In this document: positions 1 to 64,000 of the stretch, one piece after another | How positions within the stretch are numbered: the first letter of the stretch is position 1 | Layout of the letters: each line of letters starts with the position of its first letter | NCBI RefSeq assembly: GCF_009746565.1 | Contig: NZ_WRPN01000005.1 | Span: forward strand, 1-64,000 | Source: Mariniflexile maritimum | GTDB taxonomy: Bacteria > Bacteroidota > Bacteroidia > Flavobacteriales > Flavobacteriaceae | Direction of reading: 5' to 3' | DNA: 64,000 nt | Translations under genes and position numbers: made by a program | The notes under the pieces: model-generated | What the model saw: the letters and a program-made list of their open reading frames with translations, nothing else | Databases searched by the model: none | Told to the model about the DNA's origin: nothing

Positions 1-287
1 GCTCTGGTGCCCGAGAATATGGCCACTATAGAGCCCTTCTTGCCCTTTGCTTGTTTGTTGGTGATTATGGTATAAAGCTCTCCTTTGGAGAGTGCTGTTT
101 CATCAATAGATAAATATGGGCCTGTATTTTCAGGAAAGACAAGCCATTGTTTAGCATGCTTGTTTTGTTCCCAATTTTTAAAATCACTTAGATAATCTCT
201 GTACTGCCGCCGTAGGTTCTTGCCATTAACGCCATAGAATTGGCCTATGGTATGGCAATCAGTAGCTTTAGCATCGACCAATCTCTT
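1..287 (-). CDS. ISAon1-family transposase, catalytic part (truncated by window edge)
   Basis: Reading the minus strand from 287 leftwards gives an uninterrupted frame containing the stretches GVNGKNLRRQYRDYL, SIDETALSKGELYTIITNK and KGSIVAIFSGT. These are typical of the DDE-type catalytic domain of ISAon1 transposases; the Asp in SIDET is a likely first catalytic residue. The frame opens just after a TAA at 288-290 and overlaps the end of the upstream frame (stop at 268-270). It is therefore expressed either from a non-ATG start such as the TTG at 279-281 or by ribosomal frameshifting near the T6A4 run at 286-295. The product is cut by the window edge, so nothing can be said about the rest of the catalytic triad. 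Confidence 0.75.
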
Positions 288-621
288 TTAAAAAAGCAGC
301 GAACTCGGTGGTCATCCGTGTTCCCTGTGCTACCAAACTCCAGTCCCTCTGAACGATTTCCTTAGTTGCTTTATCCAGCCATCTACGCCGTTTTACATGT
401 AAATACACCGTGTTCCCGCGCAAAGGAAAGTCCTGAATGGTTACTTCTTTATGAAAACCATGGGCTATCAGTATCCTAGGGGTTTGCTCTTTTGGAGGTG
501 TGTTTTGCTCTTCGAAATACAGGTGCATTACTTCACCGTTTTTGGTGCTCTTTATAAGGTCGAAGTGGTTAATTAAAAATTCTGGCAGAATGAGTTTTAG
601 TAGGTCTAGATAATGGTCCAA
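268..621 (-). CDS. ISAon1-family transposase N-terminal region protein
   Basis: A 117-residue protein that matches the N-terminal region protein of ISAon1 elements. It begins MDHYLDLLKLILPEFLINHF and has a basic segment, VKRRRWLDKATKEIV, around residues 77-91, which fits a DNA-binding role. It is followed in another frame by the catalytic part of the transposase, with about 20 bp of overlap. In these elements the two products are thought to make the functional transposase, as separate proteins or as a frameshift fusion. The ATG at 621 is the only sensible start. The frame is intact, so the element may still be active, but the rest lies outside the window. Confidence 0.8.
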   Translation of the reverse strand: MDHYLDLLKLILPEFLINHFDLIKSTKNGEVMHLYFEEQNTPPKEQTPRILIAHGFHKEVTIQDFPLRGNTVYLHVKRRRWLDKATKEIVQRDWSLVAQGTRMTTEFAAFLKEIGRC

Positions 622-931
622 GATTATATTTTTTTTACAAAAATCGTAATCTTATTTTAATTCACACACAACTTTTGAGATTGATCCGTCTTTTCTATTA
701 ACATCAAATTTATGGATGTGTATTTGTACACTAAATCCGAACTACTTCTTTATTGATTTAAGTTTAGTTTCCCAAGAGAATTATAATCTTAAATAAATAA
801 GGGGTTTTAAGTTTTTAAGAATGTAAAGCTGTTATAAAACTTAAAAAGGTAACACGACTGTGGAATATTACTTTAATTGTTATATATTTATTTCATAAAA
901 AAGCTGTAATATGGCTATGCGATGAAAATAA
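622..931. other. Intergenic region between the IS and the histidine kinase
   Basis: About 310 bp of AT-rich sequence with no credible gene. The part up to about 690 may be the end of the insertion sequence. The rest should hold the promoter of the two-component operon. I could not pick a convincing promoter box, and there is no TGGCAC-N5-TTGC sigma-54 signature here, unlike the region downstream of the regulator. Confidence 0.5.
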
Positions 932-2020
932 ATGAACTCTACTGAACTTGCATTAAATGAACGAATTAAGGAATTAACCTGTCTTTATGATATTTCAACG
1001 ATTATCGTAAATTCGGATGTTGAGACGCTTGAGGATACCATAAAGGCCATTGCTTTCAGTTTAAAAAAAGCATTTCGTTTTCCAATAGATACCCATATTG
1101 TTATTGCCACAAGCACCATTAAAGTAGAAACTTTCAATACAAAAGAATCGCCCATAAAACTGGTTGAAAACATTGTTGTTTTTAATAAGTTTGAAGGATC
1201 TATTGCGGCCTATTTGGATGCTTCAAAATTTGATATGGACCATTTTTTGAAAGAAGAACGGCGTCTCCTTAATAACGTAGCGCTAAAACTGGGCTCGTTA
1301 TTGGAACGTGTGGAAATACAAAAAGGGGAAACATCCTTAAAACGCCAGATGGAACGTGCCGATCGTCTTAATATTTTAGGTGAACTTACCGCAGGAATAG
1401 CCCACGAACTCAACACGCCCTTGGCCAATATTTTAGGATTTGCAGAATTGCTCAAGGACAGCCTAAAGCATGATAAAGTAAATTTGGCCGATTTAGATAA
1501 AATCATACAAAATGCTATTTTTTCAAGAGAGGTTGTAAAAAAATTGATGTTTTTTGCCTGCGAAATGCCCCAGGAAATGACAAAAGTAAATATTGTTCCT
1601 AGCATTAAAGACGCGATTAATTTGCTGGATGCCACTTTTAGAAAACAGGAAGTAAAGTATGTTGTTAAAATAGAGGAAGAAGAACTATGGCTTCGTGCCG
1701 ATACCGTTCAACTCACGCAAATTATTTTTAACCTTATTATGAATGCCATTTATTTTTCGCCCAAAAACGGCTTGGTCGTTATCAGTGCCTTTCAAACGGA
1801 TAAGGATATTGTACTTAAAATTTCCGATGAGGGCCCGGGTCTTTCCGAACAGGCACACGAAAAAATTTTTCAGCCATTTTTCACTACAAAACCAGCAGGC
1901 GAAGGCTCTGGTTTAGGCTTAAGTGTTGTTCAAGGTATTGTTTCAAGCCATAAAGGCAGTATTTTGGCAACCAATAATTCACCCAAAGGTACTACCTTTA
2001 CGGTATCCTTGCCAAAATAG
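932..2020 (+). CDS. Soluble NtrB-like sensor histidine kinase
   Basis: A 362-residue kinase that should autophosphorylate on His and pass phosphate to the response regulator encoded 2 bp downstream. Residues 1-130 look like a GAF-type sensor region without membrane segments, so the signal is cytoplasmic. A short coiled segment (about 125-148) leads to the HisKA domain with the H-box ELTAGIAHELNTPLANILG (His158). The ATPase domain shows the N-box LIMNAIYFS, the G1 box ISDEGPGL and the G2 box GSGLGLSVVQGIV. The lack of transmembrane helices and the NtrC-type partner make it NtrB-like. The start at 932 is supported by the fit of the N-terminus; no clear ribosome binding site is visible, as is usual in this phylum. 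The signal sensed is unknown. The adjacent glutamate dehydrogenase suggests nitrogen or carbon status. Confidence 0.9.
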   Translation: MNSTELALNERIKELTCLYDISTIIVNSDVETLEDTIKAIAFSLKKAFRFPIDTHIVIATSTIKVETFNTKESPIKLVENIVVFNKFEGSIAAYLDASKFDMDHFLKEERRLLNNVALKLGSLLERVEIQKGETSLKRQMERADRLNILGELTAGIAHELNTPLANILGFAELLKDSLKHDKVNLADLDKIIQNAIFSREVVKKLMFFACEMPQEMTKVNIVPSIKDAINLLDATFRKQEVKYVVKIEEEELWLRADTVQLTQIIFNLIMNAIYFSPKNGLVVISAFQTDKDIVLKISDEGPGLSEQAHEKIFQPFFTTKPAGEGSGLGLSVVQGIVSSHKGSILATNNSPKGTTFTVSLPK

Positions 2021-2022
2021 TT

Positions 2023-3348
2023 ATGATGCAGTTGCGTAAAGAGAACATATTGATTGTTGATGATGATGTTAACATTCTTGAACTGTTACAGCGCCATTTA
2101 CAATCGTGGAACTATCATGTTTTTAAAGCCATTTCTGTAAAGGAAGCAGTATCCATTTTAAGGGATGCTTCAATAGATTTGTTGATTACCGACCTCAAAA
2201 TGCCTGAAATTGATGGTTTTGAACTCATAAAGTTCGTATCCGAACATTATCCCAAACTTCCAAAACTTGTAGTTACAGGGTATCCATCCGTTCAAGACTC
2301 ATTGGCAGCCATCAAATCGGGCGTGGTTGCCTATCTAACAAAACCCTTCACAAAGGATGAATTGAATACGGCCATCCAAAACGCATTAACGAAATCGGGT
2401 TCTGGAGAACCAACTGAAACACAAGGTCGTACAAAAGGTTCCTATGCTGAAATTATTGGCACTTCGGAAAATATAGACAAGGTTATCCAAATTATTGAAC
2501 GCGTTAAAAACAATAAGGCCACCATTTTTATTAAAGGTGAAAGTGGAACAGGCAAGGAACTGGTTGCGCGTGCCATCCATTATCAAGGAAAATTTTCGAG
2601 GGCCCCATTTATTGCCGTAAATTGTGGTGGCATACCCGAGAACCTTTTGGAAGCAGAACTTTTTGGGTATGTGAAAGGTGCCTTTACGGGTGCAGATTCC
2701 AATAGGGATGGTTATTTTTTGGCAGCCAATGGTGGTACTATTTTTTTAGACGAAATTGGCAACGCCCCACTCGCGGTACAATCGCGTTTACTGCGTGTGC
2801 TTCAAGAGAAAGAAGTTGTTAAGGTTGGTGCCCAAAAAGCCGAAAAAGTAGATGTACGCATTATTGCCGCAACAAACAGCGATTTAAAGGATTTGATTGC
2901 AAAACAACATTTCAGGGAAGATTTATATTACAGGCTTACCGTTGTTGAAATTAACATGCCACCATTGCGCGAACGTAAGGAAGATATTCCGTTGTTGGTG
3001 GATAAATTTCTTTTTAAATACGGTGTGGAGTATAAAGACCGATTTATTGAAATTACACCCGAAGTTCGAGCAGTGCTGCAACGCTACGATTGGCCCGGTA
3101 ATATTAGGGAGCTAGAAAATGTTGTTCAACGTGCCGTTATCATGAGCGATAAGATTGTTGACATGGAGCATTTGCCCAATGGGATCAAGTTTAATATCGA
3201 TTTTCCAGATGAAGAACTGGTGCCATTAAAGGAAATGGAAAAAAAATATATCCAAAAAGTTTTAAACGTTACCAACAACAACAAATCAAAAGCAGCTGAA
3301 ATTCTTGGAATAGACCGTAAAACCATCCGCGAAAAACTTTCAGAATAA
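2023..3348 (+). CDS. NtrC-family sigma-54-dependent response regulator
   Basis: A 441-residue enhancer-binding protein with three domains. The receiver domain (about 8-120) has the acidic pocket VDDD and the phospho-acceptor Asp57 in TDLKMPEIDG. The AAA+ sigma-54 activation domain (about 143-370) has Walker A GESGTGKE (172-179), the sigma-54-contacting loop GAFTGA (219-224) and Walker B TIFLDEIG (239-246). The C-terminal Fis-type helix-turn-helix (about 415-441) contains KAAEILGIDRKTIREKL. It lies 2 bp after the kinase gene, so the two are almost certainly co-transcribed and form a cognate pair. An intact GAFTGA loop means it should work with sigma-54, and a consensus -24/-12 promoter lies 135 bp downstream of its stop codon. 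The protein ends right after the HTH, slightly shorter than many NtrC homologues. Confidence 0.93.
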   Translation: MMQLRKENILIVDDDVNILELLQRHLQSWNYHVFKAISVKEAVSILRDASIDLLITDLKMPEIDGFELIKFVSEHYPKLPKLVVTGYPSVQDSLAAIKSGVVAYLTKPFTKDELNTAIQNALTKSGSGEPTETQGRTKGSYAEIIGTSENIDKVIQIIERVKNNKATIFIKGESGTGKELVARAIHYQGKFSRAPFIAVNCGGIPENLLEAELFGYVKGAFTGADSNRDGYFLAANGGTIFLDEIGNAPLAVQSRLLRVLQEKEVVKVGAQKAEKVDVRIIAATNSDLKDLIAKQHFREDLYYRLTVVEINMPPLRERKEDIPLLVDKFLFKYGVEYKDRFIEITPEVRAVLQRYDWPGNIRELENVVQRAVIMSDKIVDMEHLPNGIKFNIDFPDEELVPLKEMEKKYIQKVLNVTNNNKSKAAEILGIDRKTIREKLSE

Positions 3349-3360
3349 GTCTATAATTTT

Positions 3361-3396
3361 TGGTACTTTTTATCCCAGATGGGTAAATTTGTACCA
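3361..3396. promoter_or_regulatory. 36-bp imperfect palindrome, candidate enhancer (UAS) for the NtrC-like activator
   Basis: TGGTAC at 3361-3366 is the exact inverse of GTACCA at 3391-3396. The inner CCCA (3374-3377) and TGGG (3380-3383) are also inverted around a 2-bp centre, and 12 of 17 arm positions pair. It lies about 110-150 bp upstream of the predicted sigma-54 start site, the usual place for an NtrC-type enhancer. It has no trailing T-run in either direction, which argues against a simple terminator for the regulator gene. The binding protein is inferred, not shown. Confidence 0.55.
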
Positions 3397-3403
3397 CTTT
3401 CTT

Positions 3404-3436
3404 TGTGTTGTTTTATTTTATTTTAAATACAACACA
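3404..3436. promoter_or_regulatory. Second dyad (TGTGTTGT / ACAACACA), candidate enhancer half-sites
   Basis: TGTGTTGT at 3404-3411 is the exact inverse of ACAACACA at 3429-3436, with a 17-bp AT-rich spacer. It sits between the 36-bp palindrome and the sigma-54 promoter, centred about 90 bp upstream of the predicted transcription start. Arms and spacing would suit a dimeric activator, but an AT-rich chance repeat cannot be excluded. Confidence 0.4.
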
Positions 3437-3482
3437 TTGTTTTATAGTGTTTTATGTATTTGTTGCTCTTTTTGGTATGATA

Positions 3483-3497
3483 TGGCACAGCAATTGC
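3483..3497 (+). promoter_or_regulatory. Sigma-54 (RpoN) -24/-12 promoter
   Basis: The 15 bases TGGCACAGCAATTGC match the sigma-54 consensus TGGCAC-N5-TTGC at every fixed position, with the invariant GG at 3484-3485 and GC at 3496-3497 at the required spacing. Transcription would start near 3509, about 13 bp before the ATG of the 61-residue Cys-rich gene. It lies directly downstream of a gene for a sigma-54 activator and has two dyads upstream, so it is the obvious target of that activator. It probably also feeds glutamate dehydrogenase and the Rnk-like gene. Confidence 0.85.
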
Positions 3498-3521
3498 CTT
3501 TAAGGTAGCAAAGCATAGTGC

Positions 3522-3707
3522 ATGAAACCCAATCCGTTTAATATTTGCCCAACGTGTAAACACAGGTTAACCTGTGTTTTAACCAATCAGAAGAGTCAGG
3601 TTTGGTCGTGCAGTGAATATGAAGCAGTACATACGAAATCGACAGTTTTTCCGTCCATGAAAATTCGTTCGCCTAAGAAAACTAAATTTCTTATTTCAAA
3701 AATTTAA
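3522..3707 (+). CDS. Small Cys-rich protein, sigma-54-dependent, function unknown
   Basis: A 61-residue basic protein with the pattern C-x2-C-x5-C-x11-C: CPTCKHRLTC near the N-terminus followed by VWSCSEYE. This is likely to be a small zinc-binding fold. I do not recognise a named family. No signal peptide or membrane segment is visible. It begins about 13 bp downstream of the predicted start of a sigma-54 promoter, which strongly supports it being a real gene despite its size. It lies between the NtrC-like regulator and glutamate dehydrogenase (143-bp gap), so a role in nitrogen-related control is plausible. No function can be assigned. Confidence 0.75.
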   Translation: MKPNPFNICPTCKHRLTCVLTNQKSQVWSCSEYEAVHTKSTVFPSMKIRSPKKTKFLISKI

Positions 3708-3850
3708 CAACTAAAATTAAAAATCTTATTGTCAATTATTTAAAATCTATTCGTTATATAAATAACACGGAAGTATCAAAAACACACACAAATACACTTA
3801 AATGAATTACTAAAAAAATAATTAAAAGCCATTCTAAACAAATAAACCAA

Positions 3851-5155
3851 ATGACAACAATAACAAAAGTAATGAATAACAAAACAGCCATTGTACCCGT
3901 AAGAGGTATGATGGAGAATGTAATGGAGCAATTCAATAAAGCTTCCAATCAAATAAATTTGAACCCAGACATCCGCAAAATATTAAGTATTACCAATAAT
4001 GAGATAATCATCCATTTTCCGGTAAAAATGGATGATGGCTCCATTGAGGTTTTCACGGGGTATCGGGTACAGCATAACAATGCGCTTGGGCCATATAAAG
4101 GCGGTTTGCGCTACCATCCAACGGTTGACATAGATGCCGCAAGAGCTTTAGCCATGTGGATGACCTGGAAAACTTCGCTTGCGGGCTTACCTTATGGTGG
4201 TGGCAAAGGAGGTATTCAAATAGACCCTACAAAATATTCAAAAGGCGAACTGGAGCGTATTACCCGAAGGTTTACGTTTGCTTTAGCCGATAATATTGGG
4301 CCAGAACACGATATTCCTGCGCCCGATGTTAACACAAACAGTCAAACCATGGCGTGGATAGCCGATACCTATATGAGTACAAGGCCACCCGCAGAACGTT
4401 CAGCAAATCAGCATATCGTTACCGGTAAACCAGCGGGAAGTGGCGGTTTGGAAGGACGCGACAGGGCAACAGGTTATGGCGTGTATTTGACCATAAAATA
4501 TTGGTCAACTAACAACAACCAGATTCTTAAAGGAAAACGTTTTATTGTGCAAGGCTTTGGTAATGTTGGCTATTGGGCCGCCCATTTTTTAGAAAAAGAA
4601 GGTGCCAAATTAGTGGCAGTACAAGATGCTTTTGGTTCTTTACAAAACCCCAAAGGTATTGATGTAGAAGCCCTTTTTAATTACGCCAATAACAACAAGG
4701 GCAGTATTGTCGATTTTCCAGAAGCTGCTGTACTAGACAAAAACGATTTTTTTGCAGTTGATTGTGATATCTGCATCCCAGCAGCCTTGGGCAACCAAAT
4801 AACCAAGGAAACCGCACCCAAAATCAAGGCAAAACTAGTTGCTGAAGGTGCCAACGGGCCCACCAATGTAGAGGGTGAACAGGTGCTTTTGCAAAGAGGC
4901 GTAACCATTATTCCCGATATTCTATGTAATTCGGGAGGTGTTATTGCCAGCTATTTTGAGTGGCTTCAAAATAGAAATGGCGAATTATGGCACATGGAAG
5001 AAGTTATCGATAAATTAGAAAGAAAATTAAAAAACTCTTTTGATAGGGTTTCAGAATACGCCCAAAAAGAAGGTGTCGATATGCGAACAGCGGCCTATTG
5101 TTTGGCCATTGAAAGAATTGAACAAGCTTATGTACAACGAGGGATTTTCCCATAA
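3851..5155 (+). CDS. gdhA: Glutamate dehydrogenase (Glu/Leu/Phe/Val dehydrogenase family)
   Basis: A 434-residue enzyme expected to interconvert glutamate and 2-oxoglutarate plus ammonium with NAD(P). The dimerisation/catalytic N-terminal domain carries the substrate-binding stretch GPYKGGLRYHP and the catalytic-lysine motif LPYGGGKGG. The Rossmann domain has VQGFGNVG, and the C-terminal part has CNSGGVIASYFEW. The length fits the hexameric small GDH class of about 420-450 residues. It follows the sigma-54 promoter and the Cys-rich gene, and a Rnk-like gene follows 13 bp later. The ATG at 3851 is taken as start; an in-frame ATG at 3872 is possible. Context suggests that the NtrBC-like pair controls ammonium/glutamate metabolism, but a separate promoter in the AT-rich 3708-3850 gap cannot be ruled out. 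Coenzyme preference cannot be read safely from sequence. Confidence 0.93.
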   Translation: MTTITKVMNNKTAIVPVRGMMENVMEQFNKASNQINLNPDIRKILSITNNEIIIHFPVKMDDGSIEVFTGYRVQHNNALGPYKGGLRYHPTVDIDAARALAMWMTWKTSLAGLPYGGGKGGIQIDPTKYSKGELERITRRFTFALADNIGPEHDIPAPDVNTNSQTMAWIADTYMSTRPPAERSANQHIVTGKPAGSGGLEGRDRATGYGVYLTIKYWSTNNNQILKGKRFIVQGFGNVGYWAAHFLEKEGAKLVAVQDAFGSLQNPKGIDVEALFNYANNNKGSIVDFPEAAVLDKNDFFAVDCDICIPAALGNQITKETAPKIKAKLVAEGANGPTNVEGEQVLLQRGVTIIPDILCNSGGVIASYFEWLQNRNGELWHMEEVIDKLERKLKNSFDRVSEYAQKEGVDMRTAAYCLAIERIEQAYVQRGIFP

Positions 5156-5168
5156 ATGATTTAATAAA

Positions 5169-5588
5169 ATGAAATACGGAAGTTTAATATTGGAAAAAAA
5201 GGAATATGTGTACATCAAGCGGATTCTTAACATCTCAGGTTATGTTGGCGATCATGAAATTCAGAAGTCATTATCAAAATTCACTGAAGAACTCAAAACA
5301 GCCCACATTCTTGATGAGGAAGAAATGCCTAATGATGTAGTACGTTTGAATACCATTGTTACCGTTACATCGGATAATGATTGGGAAAAAACACTCCAAA
5401 TCGTGCAACCCTCAGAAAAGGACATTAAGAGTAATAGAATTTCCATTCTTACGCCCATGGGAGCGGCGCTTTTTGGTTACTCGGTAAATGATGTTGTGCG
5501 ATGGGATTTCCCTACGGGGGCTAAAGAACTTAAAATTATAGAGGTAACACAACAGCCCCAAAATAAAACTTTCGACGTGCTTATATAG
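5169..5588 (+). CDS. Rnk-like GreA/GreB-family RNA polymerase-binding protein
   Basis: A 139-residue protein whose C-terminal half (about 55-135) resembles the FKBP-like C-terminal domain of GreA/GreB/Rnk: NTIVTVTS, ISILTPMGAALFGYSVNDVVRWDFPTG. The N-terminal part is short and does not look like the long antiparallel coiled coil that places catalytic residues in the polymerase channel, so it is closer to Rnk than to a true transcript-cleavage factor. It begins 13 bp after glutamate dehydrogenase and is followed by a strong hairpin terminator, so it is probably the last gene of the unit. The family binds RNA polymerase. A role in adjusting transcription of the nitrogen genes is inference. Confidence 0.75.
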   Translation: MKYGSLILEKKEYVYIKRILNISGYVGDHEIQKSLSKFTEELKTAHILDEEEMPNDVVRLNTIVTVTSDNDWEKTLQIVQPSEKDIKSNRISILTPMGAALFGYSVNDVVRWDFPTGAKELKIIEVTQQPQNKTFDVLI

Positions 5589-5640
5589 TTGCTTCAACAA
5601 TTGAAAACCACTGTATAGGTAACTATTCATCAAAAATAAA

Positions 5641-5682
5641 AAGGCAAGTAGCGCATAATACTATGGGTTACTTGCCTTTTTT
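5641..5682. terminator. Bidirectional rho-independent terminator
   Basis: A perfect 10-bp stem, AAGGCAAGTA (5641-5650) with TACTTGCCTT (5669-5678), an 18-base loop and a T-run after the plus-strand arm. The minus strand also reads CCTTTTTATTTTTG after its arm. It lies between the convergent Rnk-like gene (ends 5588) and SDR gene (ends 5721), so it can stop transcription from both sides. Confidence 0.9.
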
Positions 5683-5720
5683 ATATTAAAACCGTAAGAA
5701 AAATTTAATCTATAAAGTAG

Positions 5721-6512
5721 TTAATTTTCATTTGAAGGCTTGCCTATGGTTGCTAAAATGCCCCCATCGACATACAAAATATGACCATTAACAAAATCAC
5801 TGGCTTTTGAGGCCAAAAATATGGTGGCACCTTGTAAATCGTTTGGATCTCCCCAACGTCCTGCCGGGGTTCTACTTATAATAAATTCGTTAAATGGATG
5901 TCCATCTACGCGAATGGGCGCTGTTTGGCTCGTTGCAAAATAACCAGGTCCAATACCGTTTGTTTGAATGTTGAATTTTGCCCATTCGGTTGCCATACTG
6001 CGGGTTAACATTTTTAATCCGCCTTTTGCTGCGGCATAGGCACTAACCGAATCTCTGCCCAATTCGCTCATCATGGAGCAAATGTTTATAATTTTTCCGC
6101 CCCCACGTTTTATCATGTTTTTTGCAACATATTTTGATACAATGAAAGGCCCAACGAGGTCAACCTTTATTACCAATTCAAAATCGGGTATTTCCATGTC
6201 AACAATAGGTGTTCTTTTAATAATACCGGCGTTGTTTACCAAAATATCAATGGGCCCTACTTCAGTTTCAATTTTTGCAATGGCTTGCTCAACGGCTTTA
6301 TCATTGGTAACATCAAATACATAGCCAAAAGCCTTCAATCCACAAGCTTTGTATTCTGCTATGGCTTCCTCTAAAGCTTCACTTGAATTGTTATTTACAA
6401 CAATGGTTGCGCCTGCATTGCCCAATCCTTTTGCCATAGACATTCCCAAACCGTGTACGGCACCGGTAACTAAAGCTACTTTTCCTGTTAAATCGAATAA
6501 GTTAATTGACAT
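5721..6512 (-). CDS. SDR oxidoreductase, KduD / gluconate 5-dehydrogenase type
   Basis: A 263-residue short-chain dehydrogenase. It has the nucleotide-binding TGAVHGLG (16-23), the structural NNAG motif, the catalytic Ser and YxxxK in NICSMMSE...SAYAAAKGG, and a C-terminal NGHILYVDGG. Overall it resembles gluconate 5-dehydrogenase/KduD proteins. In GAG, pectin and alginate loci such enzymes reduce the open-chain keto-uronate (DHU) made from unsaturated uronic acids to 2-keto-3-deoxygluconate. GH88 and several lyases in this window would produce the precursor, so a DHU reductase role is the best inference. It diverges from the hybrid regulator. Its promoter region holds the same LacI-type operator as the amino-sugar operon 45 kb away. 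Substrate and NAD(P) preference are not certain. Confidence 0.85.
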   Translation of the reverse strand: MSINLFDLTGKVALVTGAVHGLGMSMAKGLGNAGATIVVNNNSSEALEEAIAEYKACGLKAFGYVFDVTNDKAVEQAIAKIETEVGPIDILVNNAGIIKRTPIVDMEIPDFELVIKVDLVGPFIVSKYVAKNMIKRGGGKIINICSMMSELGRDSVSAYAAAKGGLKMLTRSMATEWAKFNIQTNGIGPGYFATSQTAPIRVDGHPFNEFIISRTPAGRWGDPNDLQGATIFLASKASDFVNGHILYVDGGILATIGKPSNEN

Positions 6513-6647
6513 AATTGTTTTTTTAAGGTAGTTTATTTTTAAAATAGTTATGAGATTGCAATTTTAAGCCCTTTAAATAATTGTTTATCAGTATTATAGA
6601 TGCCTATTTTTAGGGCTATATTTTAGGAACCAAAACCTATTATGCTG

Positions 6648-6655
6648 CGAAAGTA
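6648..6655 (-). promoter_or_regulatory. Putative -7 box of the SDR promoter (TACTTTCG)
   Basis: The minus strand reads TACTTTCG, one base off the Bacteroidota -7 consensus TAnnTTTG, with a TTTG 23 bases upstream. It lies 38 bp downstream (in transcription direction) of the LacI-type operator, almost the same geometry as at the amino-sugar operon. The start site is inferred only. Confidence 0.45.
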
Positions 6656-6693
6656 GCTATTTTTTTGTAAAAAATAGGCAAATTATAAAATAA

Positions 6694-6707
6694 TGTGTTC
6701 GAGCACA
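6694..6707. promoter_or_regulatory. LacI-type operator upstream of the SDR gene
   Basis: TGTGTTCGAGCACA is a 14-bp near-palindrome centred on CG with one mismatched pair (T6698/G6703). An identical 14-mer occurs at 51565-51578 in the promoter region shared by the LacI-type regulator and the amino-sugar operon. A CG-centred dyad is typical of LacI-family sites. That the LacI protein at 50462-51505 binds it is inference. Confidence 0.7.
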
Positions 6708-7038
6708 CTATAATTTAATTTAAAAAATTATATTTGTTTACAATAAAAATGGAAATTGAGCCAATCAAATTTTTTAACTTTTCTTGAGTAGTTTCTTTTT
6801 TGTTTTTTACTTGTTTAAAAGGTGTTTTATAGCCATCAATGTCAATAATTCTGCTTAAATTTGGGTTAAGTAAACACAAGGTTGGTAACCACTCAAATAT
6901 GCTGAAAAATGTGTGTTCAAAACTAATTTTTAATAGTTATTTTATTGTTTTCAAACAAAGCATCCAAACCTAAACTAAAACAGTTCTGGCTATTTTTGTT
7001 AAAGAAATATCCTTTAAAGACTTACATTATAAGTTATT

Positions 7039-10000
7039 ATGAATTTGATCAGGTTTTTAATTTTGAAATACACGCAATACACGACACTGTTTTTTCTGAT
7101 GGCGGTTATTACGGTTTCTAATGGGCAAAACGAAGTAAAGGAACATAAGAATTTAAAATTTAAACATTTTTCTTTAACCGAAGGGTTATCGCAAAGTTCG
7201 GTATTGTGTATTCTACAAGATAAAAAGGGCTTTTTTTGGTTTGGAACACGGGATGGGTTGAATAAATATGATGGACATACCTTTACAACCTATAGGCATA
7301 ACTCGCAAGACCCTAGTAGCATAAGCAACAGTTTTATAAAATCTTTATTTGAAGATGAAACTGGCACTTTGTGGGTTGGAACCATGAATGGGTTGAACAA
7401 ATACCTGCCAGATACCGATGGCTTCGAACGCTTTAAATATGCCAGCGCCAAAACCTATTTTAATAATAAATCGAATAACGAAATTTGGAGCATCGTTTCA
7501 AAAGAGAAAGGTTATTTATGGTTGGGCACCAATTACGGTCTGGAAAAATTTAGTATAAAATCAAACGATATTACACGTTTTTTAGTGCAAAATGAAACCA
7601 CTAATACTGTTTCAAATAACAACATACGTTCCTTATTAATTACAAAAGACAAAAATTTATGGATTTGCAACAGCAAGTCTATCGACGTCTATAACCCAAA
7701 CACAAAAACGTTTAAACATTACGAATATCCTCAAACAACGCTTAAAGTAATTAATCTCAATTATATTCCGGTGCTTTATCAAGATAAAGATGCTAATTTG
7801 TGGCTGGGTTATAAAGACGGACTTATGGTGTTCAACAAAAAAAGCAATGTTTTTCAACCTTATCGTATAAATTCCAACGGAATAAACCAAATTACAGATG
7901 AAGTAAGAAGCATTCGTCAAGATTCTTTAGGAAATTTATGGGTTGGAACTTATGAAGGTTTGTATATAATTAATAGCGATAAAAGCAGCATCTCCCATTA
8001 TGTACATGATGAAAACGAACCAAATAGTTTAAGTCAAAATTCCGTTTATCAAATATTTGAAGACACCAAAGGCGATATTTGGATTGGCACTTACCTAGGA
8101 GGCATAAATTATTACGACCGTAGTTTCGATTTATTCAAGCATTTTTCGGCAGGCACCAATAAATCAAAGTTAAGCTATAAAGTTGTAAGTGCCATTATTG
8201 AAGACCCCGAGCGCAACTTATGGATTGGTACTGAAGGTGGCGGTATCAATTTTTACGATAGAAAAACGGGCCTTTTTGAATATTACCAACATAACGACAA
8301 CCCCAATAGCCTGAGCACAAACAATGTGAAATCCATGATACGCACCCGAAGCGGAAATTTCTGGATTGGAACGCACGATGGCGGCCTTAATTTTTTAAAC
8401 CCTAAAATAAAACCTTTCAAGTTTGAAAAATATAAATATATATTTGGAAACACTAATAGCTTAAGTAATAATCGGGTCATAGCCTTGTATGAAGATTACC
8501 AAAATAATATTTGGATAGGAACTTCTGGCGGTGGTTTAAACGTTATGGATGTTTCAACAAAAACCATAATCCGTATTCCCGATCCTTCGAACGCTTTAAG
8601 CAATTTGGTGTATAGTATTTCAAAAACCTCAAGCAAGGATACCCTTTTGATAGCTGGAGATAAGGGATTGGCTAAGTTTAATTTAAAGACATATAAATTC
8701 GTTCCTTTAGATTATAAAAACAATCAGAGCGTCTATGATTTTAACGCAACACTCTATGCTTACGAAGATCCTTCAAAAAACCTCTGGATCGCCACCGAAG
8801 GGGATGGTTTGTACTTTTATAATACCAATTCTAAAAAAAGCATAAAATATGGTATTTCCAATGGGTTGCCAAACGAGGTTATATATGGTATTTTACCTTC
8901 CGATAACAATACGCTATGGTTAAGTACCAACCATGGGTTAAGCAGGTTGAACCTAAAAACGCAACAATTTAAAAACTTTGATGTTTCCGACGGACTTATA
9001 GGCGATGAATTTAATTTTGGTGCTTTTATAAAATTACGAAATGGTAACCTTATGTTTGGCGGTACCATTGGCATCGATTATTTCAACCCTCAAGATATTA
9101 TGGAAAATGCCTTTGTGCCACCCGTATCCATAACGTCTATATTAGTAAACAACAAACCGTTTTTGGACAAAAACCATGCTAAAAATGAAATAACGCTTAC
9201 ACACAACCAAAATGTATTCAGCTTTAATTTTGTGGCCTTGAGTTATTCGCAACCCAAAAAAAACCAATATGCCTATAAATTAGAAGGTTTTGATGAAGAC
9301 TGGAATTATATTGGAAACAAAAAATCGGCTACCTATACAAACCTTGATGCAGGCGAGTACGTTTTCAAGGTCAAAGCGTCCAATAGTGATGGGGTATGGA
9401 ATGAAACGGGCGCATCTATAAACGTGAACATCCAACCAGCACCCTGGAAAACCTGGTGGGCCTATGTTTTATATGCCATGGCGATATTGGGCGTTCTGTT
9501 AATAATTAGAAAGTACAGTCTTATACGAATCCATGAAAAAAACCAACTAAAGCAAGAACGTCTTGAAAAGGAACGTATTGAAGAAATCAACCAAATGAAA
9601 TTGCGCTTGTTTACCAATATTTCCCATGATTTTAGAACCCCGTTAACTTTAATTATCGGCCCATTGGAGCGCATGTTGAGTCAAAAAATAGGCAATGATT
9701 TTATACAAAAACAACATGAAATCATGCACAGAAATGCCAGTGTGCTCTTGCAGCTCATTAATCAGCTATTGGATTTCAGAAAAAGTGAAGCAGGCAAACT
9801 TCAGTTAAATGCCTCAAATAGCAACATAGTTCCTTTTATTGAAAACATTAAACTGTCTTTTGAGGAATTGGCAAGGGTACGGCAAATAACTTACACCTTC
9901 AATGCGCCAACTGAGCCTATTTTTATGTGGTTCGACAAAATAAACCTTAAAAAGGTAGTGTTCAATTTATTGTCCAATGCCTTCAAATTCACGCCCGATG

Positions 10001-11217
10001 CTGGTGAAATTTCAATAACATTAAGCACTACAACCAAAAAAATAAAAAAAGGGAAACCTAAAGATTATTTAAAATTGGTAGTAAACGATAGCGGTAGGGG
10101 CATTCCAGAAAAAAGTCTAAAAGCGGTATTTGAAAGGTATTACCAAGTTGGGCAGGACGACAATACCCGGTCTGGAACAGGTATCGGTTTGGCGTTAACT
10201 AAAAATTTGGTGGCACTACACCATGGCATTATCAAGGCAAAAAGTATTGAGGGCAGTGGCACTACCTTTACGGTACTGTTGCCTTTGGGCGACCAGCATT
10301 TAAAGGAAAATGAAAAGATTAGTGAAGGGGCCGAAGCGCAAAACGATACGGCATTTTATTCTGAAACACCCAATTTTTTGGTCAAATCGGTTATTTCAAA
10401 TGAAGTACAGGAAGAAGCAACAAAAGTTGACACGTCCAAACCTACCCTTTTAGTGGTTGAAGATAATGCCGAGGTACGAACGTTTATAAAGAATATCTTC
10501 AGCAACGATAAAAATGTATTAGAGGCTGAAAACGGTGAAATTGCCATAGAAATAGCCAAAAACAACAGCATCGATTTAATTATAAGCGACGTTATGATGC
10601 CCATAATGGATGGAATGGAACTATGCGAAACCATAAAATCCAATATACTAACCAGTCATATTCCAGTATTGCTTTTAACTGCCAAAACATCTGAAGAAGC
10701 TCAAAAAGAAGGGTTTGCACATGGGGCCGATGCGTACATTACAAAGCCTTTTAATACCGATTTGTTAGTGTTACGGGTTAACAATATATTGCGCTCCAGA
10801 AAAAAACTCATTGAAAAATTTAAAAAAGAGCGTATCCTAGAGCCTTCGGAACTCACCGCCACATCAACCGATGAGCTGTTTTTGCAAAAAGCCATCGACC
10901 TGATAGAAAAAAACATGTCCAGCGCCGAGTTTTCCATCAACGATTTCATCAAGGAAATGGGCATGAGCCGTTCGGTTTTGTACCGCAAGTTAAAAGCCCT
11001 TACCGATCAATCCATCACCGAATTCATTAGAACCATCAAACTTAAAAGGGCCGGACAACTTATTTTGCAATCGCAATTAAGCATTTCTGAAATTGCCTTC
11101 GATTTGGGCTTCAACGATTTGAAACATTTCAGGAAATCGTTCCAAAAACTATTCAACGAGCTCCCTTCCGAGTACCGACAAAAGCATACTTCAAAAGAAA
11201 CGGACAACGGGGCATAA
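7039..11217 (+). CDS. Hybrid two-component system (HTCS) sensor-regulator for polysaccharide sensing
   Basis: A 1392-residue single-protein signalling system. After a signal/anchor sequence (about 1-30) come about 14 Reg_prop-type repeats, seen as W(F/V/L/I)GTxxGLxxx motifs up to about residue 690. They should form two seven-bladed periplasmic propellers. A Y_Y_Y domain (about 720-800) and a membrane helix (about 806-825, WWAYVLYAMAILGVLLII) follow. The cytoplasmic part has HisKA with NISHDFRTPLTLI (His863), an ATPase domain (GTGIGLALTKNLV), a receiver with Asp1184 in SDVMMPIMDG, and an AraC-type HTH (about 1290-1385). In Bacteroides, HTCS of this build bind unsaturated GAG disaccharides in the periplasm and activate the lyase/susCD genes. 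Its place before susC/D and PL8 fits that role. The C-rich direct repeats before four units here are the likely AraC-domain targets. Confidence 0.95.
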   Translation: MNLIRFLILKYTQYTTLFFLMAVITVSNGQNEVKEHKNLKFKHFSLTEGLSQSSVLCILQDKKGFFWFGTRDGLNKYDGHTFTTYRHNSQDPSSISNSFIKSLFEDETGTLWVGTMNGLNKYLPDTDGFERFKYASAKTYFNNKSNNEIWSIVSKEKGYLWLGTNYGLEKFSIKSNDITRFLVQNETTNTVSNNNIRSLLITKDKNLWICNSKSIDVYNPNTKTFKHYEYPQTTLKVINLNYIPVLYQDKDANLWLGYKDGLMVFNKKSNVFQPYRINSNGINQITDEVRSIRQDSLGNLWVGTYEGLYIINSDKSSISHYVHDENEPNSLSQNSVYQIFEDTKGDIWIGTYLGGINYYDRSFDLFKHFSAGTNKSKLSYKVVSAIIEDPERNLWIGTEGGGINFYDRKTGLFEYYQHNDNPNSLSTNNVKSMIRTRSGNFWIGTHDGGLNFLNPKIKPFKFEKYKYIFGNTNSLSNNRVIALYEDYQNNIWIGTSGGGLNVMDVSTKTIIRIPDPSNALSNLVYSISKTSSKDTLLIAGDKGLAKFNLKTYKFVPLDYKNNQSVYDFNATLYAYEDPSKNLWIATEGDGLYFYNTNSKKSIKYGISNGLPNEVIYGILPSDNNTLWLSTNHGLSRLNLKTQQFKNFDVSDGLIGDEFNFGAFIKLRNGNLMFGGTIGIDYFNPQDIMENAFVPPVSITSILVNNKPFLDKNHAKNEITLTHNQNVFSFNFVALSYSQPKKNQYAYKLEGFDEDWNYIGNKKSATYTNLDAGEYVFKVKASNSDGVWNETGASINVNIQPAPWKTWWAYVLYAMAILGVLLIIRKYSLIRIHEKNQLKQERLEKERIEEINQMKLRLFTNISHDFRTPLTLIIGPLERMLSQKIGNDFIQKQHEIMHRNASVLLQLINQLLDFRKSEAGKLQLNASNSNIVPFIENIKLSFEELARVRQITYTFNAPTEPIFMWFDKINLKKVVFNLLSNAFKFTPDAGEISITLSTTTKKIKKGKPKDYLKLVVNDSGRGIPEKSLKAVFERYYQVGQDDNTRSGTGIGLALTKNLVALHHGIIKAKSIEGSGTTFTVLLPLGDQHLKENEKISEGAEAQNDTAFYSETPNFLVKSVISNEVQEEATKVDTSKPTLLVVEDNAEVRTFIKNIFSNDKNVLEAENGEIAIEIAKNNSIDLIISDVMMPIMDGMELCETIKSNILTSHIPVLLLTAKTSEEAQKEGFAHGADAYITKPFNTDLLVLRVNNILRSRKKLIEKFKKERILEPSELTATSTDELFLQKAIDLIEKNMSSAEFSINDFIKEMGMSRSVLYRKLKALTDQSITEFIRTIKLKRAGQLILQSQLSISEIAFDLGFNDLKHFRKSFQKLFNELPSEYRQKHTSKETDNGA

Positions 11218-11334
11218 GCCATCATTTCTTAAAGTTTAAAAAAATGACTCTTACAAACAAAAAAATAAGGAATTTGTTTTAATAGGGCTTAACCTTCTGT
11301 AAATCAAGCATCATAAAAATAAACTGAACAGATA

Positions 11335-11371
11335 CCCCCAGTTCAAAGAACGTTGCAGCCCCCTAAGATTG
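11335..11371 (+). promoter_or_regulatory. C-rich bipartite repeat, candidate HTCS site, susC 1
   Basis: CCCCC at 11335-11339 and again at 11359-11363, 24 bp apart, with GAACG between them and TAAGATTG after the second. The second block starts 72 bp before the susC 1 ATG. The same arrangement (C-run, about 8-9 bases, GAAnG-like core, C-run) occurs before 20405, 28416 and 33477, and CCCCTAAGATTG recurs exactly before susC 2. Two tandem half-sites about two helical turns apart are usual for AraC-type regulators. Confidence 0.6.
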
Positions 11372-11430
11372 TAGTTGATATTTTTAATTTTACATAAAAT
11401 TTATTACTGTAATCAAACTAAACAACAAAA

Positions 11431-14400
11431 ATGAAAAAACATTTTAAACTATTGTTAACCCAACCAAAAAACAAAAAGCTCATTGTGTTCATGCTTTTGT
11501 GTATGGCATTAAGCAGTGTGCGAACTCATGCGCAAGTAAAAACCGTTACAGGCGTTATTACAGATGAAGTAGGGCTTCCATTACCGGGCGCCAACGTGCT
11601 TGAAAAAGGTACCCAAAATGGTGCTATAACCGATTTCGATGGTAGATATTCAATAAAAGCGATGCCAAATTCAAAATTGGTCATTAGCTATATCGGGTAC
11701 AAAACAATTGAAGTAGCTGTGGGCGGTCAAACTACCATAAACGCAAGTTTAGCGCCCGACATGCAACAACTCGATGATGTTGTGGTTGTTGGCTACGGAA
11801 CTGTGCGCAAAAAAGACTTAACAGGTTCGGTGGCATCGGTAAAAATGGAGAAATTAATTGAGGCTCCCGTAGCGAACTTCGACCAAGCTTTGGCAGGTCG
11901 TGTGGCAGGTGTTCAAGTAAATTCTACCAGCGGCGAACCTGGTTCGGGCATGGAAATTACCATACGTGGTGGCAATACCGTAAATGGCGATAATTCACCA
12001 CTATATGTATTGGACGGATTTATTATTGAAAATTTTAACCCCGGTATTTTAAACCCTTCGGACATTCAAAGCATCGATATATTAAAAGATGCTTCGGCAA
12101 CGGCCATTTATGGTGCACGCGGTGCCAACGGTGTGGTGCTTATCACAACCAAACAAGCAAAGTCTGGAAAAACAAAAATTTCTTATGAAACCCGCTTGGA
12201 TGTTAAGAACATTGCTAAAAAACTAGACGTACTTAGTGCATACGAGTTTGTGAAGCTCGCCAACGAAATCAACCCAACAAATACGGTTTCTAAATTTTTT
12301 GTAGATGATAACGGTGCTGTTGTAGGCGGTGTTGAAGATTATAGAAATTCGCCATCGGTTAATTGGCAGGACGATGCTTTTAGAGTGGCATTTTCAAAAT
12401 CACATACCGTTAAAATAGCAAGTGGCAACGATGTAACAAAGTTTGATGCTTCGGTTAACGTGGTCAATGATGAAGGCACCTTACTAAGATCTGATTATAA
12501 TAAGATTAACGGCAGGTTGAATTTAAGGCACAAAATTAATGATAAATTCGATTTAACACTTGCTACCATATATGCCAATACCGAGCTTAACGGACTTGAT
12601 ACCGAAGGAACCGCAACGTATTCGTTTATGCGCAACGTGATTACTTACACCCCAGTAGTGAATAAATTTAAGGACTATGGCGATGCCAACCCTTTGTATG
12701 GAATCAATGTGGCTGAGTTTGACATCAATAATATTTTTAACTGGCATCCCATCGTATCGTTGAACAACGAATATAGAAAAAGGGAAACCAACCAGTTTAT
12801 ATCCAACCTCTCGTTGCGTTATAAAATTTTACCAAGCTTGGTGCTTGAAGTAAAGGGCGCATACAACGGAGATTTTAGGCAAACGGGCATCTTCAACAAC
12901 AGCAATACCGTTTACGGTCGTTTAATCAATCCTATAAACGGTATTAATGGTACCATGGATCACCAAAATTATAAAACCCTTTCCAATACCAATACCTTAA
13001 CCTATACCAAAGGGTTTGGTAAACACGATTTAAGTGTTTTGGTAGGAACCTCATTCAATTCCCGAAAAATAACCAGAACCTTTATTAGGTCGATACAGAT
13101 TCCGCAATATGCTGAAAGCCAAGGCATCAATTCTTTGGATGAAGGCACGCAATCTAGTACAGATGATATAATAGGAAGTGATACTTCCAGAATCCAATCG
13201 CTTTTAGGAAGATTGAACTATTCATATAACGATCGCTATTTATTAACAGCCTCGATACGAAGGGATGGATCTTCAAAATTTGGGCCCGGGCATAACATTG
13301 GGTATTTCCCTTCTTTAGCGGTTTCATGGAAAGCAGAAGAGGAACAATTTATAAAAAACCTAGACTTTATTTCACAATTGAAATTTAAGGCAGGGTATGG
13401 TAAAACAGGAAACGATAGAATTCCCGGAGATGCAAGGTTTGACCTGTTCAATTCAAATTTGGCCTCTTATTTTATAAATGGTATTGAAATATTGGGACAA
13501 CGCCCATCTTCAAGCGGCGCCAATCCAGAAGTAGAATGGGAAACCACTTCGCAATACAATGCAGGTGTCGATTTGGGGTTGTTTAAAGGCCGCATTTCGT
13601 TAGCTGCCGAGGTTTATGAAAAAACAACCAACGATTTGCTTATCAATGCAGATACGCCCCCATCTCTCGGTGTTAGTTCCGTATGGAAAAATAGCGGTTC
13701 GGTAAGGAATAGAGGACTGGAATTCTCGTTAAATACCATCAATGTAAATTCAAAAAACTTTAAATGGACCACCGATTTTAATATTTCATTCAACAAAAAC
13801 GAAATCATGTCGCTTCCAGATGGTAAGCCTATTTATGGCAACCCAAGATATTACCAACGCTATTCTTCCAATCAATTTATTGTTGAAGAGGGCAAACCTT
13901 TGGGCAATATGTTCGGGTATGTTTCTGATGGCGTGTATCAACCAGACGATTTTGTTAATTACGATCCAAATTCATCAACTCACACTTTAAAACCGGGACA
14001 ACCTAGTTATAAATTGGCACACCAACCAGGAGACGAAAAATATAAGGATTTAACAGGTGATGGAAAAATTACGGCTAATGATAAAACCATTATTGGTAAC
14101 GGGCTCGCTAAACATTTTGGTGGCTTAGGAAACACGTTTTCTTATAAAGGTTTCCAATTAAGCGCCTTTTTTCAATGGTCGTACGGAAACGATATTATGA
14201 ATGCCAATAGATTGGTTTTTGAAGAATTGGCCTATGAAGGTCAAAACCAATACGCTACTGTAACCAACAGATGGACGCCAGATAACCAAAACACTACCAT
14301 GTTTAGGGCTAAAGGAAGAGGTTTTGAAGATTTATCATCAAGGGTTATTGAAGATGGTTCTTATATCCGTTTAAAAACCGTAAACCTGTCTTACGATTTT

Positions 14401-14598
14401 GCAAAGGATGTGGTTAAAAAATTAAATTTAAGCACCTTGTCTTTATACATATCGGCACAAAACTTAATTACTTGGACCAATTACAGTGGTTTCGACCCAG
14501 ATGTTTCGGTAAATAGTTCGGCAATTATGCCGGGGGTAGATTATTCTTCCTACCCAATCAACAAAACCTTTAGTCTTGGTTTAAACGTATCATTTTAA
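11431..14598 (+). CDS. SusC-like TonB-dependent receptor (pair 1)
   Basis: A 1055-residue outer-membrane transporter for imported oligosaccharides. It has an N-terminal signal peptide (about 1-35), a carboxypeptidase-D-like regulatory domain (GVITDEVGLPLPGANVLEKG, about 39-110), the region before the plug with VVVVGYGTVRKKDLTGS, a plug domain ending near ARGANGVVLITTK, and a long beta-barrel finishing in an aromatic residue (LGLNVSF). The length is normal for SusC. The SusD-like gene follows 107 bp downstream, and the two should make one complex with SusD as lid. It lies directly downstream of the HTCS gene with the C-rich repeat in its promoter. The adjacent chondroitinase-like lyase suggests that the cargo is sulfated GAG oligosaccharides. 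Substrate is inference from context. Confidence 0.95.
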   Translation: MKKHFKLLLTQPKNKKLIVFMLLCMALSSVRTHAQVKTVTGVITDEVGLPLPGANVLEKGTQNGAITDFDGRYSIKAMPNSKLVISYIGYKTIEVAVGGQTTINASLAPDMQQLDDVVVVGYGTVRKKDLTGSVASVKMEKLIEAPVANFDQALAGRVAGVQVNSTSGEPGSGMEITIRGGNTVNGDNSPLYVLDGFIIENFNPGILNPSDIQSIDILKDASATAIYGARGANGVVLITTKQAKSGKTKISYETRLDVKNIAKKLDVLSAYEFVKLANEINPTNTVSKFFVDDNGAVVGGVEDYRNSPSVNWQDDAFRVAFSKSHTVKIASGNDVTKFDASVNVVNDEGTLLRSDYNKINGRLNLRHKINDKFDLTLATIYANTELNGLDTEGTATYSFMRNVITYTPVVNKFKDYGDANPLYGINVAEFDINNIFNWHPIVSLNNEYRKRETNQFISNLSLRYKILPSLVLEVKGAYNGDFRQTGIFNNSNTVYGRLINPINGINGTMDHQNYKTLSNTNTLTYTKGFGKHDLSVLVGTSFNSRKITRTFIRSIQIPQYAESQGINSLDEGTQSSTDDIIGSDTSRIQSLLGRLNYSYNDRYLLTASIRRDGSSKFGPGHNIGYFPSLAVSWKAEEEQFIKNLDFISQLKFKAGYGKTGNDRIPGDARFDLFNSNLASYFINGIEILGQRPSSSGANPEVEWETTSQYNAGVDLGLFKGRISLAAEVYEKTTNDLLINADTPPSLGVSSVWKNSGSVRNRGLEFSLNTINVNSKNFKWTTDFNISFNKNEIMSLPDGKPIYGNPRYYQRYSSNQFIVEEGKPLGNMFGYVSDGVYQPDDFVNYDPNSSTHTLKPGQPSYKLAHQPGDEKYKDLTGDGKITANDKTIIGNGLAKHFGGLGNTFSYKGFQLSAFFQWSYGNDIMNANRLVFEELAYEGQNQYATVTNRWTPDNQNTTMFRAKGRGFEDLSSRVIEDGSYIRLKTVNLSYDFAKDVVKKLNLSTLSLYISAQNLITWTNYSGFDPDVSVNSSAIMPGVDYSSYPINKTFSLGLNVSF

Positions 14599-14705
14599 AA
14601 ACAAATAACACAGAAACAAGAAACTTCCATAACCAAATTTCAATACTTAAGTAATGATTATGTGGAAGAACCTTGTGAACGTTAAAAAACAAATAATATA
14701 AACAC

Positions 14706-16295
14706 ATGAAAACGAAATTTTTAATAATAACAATCGTTGGTTTGTTGTTCGTTCAGAGTTGCGACAACAAACTGGACATATTGCCAGAAGACGGTATTGG
14801 CTCGTCAACACTATATCAAAATGAAGCAGGTGCACTTGCGGGCCTTATGGGTGTTTACAGTCGCGTGGTGTGGGCTTATCGCGAGTCGGTTATTAATGCC
14901 ATGTACCCTTCGGCAGCAACCGATGAAGCGTTTGAAAACCGAACAGGTTTAAGGTTTTATGTTGAAAATAATGGCACCAGTAGCAGCCAGGATATTCTAG
15001 CTTCGTGGGCCATATTATACGAAGGGGTAAATGCAGCAAACATTATGTTGGTTGAGGTTGCCAATTCTACGGGGCTCACAGAGGCCCAAAAAGTGGCATT
15101 TAGTGCAGAAGCTCGTTTTATAAGAGCCTTTCTGTACCTTGATTTACAGAAGAATTTTGGAGGTATTGATGGTATTCCTTTACCCACCGAAGCAACATTA
15201 AAGCAATTATTGCCCCGTACCAAAGGCGTGGAAGTATATAACCAAATTTTTGCCGATTTAGAATATGCCGAACAAAATTTAAAAAGCATCCAAGAGGTTA
15301 CCCCGGGTAGAGCAAGTAAAGAAGCGGCACAAGGGCTATTGGCAAGAGCGTGTTTGTACAGGGCAGGAAAACCATTTACCAACGATGGCGATTACTACAC
15401 AAAAGCAAGAGATTGGGCTAAAAAAATAACCGATAACCCATATTTTAAATTAAACCCGAGTTATGAAGATGTTTTTAACAAACTCGCAAAAGAACAATAC
15501 GACACCAAGGAAGTACTCTTTCAAATAGGCTTTTTCTTTGGTAATCAAGACCAAAACCAATCTAGTAAAATTGGTTCTACAATAGGTCTGCGAGTAGATG
15601 ATGGTTCATGCCATAATAGAGGCTATGGTTTGTTTTCGGCTACCATTACCTTAACTAATGCTTATAGAAGCGACCCAACCGATGAGCGAGGTTTATGGAA
15701 CGTATCGCCATTTTATATTGCCAATAACAATAACTGCGGCTTTAAAACCGAAGTCAATCAGTTTAAATATCCAGCATCAAAATACCGTCGTTTGTTAGAA
15801 AGTGGGGGTACGGGTAGTTACGGCCCACACCATTGGCCCGTGTTGCGTTTTTCAGATGTCTTGTTGATGTATGCTGAAGCTGAAAACCAATTAACCCCCG
15901 GGTCGTCCTTGGCATTGGCAGCTGTTAACAAAGTACGCAACCGAGCAAAGGCAACCCCGTTTTTAACCATAAACGAAGCCAAAATTCAAGAAGAAAGACG
16001 ATTGGAATTGTGTTTTGAAGGATTGCGCCGATACGATTTGGTACGTTGGGGCATCTTCCAGCAAAAAGTAACCGAAACGGTAAACGCAATGCGCGCTGCC
16101 GATGGTTCGACAAATACCGATTGGCCACTTTACGGTACAGGATCGCCTGCTACAAGAAAAAACACCTTAACCGGTTTGGATTATTATTTTGAAGGTTACC
16201 TAAATTATGATGATAGCAAACACCAATTGCTCCCCATACCAGAGCAAGAAATGGGCGCTAATGATTTGATACAAAACCAAAACCCTAATTGGTAG
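14706..16295 (+). CDS. SusD/RagB-like surface glycan-binding lipoprotein (pair 1)
   Basis: A 529-residue lipoprotein with lipobox LLFVQSC (Cys19), followed by the SusD-typical start CDNKLDILPEDGIGSSTLY. Tetratricopeptide-like helices form the N-terminal half (for example KVAFSAEARFIRAFLYLDLQ), and the C-terminal RagB/SusD signature includes VLRFSDVLLMYAEAENQL and ERRLELCFEGLRRYDLVRWG. It is the surface lid of the SusC partner encoded just upstream and binds the glycan before import. A rho-independent terminator follows, separating susCD from the lyase gene, so levels of transporter and enzyme can differ. Assignment to the family is firm. The exact ligand is inferred from the adjacent lyase. 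Confidence 0.95.
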   Translation: MKTKFLIITIVGLLFVQSCDNKLDILPEDGIGSSTLYQNEAGALAGLMGVYSRVVWAYRESVINAMYPSAATDEAFENRTGLRFYVENNGTSSSQDILASWAILYEGVNAANIMLVEVANSTGLTEAQKVAFSAEARFIRAFLYLDLQKNFGGIDGIPLPTEATLKQLLPRTKGVEVYNQIFADLEYAEQNLKSIQEVTPGRASKEAAQGLLARACLYRAGKPFTNDGDYYTKARDWAKKITDNPYFKLNPSYEDVFNKLAKEQYDTKEVLFQIGFFFGNQDQNQSSKIGSTIGLRVDDGSCHNRGYGLFSATITLTNAYRSDPTDERGLWNVSPFYIANNNNCGFKTEVNQFKYPASKYRRLLESGGTGSYGPHHWPVLRFSDVLLMYAEAENQLTPGSSLALAAVNKVRNRAKATPFLTINEAKIQEERRLELCFEGLRRYDLVRWGIFQQKVTETVNAMRAADGSTNTDWPLYGTGSPATRKNTLTGLDYYFEGYLNYDDSKHQLLPIPEQEMGANDLIQNQNPNW

Positions 16296-16314
16296 AATTT
16301 TATTGAAAAAAAAT

Positions 16315-16365
16315 AAAATCCCCAAGCCGTTACTGAAAATATGTATTGGTATTGGGGATTTTTTT
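16315..16365 (+). terminator. Rho-independent terminator/attenuator between susD 1 and the PL8 gene
   Basis: An 11-bp stem, AAAATCCCCAA (16315-16325) with TTGGGGATTTT (16352-16362), a 26-base loop and a continuing T-run. It lies 20 bp after susD and ends 35 bp before the lyase ATG, so it may stop susCD transcription or allow partial read-through. Confidence 0.8.
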
Positions 16366-16399
16366 GATAAAATAAAAACACAATTTTAAAACGTTAATT

Positions 16400-19300
16400 A
16401 TGAAAATAATGTTACATAATTTTTTAAAAACGCTTACCAGACACATTATCTTGGTATTGTTTATTGGGTTGTGTTTTAATCTATCTGCCCAAGACGAATC
16501 GTTTGAAACGGCATTGCCACCAGCCCATTGGGCAACTACCAATGGCACACTGTCCACGTCTGCCGACCATTATAAATTGGGAACCCAATCGTTAAAGTGG
16601 GATTGGTCCAGTAACGCCGTAATTACCGTTAGTAACTTACAGAGCCAAGGCTTAGTGCCATCGCAAGTAACCAACTATAATTATAACATGTTTAGGATGT
16701 GGGTTTATAACACCGCTGCCATAAGTCCCCAATCCTTAAAAGTAGAGTTTTATGATGGCTCAGGAACTTTACAATACTTTTACAATGTGCAGTTAAATTT
16801 TACGGGATGGCGCGCAGCTTCGGCCAGTTATCTGTATGAGATGTCCGGAACTAAAAATACCACCAACATTACAACCATGAAAATTAAGGCACCTTCTTCT
16901 GGAAATGGAACGTTCTTTTTTGATTTCATCGATTATACCATGGCCAGGAATGATTCGAGAAGCGCCGACTACCAGCTCCCGTTTATCACCTTGGATAACG
17001 ATGAACATTGGGGCGACGTCATGTATTTTCAATCCTTGCCAAAAACCGTTCCGTTGGTAACGCCCACAGCACAAGAGCTATCCGATGTAGCAGCCATCAA
17101 ACAAGCCTATGATAACGCAATTATAGGAAGTGCGCCCAGTGCCAGTGCGGTTTCCAATGCTATAACAAAATATAACGCACTAAATATTTCCTATGTAGGG
17201 GGGCTTGTAAAAGGCAATCCCATTTATGGAAAAGACTATCCAAATGCCCAAAATGTTCAAGCGGTAGAAGATTATTTGCTAACCTTCGCCAGAGATTATA
17301 AATTTACTTCAAGCACCACCAGTAAAAACTATTTCATCAATACCGTTAGGTACTTGCTCGATCAGGGTTATGCTGATGGAAGTGCCATGGAAACCATCCA
17401 TCATATAGGGTATTCTTTTAGAAACATCCCATCTGCCATCCATTTGATGAAAACCGAATTGGAAGCTGAAGGGTTATGGGTTGAGGCCCAAAAAATGGTT
17501 GAATGGTACACGGCACTCGATGGTATTTGGGAACCTACCGCCTCTAGCAGCAATATGGACGATGCCAATACACGGGCATTATACAGATTGGGTGCCTGTT
17601 TGTACAAATCAACCGATGCCGAAAAAGTGCAATATTTAAAAGGCTACAAACAGTATGTAGAAACTTTTTTTACATTGGTCCCTAAAGAAGGGCAAGGCAT
17701 GAAAATTGACTTTACCGGGTTTCACCACAATACCTATTATCCGGGGTATGCGTTTCCGGGATATAATAATTTGGCCGAAACGGTTAAGTACCTATCCGAA
17801 GGGCAATTTGCCGTTTCAACAGTTAAAAGAGATGTTTTTAAAAAATCAGTATTACTGGCAAGAGTTGTGGGTGCGAGTGGCGATATTCCCAACGCTTTAT
17901 CGGGCAGAAACCCTTTTGCTGCCGTACCTATTAAAAACGCATTGAAGAATTTAGGACTTGCAAATCCTGTGGATACCGATTTGGTTAAAGCATACAACTA
18001 TGTTTATGGTGCCGATTCGCAAACGGTTTCCTATGGAAATGAAACCTCACCAAATGGCTTTTGGCAAGTCAATTTTGCCAATTTGGGAGTTTACCGACAA
18101 GATAATTGGGTGGCCGACATCAAAGGGTTCAATAAGTATTTTTATGGTTCTGAGATTTATGCAACCGAAAACAGATACGGTAGGTACCAAAGCTATGGTG
18201 CTATTGAAGTTTTGTACAAAGGCGGTTATGGCAATTCCAGATTAAATATTAATGGTTGGGACTGGAATAAAACGCCCGGAGCTACCACCAAACAATTATC
18301 ATGGAACGACTTAAAGGCAGCGACCAGCAGACAGGACGAACTAACCGATTCCAATTTTGCGGCAAGTTTGCGTTTCGGTACAAAAAATAACTATTATATA
18401 GACGAGAAAATAGAAGGCACTTTCGGTGTTTTTGGGATGGATTTTGCACAGAAAAAGAACTCCCCAACGCACGATACCAGTTTCAAATTTAAAAAATCGG
18501 TATTCTGTTTTGATGGAAAACTGATTTGTTTAGGAAGCAATATCCAAAGTGCCACGGGCTTGATAACCACTAACTTATTTCAAAATTATTTAACCAGTAC
18601 GTCGTTGCCAACTACCGAAAACAATGTAGCTGTTACTGCGTTTCCGTATAACAACACACTAAGTGGCGTTTCCAACAATTGGTTGCTGGATGCTGCAGGT
18701 ACCGGTTATTTTGTGAAAAATGGCAATTCCATAGTGGTTGATAGAAAAAATCAAGATTCCCCTTCAGAAACTGGAAATGGCACGCTAACCAACGGCAACT
18801 TTGCATCGGCATACATCAGCCATGGTACAGCACCAAGTAACGATGGTTACGAATATGTAATCATTCCACAAACCACCGCAACCGATATGGTGGCCTTTAG
18901 TGCGAATATGGATACTAACGCGACTGCTTTTTATGAAGTCATTCAAAAAAACCAGAACGCTCACATTGTAAAATATAACGATATGTATGGCTTTGTGCTT
19001 TTTAGTGCAGGAAGCTATGGCACAACCACACCACTTAAAAACAATGACAAACCGTGTTTGGTTATGGCGCAACAAACTGCGGGTAATTTAAACCTATCGC
19101 TGGTGAGCCCCGATTTAAAATTTGGTGGCAGCAATGGTAACAGTCAAGTGGTTGCTATCGATATGACCCTAAATGGCGAATGGAACGTAGCCGCAAGTAG
19201 TGGTGGCAATGTAACCGTTACCAAAAATGCAGGGGAAACCATATTGACCATTGAAGCAAAAAACGGATTGCCAGTAGATATTTCGTTAACTTCTGGATTT

Positions 19301-20227
19301 GTAAACCCCCATTACCCCATCGTTTTTTATGAAGATTTTAGGTACGATGCAGGTTCAAATGGGTTTACCAGACATGTATTAAACGACGGTGGCCATCCCA
19401 CCCCTACAAGCATTGTAAATAGGGTAAGTGATGTGCCCGATTCGGCCGATACGAACAACCTATTTGATGCTGCTGTTGACAGACCTTTAAATAGAATACC
19501 ACAAGGAAGCGCCAATGCCCAACGCGCCATTGCAACAAATGGCAGCGATACCACTACCAATTTTCCCATAGATGCCTATGCGGTTTTTACAACCTTGGAT
19601 TTAACCGAGGCAAACCCACTTATAAACGCTTCAGATACTTATAAATACGCATCCTTTTGGACGGAAAGGCGCAATGGCGATGGCGATATTGCCACCATAA
19701 CCTTATTGGTTTCCACAAATTACACCGGTAATCCTGTAACGACTTCATGGACAGTACTTCCGCTGCTTTCTGGGAAATTGGCCGAAACTGCCGATGGCCT
19801 AACCTATGTAAAAGGCGTGATAGACTTAACGGCTTATGCCAATGGAGCAAATGGGAACACGGTAACATTGGCACTGCGTTACCAAGGGAGTGCAAGTGCT
19901 TATAGTCCATCGAATAGAAATGGCACATTTTATTTCTCCGACCTACAATTTTTTGTGCAATCGGCACCTTTGTCGATTTCAAAAAATAACGTGGAAGAGG
20001 ATGGCGTTTCAGTATATCCAAACCCTACCAATAATCTTTTCAATATAAAGATTTCAAATCCGAATGTTCAAATTAAAAAAGTTGTATTAACAGATGTTTC
20101 AGGTAAAATTATATATTCAAAAAACACCAAAACCATTAACGTAACCGGCTTTTCAAAAGGATTTTATTTTTTAAGTATTGAAACCAATTCTGGCAAATCT
20201 ATCACTAAAAAGGTGCTTGTGAAATAA
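16400..20227 (+). CDS. PL8-family chondroitinase-like lyase with extra C-terminal module and T9SS tail
   Basis: A 1275-residue secreted lyase. The signal peptide ends near FNLSA/QDE (about residue 31). An N-terminal jelly-roll of the chondroitinase ABC type (about 32-190) includes KSLKVEFYDG-like and FFFDFIDYTMARND segments. The alpha/alpha-toroid contains GFHHNTYYPGYAF, whose His443 and Tyr450 have the His-x6-Tyr spacing of the PL8 catalytic pair. SEIYATENRYGRYQSYG and the central beta-sandwich follow (to about 850). PL8 enzymes cut chondroitin/dermatan sulfate or hyaluronan by beta-elimination. Residues about 975-1195 form an added module that also exists as a separate secreted protein at 20405-21367. 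The end (about 1203-1275, VYPNPTNNLFNIKI...KKVLVK) is a type A T9SS sorting domain, so the enzyme should be at the cell surface or released. Exact GAG specificity cannot be read from sequence. Confidence 0.88.
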   Translation: MKIMLHNFLKTLTRHIILVLFIGLCFNLSAQDESFETALPPAHWATTNGTLSTSADHYKLGTQSLKWDWSSNAVITVSNLQSQGLVPSQVTNYNYNMFRMWVYNTAAISPQSLKVEFYDGSGTLQYFYNVQLNFTGWRAASASYLYEMSGTKNTTNITTMKIKAPSSGNGTFFFDFIDYTMARNDSRSADYQLPFITLDNDEHWGDVMYFQSLPKTVPLVTPTAQELSDVAAIKQAYDNAIIGSAPSASAVSNAITKYNALNISYVGGLVKGNPIYGKDYPNAQNVQAVEDYLLTFARDYKFTSSTTSKNYFINTVRYLLDQGYADGSAMETIHHIGYSFRNIPSAIHLMKTELEAEGLWVEAQKMVEWYTALDGIWEPTASSSNMDDANTRALYRLGACLYKSTDAEKVQYLKGYKQYVETFFTLVPKEGQGMKIDFTGFHHNTYYPGYAFPGYNNLAETVKYLSEGQFAVSTVKRDVFKKSVLLARVVGASGDIPNALSGRNPFAAVPIKNALKNLGLANPVDTDLVKAYNYVYGADSQTVSYGNETSPNGFWQVNFANLGVYRQDNWVADIKGFNKYFYGSEIYATENRYGRYQSYGAIEVLYKGGYGNSRLNINGWDWNKTPGATTKQLSWNDLKAATSRQDELTDSNFAASLRFGTKNNYYIDEKIEGTFGVFGMDFAQKKNSPTHDTSFKFKKSVFCFDGKLICLGSNIQSATGLITTNLFQNYLTSTSLPTTENNVAVTAFPYNNTLSGVSNNWLLDAAGTGYFVKNGNSIVVDRKNQDSPSETGNGTLTNGNFASAYISHGTAPSNDGYEYVIIPQTTATDMVAFSANMDTNATAFYEVIQKNQNAHIVKYNDMYGFVLFSAGSYGTTTPLKNNDKPCLVMAQQTAGNLNLSLVSPDLKFGGSNGNSQVVAIDMTLNGEWNVAASSGGNVTVTKNAGETILTIEAKNGLPVDISLTSGFVNPHYPIVFYEDFRYDAGSNGFTRHVLNDGGHPTPTSIVNRVSDVPDSADTNNLFDAAVDRPLNRIPQGSANAQRAIATNGSDTTTNFPIDAYAVFTTLDLTEANPLINASDTYKYASFWTERRNGDGDIATITLLVSTNYTGNPVTTSWTVLPLLSGKLAETADGLTYVKGVIDLTAYANGANGNTVTLALRYQGSASAYSPSNRNGTFYFSDLQFFVQSAPLSISKNNVEEDGVSVYPNPTNNLFNIKISNPNVQIKKVVLTDVSGKIIYSKNTKTINVTGFSKGFYFLSIETNSGKSITKKVLVK

Positions 20228-20252
20228 TTTTAACCCATCTCAAATTATAAAT

Positions 20253-20297
20253 CTTAAAGCTGTTTTTGTTATAGAAACCGGCTTTAAGGTTTTTTTA
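20253..20297 (+). terminator. Rho-independent terminator after PL8 gene 1
   Basis: An 8-bp perfect stem, CTTAAAGC (20253-20260) with GCTTTAAG (20281-20288), followed by GTTTTTTTATTT. It separates the lyase gene from the small secreted-module gene, which has its own C-rich promoter motif. Confidence 0.8.
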
Positions 20298-20310
20298 TTT
20301 AGAACAATAT

Positions 20311-20348
20311 CACCGCTTTTTTGAACGCCTACCCCCGTATGGTTATTG
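20311..20348 (+). promoter_or_regulatory. C-rich bipartite repeat, candidate HTCS site, 320-residue protein gene
   Basis: CACCGC (20311-20316), GAACGCCTA (20323-20331) and CCCCC (20332-20336), then GTATGGTTATTG. GAACGCCTAC recurs exactly before the GH88 gene (33382-33391). The final C-run lies 73 bp before the ATG, matching the 72 bp seen at susC 1. The spacing between C-runs is shorter here (about 19-20 bp). Confidence 0.5.
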
Positions 20349-20404
20349 TAGCGTATTATTAATTTTATCTACGAATTATACTAACTTTTTAAATTTTAAT
20401 TATT

Positions 20405-21367
20405 ATGAAAAAAATTACCCAAAAATTATTCTTTTTAATGCTAACGATTTTAGGTGTCTCAGCATTTGCTCAAACTACAGTTTATTACGAAGATTTTTTA
20501 AATGCTACAGGAAGAGGTTTTGAAGCCTTTGCAGTAGCCGATGGCGGTCAAGCAACAAATCAAATAATGAAGCGTGTAAATGATGTTACCGATGCAACCG
20601 ATAGTGACGGATTGTTTAATCCTGCAACCGATAGGCCTGCCAATAGAATACCTGTTGGTACAACTAGAGACCAAAGAGCCATTGCTACGGTAGGGAATAG
20701 TTCTGATACCAATTATCCAATTGATGCTTATGCGGTTTTTACAACTTTAGACCTAACAGATACTGGAAATGCACTTATTGGGCCAACAGATATTTATAGA
20801 TATGCTTCTTTTTGGACTGAAAGACGTTACGGAGATGGGGATATTGCTACCATAACCATGTTAGTGTCTACGGCATATACCGGAAATCCAGCAACCACAA
20901 CGTGGACAACCCTTTCATTACATTCTGGAAAAATTGCCCAAACCGCTGATGGCCTTAAATATGTTAAAGGAATTGTAGATCTATCGGCCTATGATAATGC
21001 TACGGTTACACTTGCTTTACGTTATAAAGGTTCTGGTAGTGCTTGGGGAGCTACTAATAGAAATGGTACATTCTATTTCTCAGATTTAAAGTTCTTTGTG
21101 CAGTCTTCAGCATTATCAACAAAAGATAATGTATTAAGCCAAGGCATCTCTATTTATCCAAACCCAACAAATGGTGTTTTGAATATTAGTTCCGAAGCCA
21201 ATATCGCTATCAAAAACGTAAGTCTTATTAATGTTATCGGCAAAACGGTTTATTCAAACACAACTGCTAAAGCCATTCCTGTAAGCGGTTTTTCAAAAGG
21301 ATTATACATTCTTAAAATTGAAGCGAAAGATGGTGGTGTGGCCACTAAAAAAGTAATAGTGAACTAA
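20405..21367 (+). CDS. Secreted free-standing copy of the PL8 C-terminal module, T9SS-sorted, function unknown
   Basis: A 320-residue protein with signal peptide [17 protein letters not shown]...AFA. It has one module (about 24-240) that is clearly homologous to residues 975-1195 of the PL8 lyase encoded just upstream: both share YYEDF/FYEDF, DRPx[36 protein letters not shown] and [12 protein letters not shown]9SS type A tail follows (about 245-320, [14 protein letters not shown]...KKVIVN). It has no catalytic lyase region. A glycan-binding or surface-docking function is plausible but not shown by any known motif. It has its own promoter motif of the HTCS type and a terminator on each side, so it can be made independently of the lyase. 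The codons differ substantially between the two copies, so the duplication is not recent. Confidence 0.85.
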
Positions 21368-21390
21368 AAATAACAACCTATTTTTCTTAA

Positions 21391-21431
21391 AACACTTTAA
21401 AGATATAAAAACCTTTAAGGTGTTTTTTTTT
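21391..21431 (+). terminator. Rho-independent terminator after the 320-residue protein gene
   Basis: A stem AACACTTTAAAG (21391-21402) with CTTTAAGGTGTT (21413-21424), one G-T wobble pair and a 10-base loop, followed by a run of T residues. It marks the right end of the first half of the GAG locus before the restriction-modification operon. Confidence 0.85.
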
Positions 21432-21465
21432 GCTCATAAGTGTAACCTGATTAACCATTTTAATC

Positions 21466-21537
21466 AAAAACCAACACCCAACACCCAAAAAAACAGATTG
21501 CTTCGCGCGTGCTTCCCGAGCAATAACGGGCGTAACA
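21466..21537. repeat. Dispersed intergenic repeat, left flank of the R-M operon
   Basis: The sequence AACCAACACCCAACACCC, then an A-run, CAGATTGCTTCG and a tail with GAGCAATAACGGG. A near copy lies at 27006-27059 on the other side of the R-M operon in the same orientation. The wording (CAGATTGCTT ... GCAATGACG) is like a dispersed intergenic repeat common in flavobacterial genomes, so it marks shuffling-prone DNA and need not be a specific integration site. Confidence 0.6.
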
Positions 21538-21539
21538 AT

Positions 21540-23447
21540 TTAAAACACAATTTTCACATCTTCTTTGTAATTCTGTAATGTGCCGTTCAAACTCGCTGTC
21601 CAACCGTCAATGAATACTTTGCCGTTTTTAATGGCGTTTGAAAAATCATCGCTTGTTATGTTCTCGCTGTTGGTTATGTAGTAATGGTTGCCGATTTTGT
21701 AAATGCAATCTTTCACTACTTCTTCGGGAACTTGTGTTGGCTCGTCTAAACCAACCGTAAAAATCATATTGTAAATACGACTTAAAGCGTCTGTGTGGTT
21801 TTCAGTAAATGAAATTTGCCCTTTGTCGTCAACTTTCAGTTTTGGCGCTTCTACACTGTCAAACACTTTGAAACCAATGTCTAAACTATGATTGTTTTGA
21901 TTGTTGTCTGAACTATGATTGTTTTGATTAGTTTGATTGCCTTGATTATCCGAAAACAAATCATTTGAATCACGGGAATCAGGTAAATCACGGTTCAGAC
22001 TATTTTTGATTTTTTCTCCTGCTCGTTTCAGGCGTTCAATGGTAATGCTTGAAATTACGGGCGGTAGCTTGTTATCTATACAAAATTTGTATGCTGGCTT
22101 TTTCTTGTCAATAGGTTCATCTATTTGGCATAAAATAAATTTACGGTTGCCACCATCTTCGGCATTAAGTTGCATTACTGCATGACCTGTCGTTCCTGAA
22201 CCTGCAAAGAAGTCAAGAACAATTTCATTTTCTTTTGAAGCTAAATGAATAATTCTTTTTATCAATCTAATAGGTTTGGGAGTTTCAAAATATAATTCAC
22301 CTTCAAACAATTTTCTTAGTTCTTGAGCAGCTTCTTGATTATGAGCGACATCTTTGTGATACCATATTGTTAAAGGTGTTATACCTTCTTTTACCTCATT
22401 AAGAAATCTCTTTAATCTTGGAACATTATCACCATTTGCTCCAAACCAAACTCTATTCTCTAAAATTAATTCTGCAACTTTTTCCTTTGAAAATCTCCAG
22501 CATATTCCTTTTGGGGGTGATACTTTTCTACCAGAAGGAGTAGTTATTTCAAAATCATAATTTGAATTGTATGTTTTAACTGTCATATCACCAGAAACCC
22601 ATGCACCACGAGAATCATTGTCGGGGTTTTTATATCTATTCAAAGCTTCTTCATTTCTTTCAAGAAGATTAGGTCTGAATAATTCTTTACTTTTTGAATA
22701 GATTAGTATGTGGTCGTGGTTATCTGAAAACCATTTAGCATCATTTGAAGGTGCAAATTTCTTCTCCCAGATAATATTCGCAACAAAATTCTCCTCTCCA
22801 AAAACATCATCACAAAGTAGTTTTAAGTTGGCTTGCTCATTATCATCAATGCTAATAAATATAACGCCGTCTTTACTCAATAAATCTCTTGCCAACAAAA
22901 GGCGTGGATACATAAAAGCCAACCAACCATTATGGCTCTTTTTGGATTTGAAACTGAAATCCATTCTTGCAAAATCACCTTCGCTCAAATTAGCCAAACC
23001 CAAAACTTCTGCTTCTTCTTTATCAAACTTATCGGGATAAACAAATTCATCTTTGTCAGTATTATACGGAGGGTCTATGTAAATGCATTTGATTTTCCCG
23101 CTGTAATGGTTTTTCAGGATTTTTAAGCTGTCGAGGTTGTCGCCTTTTAGCACCAAATTTTCTGTTGTGTCAATATTCTTGCTCAACGTGTTATTTAGGC
23201 GTAATTCCTTTTCTGTTTTTTGAGCATATTTAGCCCGGGCAAAGTTTCTGCCTACAAAGTTTAAACCGTAACCGTTTACCTTTTCGTCAATGGGCAAACC
23301 CAAAACGGTTTTTAGTTCTTCTAAATTTATCTCGGTATCACTGATTACGTTAGGGTAGTTCTCTTTCAGAAAACTCAACAATTTGTTTTCGTTGTTTTCT
23401 GTGCCAACAACGGTATATCCTGCGTTTATAAATTCTTGTTCTGCCAT
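21540..23447 (-). CDS. mod: Type III restriction-modification DNA methyltransferase (Mod)
   Basis: A 635-residue DNA methyltransferase of the beta class. The catalytic DPPY (125-128, in CIYIDPPYNT) precedes the SAM-binding motif DFFAGSGTTGHAVMQLN (from residue 412). Homology lies with type III Mod subunits, which methylate adenine N6 and also provide target recognition for the Res subunit. The target-recognition region should lie between the motifs (about 230-390). Around residues 500-525 is an Asn/Gln-rich linker with a repeated QNNHS unit, encoded by a 19-bp direct repeat with 27-bp period (21884-21902, 21911-21929). It is the last gene of the operon, 39 bp after the GxxExxY gene, unlike the mod-first order of classical type III systems. 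The recognition sequence cannot be predicted. Confidence 0.9.
   Translation of the reverse strand: MAEQEFINAGYTVVGTENNENKLLSFLKENYPNVISDTEINLEELKTVLGLPIDEKVNGYGLNFVGRNFARAKYAQKTEKELRLNNTLSKNIDTTENLVLKGDNLDSLKILKNHYSGKIKCIYIDPPYNTDKDEFVYPDKFDKEEAEVLGLANLSEGDFARMDFSFKSKKSHNGWLAFMYPRLLLARDLLSKDGVIFISIDDNEQANLKLLCDDVFGEENFVANIIWEKKFAPSNDAKWFSDNHDHILIYSKSKELFRPNLLERNEEALNRYKNPDNDSRGAWVSGDMTVKTYNSNYDFEITTPSGRKVSPPKGICWRFSKEKVAELILENRVWFGANGDNVPRLKRFLNEVKEGITPLTIWYHKDVAHNQEAAQELRKLFEGELYFETPKPIRLIKRIIHLASKENEIVLDFFAGSGTTGHAVMQLNAEDGGNRKFILCQIDEPIDKKKPAYKFCIDNKLPPVISSITIERLKRAGEKIKNSLNRDLPDSRDSNDLFSDNQGNQTNQNNHSSDNNQNNHSLDIGFKVFDSVEAPKLKVDDKGQISFTENHTDALSRIYNMIFTVGLDEPTQVPEEVVKDCIYKIGNHYYITNSENITSDDFSNAIKNGKVFIDGWTASLNGTLQNYKEDVKIVF
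21884..21929. repeat. Short in-frame direct repeat inside mod
   Basis: AACTATGATTGTTTTGATT occurs at 21884-21902 and 21911-21929, a 27-bp (9-codon) period. It encodes the repeated QNNHS of an Asn/Gln-rich linker. Because the period is a multiple of three, copy-number change would alter linker length without a frameshift, so it is not a classical on/off phase-variation tract. Confidence 0.8.
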
Positions 23448-23486
23448 AATATTGTTTGAACCTTGATTTTCGTAAGATTTTAACGA

Positions 23487-23921
23487 TTATCTAGAAATAG
23501 GTTTGTATTTATTATTGAATATTCTTTTGTATTGCAGGCTATTTGATCCAAAATTGATAAGTAGGCCTGTTTCTAAATTATATGCTTCTAAATAATTTTT
23601 AGCTTGTGCCAAATGCACATCATCTAAATTGATTAGGGCTTTGATTTCTACTGAAATTTCAGCCATTACCAAAAAGTCAACTCTTCTCCCTCCGATATTA
23701 AAGCCTTTATAAGACAAAGGCATTTCAAATTCTCGTTGGTGTTCTATGTTTCGTAAATTCATTTCAATAGACAATGCACGCTGATAAACAACCTCCTGAA
23801 AGCCATTTCCTAAAGTGCGATGCACTTCCATAGCACTTCCTATAATATTGTGTGTAACTTTATCATGCTCTTCTTTTGTCATAATTAATCTTGTTAAATC
23901 TATTAATCTTGATAAAATCAT
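23487..23921 (-). CDS. GxxExxY-family protein (PD-(D/E)XK nuclease-like) inside the R-M operon
   Basis: A 144-residue protein of the GxxExxY family. The family motif appears as GFQEVVY within TLGNGFQEVVYQRAL. A nuclease-like core RRVDFLVMAEISVEIKAL has the Asp and Glu-x-Lys arrangement of PD-(D/E)XK folds. The family's biochemical role is not established, and members are often found in mobile or defence regions. The ATG at 23921 overlaps the TGA of res by 4 bp (ATGA), suggesting coupled translation. An in-frame ATG at 23880 (MTKEEHDKV) gives the more usual N-terminus and could be the real start. It is sandwiched between res and mod, so it might be an accessory subunit of this type III system. 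That is inference. Confidence 0.8.
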   Translation of the reverse strand: MILSRLIDLTRLIMTKEEHDKVTHNIIGSAMEVHRTLGNGFQEVVYQRALSIEMNLRNIEHQREFEMPLSYKGFNIGGRRVDFLVMAEISVEIKALINLDDVHLAQAKNYLEAYNLETGLLINFGSNSLQYKRIFNNKYKPISR

Positions 23922-26839
23922 GGTTCAGACTTTATCAATGCCGCTAATTGCGTTTTATTGATACGTTCTTTAAATGAAATTTTAATGTTTTGGTCTTTGT
24001 AGTGTTCGCCTAATGCCTCAAAATACTTTTTGGCAAAATCAATCTTGCCTTTTTCATCTACTGGAATTGCGGTTGACGATTTGTAACCTTTGGCTTCCAC
24101 TACAAGAAATATTTTGTTGCCTTCGGTGCTTTTGATAGCATAGCAAAAATCGGGGTTGTAATCGCCCAATGGTGTTTTAATTTTCAGGCGTGGCAGTTTA
24201 CCGAAAATTTCAATACTGTCAATGTCGGGGTCTTGCTCCACAATTTCCAATTCAAAATCACTGTCATATTCAATTACTTCTTCAAATACCCATTTAGTTT
24301 TCAAAGAAAAATCGCCTGCAATTTCCTTTTGGAATTTGCCAATGCTTCCTGTATCTAAGTATGTTTTTCCTTTTTCGGTTTTGAATACGTTTGGCAAGCC
24401 TGTTCCGTTAATTCCGTCATACTTAATGTTTGCTTTAAGCATAGCAATTAAGTTCTTGTTGATTATTTCGGAAATTTCTCTTTGTGCCTGTTCAGGATTG
24501 TTGCAGAGCATTTTGGTTTTGAAATCATCACTCAACGCATTGAAAACCTTAACCACAAATGAAATAGGGGTTTTGGTGTTGTTGGACAAAGTGCGAACCA
24601 ATTCCAAATAATCAACTTTGCTTTTATATGAAACGGTGTCGGTTAGCTTTTCTGAAATTGCTCCCTGTTCGCCAATCTTGTTCACGTTTAATTCTGCACG
24701 AATGGTCTGCAATAGAATTTTCTCAATATTTACGGCTTCTATTTGCGTTTTTATGTTTTGTATCAGTTGGCTTTCTTGTTCTTCGGTCAAAGTATCCAAA
24801 ACATAAAAAGCATTTTTGTTGATTGCGTTCCATAGATTTTGAAACTCTTGCAAATGGGTTCCTTTTATAAAAACTTTCTTTTTCTTTGTAGGTTTATTAC
24901 CGTCTTGTACATATGTTTTTGTATCAGTTGCAAACAAGCTTTCTATGGCTTTTACTTGTTCTTCGGGCAAATTTTGAACTTTGAGAATGGCAGAGAAGTC
25001 AGGTGATTTTTCGTAAACATCAATGCCATCTACCGTAGCCTTAAAAACAATTATTTCTTTGTTATCAAGTGTTTTGAAAATATTTCGAACAGTTACATCA
25101 TCAAACCCCGATTTTTCTTTGAGTATTTTTTTAAGTTCTTGTTCCGTAAAGGTTTCAGAAATTAAGAATGAGTTGTTTAAAATCTCGTTTTGAATGGCTT
25201 CTACAAAGCCTTGTTCTTTGCTGGAAACAACCACGTCAAGGTTATTAATTTTCCAAAAAGCTTCTTGGTCGTAATTCAAATTTTTTAGTGTATATCGTTG
25301 CAAGTTTTGGTTTACGCAAATGCGCAAACCACGCCCAATTTGTTGCAGTTTTGATATGTCGCTTCCTTGATTGGATAGTTTGCAAATAGTAAATACATTC
25401 GGATTGTCCCAACCTTCTTGCAAAGCCCAAATGGAGAAAATGAAACGTGAAGGACTTTCAAATGAGAGTAGTTTCTTTTTGTCTCTTAAAATTTCATCAA
25501 CGCCTGCTTTTACTTTTTCGTCTGCATTCCCTTTATCGCCCGAAAAATAACCCTTGTGAACCTGCAAGGTGTTGTTGCTGTCAAAATCGTTTTGCAAAAA
25601 TTTATAATAATCGTTTGTTTGGTCAAGTTTGCTTACAACTTCGTTATATTGCTTTTTGTATTCTTCTTCAAATATGTTTTTGACTTTCGGATTTTCGCCA
25701 CGAAACAAACTGGTGTCAGCTTCCATAAAAAACAAAGTGAGTGCTTTTACGCCTTGCTCAAACAATGTTTTTTCTTTTTCAAAATGTATTTTGATGGTTT
25801 CTTTAATCATTGTCCGAAATGATTCGTCTGACAGAGAATAATCAACCTTTTCAATGGTGTCATCCGCTAAAACAATGGTGTCTTTGTTTATTTTCTTAAT
25901 GTTTTTACCGTTGAAAACAGCTCCAATACCTAATTCTCGTCTTGCAATAATTCCGTTTGTTAATGTGCTTACGTGAGCTATATTTTTAGAGCCAACTTTT
26001 TCTATGCCAATGAGTGTATCCGTATTTTCAATGACATCCTGCGTATAAACTACAATTTTCTTAACTAAGTTTTGGCGGAAAGAAGAAATGCTGTCTAAAA
26101 CGTAAGCCACATTTGAAAGAACTAAACTGTCTTTCTTTTTTGGAAATGTTGCTCCAAAACGCAAAAAGTAATTTTCAAATCCCTCAAAATAAGTTTTAAA
26201 GGCATTGCCTTCAAAACGGTGCGGTTCGTCCATGATCACAATCGGACGTAAGCGTTTCAAACATTCCAAATACGATTTTGGCGGTTCTTGATTAACTACA
26301 AATAATTCAGGTGCGTTCATCTCGCGTTCTAACGGACGGTTCAAAATATTGTCCTTACTATTAAATGAGCTTGGTGTCATAACCAAAACCGACAAATGGG
26401 AAGTGCCGATAAATTGTTTTACCGCAGAAAGATTGCCACCTTCGTAAACAAAAGTTTCAATTTCCTTTTCTTTTTCGTTGGCGTAAAAGCTCTTAAAGTA
26501 ATTTTTGGTGTCTTCTAAGTTTGTTTTTGTACCCTCACGAATAGGGACAGTAGGTATAAGAACAATAAATTTTTTGTAGCCGAAGTTTTTACTGAGTTCA
26601 AAAATGGTTTTGATAAACGTAAAGGTTTTTCCCGTTCCCGTTTCCATCATGATATCAATGTTATTGTTGTTTTGAACTGGGAATTTGTATTTGTTATTTT
26701 TTTGGTGTGCAATAAGCACATCACAAAAATTTTGTTTTTGGCGAAGGCTTTCAAAAAGATTGATAATGTTATTTACGCAGTCCTCTTGGTATGCTTGGAT
26801 TTCATATTGAAACTGTTTTGTTTCTGTTTTTGTAGTCAT
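23918..26839 (-). CDS. res: Type III restriction enzyme Res subunit (helicase-nuclease)
   Basis: A 973-residue protein with an SF2 ATPase. Walker A is METGTGKT (65-72), followed by KKFIVLIPTVPIREG. The DExx box is IMDEPHRF (about 205). Later motifs include WALQEGWDNPNVF and KLQQIGRGLRICVN (motif VI). The C-terminal endonuclease (about 880-920) has GDYNPDFCYAI followed by FLVVEAKG, a PD...ExK site. With Mod it should form a type III complex that hydrolyses ATP to communicate between sites and cuts unmodified DNA. It is intact and is the first gene of a res, GxxExxY, mod operon read leftwards. The domain order and length fit the family. Confidence 0.9.
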   Translation of the reverse strand: MTTKTETKQFQYEIQAYQEDCVNNIINLFESLRQKQNFCDVLIAHQKNNKYKFPVQNNNNIDIMMETGTGKTFTFIKTIFELSKNFGYKKFIVLIPTVPIREGTKTNLEDTKNYFKSFYANEKEKEIETFVYEGGNLSAVKQFIGTSHLSVLVMTPSSFNSKDNILNRPLEREMNAPELFVVNQEPPKSYLECLKRLRPIVIMDEPHRFEGNAFKTYFEGFENYFLRFGATFPKKKDSLVLSNVAYVLDSISSFRQNLVKKIVVYTQDVIENTDTLIGIEKVGSKNIAHVSTLTNGIIARRELGIGAVFNGKNIKKINKDTIVLADDTIEKVDYSLSDESFRTMIKETIKIHFEKEKTLFEQGVKALTLFFMEADTSLFRGENPKVKNIFEEEYKKQYNEVVSKLDQTNDYYKFLQNDFDSNNTLQVHKGYFSGDKGNADEKVKAGVDEILRDKKKLLSFESPSRFIFSIWALQEGWDNPNVFTICKLSNQGSDISKLQQIGRGLRICVNQNLQRYTLKNLNYDQEAFWKINNLDVVVSSKEQGFVEAIQNEILNNSFLISETFTEQELKKILKEKSGFDDVTVRNIFKTLDNKEIIVFKATVDGIDVYEKSPDFSAILKVQNLPEEQVKAIESLFATDTKTYVQDGNKPTKKKKVFIKGTHLQEFQNLWNAINKNAFYVLDTLTEEQESQLIQNIKTQIEAVNIEKILLQTIRAELNVNKIGEQGAISEKLTDTVSYKSKVDYLELVRTLSNNTKTPISFVVKVFNALSDDFKTKMLCNNPEQAQREISEIINKNLIAMLKANIKYDGINGTGLPNVFKTEKGKTYLDTGSIGKFQKEIAGDFSLKTKWVFEEVIEYDSDFELEIVEQDPDIDSIEIFGKLPRLKIKTPLGDYNPDFCYAIKSTEGNKIFLVVEAKGYKSSTAIPVDEKGKIDFAKKYFEALGEHYKDQNIKISFKERINKTQLAALIKSEP

Positions 26840-27005
26840 TTAATATCTCAAAAATTTGAATCGCTAAAATACCAATTTATCTTCGTTAATCTTTTTTTTT
26901 AATTCAATTCTTGTCAACCTGTAAAATAGGTAGCTTCGTGGTTTTAGATGGCTTCCCTTGCGCCTCACTCCCTATTACATATTGCGTAGCCAAAACCTAG
27001 TACCC

Positions 27006-27059
27006 AAAACCAACACCCAAAAAACAGATTGCTTTGGTCATGTTTACAGCGCAATGACG
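27006..27059. repeat. Dispersed intergenic repeat, right flank of the R-M operon
   Basis: AAAACCAACACCC, an A-run, CAGATTGCTTTGG and a tail with GCGCAATGACG. Same orientation and nearly the same wording as 21466-21537. Together the pair frames the R-M operon. Confidence 0.6.
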
Positions 27060-27210
27060 TTTCAACCCAAAACCCAAAACCAAACACCAAAAAATACGAT
27101 AAAACGTATAATTTTTAACATAAAAAAAGCGTAAATCACGGGGCTATTGTGTAAGTTTACACCAATTAATAACGTTTTAATACATTTTAAATGCGTTTTA
27201 ATTACGATTT

Positions 27211-27270
27211 GAGTGGGTGAGACCGCTCAAGACCTTATTAAATTTAGCTCAAAAAACGGGGTTCTAGCTG
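27211..27270. repeat. Degenerate second copy of the HU 3'-flanking sequence
   Basis: This stretch shares GAGTGG...CTCAAGACCTTATTAAA...ACGGGGTTCTAGCT with 27468-27524, immediately downstream of the HU-like gene, at a period of about 256 bp and in the same orientation. It reads as a duplicated gene end whose coding part has been lost, or as an RNA element repeated twice. Confidence 0.6.
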
Positions 27271-27289
27271 TTGTTTTTGAGCTTTTTTT
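27246..27289 (+). terminator. Orphan plus-strand rho-independent terminator
   Basis: A perfect 10-bp stem, AGCTCAAAAA (27246-27255) with TTTTTGAGCT (27274-27283), followed by TTTTTTA. The T-run is on the plus strand only, but no plus-strand gene lies upstream: both neighbours, res and the HU-like gene, are on the minus strand. It may end a small RNA starting somewhere in 26900-27240, or be left over from a rearrangement. Confidence 0.65.
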
Positions 27290-27453
27290 ATGCAAAACTG
27301 TTTCTAAAAAGTTGTAAAAGTTGTAAAAAACGTTGAATAAGGCGTGTTAAAACACCCTCGGCATCAGGTTTTCATGTCATCAGCATCAAAGAAATGGTTC
27401 ATCAGCATCAAACAATTGCTTCGTCCGCATGAAATTTATTCATTTTAGGGCAT

Positions 27454-27487
27454 AAAAAAAAGGCCCTGAGTGGTGAGAACACTCAAG
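27454..27487 (-). terminator. Rho-independent terminator of the HU-like gene
   Basis: On the minus strand an 8-bp stem, CTTGAGTG with CACTCAGG (one G-T pair), is followed by GCC and eight T residues. It begins 30 bp after the HU-like stop codon. It overlaps the 27468-27524 repeat, whose second copy has lost the T-run. Confidence 0.8.
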
Positions 27488-27524
27488 ACCTTATTAAACC
27501 TAGTAAATAACGGGGTTCTAGCTC
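27468..27524. repeat. HU 3'-flanking repeat, copy adjacent to the gene
   Basis: Contains CTCAAGACCTTATTAAA and ACGGGGTTCTAGCT, shared with 27211-27270. This copy includes the working terminator of the HU-like gene and overlaps its last codons. Confidence 0.6.
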
Positions 27525-27901
27525 GCTTTTCTAAAAATTAATTCGTTTAGCAAATTGCGTAAACGTTTACCAGGCCTAAACAAAATACGGGTTTTGGTAA
27601 TCGCGTTGGCATCAACAGCCAGTTCGGTATCTCTACCTTCTGAGCTTAAGCCCACTTGAAAATTACCCAAACGCCCTAATTTAACAATGCGCCCTTGTTT
27701 TAAGGCATCAATAATGTTGCGCTCCAACGAGAGCAGTACCGCATAACAATCGGACTCGGTTACGGTACATTGATACGAAATTTGCTCTGCGAGCGTATCC
27801 ATATCTACTTCACCATCTGCAATGGCAGCGGCATAGTACTTCTCAGGTAGGTTAACATCCTGAGGATTCTTTCTGGCTTGCGCCTTAAATTTAATAGCCA
27901 T
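27518..27901 (-). CDS. HU-like DNA-binding protein (Bacteroidota type)
   Basis: A 127-residue protein resembling the Bacteroidota-specific HU-related family of putative histone-like proteins: MAIKFKAQARKNPQD at the N-terminus, the central YAVLLSLERNIIDALKQGRIVKLGRLGNFQVGLSSEG, and a C-terminal ITKTRILFRPGKRLRNLL. The RIVKLGRLGNFQV stretch matches the HU core, and the positively charged arm fits DNA binding. Such proteins bend and compact DNA; many strains have several copies near mobile or variable loci. It is a single gene with its own terminator. It lies between the R-M operon and susC 2 and is not an obvious part of the GAG pathway. Confidence 0.85.
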   Translation of the reverse strand: MAIKFKAQARKNPQDVNLPEKYYAAAIADGEVDMDTLAEQISYQCTVTESDCYAVLLSLERNIIDALKQGRIVKLGRLGNFQVGLSSEGRDTELAVDANAITKTRILFRPGKRLRNLLNELIFRKAS

Positions 27902-28415
27902 TGGCTTAAAAAATTAAAAAATTAATATAATAATTTTGTCTTAGTATGCGCGTATAATGCATCTAACTGACCTTACTAAGTTTGTAAATTTTTTATACAT
28001 ATTAAAACAAACTTATAAACAAATCTTGCTAGTTTTTAACACTGTTTTAGTTAATAAAATTTGATAAAATTGTGCTTAATAATAGTGTTATTTTCAAATA
28101 ATTTCAAACTATTATTGCAGTTATTAAATTGTTGATAACGTACTATTTTCAAATATGGCGGTGAATTTATGGTAAAATAAACAGCTATAAATATACAGAC
28201 CTCTAAATTCTTTTCTTAATCTAACTATTTATAAGTACCGTTTGAGGAGAAGTTCTATTTAAAAAATGAACCCTACAAAAAAAAAGGTTTATTAGTAAAA
28301 AACACCCCTAAGATTGGATAGAATACTCCCCCTCACCAATAACTGATTTAACATAATATTGGCGTTTAAATTATATTCTATTTTTCAACTAAAACTTTAA
28401 CTAAATCAAGAACAA
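27902..28415. other. Divergent promoter region between the HU-like gene and susC 2
   Basis: A 514-bp AT-rich region without a supported gene. The right part holds the C-rich bipartite repeat (28304-28337) about 80-110 bp before the susC 2 start. The left part should hold the HU-like promoter; no box was convincing. No hairpin or riboswitch-like structure was seen. Confidence 0.5.
28304..28337 (+). promoter_or_regulatory. C-rich bipartite repeat, candidate HTCS site, susC 2
   Basis: ACCCCTAAGATTG (28304-28316), then ATAGAATACT and CCCCC (28328-28332) followed by TCACC. The C-runs are 23 bp apart. CCCCTAAGATTG is identical to part of the motif before susC 1 (11360-11371). The second C-run lies 88 bp before the ATG. 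Confidence 0.6.
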
Positions 28416-31337
28416 ATGGTAAAAAAATTAAATTTTTTGTCGCGTAAATTGAAAACTGCTGTGAGGTTTTTAATTTTACTGTTAGCTATGTGCCTTAGTA
28501 CAGGGTCTCTAAATGCACAATCATCAATTACAGTAAATGGAATTGTCACAGATGCCGAAGGCATAGGATTACCAGGTGCTACTATTTTGGAAAAGGGAAC
28601 ATCTAACGGATCTACAACAGATTTTGATGGTAATTTTAATATGTCTGTTGCAGGAAAATCTACTTTGGTAGTATCTTATGTAGGTTATAAGACCCAAGAA
28701 GTTGCAGTTAACAACAGAACTTCTATTGCTATTAAATTAGTAGAAGATGCTGCAGCCTTGGATGAAGTTGTGGTTGTGGGTTATGGCGCAAGGCGTAAAA
28801 GCGACCTTACAGGTTCTATTTCAAGCGTAAGTGCTAAAGATTTTGAAAATCAACCATTGGTAAGAGCTGAAGATGCGTTGCAATCGCGTACTGCGGGTGT
28901 AAATGTATCTAAAAATTCGGGAGCACCAGGGGGTGATATTAAAATCCGTATCCGTGGTTCTAATTCCATTACAGGAAACAACCAACCTTTAGTCGTTATT
29001 GATGGTATTATTGGTGGCGATCTTGCAAGTTTAAACACAAACGACATTCAAAGTATCGATGTGTTAAAGGATGCTTCTGCGACTGCTATTTATGGCTCAA
29101 GAGGATCTAATGGCGTTATCATGGTAACAACTAAAAGGGGAAAGTCTGGAATGCCCCAAGTAAATGTTAATTATTTTTTATCGTCGTCCGTAGTTCCTAA
29201 AAAATATGATCTATTATCTCCATCAGAATTTGTAGCCTTTGCTGGAGGTGCGGCCACCATAGTGAATGGCGGTGCCGATTATCAAGATGAATATTTTAGA
29301 CCTGCCATAACCAATAATGTACAAGTTACAGCAAGTGGTAAAGAGGGGCGCTTAAATTATTTTATTTCTGGAAATATGGTAAACCAAGAAGGTATTATTA
29401 TTAACACCGATTACCAACGTTATTCCTTGCGTAGTAATTTAAGTGTGGATATAACCGATAAGTTTACTGTGGGTTTAAATATTTATGGATCTAAAGAAGA
29501 TTCTCACAACTTAATTGCTGGTGGAACGCGAGGCGCCCAGGATGTTCGTGGTGGAGTACAAGCTATTTTAGGATGGAATCCAGCGGTAAACTATATAAAC
29601 CCTGACGGTACCTATAATTTACAAAATAGTTATGGTTCTATTTTAGTGAATCCAATTGCGGTTCAAAAAGAAAGAGATGGCAATGATGTTACTAACAATT
29701 TGAATACAAATTTAACTTTGGGGTATAATTTTAATGATAATTTTAATTTTACCTTGTTAGCAGGGTCCTCTCAGAAAATCCTTAATAGCGAAGTGTTTAA
29801 CGGTATTCCTGATGGTTCTATAATATTGCCGGCATCCGCTAATTTCGGCTCTCGAAGAACGGAAGATTACCAATTAAGTAATATTTTAACTTGGAATAAG
29901 GACTTTGGAACTACGAATATAAAATTAACTGGAATTTACGAATTGCAATCCTCCACTTTCAAATCTGCGGGTTTTAACTCTACAAATTATATTTTTTCAG
30001 GATTGAAAGATGCGTTTTATTTAGCTGAATTGGGTTCAAATCAAACCGTAAACGCTAATAAAAATAAAAGCGCTATCGATTCTTATGTTGTGAGAGCAGA
30101 AGTTAATTTTGCAGATAATTTATTTGCAACAGCAACCATGCGTGTTGATGAATCGTCAAGATTTCGAAAAGGAAACAGAACGGGTTATTTCCCATCAGTA
30201 TCTGCTGGTTACAACATTGGGAATTTGTTTTTAAAAGACGATTCGTTTTTAAACAGCCTAAAGTTTAGGGCAGGTTATGGGGAAACAGGAAATCAAAATA
30301 TTGCACCATATTCAACCTACCAAGAACTAGAAACAGGTATGAATTTTCCATTTAACGGAAGTGCGCTCAATATAGGTTTGGGCTTTGGTGGTCTAGTTGA
30401 TGAAAATTTGACTTGGGAAACTACGAAGCAATTTAATGCTGGTTTAGATTTTAGAATGGCTAATGGTCGCATAAATTTAAGCTTGGATTGGTATAAGAAA
30501 AACACGGTCGATTTATTGTTAGAAAAACCTGTTTTAGCATCCAATGGCGGTGGTACTATTTTAACAAACATTGGAGAAGTTGAAAATACGGGTGTAGATG
30601 TTACTTTATCAGCAACGGTAATTAATTCAGAAAACTTTAAATGGAACTCTGACCTAACCATGTCTTTTGTTAAAAATAACGTTGTTGATCTTGGAGGTCC
30701 CGATCAAATAGTAACACCAGCACCTTTTAATCCAGCTGGAGGATCATCCAACTGGTTTTTACTTAAAGTAGGAGAGCCATTAGGTAATTTTTACGGGTAT
30801 CAATATTTAGGGGCCGATGCCAATGGTGCTGCACAATACAGTACCGACCAAGGTATTATAGGTAATGGTACACCAAACTTTACTTGGGGTTTAAACAATA
30901 CATTAAGTTATAAAAACTGGGATTTAAACCTTTTGTTTAGAGGTGTTCATGGTTATGATGTACTTAATTCTACTTTGGGAATTATTAGATTGGCAACTGG
31001 TAACATTACAGTTCCTACAAGTGCAGAAGTATTGGACCCAGCTAGTCCAAAAACAGGAAATAATAATTTGAATTCCACCAGAAATATTGAAGATGGAAGT
31101 TTTATAAGATTAAGCAATCTATCATTAGGATATACACTTCCTAGTGTTAAAGGTTTTGCAAATTCGGTAAAAATATATGTAAGTGGACAAAACCTGTTCA
31201 CTATTACCGACTATAAAGGGTATGATCCCGAAGTTTCTTCAGTAGGCGTAACGAGTTCTGATGTCACAGCTTCATTTGATGCAGGTGCATTACCAAACCC
31301 AAGAACAGTCACTTTTGGAGTTAACATAGGTTTTTAA
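28416..31337 (+). CDS. SusC-like TonB-dependent receptor (pair 2)
   Basis: A 973-residue outer-membrane transporter. It has a long signal peptide (about 1-35, ending near GSLNAQ), the carboxypeptidase-D-like regulatory domain (GIVTDAEGIGLPGATILEKG), VVVVGYGARRKSDLTGS before the plug, the plug end SRGSNGVIMVTTK, and a barrel ending in VTFGVNIGF. It is paired with the SusD-like gene 19 bp downstream. It is about 80 residues shorter than the first SusC, and the two barrels differ clearly, so they are likely to import different oligosaccharides, for example differently sulfated or sized GAG fragments. The C-rich motif in its promoter suggests the same HTCS control as pair 1. The substrate is inferred from the neighbouring GH88, lyase and sulfatase genes. 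Confidence 0.95.
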   Translation: MVKKLNFLSRKLKTAVRFLILLLAMCLSTGSLNAQSSITVNGIVTDAEGIGLPGATILEKGTSNGSTTDFDGNFNMSVAGKSTLVVSYVGYKTQEVAVNNRTSIAIKLVEDAAALDEVVVVGYGARRKSDLTGSISSVSAKDFENQPLVRAEDALQSRTAGVNVSKNSGAPGGDIKIRIRGSNSITGNNQPLVVIDGIIGGDLASLNTNDIQSIDVLKDASATAIYGSRGSNGVIMVTTKRGKSGMPQVNVNYFLSSSVVPKKYDLLSPSEFVAFAGGAATIVNGGADYQDEYFRPAITNNVQVTASGKEGRLNYFISGNMVNQEGIIINTDYQRYSLRSNLSVDITDKFTVGLNIYGSKEDSHNLIAGGTRGAQDVRGGVQAILGWNPAVNYINPDGTYNLQNSYGSILVNPIAVQKERDGNDVTNNLNTNLTLGYNFNDNFNFTLLAGSSQKILNSEVFNGIPDGSIILPASANFGSRRTEDYQLSNILTWNKDFGTTNIKLTGIYELQSSTFKSAGFNSTNYIFSGLKDAFYLAELGSNQTVNANKNKSAIDSYVVRAEVNFADNLFATATMRVDESSRFRKGNRTGYFPSVSAGYNIGNLFLKDDSFLNSLKFRAGYGETGNQNIAPYSTYQELETGMNFPFNGSALNIGLGFGGLVDENLTWETTKQFNAGLDFRMANGRINLSLDWYKKNTVDLLLEKPVLASNGGGTILTNIGEVENTGVDVTLSATVINSENFKWNSDLTMSFVKNNVVDLGGPDQIVTPAPFNPAGGSSNWFLLKVGEPLGNFYGYQYLGADANGAAQYSTDQGIIGNGTPNFTWGLNNTLSYKNWDLNLLFRGVHGYDVLNSTLGIIRLATGNITVPTSAEVLDPASPKTGNNNLNSTRNIEDGSFIRLSNLSLGYTLPSVKGFANSVKIYVSGQNLFTITDYKGYDPEVSSVGVTSSDVTASFDAGALPNPRTVTFGVNIGF

Positions 31338-31356
31338 TAAAAAAAAATAGATAAAG

Positions 31357-32898
31357 ATGATACGAAATATTTTAAAAATAAATTTTTGGACCAAACTAAG
31401 CATCATGGTACTTTCGGTAGTCATGATGACATCCTGTTCAAATCTTGATGAAAATCCAGGTGAAGTACAATTAGCACCAACGGCTCTAACTTCCGATGAT
31501 GCTTTAGAAGCTGTTTTAACAGGCATGTATAGAAATCTTATGGAAGGAGGCGCGCAATGGGCACAATTTCAACTAGCGGCTTTTGGAGGTGATGACCTTA
31601 CTTCACATAGTGGACTTAATAAAATTGCTTTTAGAGAATCTGATTGGAGACGACAAACTTCGGGTACACAAAATATACAAATGGCCTATAACACGTGTTA
31701 CAATGTTATAACGCTTGCCAATATAGCAATAGATGCTAAAGCTAATATTATTAGCACCGATCAGGCAAAAGTAGATCGACTTATTGGAGAGGCTTATTTT
31801 ATGCGTGCATTTTCTTATATGCATTTAACGAAAACGTATGGTAGAGTACCATTACAATTAGTTTCAAACTCAAATGAGTTACTGCCAAGAGCATCATTTC
31901 TTGATATTTACACTCAAATTGAGTCCGATTTAAAACAAGCAGAAACATTACTGCCTAACGTATTTCCTGGTATTCCAGTAGTAGGCGCAAGACCTAATAA
32001 AGGAACCGCAAAAGCTTTTATGTCTAGATTGTATTTAAGTTGGGGAGGGTACCCAATTAAGGATGCTTCTAAATATGCGTTAGCGGCTAGTAAAGCCAAA
32101 GAGGTTATAGATAATGAAAGTACTTACGGATTTGGATTGGTTAGTAATTTTAGAGCGTTATGGACAGAGAAAAATCGTTTTAATCAGAATGAAAGTGTAT
32201 TTACTTTGGTAAGTTGTACACCTTGTGGCGTGCGTAATAGAACCATGGGTCGTTTAGGAATGCCTGCTGAAGCTGGAGGATGGAACGAGATTTTCAGTGA
32301 AATAACATTCTTTAAGGATATGCAGTTAGATGCCACTGCGAACGGCACAGAAAAGCGATTTAACGATACCTACGTTCTAGAACAAATACCAAGAAAACCA
32401 AGTTTTCCTATTGGAGCAAATTGGGAAACATGGTCTGATCCACACCCTTTATTTCGTAAAGTCTTGGGAGGTGATTTAACGGAGCCAGGATCAAACAACA
32501 CGATAGCCGATTTTAATATATATTTTATGCGTTATGCAGAAGTATTGCTAAATTATGCTGAAGCTACAGGGCGATCTGGAGGTAATGATCCAGCCGCTTG
32601 GAATGCACTAAACAGAGTAAGAAACCGTGCGGGTGCTACCACAACTTTAACAGCTGCTAATGGCACGTTAACAGATTTGGCGTTTGCAGAAAGAAAATGG
32701 GAATTTGCAGGTGAATATTTAAGAATGCACGATTTGGTAAGAACTGAAACGCTTTCAGCTTCTTTCGCTCGTAGATCGCCCGTGGAGACTGTGGATATAA
32801 AAAATAATATTCTACCGATAACGAGTGGTGGAGAAGAATTTTATTTTTCGCCGCTACCTCAAGCTGAATTGGATATATTACCAAGTTTGGGTAATTAA
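31357..32898 (+). CDS. SusD/RagB-like surface glycan-binding lipoprotein (pair 2)
   Basis: A 513-residue lipoprotein with lipobox VVMMTSC (Cys27) and a SusD-type start, CSNLDENPGEVQLAPTALTS. SusD features include GEAYFMRAFSYMHLTKTYG in the helical half, and YFMRYAEVLLNYAEATG and FAERKWEFAGEYLRMHDLVR near the C-terminus, where the family signature sits. It should cap the SusC partner encoded 19 bp upstream. A strong terminator follows 27 bp after the stop codon, so susCD 2 is a two-gene unit distinct from the degradative gene series that starts at 33477. Confidence 0.95.
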   Translation: MIRNILKINFWTKLSIMVLSVVMMTSCSNLDENPGEVQLAPTALTSDDALEAVLTGMYRNLMEGGAQWAQFQLAAFGGDDLTSHSGLNKIAFRESDWRRQTSGTQNIQMAYNTCYNVITLANIAIDAKANIISTDQAKVDRLIGEAYFMRAFSYMHLTKTYGRVPLQLVSNSNELLPRASFLDIYTQIESDLKQAETLLPNVFPGIPVVGARPNKGTAKAFMSRLYLSWGGYPIKDASKYALAASKAKEVIDNESTYGFGLVSNFRALWTEKNRFNQNESVFTLVSCTPCGVRNRTMGRLGMPAEAGGWNEIFSEITFFKDMQLDATANGTEKRFNDTYVLEQIPRKPSFPIGANWETWSDPHPLFRKVLGGDLTEPGSNNTIADFNIYFMRYAEVLLNYAEATGRSGGNDPAAWNALNRVRNRAGATTTLTAANGTLTDLAFAERKWEFAGEYLRMHDLVRTETLSASFARRSPVETVDIKNNILPITSGGEEFYFSPLPQAELDILPSLGN

Positions 32899-32925
32899 TA
32901 TACCCGTTTACTTGCTAAATAAAAG

Positions 32926-32957
32926 CCGTCTCAAAAATTAGAATTGAGACGGTTTTC
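32926..32957 (+). terminator. Rho-independent terminator after susD 2
   Basis: A perfect 9-bp stem, CCGTCTCAA (32926-32934) with TTGAGACGG (32944-32952), a 9-base loop and TTTTC afterwards. It closes the susCD 2 unit. Confidence 0.85.
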
Positions 32958-33367
32958 TTATTTATAATTTTTTGTATTGTTAGGAAAAATATTAAAAAAA
33001 CCGCTATACTATTAATACAAAAAAAGTGGTTGTAGCTATTTGGTTATCGTATATTTTTGAAATTCAGCTTACTCAAAATTTCAAATTCCCAAAGTGAATT
33101 TAATAGCTTGAAAGTGGAGTTTTCAAATTTAAATTAGCTGAGAATTTTTAATACTAATATTAAAAAATTGAAACAACCTTTTTTAATTGAATACATTATG
33201 TTGATGCATATTAAAATCAAATGGAATATCAGATTATAATGGAAGTTACCATGGCAAATGAATTAGTTGTTAATACAACAAGTTGTGTTCTATAAGTCAT
33301 GGTTGAATTACTGAAAAACAATCAAATTAATATTTTATTAAGATAAAAAACCCACAATAGGTCAATT

Positions 33368-33397
33368 ACCCCCTTACCATAGAACGCCTACACCGCC
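33368..33397 (+). promoter_or_regulatory. C-rich bipartite repeat, candidate HTCS site, GH88 gene series
   Basis: ACCCCC (33368-33373), CATAGAACGCCTA (33378-33390) and CACCGCC (33391-33397). GAACGCCTAC is shared exactly with the motif before 20405, and ATAGAA with that before susC 2. The C-rich blocks are about 23 bp apart. The second lies 86 bp before the ATG, like the 88 bp at susC 2. Confidence 0.6.
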
Positions 33398-33476
33398 TCA
33401 ACTTGCGTTTTATTTCATTGTTTTGTAGTGAACAATACTAATTATTGAATAAAAAATATCAACATTAACAACTATT

Positions 33477-34757
33477 ATGATGCGTAACGATTTGAATCCA
33501 TACCCCAAGCAACCATTTATTTTTAAAAGTCTTTTTTTAGTAGGTCTTTTAATGTTCACAACAAGTTGCAAAAACTCAAAAGAAAAGGAAGTTGCTAAGG
33601 TTGTTCCAGAAGCTGCAGCAAGCATTGATTTGAACAAGCAAATAAACGATTGTGAAAAACAACTGGAAATTTCGGTGCCTAAATTAACCGATCTTACCAA
33701 GCATCCCCGACTCATAGAAACCAATGAAACCGAATGGCAAGAAGTTACCAACCACAAGCTTATCTGGACCTCTGGTTTTTACCCAGGCATCTTATGGTAT
33801 GCCTTTGATGTTACCGGAAATGAGCGCTGGAAAGACGAAGCCATTAAGCGCACCGAGGTTTTTGAGGATTTTAAAAATATTACAGAACATCACGACATCG
33901 GTTTTATGATGTTTCCCGCTTACGGATTGGGCTATGAAATTGGTGGCAAAAAAGAGTATAAAGATGTGCTTTTAACTTCAGCAAATTCACTGGCATCACG
34001 TTTTAACCCAAAAGTAGGTACCATACGCTCGTGGTCCAATAAAATGCATCCCCGCTGGAAACAACACATTACCATCATCGATAATATGTTAAATTTAGAG
34101 TTGTTGTTTTGGGCAGCCAAACATGGTGGCGATAAAAAATTATACGACATTGCTGTAACACATGCCGAAACAACCATGAAAAACCATTTCAGGCCCGACT
34201 ATACCTCGTGGCACGTTTTAGAGTACGACTCCATTACGGGAGCTGTTTTAAACAGAAACACCAAACAGGGCTTTGCCGATGATAGCCGTTGGTCCAGAGG
34301 TCAAGCTTGGGGGGTTTACGGTTATACCATGGTTTATAAAGAAACAAAAGACAAAAAGTTTTTGGATTTTGCACAGAAAATAACCGATAAATATCTGTCG
34401 CTTTTGCCAGAAGATATGGTACCTTGTTGGGATTTTGACGTGGCCAACGACCCTAAGGAAGAAAAAGATGCCTCTGCCGCAGCCATTGTAGCTTCTGCAT
34501 TATTGGATTTAAGTATTTTGGTGGAAGATAGGGCAGACCAAGAACGCTATTACAACGCCGCCATAAAAATGCTGAAATCTTTAGGTTCCGAAAAGTATTC
34601 GGCCGTAGGGAAGGCAGATTCCTTCTTGCTACATTCTACGGGCGCAAAATCGTTAGGGCATGAAATTGATGTGGCTTTAATTTATGCCGATTATTATTAT
34701 ATTGAAGCCCTAGATCGATTGAAAAAAATGGAAGAAAAAAATAAAATAAACTTATAA
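33477..34757 (+). CDS. GH88 unsaturated glucuronyl hydrolase, lipoprotein
   Basis: A 426-residue enzyme of the family that removes the 4,5-unsaturated uronic acid from lyase-made oligosaccharides by hydration of the double bond. A lipobox (LLMFTTSC) gives a periplasmic or membrane-anchored protein. The (alpha/alpha)6 fold shows TSGFYPGILWYA, the first conserved Asp (Asp140 in EHHDIGFMM), the second (Asp202 in TIIDNMLNLELLFWAA), and DDSRWSRGQAWGVYG. These match the two-Asp active site known for GH88. It is the first gene of a long same-strand series with small gaps and carries the C-rich HTCS-type motif upstream. Two adjacent ATGs (33477, 33480) can serve as start. On GAG substrates it would yield an unsaturated uronate (to DHU) plus N-acetylhexosamine. 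Confidence 0.92.
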   Translation: MMRNDLNPYPKQPFIFKSLFLVGLLMFTTSCKNSKEKEVAKVVPEAAASIDLNKQINDCEKQLEISVPKLTDLTKHPRLIETNETEWQEVTNHKLIWTSGFYPGILWYAFDVTGNERWKDEAIKRTEVFEDFKNITEHHDIGFMMFPAYGLGYEIGGKKEYKDVLLTSANSLASRFNPKVGTIRSWSNKMHPRWKQHITIIDNMLNLELLFWAAKHGGDKKLYDIAVTHAETTMKNHFRPDYTSWHVLEYDSITGAVLNRNTKQGFADDSRWSRGQAWGVYGYTMVYKETKDKKFLDFAQKITDKYLSLLPEDMVPCWDFDVANDPKEEKDASAAAIVASALLDLSILVEDRADQERYYNAAIKMLKSLGSEKYSAVGKADSFLLHSTGAKSLGHEIDVALIYADYYYIEALDRLKKMEEKNKINL

Positions 34758-34763
34758 TTAGTT

Positions 34764-36278
34764 GTGAATTATCTCTTTAAATATCCCGCTGGCATTTTTG
34801 TACTGATGCTTTTCTTAGGTTGTGTAAGTACCGCCCAAAAAGTAGCTCAGGAACAGCCTGAACAGGAAAAACCTAATTTATTGTTTATTTTCCCCGATCA
34901 GTTAAGAAATGCTGCCATAGGCATTAACAACCAAGACCCGGTTATTACACCAAATCTAGATGCATTGGTAAACGAGGGCATGCTTATTTCAAACGCCATA
35001 AGCAGCTTTCCTTTATGCAGTCCGTACCGCGGTATGCTCATGACGGGAAAATTACCGTACCATAATAAGGTTTTATCCAATGCGAATTCATTGCGCTACC
35101 CATACAATAATTCGTGGCAAAAAAGCGATGTGAGTTTTTCCGATGTGCTGGTTGAAAACGGGTACGATGCTGGATATGTTGGGAAATTGCATTTAACATC
35201 GCCACCACCCATTGCTGGAAAAGATTCTGTTATTTGGGATGCTTACACCCCTAAGGAACAGCGTCACGGTTTTAATTTTTGGTATTCTTATGGCGCATTT
35301 GATGATCATAATGCACCACATTATTGGACAAACGATGCGGAAGAAGATCAACTAACCTATGTTAATGAATGGTCGCCAAAACATGAAGCCGACGTTATTA
35401 TCGATTACATAAAAAACCCTTCGGAAAAAACGAGAAGCAAAAATAAACCATTTGCGCTTTTCTGGTCGGTAAACCCGCCACATCCACCATATCAATACGT
35501 TCCAGAAAACTATTTAGAACCTTATAAGGATAAATCTTTGGATGAATTATTGGTGCGTCCGAATGTTAATTTAGAAACCGATGCTAACGATTTGGCGTTT
35601 CATGCAGGTGCAAGCAGAAAACTTACCCATTTAGCAAAAGAACATGTGCGTAATTATTTTGCGATGGTCACGGGGGTCGATTTTGAAATTGGTCGTGTAT
35701 TAAATACTTTAAAAGAAGAAGGACTTGATAAAAACACCATTGTTGTTATTACCTCCGATCATGGCGACATGATGGGAAGCCACGGCTTAATGTCGAAAAA
35801 CATTTGGTATGAGGAAGCCATAAATATACCTTTCATCATTCGTTGGCCAGAAAAAATCAAAGCAGGCCAAAAAAGTGATTTATTGGTAAGTCCTGTGGAT
35901 GTTATGCCCACTATTTTAAACATGTTAGGTGCAAAAAAAGGCATGCCATCGCAGTTGGATGGAGCCGATTTATCATCCCTCATCCTTAAAAACAAAGGCG
36001 ATAAGCCAACTTCTGTATTGTATTATTTTATTGAAGCTGGCCAACCGGCATCGGGGCATCGTGGGATACGAACAGCCCGTTATACTTATGTGGTTACCTT
36101 AGATGCTAAAAATGTAGAGCGTATTATGATGTACGATAATCAGGAAGACCCTTATCAAATGCATAATATGGTAGGTGAAAATGCATCATTGCAAAAAACA
36201 TTGCACAACCAACTTTTGGAAAAGTTAAAAGAAAAAAAAGATCCTTGGGTGGAACGCTATTTGGAGTTGAAAAAATAA
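34764..36278 (+). CDS. S1-family sulfatase, lipoprotein (sulfatase 1)
   Basis: A 504-residue formylglycine sulfatase. After a lipobox (LMLFLGC, about Cys20) comes the metal-binding start PNLLFIFPDQLRNAA. The maturation motif CSPYRG, with Cys85 to become formylglycine, follows, then MLMTGK. Later ITSDHGDMMGSHG supplies further metal ligands. The start is a GTG at 34764, 6 bp after the GH88 stop; there is no better ATG, and the GTG gives a full lipoprotein signal. The position directly after GH88 suggests action on sulfated unsaturated disaccharides or the hexosamine sulfate. Which sulfate position it cuts cannot be told by eye; S1 subfamily phylogeny would be needed. An intercistronic hairpin follows. 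Confidence 0.92.
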   Translation: MNYLFKYPAGIFVLMLFLGCVSTAQKVAQEQPEQEKPNLLFIFPDQLRNAAIGINNQDPVITPNLDALVNEGMLISNAISSFPLCSPYRGMLMTGKLPYHNKVLSNANSLRYPYNNSWQKSDVSFSDVLVENGYDAGYVGKLHLTSPPPIAGKDSVIWDAYTPKEQRHGFNFWYSYGAFDDHNAPHYWTNDAEEDQLTYVNEWSPKHEADVIIDYIKNPSEKTRSKNKPFALFWSVNPPHPPYQYVPENYLEPYKDKSLDELLVRPNVNLETDANDLAFHAGASRKLTHLAKEHVRNYFAMVTGVDFEIGRVLNTLKEEGLDKNTIVVITSDHGDMMGSHGLMSKNIWYEEAINIPFIIRWPEKIKAGQKSDLLVSPVDVMPTILNMLGAKKGMPSQLDGADLSSLILKNKGDKPTSVLYYFIEAGQPASGHRGIRTARYTYVVTLDAKNVERIMMYDNQEDPYQMHNMVGENASLQKTLHNQLLEKLKEKKDPWVERYLELKK

Positions 36279-36294
36279 CATTTAATGCATTTTT

Positions 36295-36327
36295 ACACCT
36301 CGCAGGTTTTTAAAAGCTGTGAGGTGT
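36295..36327. repeat. Intercistronic palindrome (REP-like hairpin)
   Basis: ACACCTCGCAG (36295-36305) pairs with CTGTGAGGTGT (36317-36327) through one G-T pair, with an 11-base loop. There is no T-run, so it is not a clear terminator. It is more likely an mRNA-stabilising or REP-like palindrome in the 128-bp gap between sulfatase 1 and PL8 gene 2. Such ACCTC...GAGGT palindromes are common between flavobacterial genes. Confidence 0.65.
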
Positions 36328-36406
36328 ATGAGGAAAAAACCATGTAATAATTTGAAAACAAGAATAGGGTGTTTTCCATTTTAATTGTAACATCTACTAA
36401 AACATT

Positions 36407-39400
36407 ATGAGATATTCATATTTACTTATAAAAAAATCATCAGCATGTTTAGTGCTGCTTTTTTTAATTTCCGCATTAGGTTTTTCACAAGAAAACAACA
36501 AACCCGCTGTAGAATCTTTTGAATTCCCGTCGGTTTTGGAGGTCTATAAAGCAGAAAATGGTAAATTATCGTTAAGTGAAGCCCACAGAAGGTATGGTAA
36601 ATCTTCATTGCAATGGGAATGGACGGGCGCAAGTACCATAGGCACCCCGCATTTTAAAATTTTAACGCAAAAAGAAAGTCCGTTGGCTTATGGCGAACAC
36701 TTTCCGGCAAGTCCAACCTTGCAAATGTCCCTTTATAATGAAACGCCCCAAGAAGGTGTCATTCGCATTTCATTTGAAAAAAACAAGGTTAAACAAGTGT
36801 GGTTTGATGTGCCTTTAAGTTTTACCGGATGGCGACGCATTTGGGTACCTTTTTACGAAATGCAAGGAAATGCACCAAAAAAAGGCACACAAATAGATTA
36901 CGATTATTTTAAGATAAGCACCACATTGCCAAGTGGCAAACTGTTTTTTGATGATATTACTTATTCACAATATCAAGATGATAGGCACCAATATCCTGAT
37001 GAACTTGTACCGTTTATAAAATCCAGCACAAATTTGGGCGATGATCATTGGATGCCCTTAATATCAAATTACGAGCGCATCAAAAAATTGGAGCCAAAAC
37101 CGGTTTCCATGGCCATTCGCATGGATTTAAAAAAGTTTGAAGCTCAAATTGACCAAGATTTAACCATCGATAAGAAATATAAAGTCTATATAAATTCGTT
37201 AAAGGAAGGTTTTCAGAAATTAAACATCCAAGATAACGGTAAAACAGTGGTTGGGCCGCCTTTAACCTTTAGGGAAGAACAGGAGTATTTTAATGAAAAA
37301 CAGCAAGGGCCAAAAACGTCCAATGATATCCAGGATTTAGGAAAGTTTTTAAAAAAGATTGCCAACTTATACGACAGGGGCACTCCTGTTGAAAAACAGG
37401 AAATGGCCACAATGTTTTTAACCGGCACAAAATATTTTCTCGATCAAGGTTGGCAAGCGGGATCCAATGGTGGTACGCGCCATCATATAGGTTACAACGT
37501 TAGGGAAATTACCGAAGCATTTTTTACCATGCGTCAATTACTGTACGACAATGGTTTGCTAAACCAAGTTGGTTCAAGTTTGCATTGGTTGTTCAATCTA
37601 GGCATGCTTTTAGAAGATGAAAGCCAATTTCACGTTAACATCGATTATTTAAACACCCAGTCGTATTACCATTTAATGCTTATTTTTTTGCTTGAAAAAC
37701 AAGAAATGCAGGCCGAACTATTACGGGCGTACTCAAAATACATGTCCGTTACCTTGGCACAACAAAACGAGGAATGGGGCTTTAAGGTAGATGGTACGGC
37801 ATGGCACCATAACGGGCATTATCCTGCGTATGGTTTGGGAGCCTTCCAAACGGTGCCCAAAGTGATACATATCTTAGCCGGTACACGTTTTCGAATTGAT
37901 ACGGCTGGTCACCAAAATTTTAAAAATGCTTTTTTGGCAACAAGGGCTTACAGCCAATTATACAACTGGGGTTTTGGTAACTCTGGTCGTCATCCGTTGG
38001 AAGATGGTGGTATAGAACCTTTGAAAAACGAATTTTTACTAATGGCCAATGCAGGAAACCCCGAAGGGACCTCGAAAATAGACCAAGATGTGGCCGCTGC
38101 CTATTTAAGGCTTTGGGGTAAGGATGATTTGCTTAATTCCACCCTTTTTACCCAAATGAATGGCATACAAAAGGAACGGTTATCGGGGTACAAAACATTT
38201 CCCTATGCGGCAACTTCCGTGCATAGGCGCGATAATTGGGCTGCCCTTATAAAAGGTTACAGCAAATATGTTTGGGCTTCTGAGATTTATGTGAATGAAA
38301 ACAGGTATGGCAGGTATCCGGCAAATGGCACCATACAGTTATTAAACGACAAAAGTGAAGCGGGCAGTGGCTTTAAACAAGAAGGATGGGACTGGAACCG
38401 CTATCCTGGGGCAACCATTATTTATTTGCCCTTCAAGGAATTGGAACCTAAAATGCCGTTAATTATGTTTCGCTCCAACGAAAGTTTCGCAGGAAGCACA
38501 TCATTGGGCGAGAACGGTATCTTCGGAATGGTTCTAAACGAGGGTAAGGGTTCTAATGCTGAAGGCAATGAGGTAAATGTAGGGTTTCCCGGAAAATTGA
38601 AAGCCAAAAAATCGGTGTTTTCATTTGGAAACAAGCTCATCTGCATAGGTACAGAAATTTCAAGTATCGACGAAAAAAATCCAACTGAAACAGCTATTTT
38701 TCAATCGTTTCTAACCGATACCAAGGCTCCTTTATACACGTCTTCTGAAACCATAAAAAAATTCCCTTATCAAACGGAATTACAACCCAATACGGCAACT
38801 GGAAGTTGGTTGATAGATCCTTATGGCAACGGCTACCATATCCTTTCAAACACGCCCGTTCAAGTTAAAAAGGAAAAGCAACAGTCGTATCACAATAAAT
38901 ATTCCATCAATACAGGTTCCATGAACCCTAAAGGAAAAGGCGCCAAAGAAACCGAGGGCGACTATGCCACCGCCTGGATTAATCATGGGTTGGCACCTAA
39001 AAATGCATCATATCAATATGTTATCTACCCGTTTTTAGATGAAGAAAACCAAAAGAATTTCAGTTCAAAAATTAAAAAAGAGGACTCGTTTAAAATTGAA
39101 AGAGCCGATAACATAGCACACATTGTATCTGATAAAGAATCAAGTACAACAGGTTATGTGGTTTTTGAAGCTAATACAAATTTAGATAGCGGAATTTTAA
39201 AAGAAGTATCGCAACCAGCTTTAATAATGGTGAAGAAAGATGGTGCAAATGCCATAACCGTGAGTGCGGTACAACCCGATTTGAATTTTCCTGAATATGC
39301 AAAAGGAAAGTTTAGAAATTATAGCCAACAAGTAACGCTTACACTAACGTTGGAAGGTAAATGGAGCGCGTTTCCGGCCGATTTTATAACTAAAACGGAT

Positions 39401-39478
39401 AATTCTGGAAACAATACCGTTATTACATTAAACTGCATAAATGGGTTACCGAGGGAATTCAAATTGAATAAGTTATAA
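36407..39478 (+). CDS. PL8-family chondroitin sulfate ABC lyase-like enzyme (second copy, no T9SS tail)
   Basis: A 1023-residue lyase, close in length and build to the Bacteroides chondroitin ABC lyases. The signal peptide ends near LGFSQ/ENN (about 27). The N-terminal jelly-roll (about 30-190) ends LFFDDITYSQYQDD. The alpha/alpha toroid has the catalytic stretch DGTAWHHNGHYPAYG with His468 and Tyr475 at the PL8 spacing. SEIYVNENRYGRYPANG and GWDWNRYPGATIIYLP follow, then the beta-sandwich. Unlike the first PL8 in the window it ends right after the lyase fold, with no extra module and no secretion tail, so it is probably periplasmic. The two enzymes would thus work in sequence: surface cleavage, then complete depolymerisation after import. 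Exact substrate (chondroitin, dermatan, hyaluronan) is not determinable by eye. Confidence 0.92.
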   Translation: MRYSYLLIKKSSACLVLLFLISALGFSQENNKPAVESFEFPSVLEVYKAENGKLSLSEAHRRYGKSSLQWEWTGASTIGTPHFKILTQKESPLAYGEHFPASPTLQMSLYNETPQEGVIRISFEKNKVKQVWFDVPLSFTGWRRIWVPFYEMQGNAPKKGTQIDYDYFKISTTLPSGKLFFDDITYSQYQDDRHQYPDELVPFIKSSTNLGDDHWMPLISNYERIKKLEPKPVSMAIRMDLKKFEAQIDQDLTIDKKYKVYINSLKEGFQKLNIQDNGKTVVGPPLTFREEQEYFNEKQQGPKTSNDIQDLGKFLKKIANLYDRGTPVEKQEMATMFLTGTKYFLDQGWQAGSNGGTRHHIGYNVREITEAFFTMRQLLYDNGLLNQVGSSLHWLFNLGMLLEDESQFHVNIDYLNTQSYYHLMLIFLLEKQEMQAELLRAYSKYMSVTLAQQNEEWGFKVDGTAWHHNGHYPAYGLGAFQTVPKVIHILAGTRFRIDTAGHQNFKNAFLATRAYSQLYNWGFGNSGRHPLEDGGIEPLKNEFLLMANAGNPEGTSKIDQDVAAAYLRLWGKDDLLNSTLFTQMNGIQKERLSGYKTFPYAATSVHRRDNWAALIKGYSKYVWASEIYVNENRYGRYPANGTIQLLNDKSEAGSGFKQEGWDWNRYPGATIIYLPFKELEPKMPLIMFRSNESFAGSTSLGENGIFGMVLNEGKGSNAEGNEVNVGFPGKLKAKKSVFSFGNKLICIGTEISSIDEKNPTETAIFQSFLTDTKAPLYTSSETIKKFPYQTELQPNTATGSWLIDPYGNGYHILSNTPVQVKKEKQQSYHNKYSINTGSMNPKGKGAKETEGDYATAWINHGLAPKNASYQYVIYPFLDEENQKNFSSKIKKEDSFKIERADNIAHIVSDKESSTTGYVVFEANTNLDSGILKEVSQPALIMVKKDGANAITVSAVQPDLNFPEYAKGKFRNYSQQVTLTLTLEGKWSAFPADFITKTDNSGNNTVITLNCINGLPREFKLNKL

Positions 39479-39591
39479 CTATTGGAGTCATTGCAAGAAG
39501 GAACCACGAAGTAATTTGTTGAATAGGAGTACTTCCATCCCAAGATTGCTTCATGACTCGCAATTGCGGTTTAAAAATAAATTATAACAGC

Positions 39592-41184
39592 ATGAAGTGT
39601 CTATTTTATCTTTTTTTTAGCTCTATTTTTAGCATATCCTTCTGTAATGCCCAAGAAGCCATTATTTGGAAAAAATTCACGGGCGAAATTAACAACCCGG
39701 AAGTCCCGATGCTTTTTGATTATTCGTACGCGGGCTATAAACTAGGTGAAACAGGCATTCCCGATAGGTTCAAACATTTAAAGGTTTATAATGTGGTCGA
39801 TTTTGGAGCCGTTCCAAATGATTCGGTATCCGATCAGGAAGCCATTCAAAAAGCCATTCACGCTGCCGAAAAACAAGAGGGCGGCATCGTGTTTTTTCCA
39901 TCAGGTACTTTTTTAGTGAATGTAAACCCAACCAAAACAAACCCTATAACTATAAATAATTCCAATATCATTTTAAAAGGCAGCGGTTTGGGCACCGGTG
40001 GTACCACAATTCAAATGAAAAGCCACATGCTTCAAAGGTATCCAGACGAACCGGAGTGGAAGGTGAGTTATATGTTTGTGTTTTCGGCAAAAAAAAGTAA
40101 AGGGGCATCAACGCACATCACAAAAAATGCTCAAGAAGGCCATGTAGTTATTGAGGTGGAGCATCCTAATTTATTTCAAAACTCCAAATACATTCAGTTG
40201 GAAATGCCTTATAATTTGGACGCCGTTTCAGTAGCTTTGGATGGAAAAACGCCTCGTCCACATTGGGAAAATGTTATTAAAAAGGGTGTGTCTTTTATCG
40301 AAAACCATGAAATTGAAAGCATCAACGGAAATCAAATAACCATAAAAGACCCGTTGATTAATAACATATCAACTTCTGAAAACTGGCAAGCCCATCCCTA
40401 TATTCCTCTAGAAAATGTAGGTGTGGAAGATATTTATTTTAAAGCCAATTTTAACGACAATTATGTGCACCACAAAGATTATATTCACGACAATGCCTGG
40501 TCTATAATAGCCATGAATACCGTAGCCATGTCTTGGGTTCGCCGATGCCGCTTTAGCAATATAACGGGTGCCGTTTCCTTAAATAATAGCTATGCATCGT
40601 CCATACTCATGTTGCTTGTAGATGGTAATGGCGGCCATAAACTTACCAATGTAACCCAATCTACACGGGTTTTAACAGGATTGATTAGCGATGCTACCAA
40701 CAACGGCCAATTTCACGGTGCTGCCATGTCGCATAAAACCTCAGGTTCTGTTATTTGGCGTGTAAAAACACCAAAACAAGGCTGGGATTCTCATGCGGAT
40801 ATTCCTAAAAATAATTTGGTCGATCTTTATGAAGGTTCAAAAATGACCAATCACGGTGGTAATTACATAAATGAACCGCACCATTTAGGCGGTTTAACCT
40901 TATGGAATTACAAACGTGTTGGCGAAGCTGAGATTAACTACGATTTTTGGAGTTTATCAGGCAAAGGGATATATTGGGGTTTTTCAGCAGTAAATCCTAT
41001 TGTTGTGGGTTTGCATGGTTCTGAAACCAGCTTTGAAAAGTCGAATGTTGGGTATTTGGAAAGTTTGGGAGCCCCGGTGTTTCCAGAATCGCTTTACGAA
41101 GCGCAATTAAAACACCGGTTGGGTAACTTGCCCGAATGGGTTGGTGAAAGTTTGAAAGTTTGGGAGGAAATGGAAAAAAAATGA
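39592..41184 (+). CDS. Secreted beta-helix protein, DUF4955/pectate-lyase-like (possible PL29-type GAG lyase)
   Basis: A right-handed beta-helix protein, 530 residues from the preferred ATG at 39592. That start gives a clean signal peptide MKCLFYLFFSSIFSISFCNA; the frame extends 13 codons upstream to 39553 but with a poor N-terminus. YNVVDFGAVPNDSVSDQEAIQKAI (around 78-101) is the pectate-lyase-3/glycosyl-hydrolase-28-like opening; here the key part is VVDFGAVPNDS. Repeating coil segments follow (GGIVFFPSGTFLV, NIILKGSGLGTGG, CRFSNITGAVSL). The C-terminal part with GGLTLWNYKRVGEAEINYDFW suggests DUF4955. The founding PL29 chondroitin lyase of Bacteroides lies in a comparable PUL, so a GAG-lyase function is a reasonable guess. 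I cannot verify the family by alignment here. Confidence 0.7.
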   Translation: MKCLFYLFFSSIFSISFCNAQEAIIWKKFTGEINNPEVPMLFDYSYAGYKLGETGIPDRFKHLKVYNVVDFGAVPNDSVSDQEAIQKAIHAAEKQEGGIVFFPSGTFLVNVNPTKTNPITINNSNIILKGSGLGTGGTTIQMKSHMLQRYPDEPEWKVSYMFVFSAKKSKGASTHITKNAQEGHVVIEVEHPNLFQNSKYIQLEMPYNLDAVSVALDGKTPRPHWENVIKKGVSFIENHEIESINGNQITIKDPLINNISTSENWQAHPYIPLENVGVEDIYFKANFNDNYVHHKDYIHDNAWSIIAMNTVAMSWVRRCRFSNITGAVSLNNSYASSILMLLVDGNGGHKLTNVTQSTRVLTGLISDATNNGQFHGAAMSHKTSGSVIWRVKTPKQGWDSHADIPKNNLVDLYEGSKMTNHGGNYINEPHHLGGLTLWNYKRVGEAEINYDFWSLSGKGIYWGFSAVNPIVVGLHGSETSFEKSNVGYLESLGAPVFPESLYEAQLKHRLGNLPEWVGESLKVWEEMEKK

Positions 41185-41243
41185 TCTCAAAATAAGTTAT
41201 AGCATGCAATCATCTCATTTTAAAAAGCTAAAAAATAATCATT

Positions 41244-42347
41244 ATGAAAAATAAATTTATATTATTAATGCTTGCAAACTTTATAGTTTACGCAGTATCA
41301 TTTGCTCAAAGTACCTATTATATTCCAGGTACTGGAACCTTGGTAAAAGAATTAAATTTTGAAAGCACGTCACTTTTAAGTCAAACTTTTGATTACAGTT
41401 CCGGTTGGGCAGGTGCAGGATTTGGTTTATCTGGAACACAAAGGGGTGCTCCTGAAGTTATTTCTGTTGTTGCAAACCCTAAAAAGGTGACATCATCTGG
41501 AAATCAAGTTCTTGCTTTTTATTCACAAGATAGAGATGCAGCATGGTATGCAGCAAATCCTTCTGCTGTTGGAACCACGTATTATAGTGGACAAGATCCA
41601 GAATCGCAGGATGACTTTTTTATGTATGGCGCATCATGGGTTTCTGCAGATACACCTTCTGTGATGATGCATGTTTTTTTGCCAGGTTCACTTGACCAAA
41701 ATGGCGTTACCTCGTTAAGAATGCCCGTAAAATATAATTCAGGAACTAGTTCATGGCCTGGGATTTGGTGTTATGGTAATATTCTTCTCTTGAGAGGCCC
41801 GGGAAGAGACGATATTCAAATTACAACAAATGCGCCCAATAGCGGTAAAGATACGTGGTGGACTTTAGGTGTTTCTGTAGCACCAGATGGCGATATTCAA
41901 TATTATGCAACGCCCAATTACGTTACCACATTAACTACTGCGCATTGTATAGGTTTTAATAGCGTTTTAAGTCCTGCAAATGGATTAGCTTATAAAACTG
42001 TAGATGAAAATAGTGATGCCATTATTATGTCGTCCAATAGAAATTTAACAACAACGCCAACATTAATTGATCGCTTATATTATACAAAAGGAGCAACACA
42101 AGTTTTAGGTGTTTCAAAAAATGAAGTCGTATCCACAACAATATATCCCAATCCAACATCCGATTATCTTATCGTAAATGGATTAAAAAATAGGACTCTC
42201 TATACGATTTCTGATAATTTAGGACGAGTTATTAAAACAGGAGAGTCAACAGCAGCTTCCAATAAGATTGATGTTAACTTTTTATCAAAAGGAATTTACT
42301 TTTTGGTTTTAAACGGATACAAAACGAATAAATTTATCAAAGAGTGA
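41244..42347 (+). CDS. Secreted T9SS protein of unknown function in the GAG gene series
   Basis: A 367-residue protein. Residues 1-21 are a signal peptide (ending AVSFAQ). The body (about 22-285) is rich in aromatic residues and beta-strand-like segments: YYIPGTGTLVKELNFES, SSGWAGAGFGLSG, VMMHVFLPGSLDQNG, SWPGIWCYGNILLLRG, WWTLGVSVAPDGDIQYYATP. It gives the impression of a beta-sandwich of the lectin or GH16/PL7 kind. The end (about 293-367, TTIYPNPTSDYLIVNG...NKFIKE) is a T9SS type A sorting domain. I do not recognise the body as a named family. The place between a beta-helix protein and a sulfatase, with gaps of 59 and 45 bp, means it is probably co-expressed for GAG use. Surface binding protein or new lyase are both possible. 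Confidence 0.75.
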   Translation: MKNKFILLMLANFIVYAVSFAQSTYYIPGTGTLVKELNFESTSLLSQTFDYSSGWAGAGFGLSGTQRGAPEVISVVANPKKVTSSGNQVLAFYSQDRDAAWYAANPSAVGTTYYSGQDPESQDDFFMYGASWVSADTPSVMMHVFLPGSLDQNGVTSLRMPVKYNSGTSSWPGIWCYGNILLLRGPGRDDIQITTNAPNSGKDTWWTLGVSVAPDGDIQYYATPNYVTTLTTAHCIGFNSVLSPANGLAYKTVDENSDAIIMSSNRNLTTTPTLIDRLYYTKGATQVLGVSKNEVVSTTIYPNPTSDYLIVNGLKNRTLYTISDNLGRVIKTGESTAASNKIDVNFLSKGIYFLVLNGYKTNKFIKE

Positions 42348-42392
42348 TTATTTTATATAAAGCACTCATATATATCATTCAAACAAAATCTT

Positions 42393-43841
42393 ATGAAGAG
42401 CATATTTTTAAATTACAATTTTCGGATGCTAATTGCTTCATTTTGTTTATTTAGCTTTTTCTGTTCAGCTCAACAAAATAACACATTTTTAAAAGATAAT
42501 AGACCCAATATTGTGTTAATCATGACCGACCAGCATCAAGCTGAAGCCTTGAGTATTGCAGGAAACCTAAACCTTCATACGCCTAATTTAGATAGGTTGG
42601 CAAAAACCGGCATCCGTTTTGAAAATGCGTATGTTACCTTTCCGCTTTGCACCCCGTCGCGTTCCAGTATTTTTACAGGTAAAATGCCGCATAGCCTTGG
42701 TGTGAATTCCAATGCCGACAGCGATAATAAAATGAAAGATACTGATAAACAATTGGGTTTAGGGCATCTGTTAACCCAATCGGGATATGATGCAGCGTAT
42801 GCTGGAAAGTGGCATGCCCATGAAGAGGCAATGGCAGATGGAAATGGGTTTGCCACCATTGCCGATTTTGGCGATATGCCTTTGGCCGAAAAATGTATCG
42901 ATTATTTAGAATTGAAACAAAAAAGCACCCAGCCTTTCTTTTTGGTGGCTTCTTTTGATAATCCTCATAATATCTGTGAATGGGCACGGAATGAACCTTT
43001 GCCTTATGGAAATATTGCGCCAGTTCCATTAAATGAAACACCCAATTTACCTGTCAATTTCAAGAAATCAGCAACCTTTCCTGAAGCATTGCAATTAGAG
43101 CAAAATGTAGAGGTTAAAATTTATCCTACCCAAAATTATACGGAAGCCGATTGGCGACAGTATCGTTATACCTATTATCGTTTGGTTGAAAAAGTAGATG
43201 CCGAAATTGGCAAAATCATAAATGCTATCGATGCTTTAGGATTGCGGGAAAATACCATCATTATTTTTACCAGCGATCATGGCGATGGGAATGCATCACA
43301 TGGTTGGAATCAAAAAACAGCTCTCTTTCAGGAAAGTGTCAAAGTACCTTTAATTATCAATTATAAAGCAATCACTAATGCCAATGAAAGACTAAATAAA
43401 TCTCTGGTTTCTAATGGATTGGACTTATATCCAACAATATGTGATTATGCTGGAATTGATTTTTCAGAAAATTTATTAGGAAAAAGCATCAAGAAAATCA
43501 TTGAAAAAGATATTACTCCGCACGATTTTGTAGTAGTTGAAACAAAGTTTGAAGGTAAAAATGCCTATGGTACCTTAGGAAGGGCCTTGATAACCCAAAA
43601 GTATAAATATATTTTATACAGTTGGGGGAAAAACAGGGAACAGTTTTTTGATATTGAAAACGACCCTTATGAAATGCATAATTTAATAAATTCTAAAGCT
43701 GAATTAACGCATATTGATGATTGTCGGCAAAAATTATTGAACTGGTGCAAACAGACAAACGATACAAAATTTCTAAAAAAAATCGTTTTACCAACCACAA
43801 GTATTTTAACATCCGATACCTTATTTGATAAACCTTATTAA
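42393..43841 (+). CDS. S1-family sulfatase (sulfatase 2)
   Basis: A 482-residue formylglycine sulfatase with a signal peptide ending near FFCSA/QQ; it is probably a soluble periplasmic enzyme. The metal-binding start is PNIVLIMTDQHQAEA, and the maturation motif is CTPSRSSIFTGK with Cys86. The later metal/substrate motif is IFTSDHGDGNASHG. It is one of four sulfatases in the series and differs from the others in its DQHQ start, which puts it in another S1 subgroup. Gap to the upstream gene is 45 bp. Which sulfate ester it removes (for example GalNAc-4-, GalNAc-6- or uronate-2-sulfate) cannot be assigned from motifs alone. Confidence 0.92.
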   Translation: MKSIFLNYNFRMLIASFCLFSFFCSAQQNNTFLKDNRPNIVLIMTDQHQAEALSIAGNLNLHTPNLDRLAKTGIRFENAYVTFPLCTPSRSSIFTGKMPHSLGVNSNADSDNKMKDTDKQLGLGHLLTQSGYDAAYAGKWHAHEEAMADGNGFATIADFGDMPLAEKCIDYLELKQKSTQPFFLVASFDNPHNICEWARNEPLPYGNIAPVPLNETPNLPVNFKKSATFPEALQLEQNVEVKIYPTQNYTEADWRQYRYTYYRLVEKVDAEIGKIINAIDALGLRENTIIIFTSDHGDGNASHGWNQKTALFQESVKVPLIINYKAITNANERLNKSLVSNGLDLYPTICDYAGIDFSENLLGKSIKKIIEKDITPHDFVVVETKFEGKNAYGTLGRALITQKYKYILYSWGKNREQFFDIENDPYEMHNLINSKAELTHIDDCRQKLLNWCKQTNDTKFLKKIVLPTTSILTSDTLFDKPY

Positions 43842-43851
43842 TTTTTTTTAC

Positions 43852-45471
43852 ATGATTAATTTTAAACCCCACAATATGTTTTTAAAAAATTATTTTTTAC
43901 CTGTTTGTGTTCTTTTTGTTTTGTTTACAATGAGTTGTAAGCATAAAAGTGAAGAAACTAAAGCGGTTACCAATACTTCGGAAGAACATCGGTTAAAGCC
44001 CAATATTGTTTTTATTTATACCGACGATTTGGGTTATGGCGACATAAGCAGCTATGGTGCTACGGCCATTGAAACGCCCAATATTGATGCTTTGGCTAAC
44101 CAGGGCATTGCTTTTCACAACGCGTATGCTACGGCAGCTACCTGCACACCGTCCAGATATTCGTTGTTAACGGGCGATTATGCATGGCGAAAAAAAGGGA
44201 CGGGTGTAGCGAAAGGCGATCAAGGTCTGTTAATCGACACAGCTAGAACAACCTTGCCCAAGATGTTGAAAACTGCTGGGTACAAAACGGGCATTGTTGG
44301 TAAATGGCATTTAGGGTTGGGTGGCGCAGAAGGTCCAGATTGGAACGGCAAAATAGCTCCAGGCCCTTTGGAAATAGGGTTTGATTACGCATACCTTATT
44401 CCTGCAACCGGCGATAGGGTACCTTGCGTTTTTGTTGAAAATCACCATATCGTCAATCTCGACCCTAACGACCCGATTCGGGTCAATTACAAAGAAAAAA
44501 TAGGCAATTGGCCAACGGGCAAGGAAAACCCGGAGCTGTTAACGCTCAAGCCATCACAAGGCCATAACAATACCATTGTAAACGGCATTAGCAGAATTGG
44601 CTATATGGAAGGTGGAAAAGCGGCTTTATGGAACGATGAAACCATCCCCATGGAATTGGTTGATAAATCTAAAAAATTCATCGCTGCCAATAACGGCCAA
44701 CCCTTTTTCTTAATGGTTTCTACACACGATATCCATGTGCCACGAATCGCTAACAAAATGTTTCAAGGGAAGAGTAAAATGGGAGCTAGGGGCGATGTTA
44801 TTTTACAGTTGGACTGGACGGTAAAACAAATCATGGAAACACTTAAAGCGCAAAATTTATTGGAAAATACCATCGTTGTTTTTTCAAGCGATAATGGGCC
44901 GGTGGTGGATGATGGTTACCATGACCGTGCCAGAGAGCTACTTGGTAATCACAAACCAACAGGCGGCATGCGCGGAGGCAAGTATAGTGCTTATGATGGG
45001 GGCAGTAAAATCCCTTTAATTGTACGTTGGCACGATGGTAAAAATAAAGGGACCATTTCCAACGCCTTGTTTAGTCAAGTAGATTTTTTACGTTCGTTTG
45101 CACAACTTATTGGCGTTAAAAAAGTAGGGGCCGATGTTATAGACAGCCAAAACCAATTAAATGTTTTATTGGGAAATGATACCGTTGGAAGAGCCTCTTT
45201 AATACAAGAAAGTTATATGGGTCCCTTATCGTATGTTGAGAATTCATGGAAATATATAGAACCGTTGGATGGTCCTAAATTAGTGCCTTGGGGGCCCGTC
45301 ATTGAAACCGGTTTTCAGCTTAAACCACAACTTTATGAATTAAAAAACGACCCGAACGAACAAAAAAATCTGGCAACTGAATATCCAGAAAAAGTAAAGG
45401 ATTTCAGGGAAAAATTAATGAAATTAAAAAAAGACGGATTTGCGAATAAGCACGAAGTGGAGCTAAATTGA
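43852..45471 (+). CDS. S1-family arylsulfatase-type sulfatase, lipoprotein (sulfatase 3)
   Basis: A sulfatase of 539 residues from the ATG at 43852, or 531 from the in-frame ATG at 43876, which gives the tighter lipoprotein signal (VLFTMSC). An upstream TTG at 43825 would overlap sulfatase 2 and is unlikely. Motifs: PNIVFIYTDDLGYGDISSYG (metal ligands DD), CTPSRYSLLTGDYAW (formylglycine Cys, residue 98 from 43852), KWHLGLG, and VVFSSDNGPVVDDGYHD. The YTDDLGYGD form and the length resemble arylsulfatase A-like enzymes. It has an insertion with HHIVNLDPNDP after the catalytic core. The substrate is inferred to be a GAG sulfate from the context. Confidence 0.9.
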   Translation: MINFKPHNMFLKNYFLPVCVLFVLFTMSCKHKSEETKAVTNTSEEHRLKPNIVFIYTDDLGYGDISSYGATAIETPNIDALANQGIAFHNAYATAATCTPSRYSLLTGDYAWRKKGTGVAKGDQGLLIDTARTTLPKMLKTAGYKTGIVGKWHLGLGGAEGPDWNGKIAPGPLEIGFDYAYLIPATGDRVPCVFVENHHIVNLDPNDPIRVNYKEKIGNWPTGKENPELLTLKPSQGHNNTIVNGISRIGYMEGGKAALWNDETIPMELVDKSKKFIAANNGQPFFLMVSTHDIHVPRIANKMFQGKSKMGARGDVILQLDWTVKQIMETLKAQNLLENTIVVFSSDNGPVVDDGYHDRARELLGNHKPTGGMRGGKYSAYDGGSKIPLIVRWHDGKNKGTISNALFSQVDFLRSFAQLIGVKKVGADVIDSQNQLNVLLGNDTVGRASLIQESYMGPLSYVENSWKYIEPLDGPKLVPWGPVIETGFQLKPQLYELKNDPNEQKNLATEYPEKVKDFREKLMKLKKDGFANKHEVELN

Positions 45472-45497
45472 TTTTTAACAGATACATAATCAGAAGC

Positions 45498-46922
45498 ATG
45501 TTCAAAAAGTTTCTTATAGTTGGTTTGGTTGTATCCCAACTTTCATGCAAAACAGCCAAAAAACAAAATTTTGTTTTCATATTGGTCGATGACATGGGGT
45601 GGGCCGATTTAGGATATACGGGCAGTACTTTTTATGAAACACCAAACATAGATGCCTTAAGTAAATCGAGCATCCAGTTTAGTAATGCCTATGCTTCCGC
45701 ATCCATCTGTTCGCCAACCAGAGCCTCTATTTTAACGGGCAAGCATCCGGCAAGATTACAAATTACAGATTGGATTCCCGGTGATGATAATCAAGATAGA
45801 AAATTAATAGGCCCAAAAGATTTGGATGCCCTTCCACTAGAAGAAGTTACCCTAGCCGAAATATTAAAACAACAGGGCTATAACACCTTTTTTGCTGGAA
45901 AATGGCATCTTGGGGATGAAGGCTTGCTACCTCAAAATCAAGGTTTTGATGTGAATTTAGGTGGGTTTCATAAAGGACAACCCCCAGGGGGTTATTATGT
46001 GCCTTATAAAAACCCGTATTTACCCGATGGTCCCGAAGGTGAACATTTAACCGATAGATTAACCACTGAATCAATCAAGTTTTTAGATACGATTAAGGAC
46101 AAACCCTTCCTGTTGTATTTAAGTTATTACACAGTGCACACGCCTATTCAAGCCAATACAAAGTATATTGATAAGTTTAAACATAAACTTAAAACCATGG
46201 ATACTTTGATGCCTTCCGATAGAAACGAAGGGTCGGCTATTACAAAAATAGTTCAAAGAAATCCGGAATATGCTTCGATGGTTTATGCGCTTGATGAAAA
46301 CGTAGGTCGCCTCATTAAAAAGTTAAAGGATGAAGGACTTTATGAAAATACAACCATCATATTCACCTCTGATAATGGCGGTTTAACCACTATTGAAGCA
46401 GGCTTGAATTATGAAAGACCAACGGCGGTGGTGCCTTTAAGAGGTGGGAAAGGCTGGTTGTATGAGGGCGGTATTCGTGTACCTTTATTAATAAAACCAG
46501 CACATTATAATAGTGTTGCGCATGTTGTTTCAGAACCCGTAATAAGTCATGATTTTTTTCCAACCATGTTATCTTTAGCGAATATCACTTCAGAAAAAAA
46601 TATGGAGATAGATGGAGTAAACCTTGTGCCATTACTTATTGGTAATAAAATAGATAGAAAAGAAATTTTTTGGCATTACCCACATTACCATGCCAGTGGT
46701 TGGACGCCAGGAGCCGCTATCCGACAAGGCGATTGGAAGTTAATTGAGTTTTATGAAACCGGTGTTGTGGAGTTGCATAATCTAACTGAAGACATTTCGG
46801 AAAAAAACAACCTCGCTTCAAAATATCCAGAACGCGCGGCTGCACTTAAACAGCGACTTCATGAACTTCAAGAATCTATGAATGCGAGTAAAGCAACATT
46901 AAATAGTAATTTCAAAAAATGA
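45498..46922 (+). CDS. S1-family sulfatase, lipoprotein (sulfatase 4)
   Basis: A 474-residue sulfatase from the ATG at 45498, which gives a short lipoprotein signal MFKKFLIVGLVVSQLSC. The frame also opens at a TTG (45468) overlapping the upstream stop, judged less likely. Motifs: FVFILVDDMGWADLGYTGS (metal-binding DD), CSPTRASILTGK with formylglycine Cys71, KWHLGDEG, and IFTSDNGGL. HYPHYHASGWTPGAAIRQGDWKLIEF near the C-terminus is typical of the aryl/N-sulfatase-like S1 subgroup. Its stop overlaps the ATG of the next gene (ATGA), so translation of the two is probably coupled. Exact sulfate specificity unknown. Confidence 0.92.
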   Translation: MFKKFLIVGLVVSQLSCKTAKKQNFVFILVDDMGWADLGYTGSTFYETPNIDALSKSSIQFSNAYASASICSPTRASILTGKHPARLQITDWIPGDDNQDRKLIGPKDLDALPLEEVTLAEILKQQGYNTFFAGKWHLGDEGLLPQNQGFDVNLGGFHKGQPPGGYYVPYKNPYLPDGPEGEHLTDRLTTESIKFLDTIKDKPFLLYLSYYTVHTPIQANTKYIDKFKHKLKTMDTLMPSDRNEGSAITKIVQRNPEYASMVYALDENVGRLIKKLKDEGLYENTTIIFTSDNGGLTTIEAGLNYERPTAVVPLRGGKGWLYEGGIRVPLLIKPAHYNSVAHVVSEPVISHDFFPTMLSLANITSEKNMEIDGVNLVPLLIGNKIDRKEIFWHYPHYHASGWTPGAAIRQGDWKLIEFYETGVVELHNLTEDISEKNNLASKYPERAAALKQRLHELQESMNASKATLNSNFKK

Positions 46923-47623
46923 GACGTTCTATAAAATTTACCTTTTGTTTTGAAATTTTGTTTTTTTGTGTTTTACTGTTTCTGAATAGTTGCAAAGCAC
47001 AAGATGAAATTAGTTATAAAAATGTTCTAAACGATGCTTCTAATTGGATTATAGAACAACAACCTAACGGGGAAGTACATGTTGATAACGGTAAAATGGA
47101 AATCATTGATGCCAAAGGCTGCACCGTTTGGTTTAAAAATAAATTAGAAGGGAATCTAAAAATAGAGTACGATATTACCATCATTGACAATAAAGGACCA
47201 TACGATAGAGTATCCGATATGAATTGTTTTTGGATGGCAAACGACCCTAACCATCCCAATGATTTTTTTAAGGAATCCAAGCAAAGGGCCGGTCATTTTC
47301 CAAATTACCATCATTTAAAGCTTTACTATGTAGGCTATGGCGGTCACAACAATTCAAAAACCCGATTTAGACGATACGATGGTAATATTGATAGACCATT
47401 ATTGCCAGAACACGATTTAACAGATAAAAAATTTATGATTGTAGCCAATAAAAAAATGCACATCGAAATTTTAATAAAGGATAATTACACGAGTTACAAA
47501 AGAGATGGTGACGTTATTTATGAAATTAACGATGCTAATCCTTACACGAGTGGTTATTTCGGATTTAGAACGGTAGAAAATCACATGATAATTGAAGATT
47601 TTAAGATAACAAGATTGGAGTAA
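46919..47623 (+). CDS. DUF6250-like lectin-fold lipoprotein
   Basis: A 234-residue lipoprotein with lipobox LLFLNSC (about Cys25). The rest reads as a concanavalin-like beta-sandwich: NGKMEIIDAKGCTVWFKNKL, LKIEYDITIIDN, DMNCFWMANDP, HHLKLYYVGYGGHNNSKTRFRRYDG and a final GYFGFRTVENHMIIEDFKI, a pattern seen in DUF6250 proteins of polysaccharide loci. Family members have no firmly established biochemistry that I can cite. It overlaps sulfatase 4 by 4 bp and precedes the heparinase-like gene by 6 bp, so it is tightly tied to both. A glycan-binding or glycoside-cleaving role is likely. I cannot say which. Confidence 0.65.
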   Translation: MRRSIKFTFCFEILFFCVLLFLNSCKAQDEISYKNVLNDASNWIIEQQPNGEVHVDNGKMEIIDAKGCTVWFKNKLEGNLKIEYDITIIDNKGPYDRVSDMNCFWMANDPNHPNDFFKESKQRAGHFPNYHHLKLYYVGYGGHNNSKTRFRRYDGNIDRPLLPEHDLTDKKFMIVANKKMHIEILIKDNYTSYKRDGDVIYEINDANPYTSGYFGFRTVENHMIIEDFKITRLE

Positions 47624-47629
47624 ATTGAA

Positions 47630-49780
47630 TTGAAAATGAAAGCAAATATATTTTTTTTGTTTTTTATTATTGGTATTTCAACACTGGCACAAAATAATGC
47701 AATTTTTGAAAAACTTGATTTTAATAAACCACAACTAGAAATTGTTAAGAAATTGCACGTATCAGGTAACGAACAGCAAGCCTTAAAAGCCTTATTTGAA
47801 TTATATCAAAAAAAAGAAAATTTATATTTAAAGGTTTCTGAAACCGATGCGAAATATATAAACAGTACCTATCCAAAAGAAGTCACTAAAACATTAAAAA
47901 CAGCTAACGATGTTTTAAACCAGTATTTTTTATTTCGTGATGATTGGGACATGGAGAAAACCAACATTCCTTATCAGTTCAAAAATGAAATCGATTGGAA
48001 AGCCATGCCAAATGGCGATGAGGAGTGGTGTTATATGCTGAACAGGCATAAATATTGGATTGATTTAGGAAAAGCCTATTTGCTAACTGGGAACGAAAAA
48101 TATGCCAAAGGGTTTGTTAAACAGGTTACCCACTGGATTGCTAATAATCCTTTAGATGATAGTTTGAAAAATTATTCATGGCGTCGTATTGAAGCTGGCA
48201 TCCGATGTGAAAATTGGATTAAATCGTTTGAATATGTAAAAAAATCAAAAAGCATAACGCCCGCATTTTTGTCTAAATTTTTAGAATCACTTTATCAACA
48301 GGGAGTCTATATTAATAGTGCCTTTAGTGGTTTTTCACAAACCAGTAATTGGGGTGTTTTAGAATATCAAGGTTTGTTTAATTTGTCGTTGTTTCTAGAT
48401 GATTTTAAGATTGCACCACAATGGCAGACGGATGCGATTGATAAATTAACGACTTGTATCAACCTGCAAATATTAGAAGATGGCACCCAATGGGAGCAAT
48501 CGCCCATGTACCATAATGAAGTGTTTCACTGCTACATGAATGTGAATTTATTGTCACAACAGAAAGGGATTAAGTTGCCTGAAGTTCTTGTTCAAAAAAC
48601 AAAAGAGATGGCGTATGCCAATGTAAAATGGCAAAAACCTAATTATCACCAACCACTTTTAGGCGATAGTGATGATACCGATTTAAGAGGTTTGCTTACA
48701 TTGGCAGCGTCTATATTCAACGACCCTGTATTAAAATCCAGAGCGTTTAATACGTTAGATTATGAAACGTTATTCATTACAGGTATGGAAAACAATAAGA
48801 TATATGAAAATATACCTTCTAAATTTCCCGATTTTTTATCGGCATATCAACAAAGTTCAGGCGATTTTTATATGCGTAGTTCTTGGGAAGCAGATGCCAC
48901 TTATACTAGTTTTCATTTAAAAAAGTTGGGCTGCGGTCATGGGCATGATAATCTATTGCATTTTACCATTTTCGCTAATGGTAGAGATTATTTAATTGAT
49001 GGCGGGCGCTTTTCGTATGTGGATAATGAATGGCGGGAGTTTTTCAAAAACAATAAAAGTCACAATACCTTAGGAGTAGACGATTTGACTAATAGTATTT
49101 ATAAAGATTCGTGGTTAAATACGTTTGAAGCACGCTCACAAGGTGTTTACACTAAAATAACGACTGATTTTGATTATGCTGAAGCTGAAAATACGGCATA
49201 CAAACGGTTAGCGGATCCTGTTTTTATCAAACGGCGGATGCTCTATTTAAAACCAGATGTTTGGTTGGTATTTGATAGTTTTTCCGCTAATGGCAATCAC
49301 GCGTATGCGCAATATTTTAATTTTCCGAATAAAAATATTCAAATTGAAAATGAGGGATTAACCACAACTTATGCCGATTCCAATTTAAGAATCCAACCCA
49401 TTAAAGCTTCAGAAATTAAATTATCAGACGCTTGGTGGTCTTCGGAATATAATTTAAAAGAAGAAACTAAGCGAGCAGAAATTTTTAAGCAATCAGAAGG
49501 TTTTACATCGTTTATTACCTTGTTATATTTCCCTGATAAAACAAACTTGAAGTACGAGAAAACACCTGTTTATGATAGAGCAGATGTTTTGCTTAAAGAT
49601 GCGGATGTGGAAGCGGTAAATTTATATATAGATGATAAAACCTATACACTATTGGTTGTTCATAATTCGCCCGCACCAGCAGCACATTTTTTTAAAGTAA
49701 ACGGACAAATTGTAAATGGAGAAGTGGTTTTAATTGAAAAAAGTGAAAACCAAAACAGCATTCATATCATTAAAGATTAA
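47630..49780 (+). CDS. Heparinase II/III family lyase (PL12-like)
   Basis: A 716-residue secreted lyase with signal peptide to about residue 21. The N-terminal heparin-lyase toroid (about 30-370) includes YSWRRIEAGIRCENWIKSF and TSNWGVLEYQGLFNLSLF. The heparinase II/III C-terminal beta-sandwich (about 400-650) has LGCGHGHDNLLHFTIFANGRDYLIDGG. Candidate catalytic residues Asn240 (SNWG), Tyr294 (SPMYHNEV) and His437/His439 (GHGH) correspond in order and context to the Asn/Tyr/His set described for heparinase III-type lyases. The build fits PL12 (heparan sulfate lyase), although related families in the same clan act on other uronate polymers. Its presence beside two PL8 genes suggests that the locus handles more than one GAG, or that this enzyme has a different specificity. 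Confidence 0.85.
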   Translation: MKMKANIFFLFFIIGISTLAQNNAIFEKLDFNKPQLEIVKKLHVSGNEQQALKALFELYQKKENLYLKVSETDAKYINSTYPKEVTKTLKTANDVLNQYFLFRDDWDMEKTNIPYQFKNEIDWKAMPNGDEEWCYMLNRHKYWIDLGKAYLLTGNEKYAKGFVKQVTHWIANNPLDDSLKNYSWRRIEAGIRCENWIKSFEYVKKSKSITPAFLSKFLESLYQQGVYINSAFSGFSQTSNWGVLEYQGLFNLSLFLDDFKIAPQWQTDAIDKLTTCINLQILEDGTQWEQSPMYHNEVFHCYMNVNLLSQQKGIKLPEVLVQKTKEMAYANVKWQKPNYHQPLLGDSDDTDLRGLLTLAASIFNDPVLKSRAFNTLDYETLFITGMENNKIYENIPSKFPDFLSAYQQSSGDFYMRSSWEADATYTSFHLKKLGCGHGHDNLLHFTIFANGRDYLIDGGRFSYVDNEWREFFKNNKSHNTLGVDDLTNSIYKDSWLNTFEARSQGVYTKITTDFDYAEAENTAYKRLADPVFIKRRMLYLKPDVWLVFDSFSANGNHAYAQYFNFPNKNIQIENEGLTTTYADSNLRIQPIKASEIKLSDAWWSSEYNLKEETKRAEIFKQSEGFTSFITLLYFPDKTNLKYEKTPVYDRADVLLKDADVEAVNLYIDDKTYTLLVVHNSPAPAAHFFKVNGQIVNGEVVLIEKSENQNSIHIIKD

Positions 49781-49787
49781 ATAATGA

Positions 49788-50465
49788 GTGATTTTAAAAA
49801 CAAATAAGAAATTGGAATCTAAATTAAAAGCATACAACGTCGTAAAAATTGATAAAAACCAATTAGAAATTAATGGGAAGGGTAATCATTCACTCTGGAA
49901 AAAGGCTAATGAATTAACCAATTTTTCTTCACCATGGGATGATGCTTCGGTAAATGAAATAACTTTTAAAGCGCTGTGGGATGCAGTAAATTTATATTGT
50001 TATTTCAAAGTCCAAGATTCTGAAATCCATATTGATACAACTGATAATACAAAAAGCAGTATTAACAATTCAGATAGGGTAGAGCTTTTTTTTAGAACAA
50101 ATAGCAAACTTAACCCTTATTATTGTTTAGAAATAGATCCGTCTCCACGTTTAATGGATTTTAAAGCAAAACCGAATAAAGAATTTGATTTTAATTGGAA
50201 TTGGCCAACAGATGATATTTTGATTAAATCGGATTTTCAAAAGGATTATTTCACCGTTGAAATAGCTATCAATTTAGTATCATTGATACAATTAAATTTG
50301 TTGAATAATGGTAAAATAGAAACAGGCATTTATCGTGCAAAATACATTCTACAAGAAAATGGTACTTACGAGCCCATATGGATTACTTGGATAGATCCAA
50401 AAACTGAAACACCAAATTTCCACACACCAGCTTCTTTTGGAACATTAAACTTGGTAGATGCTTAA
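49788..50465 (+). CDS. CBM9-like carbohydrate-binding protein without signal peptide
   Basis: A 225-residue protein that resembles the family-9-like carbohydrate-binding/DOMON fold: SLWKKANELTNFSSPWDD, FKALWDAVNLYCYFKVQDSEIHI, SDRVELFFRTNSKLNPYYCLEIDP, WIDPKTETPNFHTPASFGTLNL. Unlike its neighbours it has no signal peptide. The only start in frame is a GTG at 49788. An ATG at 49784 in another frame runs into TAA after seven codons, and removing one A from the A-run at 49796-49800 would join it to this frame (MSDFKTNKKLES). The start is therefore uncertain. The stop overlaps the stop of the convergent LacI gene. Function in sugar binding is inferred from fold only. Confidence 0.7.
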   Translation: MILKTNKKLESKLKAYNVVKIDKNQLEINGKGNHSLWKKANELTNFSSPWDDASVNEITFKALWDAVNLYCYFKVQDSEIHIDTTDNTKSSINNSDRVELFFRTNSKLNPYYCLEIDPSPRLMDFKAKPNKEFDFNWNWPTDDILIKSDFQKDYFTVEIAINLVSLIQLNLLNNGKIETGIYRAKYILQENGTYEPIWITWIDPKTETPNFHTPASFGTLNLVDA

Positions 50466-51505
50466 TCTCTTGCAGAAAGCGTAATGTTTTCAGAATTTAT
50501 AATATCAATAGGTAATAGTAATTGAGTTGGTATTTCTTTCTCAAAAATAAAATGTTCCACTAAAAGTTTCAGTCCCAAATAAGCTTGTTGTTTTGGGTGT
50601 TGATGGATTAAGAAATCAATCGTGCCCTTTTTTAAATAGGCAATGTTCTCTGTTAATAAATCGTAACCTACCAAGGCAATCTTTTTAGGGGTTAATTTTT
50701 GAATGATGGTTGCAACCTGATGCGTTTTGGAAGTTGTTACAAAAATTCCCTTTAGATGGGGGTGTTCGGCTATGAAGTTTTTTAGTGAAGTTTCAAAATC
50801 CAAATCCTTTAGTTTGTGCTTTAAAAGGTTGTAATTAGGCGAGTCCAGATCGTTAAAAAAACTTATAAATCCTTTTTCCTTTTCTTGCATGAACACCGCG
50901 TTTTTATACTTCTCGCTTACGTGCAGTATGGCAATATCGCCTTCATTAACAAGGCTTTGCAGTAATTTTGCGCCCACGCGTCCGCTTTGGAATAAATCTT
51001 GGCCAATAAAGCTTTTTGCAGCTTCTGAGGCGATGCGGTTATTAAACGTCGAAACTTTTATGCCTAAGGCTTCATAGGTTTCCATAACTATAAGTGCTTC
51101 CTTAAAAAATAAGGGCACCAACAAAACGGCATCGGGCATGCTGCGCTGGATCTGTGCATTGGCGTCTAAAAACGATTTGGTTTGCGTTGGGTTAAATAAT
51201 ACGGTTTCAATATTTACTCCAAAGGCCCCCAACTCAGAAATAACGGTGTTTATACCACTAATGCAGGGTTCCCAATACACATCTTTTTTGGGGTCTGGCA
51301 GCAAAACGCAAATGCGATATACCTTATTGTTTTTAAGGTTTTTGGCTATAAGATTGGGCTTAAAATCAATTTTGTCCAGTATATCGTTCACTTTTTTTAG
51401 GGCAGTTTCCGATACTTTCCCCCTATGGTGTAGCACCCTATCGACGGTGCCTTTGGATACGCCTGCCAAATTGGCTATATCTCGAATGGTGTATTTTTTT
51501 AACAT
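50462..51505 (-). CDS. LacI-family transcriptional regulator
   Basis: A 347-residue regulator. The N-terminal HTH (about 5-27, YTIRDIANLAGVSKGTVDRVL) is followed by the hinge, with NLIAKNLKNNKV and KVYRICVLLPDPKKD leading into a periplasmic-binding-protein-like sugar-sensing domain (about 63-340). It diverges from the amino-sugar operon. The intergenic region holds two dyads with the CG centre typical of LacI sites, and an identical site lies upstream of the SDR gene 45 kb away. It probably senses an amino sugar, an uronate derivative or a phosphorylated intermediate. The ligand cannot be predicted from the sequence. The gene ends 4 bp inside the CBM9-like gene (tail-to-tail overlap), with no terminator between them. 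Confidence 0.93.
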   Translation of the reverse strand: MLKKYTIRDIANLAGVSKGTVDRVLHHRGKVSETALKKVNDILDKIDFKPNLIAKNLKNNKVYRICVLLPDPKKDVYWEPCISGINTVISELGAFGVNIETVLFNPTQTKSFLDANAQIQRSMPDAVLLVPLFFKEALIVMETYEALGIKVSTFNNRIASEAAKSFIGQDLFQSGRVGAKLLQSLVNEGDIAILHVSEKYKNAVFMQEKEKGFISFFNDLDSPNYNLLKHKLKDLDFETSLKNFIAEHPHLKGIFVTTSKTHQVATIIQKLTPKKIALVGYDLLTENIAYLKKGTIDFLIHQHPKQQAYLGLKLLVEHFIFEKEIPTQLLLPIDIINSENITLSARD

Positions 51506-51542
51506 ATTACAAATGTATGAAAGCTTCGTTAATATTCTATAA

Positions 51543-51556
51543 TGTTATCGAACACA
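51543..51556. promoter_or_regulatory. Second, weaker LacI-type operator
   Basis: TGTTATCGAACACA has the same CG-centred layout, and 5 of 7 pairs are complementary; the right half, TCGAACACA, matches the complement of the strong site. Its centre is exactly 22 bp from that of the operator at 51565-51578, so two dimers could bind on the same helix face. Confidence 0.5.
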
Positions 51557-51564
51557 TTTTTTTG

Positions 51565-51578
51565 TGTGTTCGAGCACA
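51565..51578. promoter_or_regulatory. LacI-type operator upstream of the amino-sugar operon
   Basis: TGTGTTCGAGCACA, identical to the 14-mer at 6694-6707 before the SDR gene. It sits between the LacI gene and the amino-sugar operon, 39 bp before a TACTTTTG promoter box, close to the 38 bp at the SDR. Self-regulation of the LacI gene from the same site is possible. Confidence 0.75.
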
Positions 51579-51617
51579 TTTTATCTGTTTTTTCTTTTTT
51601 TATCAATGGGCTTTCGT

Positions 51618-51625
51618 TACTTTTG
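51618..51625 (+). promoter_or_regulatory. Putative -7 box of the amino-sugar operon (TACTTTTG)
   Basis: TACTTTTG matches the Bacteroidota -7 consensus TAnnTTTG at every fixed position. The -33 side is T-rich but lacks a clear TTTG. Transcription would start about 90 bp before the first ATG (51721). The operator lies upstream of this box and not over it. Confidence 0.5.
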
Positions 51626-51720
51626 TGGTAAACGAGGTGAAGAATCGTGTCTTTTTAACCGCAGTACTCGTTTGAAATTAAGTGTATTACGGTTTAAAGG
51701 GAACTAAAAAATATATTAAA

Positions 51721-52623
51721 ATGGAAAAACCGACCTTAGTGGTTTTAGCGGCAGGAATGGGGAGCCGGTATGGCGGACTCAAACAAATGGATGCTTTTAC
51801 GCCAGAAGGCGATACGATTATTGATTTTTCAATTTACGATGCGCTTCGTGCGGGCTTTGGCAAATTCGTGTTCATCATAAGAAAAAGTTTTGAAAGCGAG
51901 TTCAAGGAAATTTTCAACAAAAAATTGGAAGGAAAAGCCGAAGTTGCCTATGTGTTTCAAGAGTTGGACAGTGTGCCCGAAAACTACGTGAACCCAGAGC
52001 GCACCAAGCCATGGGGCACTGGCCATGCACTTTTAATGGCCAAAAATGCGGTCAATGAAAATTTTGCCATCATCAATGCCGACGATTTTTATGGCGCTGA
52101 GGCGTTTCAGGTCATGGCAGAGGCTTTAAGGACAACCAATAAAGATTCGTACCATTTTAATACCATGGCCTATTTGCTTAAAAATACCGTTTCCGATCAT
52201 GGTTTTGTGTCAAGGGGCGAGTGCAGGGTAAACGAAAAGGGCTATCTGGTTGATGTTACCGAACGCACCCATATTGAAAAAATGAACGGCGTTTTGATGC
52301 GGAAGGATGATGCCGGTACTTTTGTTCCCATTGATGAAAATACCATTGTTTCCATGAATTTCTGGGGCTTCACGCCAAAATGTTTTGAGTTTGGTGGGGC
52401 TTTGTTCAACACGTTTTTAGAAGAAAACAAAGCAAACCCCAAAGCTGAATTTTATCTGCCTTCCATAGTAAACGAGATATTGAAATCCGGAAAAGCCACC
52501 GTAAAGGTATTGCAATCGGATGCAAAATGGTTTGGGGTTACTTACAAAGAAGATAAGGAAATAGTAGAAAAAGCAATAGGTAAATTAAAAGAACAAGGTA
52601 TTTACCCAACAAAACTTTGGTAA
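51721..52623 (+). CDS. Sugar-nucleotidyltransferase-like protein (NTP transferase)
   Basis: A 300-residue protein from the ATG at 51721; an upstream non-ATG extension to 51682 looks spurious. The N-terminal nucleotidyltransferase signature is LVVLAAGMGSRYGGLKQMD, with later FAIINADDFYG (metal/nucleotide-binding Asp) and TERTHIEKMNG. Enzymes of this type join a sugar-1-phosphate to a nucleotide. It is followed 1 bp later by a kinase resembling N-acetylhexosamine 1-kinase, so a uridylyltransferase for GalNAc-1-P or GlcNAc-1-P is the most economical role. It is not closely like GlmU (no acyltransferase domain) or GalU by its motifs. First gene of the LacI-linked operon. Confidence 0.8.
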   Translation: MEKPTLVVLAAGMGSRYGGLKQMDAFTPEGDTIIDFSIYDALRAGFGKFVFIIRKSFESEFKEIFNKKLEGKAEVAYVFQELDSVPENYVNPERTKPWGTGHALLMAKNAVNENFAIINADDFYGAEAFQVMAEALRTTNKDSYHFNTMAYLLKNTVSDHGFVSRGECRVNEKGYLVDVTERTHIEKMNGVLMRKDDAGTFVPIDENTIVSMNFWGFTPKCFEFGGALFNTFLEENKANPKAEFYLPSIVNEILKSGKATVKVLQSDAKWFGVTYKEDKEIVEKAIGKLKEQGIYPTKLW

Positions 52624-52624
52624 T

Positions 52625-53716
52625 ATGAATACGGAAAAATTACAATACATCTTCAATCAGTTTCAGCATAACAGCGCATTTCAAGAATTTAAGGAATTGG
52701 CTTCGGGCCATATTAACGACACGTATTTGGTGGTTACCAAAACAAAGCCCTACTTTGTATTACAGCGCATCAACCATGGTGTTTTTAAAGATGTTGTGGG
52801 CTTAATCAATAACAAAGTCGCGATCAGTCTGCACATACAAAACAAACTAAAGCATTTGCCAAAGGAAGAATTGGATAGAAAAGTGCTTCAATTTGCCCAA
52901 ACAAAAAATAACAATTCCTATTACCAAGATGAAACCGGTAATTATTGGAACCTTATGTATTTTATTGACGACAGTGTCACGTATGAAACGGTAAAGGATG
53001 AAGAAGTGGCCTATGAAGGTGGGAAATTATTCGGTGAATTTTTGAATTTAACCAGCGATTTTGATGTAACCAAATTAACAGAAGTCATCCCGAAATTCCA
53101 CGACATGTCTTTTAGGTTCGCACAGTTTAGTTCGGCGTTGCAATCGGCACCAAAAAACCGACTTTTTAATGCTAAAAATGAAATAGACTCTGTTTTTGAG
53201 TTAAAGGAAGAAATGCATATTCTTGAAAATTTAAAAGAATCGGGCCATATCAAAGTACGCGTTACGCACAACGACACCAAAATATCGAATGCGTTGTTTA
53301 CTAAAGACAATAAAGGCTTGTGCGTTATTGATACCGATACCGTAATGCCCGGAATTGTGCATTATGATTTTGGCGATGCCATTCGAACTATTTGCAATTC
53401 CGCTGCCGAAGATGAAGCCAATTTGGATTTGGTTACTTTTAATGCCGAATATTACAACGCCTATACCAAAGGATTTTTAGAAAAGGTGCAGGATTCGTTA
53501 AGTCCTTTGGAAATAAACTATTTGCCATTAGGCGCAAAATCCATTATATTTCAGCAGGCTTTGCGTTTTTTAACCGATTACCTAAATAATGATGTGTATT
53601 ACAAAACCAAATACCCAACGCATAATTTTGATCGTGCCAAAAACCAATTCAAATTATTGCAAAGTTTGAATGAAAAATATAGTGAAATCAATAAAAACCA
53701 ATTAACCCTAAACTAA
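52625..53716 (+). CDS. NahK-like aminoglycoside-phosphotransferase-family sugar kinase
   Basis: A 363-residue kinase of the aminoglycoside-phosphotransferase fold. It has the N-lobe start FKELASGHINDTYLVV and FVLQRINHGVF (nucleotide-binding region), the catalytic loop VTHNDTKISNALF (HxDxxxxN type) and the metal-binding CVIDTDTVMPG, with GDAIR after it. N-acetylhexosamine 1-kinases (NahK) belong to this fold and act in the bifidobacterial GlcNAc/GalNAc-linked pathway. The tight arrangement with a nucleotidyltransferase (1-bp gap) supports sugar-1-phosphate formation. The substrate would be GalNAc released from chondroitin sulfate, or GlcNAc. This is inference from context. Confidence 0.82.
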   Translation: MNTEKLQYIFNQFQHNSAFQEFKELASGHINDTYLVVTKTKPYFVLQRINHGVFKDVVGLINNKVAISLHIQNKLKHLPKEELDRKVLQFAQTKNNNSYYQDETGNYWNLMYFIDDSVTYETVKDEEVAYEGGKLFGEFLNLTSDFDVTKLTEVIPKFHDMSFRFAQFSSALQSAPKNRLFNAKNEIDSVFELKEEMHILENLKESGHIKVRVTHNDTKISNALFTKDNKGLCVIDTDTVMPGIVHYDFGDAIRTICNSAAEDEANLDLVTFNAEYYNAYTKGFLEKVQDSLSPLEINYLPLGAKSIIFQQALRFLTDYLNNDVYYKTKYPTHNFDRAKNQFKLLQSLNEKYSEINKNQLTLN

Positions 53717-53721
53717 TTAAT

Positions 53722-55056
53722 ATGTCGCATCCACAACAGTCTGTTGCCAAAAACAACACGTTAGTACCTATTATCATTATAGCTGGACTCTTTTTTATTT
53801 TCGGATTCGTTACCTGGATAAATGGTGCGTTAATACCTTTTATGAAAACCATTAATGAGCTTACCGACGCACAATCCTATTTAGTGGCTTCCGCATCCTA
53901 TATATCATTTGTGGTTATGGCATTGCCTGCTTCCTATATCTTAAATAAAATAGGATATAGAAAAGGGATGTCTTTAGGCTTGGTTATCATGGCAATTGGT
54001 GCCTTGGTGTTTATTCCGGCGGCAGAAGCCAGAACGTACTGGGTTTTTTTAACAGGCATATTCATCCAAGGTATTGGTATGACTTTATTGCAAACGGCAT
54101 CAAACCCCTATATCACTATTTTAGGGCCTATTGAAAGTGGTGCCAAACGTATTGCTATCATGGGAATTGCCAATAAAACCGCGGGTGCTTTAGGCTCGTT
54201 GATTTTTGGGGCCTTATTGCTTTCAGGAATTGATGAAGTAAAAGAAAAATTAGGCACTGCCACGGTAGCAGAAAAAGGCGTGCTTCTGGATACCATGGCC
54301 GATAGTGTTTTTATGCCTTATTTAATCATGGCCATTGTATTGTTTATTTTAGGGATTTTAATAAGAAAAGCGCCATTGCCACATGTTGAAGCAATAGAGC
54401 CCGAAGAGGCAGTAGCGGGTAAAAGCGTAAAAACCAGTATTTTCCAATTTCCGCATTTATGGTTTGGTGTAGTGGCATTGTTTGTTTATGTAGGTGCCGA
54501 AGTAATTGCTGGAGATTCAATAATTTCATACGGCATATCGTTAGGCTTTACTGGTGAAGAGTCCAAACATTTCACGGCCTATACGTTAATGGCCATGGTG
54601 GCAACCTATGCCCTAGGCGTTATTTTAATACCTAAATATTTAAAGCAAAAAACGGCACTCATAGGAAGTGCTCTTTTGGGTATTATATTCAGTGTCTGCA
54701 TTTTGTACACCACTGGAATTACATCAATTATGTTTGTGGCGGCATTAGGTATCGCCAATGCCTTGGTTTGGCCAGCTATTTGGCCCTTAACCTTGGAAGG
54801 ATTGGGCAAGTTTACCAAAACAGCGTCTGCTTTACTTATTATGGCAATTTCAGGAGGGGCAATCATACCGCCTTTATACGGAAGAATGGTCGATGCCAAC
54901 AAACACGAACTCATTACTGGTGGTTTAGAGAAAGCCGATGCTATGGCAACAGCCGCAACAAGTAGCTACTGGATTTTAATTCCTTGCTATGCGATTATTT
55001 TGCTATTTGCAATCTGGGGGCATAAAATTAAAAGTTGGTCAAAAACCGCATGGTAA
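53722..55056 (+). CDS. FucP/NagP-family sugar MFS transporter
   Basis: A 444-residue inner-membrane carrier with about 12 hydrophobic segments. The first (about 14-36, LVPIIIIAGLFFIFGFVTWINGALIPFMK) is typical of the FucP subfamily; its core part FGFVTWINGALIPF is diagnostic. IQGIGMTLLQTASNPYITILGP lies in helix 4-5. The family contains H+-coupled fucose and N-acetylglucosamine (NagP) carriers of the Bacteroidota and gammaproteobacteria. The gene lies 5 bp after the kinase and in an operon with NagB, so it should bring N-acetylhexosamine from periplasm to cytoplasm. This connects GH88 and sulfatase products in the periplasm with the cytoplasmic enzymes. Confidence 0.9.
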   Translation: MSHPQQSVAKNNTLVPIIIIAGLFFIFGFVTWINGALIPFMKTINELTDAQSYLVASASYISFVVMALPASYILNKIGYRKGMSLGLVIMAIGALVFIPAAEARTYWVFLTGIFIQGIGMTLLQTASNPYITILGPIESGAKRIAIMGIANKTAGALGSLIFGALLLSGIDEVKEKLGTATVAEKGVLLDTMADSVFMPYLIMAIVLFILGILIRKAPLPHVEAIEPEEAVAGKSVKTSIFQFPHLWFGVVALFVYVGAEVIAGDSIISYGISLGFTGEESKHFTAYTLMAMVATYALGVILIPKYLKQKTALIGSALLGIIFSVCILYTTGITSIMFVAALGIANALVWPAIWPLTLEGLGKFTKTASALLIMAISGGAIIPPLYGRMVDANKHELITGGLEKADAMATAATSSYWILIPCYAIILLFAIWGHKIKSWSKTAW

Positions 55057-55083
55057 AACTGAAACACGAAAATAGGTTTAAAA

Positions 55084-56061
55084 ATGAATAATATTTACAG
55101 GTGGGGCATAATTGGTTGTGGCAATGTTACCGAACTTAAAAGTGGTCCCGCCTACCAAAAAGTGGAAGGATTCGAACTGCATGCCGTTATGCGTCGCGAT
55201 GTTGAAAAAGCAAAAGACTATGCATCGCGGCATAACGTTCCTAAATTTTATGGCAATGCAGATGAATTGATAAACGACCCAGAAATTGATGCCGTCTATA
55301 TTGCCACACCTCCCGATACCCACGCTTTTTACGCATTAAAAGTTGCAGCGGCAGGAAAAACTTGTTGCATAGAAAAACCCATGGCACCTACTTTCCAGGA
55401 GAGCGTTTTAGTGAATAACGCTTTCTTGGAAAAAAACATCCCATTGTTTGTGGCCTATTACCGGCGTTCGCTCCCTAGGTTTGAACAAATTAAAAGTTGG
55501 CTGGAAGCAGGCAAAATAGGCGAGGTAAGGCACATCAGTTGGCATTTAAGCAAACCGGCCAATGCCATCGACCTGTCAAAAGCATATAATTGGCGTACCG
55601 ATATAAAAATTGCATACGGTGGTTATTTTGATGATCTGGCATCACATGGTATCGATTTATTTATTCACTTTTTAGGTGACATTGAAAATGCAAATGGAAC
55701 AGCCGTCAATCAACAAGGTTTATATACGGCCATGGATGCCGTTACGGGCTATTGGGTTCATAAATCGGGCGTTACAGGTTCTGGAAGTTGGAATTTTGGA
55801 AGCGAAAAAAGAGAGGATACCGTTCAAATTTATGGTAGCAAAGGCAAAATAACGTTTTCGGTTTTTGATGAAAACCCCCTTGTTTTGGAATCTGGAAATC
55901 AAGAGGAGCGCCTTACCATCGAACATCCCGAAAATGTGCAATTCTATCATGTACAAAACATGAAGAAGCATTTATTAAATAATGCTATTCATCCATCAAC
56001 AGGAAGTACCGCAACACATACCGGTTGGGTTCTGGATAAAATTTTGGGCAAAAACAAATAA
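55084..56061 (+). CDS. Gfo/Idh/MocA-family oxidoreductase
   Basis: A 325-residue NAD(P)-dependent enzyme. The Rossmann start is RWGIIGCGNVTELKSGPAY (about 6-24), followed by AVYIATPPDTHAFYALKV and the family's EKP motif in CCIEKPMAP. The C-terminal alpha/beta domain contains GGYFDDLASHGIDLFIHFLGDI, where His is a likely catalytic residue. Such enzymes oxidise or reduce sugar or sugar-acid hydroxyls. In this operon it may act on the amino sugar or its derivative (for example linking a GalNAc to a GlcNAc form by oxidoreduction), but no assigned reaction can be read from the sequence. It begins 27 bp after the transporter gene. Confidence 0.88.
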   Translation: MNNIYRWGIIGCGNVTELKSGPAYQKVEGFELHAVMRRDVEKAKDYASRHNVPKFYGNADELINDPEIDAVYIATPPDTHAFYALKVAAAGKTCCIEKPMAPTFQESVLVNNAFLEKNIPLFVAYYRRSLPRFEQIKSWLEAGKIGEVRHISWHLSKPANAIDLSKAYNWRTDIKIAYGGYFDDLASHGIDLFIHFLGDIENANGTAVNQQGLYTAMDAVTGYWVHKSGVTGSGSWNFGSEKREDTVQIYGSKGKITFSVFDENPLVLESGNQEERLTIEHPENVQFYHVQNMKKHLLNNAIHPSTGSTATHTGWVLDKILGKNK

Positions 56062-56090
56062 AGTGAAATTCATATAAAAAAAGCATAAAT

Positions 56091-58019
56091 ATGTTAAAGA
56101 GCAGTATAGACAAAGCAACAGGATTCGAGAAACGTTTTGAAAAAATAGGAACCGTAGTTTTTGAGAATTCAACCGTGGCATCCAAGGCCGTAGCAAGGGA
56201 GATCGCTGATCTTATTAGAGTCAAACAAGCACAAAAACAACCCTGTATTTTAGGTTTGGCAACCGGGTCTTCTCCTAAAGGCCTGTATGCCGAATTGGTG
56301 CGTTTGCACAAAGAGGAAGGCTTGAGCTTTAAAAACGTCGTGTCCTTCAATTTAGATGAATATTACCCCATGGAACCCGATTCGGTAAATAGTTACGTGC
56401 GTTTTATGAAAGAGCAATTGTTCAACCATGTTGATATTTTGCCTGAAAATTACCATGTTCCAGATGGACTGCTTTCTAAAGAGGACATTGCCGATTACTG
56501 CGACCAGTACGAAGCAAAAATTGATGCCTTGGGCGGTATCGATTTGCAAATTTTAGGCATAGGTGGCAATGGCCATATTGGTTTTAACGAATCGGGGTCG
56601 CTACAAAATTCAAAAACGCGTTTGGTGGCGCTGGACCATATTACAAGGGTAGCGGCGAGTGGCGATTTTGGCAGTTTGGATAAAACCCCAAGAACCGCGA
56701 TTACCTTGGGCGTTAAAAAAATTATGGAAGCCAAAAGAGTCATTCTCCTGGCTTGGGGCGAAAGAAAATCGAACATTATTAATGCGTCAACAGAGGGTGA
56801 GGTAACCAGTCGGGTGCCGGCATCTTACTTGCAAGAGCATAACAATGCTACTTTTGTGCTGGATAGGGAAGCAGCTTCAAAATTAACACGTATCAACTCA
56901 CCATGGTTGGTTGAAAAAATTGTTTGGACAGATAAATTAATCCGAAAAGCGGTTTTAAACTTAGCTCTCGATTTAAAGAAACCCATTTTAATGCTTACCG
57001 ATGCCGATTACATCGAGAACGGTATGAGTGATTTGTTGGCCGATTCTGGACCCGCATACGATATTAACATCCATATTTTCAATAAGTTACAAAACACCAT
57101 CACGGGTTGGCCGGGAGGTAAACCAAATGCCGACGACAGCAAACGTCCGGAACGCGCTGAACCTGCCAAAAAACGGGTGCTTATTTTTAGTCCGCATCCC
57201 GACGATGATATTATTAGCATGGGAGGTACTTTTAAACGTTTGCAAGAACAGGGCCATGAAGTGCACGTAGGCTACCAAACATCAGGAAATATTGCCGTTG
57301 CCGATGATGAGGCACTCCGTTTTGCAAGTTTTGTGTGCGATTATAATAATAAATTCGGAATTGAAAATAAAGCGGCCGACACCATTTATAAACGTGCAGC
57401 CGAATTTTTGAAAAATAAAAAATCAAGTGAAATTGATACGGAAGAGGTTCGTTACATCAAAGGACTCATTAGAAAAGGTGAAGCCCGCGCTACCTGCCAT
57501 TTTGTTGGTGTTCCCGACGAGCAAATCCATTTTATGGAACTGCCATTTTATGAAACCGGTGAAATAACTAAAAAGCCTTTAAGTGAAACCGATATTCAAA
57601 TAACGATGGATTTAATCGAAAAAATTAAACCCCACCAAATATATGCTGCGGGCGATTTGGCCGATCCACACGGAACCCATAAAGTATGTTTAGATGCTGT
57701 TTTTGCTGCGGTTAAAGAACTGAAACCTAAAAAATTCATGAAAGATTGCTGGTTGTGGCTATATAGAGGCGCATGGCAAGAGTGGGGTATTGACGAAATT
57801 GAAATGGCAGTACCCATGGGCCCAGACCAAGTTTTGGAAAAACGAAAAGGCATCTTTAAGCACCAATCACAAAAAGATGGGGTGGTATTCCAAGGAGCCG
57901 ATAGTAGGGAGTTTTGGCAACGTGCCGAAGATAGAAATAGCGAAACCGCGGCACTTTACAACCAATTAGGGCTCGCACATTATGCCGCTATGGAAGCTTT
58001 TGTAAGATGGCACTACTAG
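56091..58019 (+). CDS. nagB: Glucosamine-6-phosphate deaminase fused to an LmbE/PIG-L deacetylase domain
   Basis: A 642-residue two-domain protein. Residues about 20-265 are a NagB domain: LGLATGSSPKGLYAELVRLH (phosphate/sugar loop), SFNLDEYYPM (catalytic Asp), GIGGNGHIGFNE and the conserved ITLGVKKIMEAKRVILLAWG. Residues about 360-640 are an LmbE/PIG-L type N-deacetylase domain with the zinc motif SPHPDDDIISMGG and later AGDLADPHGTHK. NagB domains make fructose-6-phosphate and ammonia from glucosamine-6-phosphate. The LmbE domain may supply the deacetylation step, since no NagA is present in the operon. Such NagB-LmbE fusions are known in Bacteroidota. Last gene of the operon (29-bp gap), followed by a hairpin. 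Confidence 0.93.
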   Translation: MLKSSIDKATGFEKRFEKIGTVVFENSTVASKAVAREIADLIRVKQAQKQPCILGLATGSSPKGLYAELVRLHKEEGLSFKNVVSFNLDEYYPMEPDSVNSYVRFMKEQLFNHVDILPENYHVPDGLLSKEDIADYCDQYEAKIDALGGIDLQILGIGGNGHIGFNESGSLQNSKTRLVALDHITRVAASGDFGSLDKTPRTAITLGVKKIMEAKRVILLAWGERKSNIINASTEGEVTSRVPASYLQEHNNATFVLDREAASKLTRINSPWLVEKIVWTDKLIRKAVLNLALDLKKPILMLTDADYIENGMSDLLADSGPAYDINIHIFNKLQNTITGWPGGKPNADDSKRPERAEPAKKRVLIFSPHPDDDIISMGGTFKRLQEQGHEVHVGYQTSGNIAVADDEALRFASFVCDYNNKFGIENKAADTIYKRAAEFLKNKKSSEIDTEEVRYIKGLIRKGEARATCHFVGVPDEQIHFMELPFYETGEITKKPLSETDIQITMDLIEKIKPHQIYAAGDLADPHGTHKVCLDAVFAAVKELKPKKFMKDCWLWLYRGAWQEWGIDEIEMAVPMGPDQVLEKRKGIFKHQSQKDGVVFQGADSREFWQRAEDRNSETAALYNQLGLAHYAAMEAFVRWHY

Positions 58020-58055
58020 GTATAAGCAATTAAAAGTAATTCAAACCCAAAAAAA

Positions 58056-58092
58056 GAATGTAGGGTCCAACCCGTAATTGAACTCTACATTC
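58056..58092. terminator. Hairpin after nagB
   Basis: GAATGTAGGGT (58056-58066) pairs with ACTCTACATTC (58082-58092) through one G-T pair, 15-base loop. On the plus strand the 3' side is only AT-rich. On the minus strand a seven-T run follows the arm. It probably ends the amino-sugar operon imperfectly or acts in both directions. Confidence 0.55.
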
Positions 58093-58114
58093 CTATAAAA
58101 TTTATAAAAACTCC

Positions 58115-58441
58115 ATGGTGCCGGAATTTAAAAATTCAAGTTATAGCTATATATGGCGCGAACATTTAGGTTCCCTCGATGATTATAAAAAATTGCTCAA
58201 TTGGATGAGCGATGAATTTACGCTGTACCAACAAGATTATGACGATGGTTTAAAGGTTAATTTTCCCAATGGGTACTTCTTCATATATCTAATCCAGACC
58301 ACTACTGCCGAATTTGAAATTAATATTCATAGCAAGTGTAACAAATCGTTGGTTAAAACTTACAATAACATCTGTACTGTTGTAAACCATTTTAAAAACT
58401 ACAAAGAATGTAAATTCAAGGAAGGTGTCGTCTGTAAATAA
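58115..58441 (+). CDS. Small hypothetical protein, 108 residues
   Basis: I do not recognise this protein. It has no signal peptide or membrane segment and is acidic to neutral with many aromatic residues: SYIWREHLGSLDDYKKLLNWM, FTLYQQDYDDGLKVNFPNGYFFIYLI, FEINIHSKC. The reading frame begins with ATG at 58115, 95 bp after the nagB stop and after a hairpin, so it may be transcribed separately. It ends 114 bp before the convergent amylase gene. The composition looks like a folded cytoplasmic protein and not a chance frame, but there is no second line of evidence. Function unknown. Confidence 0.5.
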   Translation: MVPEFKNSSYSYIWREHLGSLDDYKKLLNWMSDEFTLYQQDYDDGLKVNFPNGYFFIYLIQTTTAEFEINIHSKCNKSLVKTYNNICTVVNHFKNYKECKFKEGVVCK

Positions 58442-58503
58442 CCACGGCTATATATACAAGATTAAAGGGTTTCCATCTAAAAAATAGTATTTAAAAACAG
58501 AAA

Positions 58504-58530
58504 AGCTCCCCGATATTTGAACGGGAAGCT
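58504..58530 (-). terminator. Rho-independent terminator of the GH13 amylase gene
   Basis: On the minus strand AGCTTCCCG pairs with CGGGGAGCT (one mismatch, 9-base loop), followed by TTTTCTGTTTTT. It lies 26 bp after the amylase stop codon. Confidence 0.8.
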
Positions 58531-58555
58531 CTTCAAACAATTAGCCACAAAAAAA

Positions 58556-61435
58556 TCAATTCAATTTTATAATTTTTAAAGTGTTTTCTTCTTTTGCATC
58601 GTTGGTAATTTTAACAATGTATAAGCTTGCCGGTAAATTCGAGATGCTAAATTCATGGTTCTCGCCAAAGTTTCCTTTAAATGATTTTACCACTTTTCCG
58701 GTTATGTCGTGAATGGTTAACGCTTCTATTTTTTTATTAACAGAGAAGGTGTCTTTAACAGGATTTGGGTATAAAATCAATTCCGTAGTTGTTTTTATGG
58801 TATTGGTGCTTAAGGTTGCTGGTTTATTGCCAAATATCCTAAACTGGCCTGCGCCTAAAGGAATGACATCTGAAGTGTTTGCAACATTAAACGTGGAGTT
58901 ATCCATTAAATTGTACCAAGTGCCAGTATATGGAAAATTAGGATTTACGTTTTGGCTCGATACTGAAAAATTAGCAATGATGATGACATTTTTTAAGTCG
59001 GACCCAGGCGTGGTTTCAGACCCTGTATAAATGCTGATGCGCGGTGTTTGAGAACCTGAGTTAATCACATAGTTGCCTTCAAACACAGCTTCGTTTATTT
59101 TTAGATGGTTAAGTCGCGACCAATCGTTATATATTTTATTTCTATTGGCATTTCCCAACCAATTGTTTGCCCACTGCAGTTGTGGTTTGGTTGATAATTT
59201 ACAATCGCCATCGTTATTGCCATCATAATCTGAATTAACCACGCCATTGGTACAGGTCCAGATGGAGTTGTTCATACCTAAATCGGCAAAGTGCCAAATC
59301 ATTTTAGGCCCGGGAATAGGAATGGTTACAGCACCAAGTGCAGACATTCTTAATAAGGCGGTGTTCAAGTCCCGAACGTTGTGCGATGGGTTGCTGGTAA
59401 CACCAAACTGGGTCATTTCATACATGATGCGGTCTTTGTCATGGCTTTCAGGATAGCCTAACGCGCGTTTGCCGGTAAACCCATGGGCCGTATGTCCCAT
59501 TCTATCAAAATTAATATCGCCTGCTTGTCCTTGGGCTAGGTTTTTATAGGAATTCCATATTTCGCTCCACATCATAATACCTTTTGGTATGGCATCGCCC
59601 AACCTGTAATTGGCCCATTCTTGTTCTTCGGAATCGCCACCCAAATGCTCAAAGATTACATAATGGGTTTGGTCCAAGCTCCACGAGTAATCGGCATACG
59701 CTTTTAACACATTTACGCGGTCTAGTTGGTAAGAATTGGTGCAGTTTTGATCGCCACTGGTGCAATTTTGGGTAAAACCTTTGGTTAAGTCCCAACGGAA
59801 ACCATCAATTTTAAAGTCTTCAATCCAATGTTTTACAACCCGTTTCACATAGTTTTGGGTGTAAATACTTTGATGGTTAAAATCTTCGCCCACGCTGTAA
59901 CTGTGTTTTGCAGTGGTATTGAAATAGGGGTTTTCAAACGAAGGGCCACCCCAACCATCGCCATCGGGGTCGTTCATCCACATTCTTATCATGGGGTTTC
60001 TTCCAAAGGCATGGTTTAAGGCCACATCCAAAATTACCGCTATACCGTTTTGGTGGCACACATCAACAAGTTCCCTCAATTTATCCTCGGTACCATAAAA
60101 TTTGTCCAGAGCCATGTGAAAGGTGGTATTGTAGCCCCAGCTTTCATTGCCTTCAAATTCCATGATGGGCATCAATTCAATGGCGTTGATGTTTAGGTTT
60201 TTGAAGTAATCTATTTTGTCAATCACATCCTGAAAGTTCCTATCGGCATCAAAATCCCTGATAAGCACTTCATAAATAATTAAATCTTCTTTTTTAGGTT
60301 TTGAAAAATTAGTGACCTGCCACGGGTAGTTTGCCTTTCCTGTTTGAAGTACCGTAACCTCACGTTCATGTCCCGTTGGGTAAGCAGGCAAGTTTGGATA
60401 GGTAGCATTGGGAATTCCGGGGTCGTCAAAAGGCGATAAAACAAGCGTCGAGAAAGGGTCGGCTGTTTTAACCAATATAGGTGAATTTGGAACAGGACTT
60501 TGTTTTACCACCCAATATTGGTAAGTTTCAATGTTGCCGGGAGTTAACCCAGTAAGTTCCAACCAAAACTTGCTGCTAGAAGGGTCTTTTTTCATGGCAT
60601 ACGTTGCGTTGGGTTGCCAATTGTTGAAACTGCCCGCTACATATACAAAATCTTTATATGGAGCATCTAATACCAAGGTTGCTTTGGTGGCATCGTTGGG
60701 GTTGTAATTAATGCCTTCAACCAAACCTGCGGGAAGTGCTTGATTTGGCACATTTGGGTTTACAATTACTGAAAACTTTTTTATGATGGTTGTGGCTGCC
60801 TGCGTAATTTCCAGTTGATAGTTTTGGTTAGAAGTGATATTTGTATGGTTGAAGGCATAACTAGATGTTGCGGGGTTTGTATTGATGCTCACACCATTAG
60901 CCTTTAAGTTGTAACTGGCGTTGCCATTGGTATTGGTTGCGGTAATGTTTAAACTGCTTCCTGAGGTTAATAAGTTAACGCTGTTTTCGAGTGGATTTGT
61001 TAAGCTTGCTTGAAAGGAGCCTACTTCTGATAAAATATCCTGACTTTGGCCATTGCCAGTTTTAGTTTTTATTAAAAAACCTATTCGACCAATATTTGTT
61101 CTAGCATAAAATGTTGTAGGTGTAAAGGAGATGGTATAGGTATCGGAACCAGCATTGTAAGTAAGTTTATTGGCTTCATTGGAATTGTTCCAAGTGCCAT
61201 TAGTTGGGCAATCTTGCGAGTTGCTATCATTCAAATCATAAGACCATGCCCATAGATAGAGCGCATTGTTTGATACGCCCCAAGTGGCTTCGTTAATGCT
61301 AGAGCCATTAAAAGTGATGGTAATGGCATCGCCTTCATTGAAAGGGGAAGGAGAGATGCTGTAAGTAACCGTTTGTTGTTGTGAAAATGCAGATAACGAG
61401 AAAATTAGTAATAAAAGAATTGTAATTTTTTTCAT
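58556..61435 (-). CDS. GH13 alpha-amylase-family enzyme with N-terminal beta domains and T9SS tail
   Basis: A 959-residue secreted glucan hydrolase. The signal peptide is MKKITILLLLIFSLSAFS. N-terminal beta-sandwich regions follow (about 20-250), then a CBM48/early-set-like domain (about 255-330, KDFVYVAGSFNNWQP). The GH13 barrel starts near LIIYEVLIRDFDADRNF. Catalytic residues: nucleophile Asp549 (GFRWDLTKGF), acid/base Glu596 (VIFEHLG) and the third carboxylate Asp666 (ESHDKDRIM); LDVALNHAFG is conserved region I. The C-terminus (about 885-959, LILYPNPVKDTFSV...KIIKLN) is a T9SS type A tail. It should cut alpha-1,4-glucans at the surface. It is read leftwards after two SusE/F-like genes, so it belongs to a starch/glycogen locus separate from the GAG genes. 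Confidence 0.92.
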   Translation of the reverse strand: MKKITILLLLIFSLSAFSQQQTVTYSISPSPFNEGDAITITFNGSSINEATWGVSNNALYLWAWSYDLNDSNSQDCPTNGTWNNSNEANKLTYNAGSDTYTISFTPTTFYARTNIGRIGFLIKTKTGNGQSQDILSEVGSFQASLTNPLENSVNLLTSGSSLNITATNTNGNASYNLKANGVSINTNPATSSYAFNHTNITSNQNYQLEITQAATTIIKKFSVIVNPNVPNQALPAGLVEGINYNPNDATKATLVLDAPYKDFVYVAGSFNNWQPNATYAMKKDPSSSKFWLELTGLTPGNIETYQYWVVKQSPVPNSPILVKTADPFSTLVLSPFDDPGIPNATYPNLPAYPTGHEREVTVLQTGKANYPWQVTNFSKPKKEDLIIYEVLIRDFDADRNFQDVIDKIDYFKNLNINAIELMPIMEFEGNESWGYNTTFHMALDKFYGTEDKLRELVDVCHQNGIAVILDVALNHAFGRNPMIRMWMNDPDGDGWGGPSFENPYFNTTAKHSYSVGEDFNHQSIYTQNYVKRVVKHWIEDFKIDGFRWDLTKGFTQNCTSGDQNCTNSYQLDRVNVLKAYADYSWSLDQTHYVIFEHLGGDSEEQEWANYRLGDAIPKGIMMWSEIWNSYKNLAQGQAGDINFDRMGHTAHGFTGKRALGYPESHDKDRIMYEMTQFGVTSNPSHNVRDLNTALLRMSALGAVTIPIPGPKMIWHFADLGMNNSIWTCTNGVVNSDYDGNNDGDCKLSTKPQLQWANNWLGNANRNKIYNDWSRLNHLKINEAVFEGNYVINSGSQTPRISIYTGSETTPGSDLKNVIIIANFSVSSQNVNPNFPYTGTWYNLMDNSTFNVANTSDVIPLGAGQFRIFGNKPATLSTNTIKTTTELILYPNPVKDTFSVNKKIEALTIHDITGKVVKSFKGNFGENHEFSISNLPASLYIVKITNDAKEENTLKIIKLN

Positions 61436-61464
61436 AATCTAGTTGTTTTAGAAAAAAAGAGGCA

Positions 61465-61502
61465 GTATAAAAAGTATAGTCTGATGAAAGCACTTTTTAT
61501 AC
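61465..61502 (-). terminator. Inverted repeat between the SusE/F-like gene and the amylase gene
   Basis: GTATAAAAAGT (61465-61475) is the exact inverse of ACTTTTTATAC (61492-61502). On the minus strand it is followed by TGCCTCTTTTTTTC. It looks like a terminator or attenuator inside the starch operon, limiting read-through into the amylase gene. Confidence 0.6.
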
Positions 61503-61529
61503 CACCGCTTTTTAATGATTAATTTAAGC

Positions 61530-63206
61530 CTAATTTACACTATAGGTGCCTTTATTGAAATCGACGGTTATGGTGTATGTTCCAGTGCCTGGAGACTTCA
61601 CATTGTCTTCATCATCCCTTACAAGCATACCAGCATATTTTTTACTGGCGCCCCAATCGTTGTTCCAAGAACCTTGAACGGGTAGGAATTTGAATTCATC
61701 GGACGCTGTTAACGCTTGATTGATAGTGAACAGCCCTTCAGAAACCTTTGTAAAAGCAGGTGCGGTGGCATTGTTCCAACCATTGGGTGAACCAACTAAA
61801 TATAGGTTCTGTGGCACTTCGGTTAATGAATAGGACAAGGTATTAAAATCGATGGTGACCATAAAAGTTCCAGCTGCAGTAACTTTAATGTTTTGTTCAT
61901 CGTCTTGCTCGAGCATGTTGGGTGTTGTTTTACTTTCCGCCCAATCGCCATCCCATGAACCTGAAGTGGGTACCATTTTAAATTCGTCGCCGGCAGCAAA
62001 GGTTTGTATTCTTGTAAATACGCCATTTCCGGTAGTGTTAAACTTTTGTGTAGCATCGCCATTGTTCCAACCATTATGGGCACCAACCATGTAGAGGTTG
62101 TCAATTTTCGACATTTTAAAGCTTAGGGTATTAAAGTTAACAATCACCACATAGTTACCGGCACTGGCTACCTTAATGTTGCTTTCACCATCTTGAAGAA
62201 TTTTTCCGGCATTTGCAGGGTCTTCGCCATAATCACCATCCCAAGATCCAGAGTTTGGAATCATTTTAAACTCATCATTGGCACTAAATGCCTGTACTTT
62301 TACAAACACGCCTTTACCGTTATTATAAAATTTTTGGGTTGCATCATTATTGTTCCAACCGTTATGTGCACCAACCATAAATAAATTATCGGGAATGGGC
62401 ACTTTATATGCTTTAAGCGAAACCGTTGTTTTATTGGAAATCCTACTTAATTCCCCTGAAGCTGATTTTACTTTCGCCTTGATCCTGAAGTCAAAATTGG
62501 AAGCAATATCAGGTATGCCACCACTAGCAATTACCAAATCGTTAAGCGCTTTGTGTTTAATGGAAAACGTGGTGCTGTTGGTGGTGCCAATTACGGTGGC
62601 TGCCGCAAAATTTGTTCCGGCAAGTGCCATTTCTACGTCGTAATCAATGGTAATGTTACTGTTTTGCCCAATTTCGGGATCATTCCAAGTAACGGTTAAC
62701 GCTGTTTCATCGGCTTTTTCATTCAAAAGAACCACACTAAAACCGTTGTTAGGGCTTGTAATACTTGGTGCGGTTACTGGGAATTTTGAAACTTGAAACA
62801 AAACAACATTCGAGCTCGTGTTGCCTGCCAATACCCGCATATAGATGCCGGTGCTGGCATAAGATTGTATGTTAATCGAACTTAACGACTGGTTGAAACT
62901 TGTAACCGACATCGTGAAGTTTTTGGTCTCCGTAGTGCCCAATAATACGGGTGCTGTAAAATCGGCATCGGTAGCCATTTCCACTTTATAGGAGGCGCTT
63001 CCGGTTACTTCATCGTTCCAAGTAATGGTAAAAGCTGGGTTATTTGGCAATGCAAAATTTAAAAATACATTGCTAATGCCAGGTTCTTGCAAAACAAATG
63101 CAGGGTCTGGTTTGGTTATGGAGATGCTTTCCTCGGTTTCACAAGCTGTAAAAACAAGTGCCAGTGAAAGGAAAAGGAAACTTAATTTTTTTATATATAA
63201 ATTCAT
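61530..63206 (-). CDS. SusE/SusF-like outer-membrane starch-binding lipoprotein
   Basis: A 558-residue lipoprotein with lipobox ALVFTAC (Cys22). Two SusE-type fibronectin-like domains (about 40-265) are followed by three tandem starch-binding modules of about 95 residues, each starting LYMVGAHNGWNN or LYLVGSPNGWNN and containing GSWDGDxxE or GSWNNDWG. The first two are nearly identical. Such repeats with exposed Trp residues (GWNN, GSWDGD) are typical of SusE/SusF, which hold starch at the cell surface. It lies 18 bp after the other SusE-like gene and 94 bp before the GH13 amylase on the minus strand. It has a SusE-like N-terminus with SusF-like repeat number, so the exact name is open. Confidence 0.88.
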   Translation of the reverse strand: MNLYIKKLSFLFLSLALVFTACETEESISITKPDPAFVLQEPGISNVFLNFALPNNPAFTITWNDEVTGSASYKVEMATDADFTAPVLLGTTETKNFTMSVTSFNQSLSSINIQSYASTGIYMRVLAGNTSSNVVLFQVSKFPVTAPSITSPNNGFSVVLLNEKADETALTVTWNDPEIGQNSNITIDYDVEMALAGTNFAAATVIGTTNSTTFSIKHKALNDLVIASGGIPDIASNFDFRIKAKVKSASGELSRISNKTTVSLKAYKVPIPDNLFMVGAHNGWNNNDATQKFYNNGKGVFVKVQAFSANDEFKMIPNSGSWDGDYGEDPANAGKILQDGESNIKVASAGNYVVIVNFNTLSFKMSKIDNLYMVGAHNGWNNGDATQKFNTTGNGVFTRIQTFAAGDEFKMVPTSGSWDGDWAESKTTPNMLEQDDEQNIKVTAAGTFMVTIDFNTLSYSLTEVPQNLYLVGSPNGWNNATAPAFTKVSEGLFTINQALTASDEFKFLPVQGSWNNDWGASKKYAGMLVRDDEDNVKSPGTGTYTITVDFNKGTYSVN

Positions 63207-63224
63207 ATCGATTTTTTTTAATGA

Positions 63225-64000
63225 TTATAAATTCAAGGGAATCATGATATAACTGCCATCAAGGTCGTTAAACCAAATTTCGTAATCGTCTTCAACAACA
63301 ACGGGAATATTTCCGCCGTTAACTTTAGCTATACCCGAAAATTGGGTAATTCCAGCCCAAACAGCGCCCGTATTGGTTTTAAACTGTAAGTTTCCGGGCA
63401 CCAAGCGCACACTTTTTAAATTCCAGATATGACCGTCAAAAGCAGATTTCGTCATTGCTTTGGTAGTAGTGGCCGAACCTTGTATTTCCATGCCCGTAAA
63501 ATTGGGGGCAGCAGAAGCATCATAAGCAGCCATGGTATATTTTTTTGTGGAAAAGTTAAAAGTGAACTTATAATAGCCGCTAGCGGTAACACCAAAACGT
63601 CCGGGGTCGCCAGATTGTGTTCCAGGATTTCCCGCCATTTCGCCGGCAGGTTTTACGGTGTCGCTTCCTTCGTTTTCAGTAACGCCCCATTGTGGTTGCC
63701 ATAAGCCTCTGGATTCTAAAATTTTGAATCTGCCTTCGTTAAAATCGGCACTTGCCTTTTTAAAATAGCCTATGTAGTAATATTGATTGCTGTTGCCGCT
63801 TTCCCTGAATAGCGCAGGGTTGTTATCGTTGTTGTTCCATCCGGGTGCGGTACCATTTCCTACTAAATAATAGTCTTTAAATTTATAGTTAAAATAGGGG
63901 TACACCTTAAAATTAACACTATTGGATGCCACTGGCAAACCGTTTTGTGTTCCTATGGACGACACTACCCTGGCGTAAATGGTACTCCAAACGAATGGGG
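63225..64000 (-). CDS. SusE-like outer-membrane protein, N-terminus beyond the window
   Basis: The minus-strand frame is open to the window edge: positions 63966-64000 translate as FVWSTIYARVV just before MSSIGTQNG or an equivalent non-ATG codon. So the gene starts outside the window, and any start near 63965 is internal. The visible part has a SusE-type module with DYYLVGNGTAPGWNNNDNNPALF, GRFKILESRGLWQPQWGVTENE and a second C-terminal domain ending DGSYIMIPLNL. The GWNNN and WQPQWG segments resemble starch-binding sites. It precedes the SusE/F-like gene by 18 bp; susD and susC genes are to be expected upstream, outside the window. Confidence 0.82.
   Translation of the reverse strand, partial: PFVWSTIYARVVSSIGTQNGLPVASNSVNFKVYPYFNYKFKDYYLVGNGTAPGWNNNDNNPALFRESGNSNQYYYIGYFKKASADFNEGRFKILESRGLWQPQWGVTENEGSDTVKPAGEMAGNPGTQSGDPGRFGVTASGYYKFTFNFSTKKYTMAAYDASAAPNFTGMEIQGSATTTKAMTKSAFDGHIWNLKSVRLVPGNLQFKTNTGAVWAGITQFSGIAKVNGGNIPVVVEDDYEIWFNDLDGSYIMIPLNL

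Follow-up and report, generated by a model that had tools for sequence, protein, structure and literature searches.

Known HTCS Operators and Chondroitin Loci

Predicted operators of 16 Bacteroides HTCSs are given, in the available part of the study, as direct repeats with a mean distance of 21 bp (PMC3878776). These include the operators of HTCS_Hya (BT3334), whose substrates are chondroitin sulfate and hyaluronan. In Bacteroides thetaiotaomicron, the locus BT3324-BT3350 brings together an HTCS, SusCD, PL8, GH88, and sulfatases; according to the sections of its description at hand, this chondroitin locus is controlled by BT3334, and the HTCS, whose expression is constitutive, detects unsaturated disaccharides, for which GH88 competes (PMC9067506). 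Low-level constitutive expression is stated to be typical of HTCS regulators in an excerpt of PMC6874557.

Judged by its enzyme families, the 64-kb window (the whole stretch of DNA analysed, to which all positions refer) looks like a glycosaminoglycan polysaccharide-utilization locus that resembles one for chondroitin sulfate. Like BT3324-BT3350, it carries PL8, GH88, sulfatases, SusCD, and an HTCS together, but it also features two susCD pairs, T9SS proteins, and a restriction-modification block, and its ligand and substrate are predicted. Its candidate operators, like those in Bacteroides, consist of direct repeats spaced by roughly two helical turns, upstream of operons in a polysaccharide locus that has an HTCS and the same substrate class (PMC3878776). 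However, the host here belongs to the Flavobacteriaceae, the half-site is GAACnGnTAnCCCC, and the period is mostly 22 bp rather than a mean of 21 bp, a comparison that leaves the letters of HTCS_Hya aside.

Systems of this kind are known, but these four sites and the way they are arranged appear not to have been described before. At araI1-I2 of E. coli, AraC uses tandem half-sites about two turns apart, the promoter-proximal half-site lying at the -35 region. The sites in the window share this tandem spacing and the proximal copy at the core promoter, although the HTCS, unlike AraC, is membrane-bound and driven by phosphorylation, and its promoters are of the -7/-33 type of Bacteroidota. They provide a concrete operator candidate for a chondroitin regulator outside gut Bacteroides.

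The Predicted Locus and Its Regulator

The proposed binder is an HTCS of 1392 aa (7039..11217, plus strand, as for every feature given coordinates below). Pfam matches place a periplasmic sensor (Reg_prop propeller and Y_Y_Y), a histidine kinase (HisKA and HATPase_c), a receiver, and an AraC-type HTH_18 domain in one chain, whose closest solved relatives are 4a2l (residues 32-805) and 12aw (residues 1135-1384). The receiver carries SHIP at residue 1206, an instance of the conserved S/CHIP motif that, in the portion of the source at hand, is tied to inhibition of the DNA-binding domain prior to phosphorylation (PMC11253607). No operator-like site precedes the HTCS gene itself in scans of the window with the tandem and full-layout models described below, which fits the constitutive expression reported for the Bacteroides counterpart.

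The first predicted operon (susC1, susD1, and a PL8 lyase) would extend over 11431..20227, and its PL8 has a C-terminal 8jiy-like domain and a T9SS tail. Downstream is the gene of a 320-residue protein (20405..21367), residues 26-248 of which match the solved chain 8jiy_A, followed by a T9SS sorting tail; the same chain is matched by the tail of the first PL8 (residues 967-1198). To judge from these matches, the 320-residue protein is probably a secreted protein that binds glycans. We take 8JIY to be the structure of CBM100. A CBM100 family specific for chondroitin sulfate has been published, as given in a reference entry (PMC11943901) and a table row (PMC11122601).

A restriction-modification block and an HU-like gene lie on the opposite strand between the 320-residue gene and susC2. 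The third predicted operon, susC2 and susD2, would span 28416..32898, and the fourth, delimited by strand and spacing, 33477..50465. The latter runs in the order GH88, four sulfatases, PL8 (chondroitin ABC lyase-like), DUF4955, a T9SS protein, DUF6250, a heparinase II/III-like protein, and CBM9. Chondroitin ABC lyases are the best solved-structure matches of both PL8s of the locus, which are the only Pfam Lyase_8 matches in the genome. Since GH88 heads the fourth operon under the same motif as the others, the GH88 feedback on the HTCS signal would, by analogy with B. thetaiotaomicron, hold in this locus too.

Four Tandem Sites in the Window

The initial annotation had pointed to C-rich sites before susC1, the 320-residue gene, susC2, and GH88, with a second block 72, 73, 88, and 86 bp before the start codons, and both the letters and the distances are correct. 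It described two C-blocks around a GAAnG core, a unit that does not hold. As read from the sequence, each site is a tandem direct repeat of the half-site GAACnGnTAnCCCC (about 17 bp), starting at 11326, 20302, 28293, and 33360, with a period of 22 bp (21-24 bp in the window). The supposed core is the start of the second repeat copy, and the GAAC of the first copy had been overlooked. With periods of 22, 21, 24 (or 23), and 22 bp before operons of the locus, the sites have the form of HTCS operators, namely direct repeats about 21 bp apart.

The predicted susC1 operator (GAACAGATACCCCCAGT / GAACGTTGCAGCCCCCT, 11326..11364, period 22) ranks first in both models and is the best profile match in the genome; its -7-like box TAATTTTAC (11385..11393) lies 20 bp past the proximal half-site. 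The operator of the 320-residue gene (GAACAATATCACCGCTT / GAACGCCTACCCCCGTA, 20302..20339, period 21) ranks third in the tandem model and second in the full layout, is the second profile match, and has its box TAATTTTAT (20360..20368) at the same 20 bp. The GH88 operator (GGTCAATTACCCCCTTA / GAACGCCTACACCGCCT, 33360..33398, period 22) ranks second and third, respectively, and is followed after 19 bp by an imperfect -7-like box TTGTTTTGT (33418..33426), whose term adds only 0.2 bits. The weakest of the four is that of susC2 (TAGTAAAAAACACCCCT / GATAGAATACTCCCCCT, 28293..28333), which has a period of 24 (23 without the -7 box in the model), ranks eighth and fourth, lacks GAAC in its half-sites, and has its box TAATATTGG (28354..28362) 21 bp past the proximal copy. 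Support is very strong for susC1 and the 320-residue gene, strong for GH88 despite its poor -7 box, and moderate for susC2.

Words shared between promoters had been offered as part of the case. On the plus strand of the window, CCCCTAAGATTG is indeed confined to 11360 and 28305, and GAACGCCTAC to 20323 and 33382, but the positions 20405 and 33477 given for a shared word are start codons. As proof of a motif, the words were set aside as near chance when taken alone: a shared 12-mer arises in 8.1% of 2000 Markov-1 promoter quartets, and a 12-mer with a 10-mer in another pair in 4.2%. Of 26 upstream regions (150 bp each, a chosen subset of the gene starts in the window), exactly four contain a pair of C-blocks spaced 18-26 bp apart, and these are the regions of the four named genes. 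Scans of the window also bear out that no comparable site stands before the HTCS, restriction-modification, HU, or amino-sugar genes, and none stands before LacI either.

Sites in Relatives

Two-block EM on 25 upstream regions from the genomes of 10 relatives, none of them from the genome of the window, yields a single half-site GAACAGTTACCCCCCTT occurring twice in tandem, with a weight of 0.71 for period 22. The best log-likelihood is 275.4, from a random start among 61 (273.3 from the consensus seed); in a control run, where the real regions give 273, ten Markov-1 sets reach only 24-38. Two of the 25 regions are without a site (G126 PL8a, and G120 susC2 within 220 bp) and four are weak (both F20 regions, G099 GH88, and G120 GH88).

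The loci of relatives were scanned at a threshold of 14 bits, with a near group of nine loci whose HTCS is 56-71% identical to that of the window. In this group, a site precedes susC1 in 9/9 loci, the close GH88 in 8/8 fetched (G120 in an odd register), and the 320-residue homologue in 5/5 downstream copies, counts that are not independent because the promoters of relatives are kin by descent; inside any single genome, promoters of these three kinds are not mutually orthologous. The same 14-bit scan finds no site at L018:1065 and L138:6991, which are 320-residue/PL8-domain-like stretches upstream of the HTCS. In G120, a strong site lies 341 bp before the ATG of a susC2 homologue. Identity to the HTH of the window HTCS is 64-84% in the near group (7 compared), 48-66% in a distant HTCS group (19 compared), which overlaps the near-group range; two further HTCSs encoded in the genome of the window have 40-49%.

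Background in the Genome

A tandem model trained on relatives only was scanned over both strands of the window. Ranks one to three fall to susC1 (32.2 bits), GH88 (22.9 bits), and the 320-residue gene (21.8 bits), with susC2 eighth at 11.6 bits; the maxima in twenty Markov windows have a mean of 15.9 and a highest value of 20.8 bits. Across 397 kb elsewhere in the genome, none of 793,360 positions reaches 21.8 bits (maximum 16.6) and 18 reach 11.6 bits. The full-layout model, which comprises both half-sites and the -7 box, is built from 36 sites of relatives, eight of them beside the distant HTCS group and none from the genome of the window, and was scanned over the window and the 397 kb. It places the four sites at ranks 1-4 of the 64 kb: susC1 at 41.1, the 320-residue gene at 28.6, GH88 at 22.4, and susC2 at 15.0 bits, with the fifth at 9.6 bits. 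These four scores are matched by 0, 0, 0, and 1 of 794,000 positions in the 397 kb.

Profile R2 (68 positions, -7 box included) finds susC1 (E 3.2e-8) and the 320-residue gene (E 3.7e-6) in the genome ahead of a next match at 0.12, and profile R1 (the 39-bp tandem) likewise has these two first. GH88 and susC2 are absent from the 19 genome matches of R2, for which 150 of 3069 first-look candidates were scored, leaving room for weaker members elsewhere, and from the R1 matches, for which 150 of 1454 were scored. In the window, GH88 is a partial match to both profiles (R2 6.8 bits, E 0.71; R1 4.8 bits, E 5.2), and part of the susC2 region matches R2 at 3.3 bits (E 9.1).

Spacing to the -7 Box

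At the level of sequence, a head-to-tail pair of half-sites ends 19-21 bp before a sigma-A-type -7-like box. In 32 of 34 sites (4 from the window and 30 from relatives), a distance of 19-21 bp separates the proximal half-site from the start of the best TAnnTTTR-like 9-mer, and in 24 this distance is exactly 20 bp; the window sites contribute 20, 20, 21, and 19 bp. Of the 34 boxes, 30 score at least 5, whereas 300 shuffles average 14.9 such boxes and never exceed 23; the GH88 box of the window scores below 5. This near-constant spacing may be new to the literature. The flavobacterial TAnnTTTG is placed at -12 to -5 in the available part of PMC9723704, which would put the half-sites at about -71 to -55 and -49 to -33. 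With the box 19-21 bp after it, the proximal copy would therefore cover the -33 region. Relative to the predicted boxes, the proximal half-site lies over the -35/-33 region at a fixed distance from the core promoter, as a class II site does.

Proposed Assignment of the Sites to the HTCS

It is highly probable that the four sites are operators of the neighbouring HTCS, a pairing drawn from the sequence context. The four-promoter regulon proposed at the outset is the best reading because relatives with orthologues of this HTCS carry sites of this type upstream of the same genes, and because only one position in 397 kb scores up to the weakest of the four; susC2 belongs to it with moderate support, and binding is predicted. 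In the proposed mechanism, the propeller domain would sense periplasmic unsaturated chondroitin disaccharides, whereupon the receiver would be phosphorylated and the AraC-type domain released. Two HTCS monomers could then bind on the same face of the DNA, separated by about two turns, and the proximal monomer, over the -33 region, would recruit RNA polymerase in class II activation. Uptake (both susCD pairs), surface binding (the 320-residue protein), and breakdown (the GH88-sulfatase-PL8 operon) would thereby be switched on jointly.

The assignment of susC2 is where doubt concentrates. Its C-blocks might have decayed or belong to another regulator, leaving susC1, the 320-residue gene, and GH88 as the only operators of this HTCS, and the fall to rank 8 when the -7 box is omitted, the missing GAAC, the period of 23-24, the single outscoring position in 397 kb, and the susC2/D2 homologues that adjoin more distant HTCSs in L164, L148, and L020 all speak for it. 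This is nevertheless unlikely, given rank 4 in the window with the full model, the correct distances to the start codon and the -7-like box, and the strong site before the susC2 homologue of G120. Much less plausible is that the neighbouring HTCS binds none of the sites and that they serve a different activator, either another HTCS or an AraC-type protein encoded elsewhere. The genome does have other HTCS-like and AraC-like genes, and in other genomes C-block tandems adjoin HTCSs other than this one, but in relatives the sites accompany orthologues of the window HTCS and the same genes. Moreover, in 20 stretches of the same genome, five with other HTCS-like loci, no intergenic site of at least 12 bits lies 40-110 bp before an ORF, and the listed promoters near such genes show no C-rich site and one different tandem (L175). 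That C-rich upstream regions came to resemble one another by chance or by recent copying, with no regulatory meaning, is hardly credible: shared words alone do arise in 4-8% of simulated quartets, but the sites are recovered by a model from other genomes, with constant -7 spacing and the near-empty background given above.

This regulator is not alone in having the pattern, since R2 matches stand beside another kind of HTCS and tandems occur in the distant group. Judged by eye, the R2 match in G184 and one of the two G007 matches are flanked on one side by an HTCS-like gene of a different type and on the other by a membrane gene with haem-type CxxCH motifs, and several loci of the distant group carry tandems of similar letters. 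By their letters, C-blocks are common to several HTCSs and do not alone define the regulon; the GAAC part and the position supply what specificity exists. Among 199 genomes, all 8 with R2 matches have an HTCS homologue, four of them being training genomes and one that of the window. The p-values of this association were set aside because training genomes and the window's own are among the positives and the G184 match and one of the two in G007 lie beside another kind of HTCS.

A Possible Wider Promoter Grammar

A rule that places a tandem half-site about 20 bp ahead of the -7 box could help to pair the many HTCSs that lack known targets with their promoters. In its broader form, HTCS promoters of Bacteroidota would share a grammar in which a tandem of period 21-22 has its proximal copy about 20 bp before TAnnTTTG, replacing the -33 element, with half-site letters specific to each regulator. 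Whether this holds is an evenly balanced question; if true, the operators of many orphan HTCSs would be readable from sequence. In the part of PMC3878776 available, no relation of HTCS repeats to the -7 box was found, and a supplementary figure marks predicted BT0366 sites together with -7 boxes, according to an excerpt of PMC5061871. The searches, which covered partial texts, found no publication that couples HTCS operators with the -7 consensus or such spacing, an absence that is not proof, and no HTCS sites were found in the available portions of PMC12125979, PMC10994844, PMC11501099, PMC6874557, and PMC13027841.

The flanks of 103 HTCS loci minus the chondroitin group (192 flanks, 333 strict TAnnTTTG boxes) are mostly from Bacteroidota, with otherwise-labelled records (for example L038, L057, and L059) in the range; for L021-L061 the longest ORF stands for the HTCS. 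Among direct repeats that end 19-21 bp before a box, periods 21-22 give 11 with at least 12/17 matching letters, where ten other period pairs give 0-4; at 11/17 letters the figures are 20 and 2-7. The duplicate match pairs L045/L056 and L233/L262 reduce the 11 and 20 to about 10 and 18 distinct, with the other periods left uncleaned. The distance counts peak at 20-21 bp (18, 16), but distances of 13-19 and 22-23 bp still have 9-14 each, a broad base that speaks against a sharp spacing rule. The half-sites are diverse, with TGCAACA and TTGTCC among them. Period 21 has the highest mean autocorrelation (0.310, next 0.299; z 3.1), and a smaller set of 17 regions and 7 boxes likewise peaks at 21.

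Tandem sites in the same genome and in other genomes

Upstream of an ORF at 11543 of another stretch from the same genome (L175, contig C37) lies TTTTTTGTTnTTTGAC, a near-perfect tandem with a period of 20, which is followed by TATATTTG and has a fragment of a hybrid two-component system regulator (HTCS) close by. This tandem is a different candidate operator, with a layout similar to that of the window sites. CCCC tandems followed by TAnnTTTGG are also found in stretches from genomes G184 (L203, contig C52) and G007 (L204, contig C12), where they are flanked on one side by an HTCS-like gene and on the other by a membrane protein with CxxCH motifs. In a relative's genome (G120), the sites upstream of the susC2 and susC1 homologues (L141:5689-5727 and L141:12844-12882, respectively) are nearly identical, flanks included, and look as if they were copies.

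Other genes of the locus

Inside the locus, a restriction-modification set (N6_N4 methylase, PDDEXK, and ResIII) and an HU-like gene lie on the opposite strand (21540-27901); a search of 43 stretches from relatives listed no matches to these four proteins. A domain resembling the solved structure 8jiy occurs both in the 320-residue protein (20405-21367) and in the first PL8 (16400-20227), where it forms part of the tail. Homologues in three fetched stretches (L129, L132, and L139) have a length of about 490 residues and carry an additional stretch preceding the T9SS tail.
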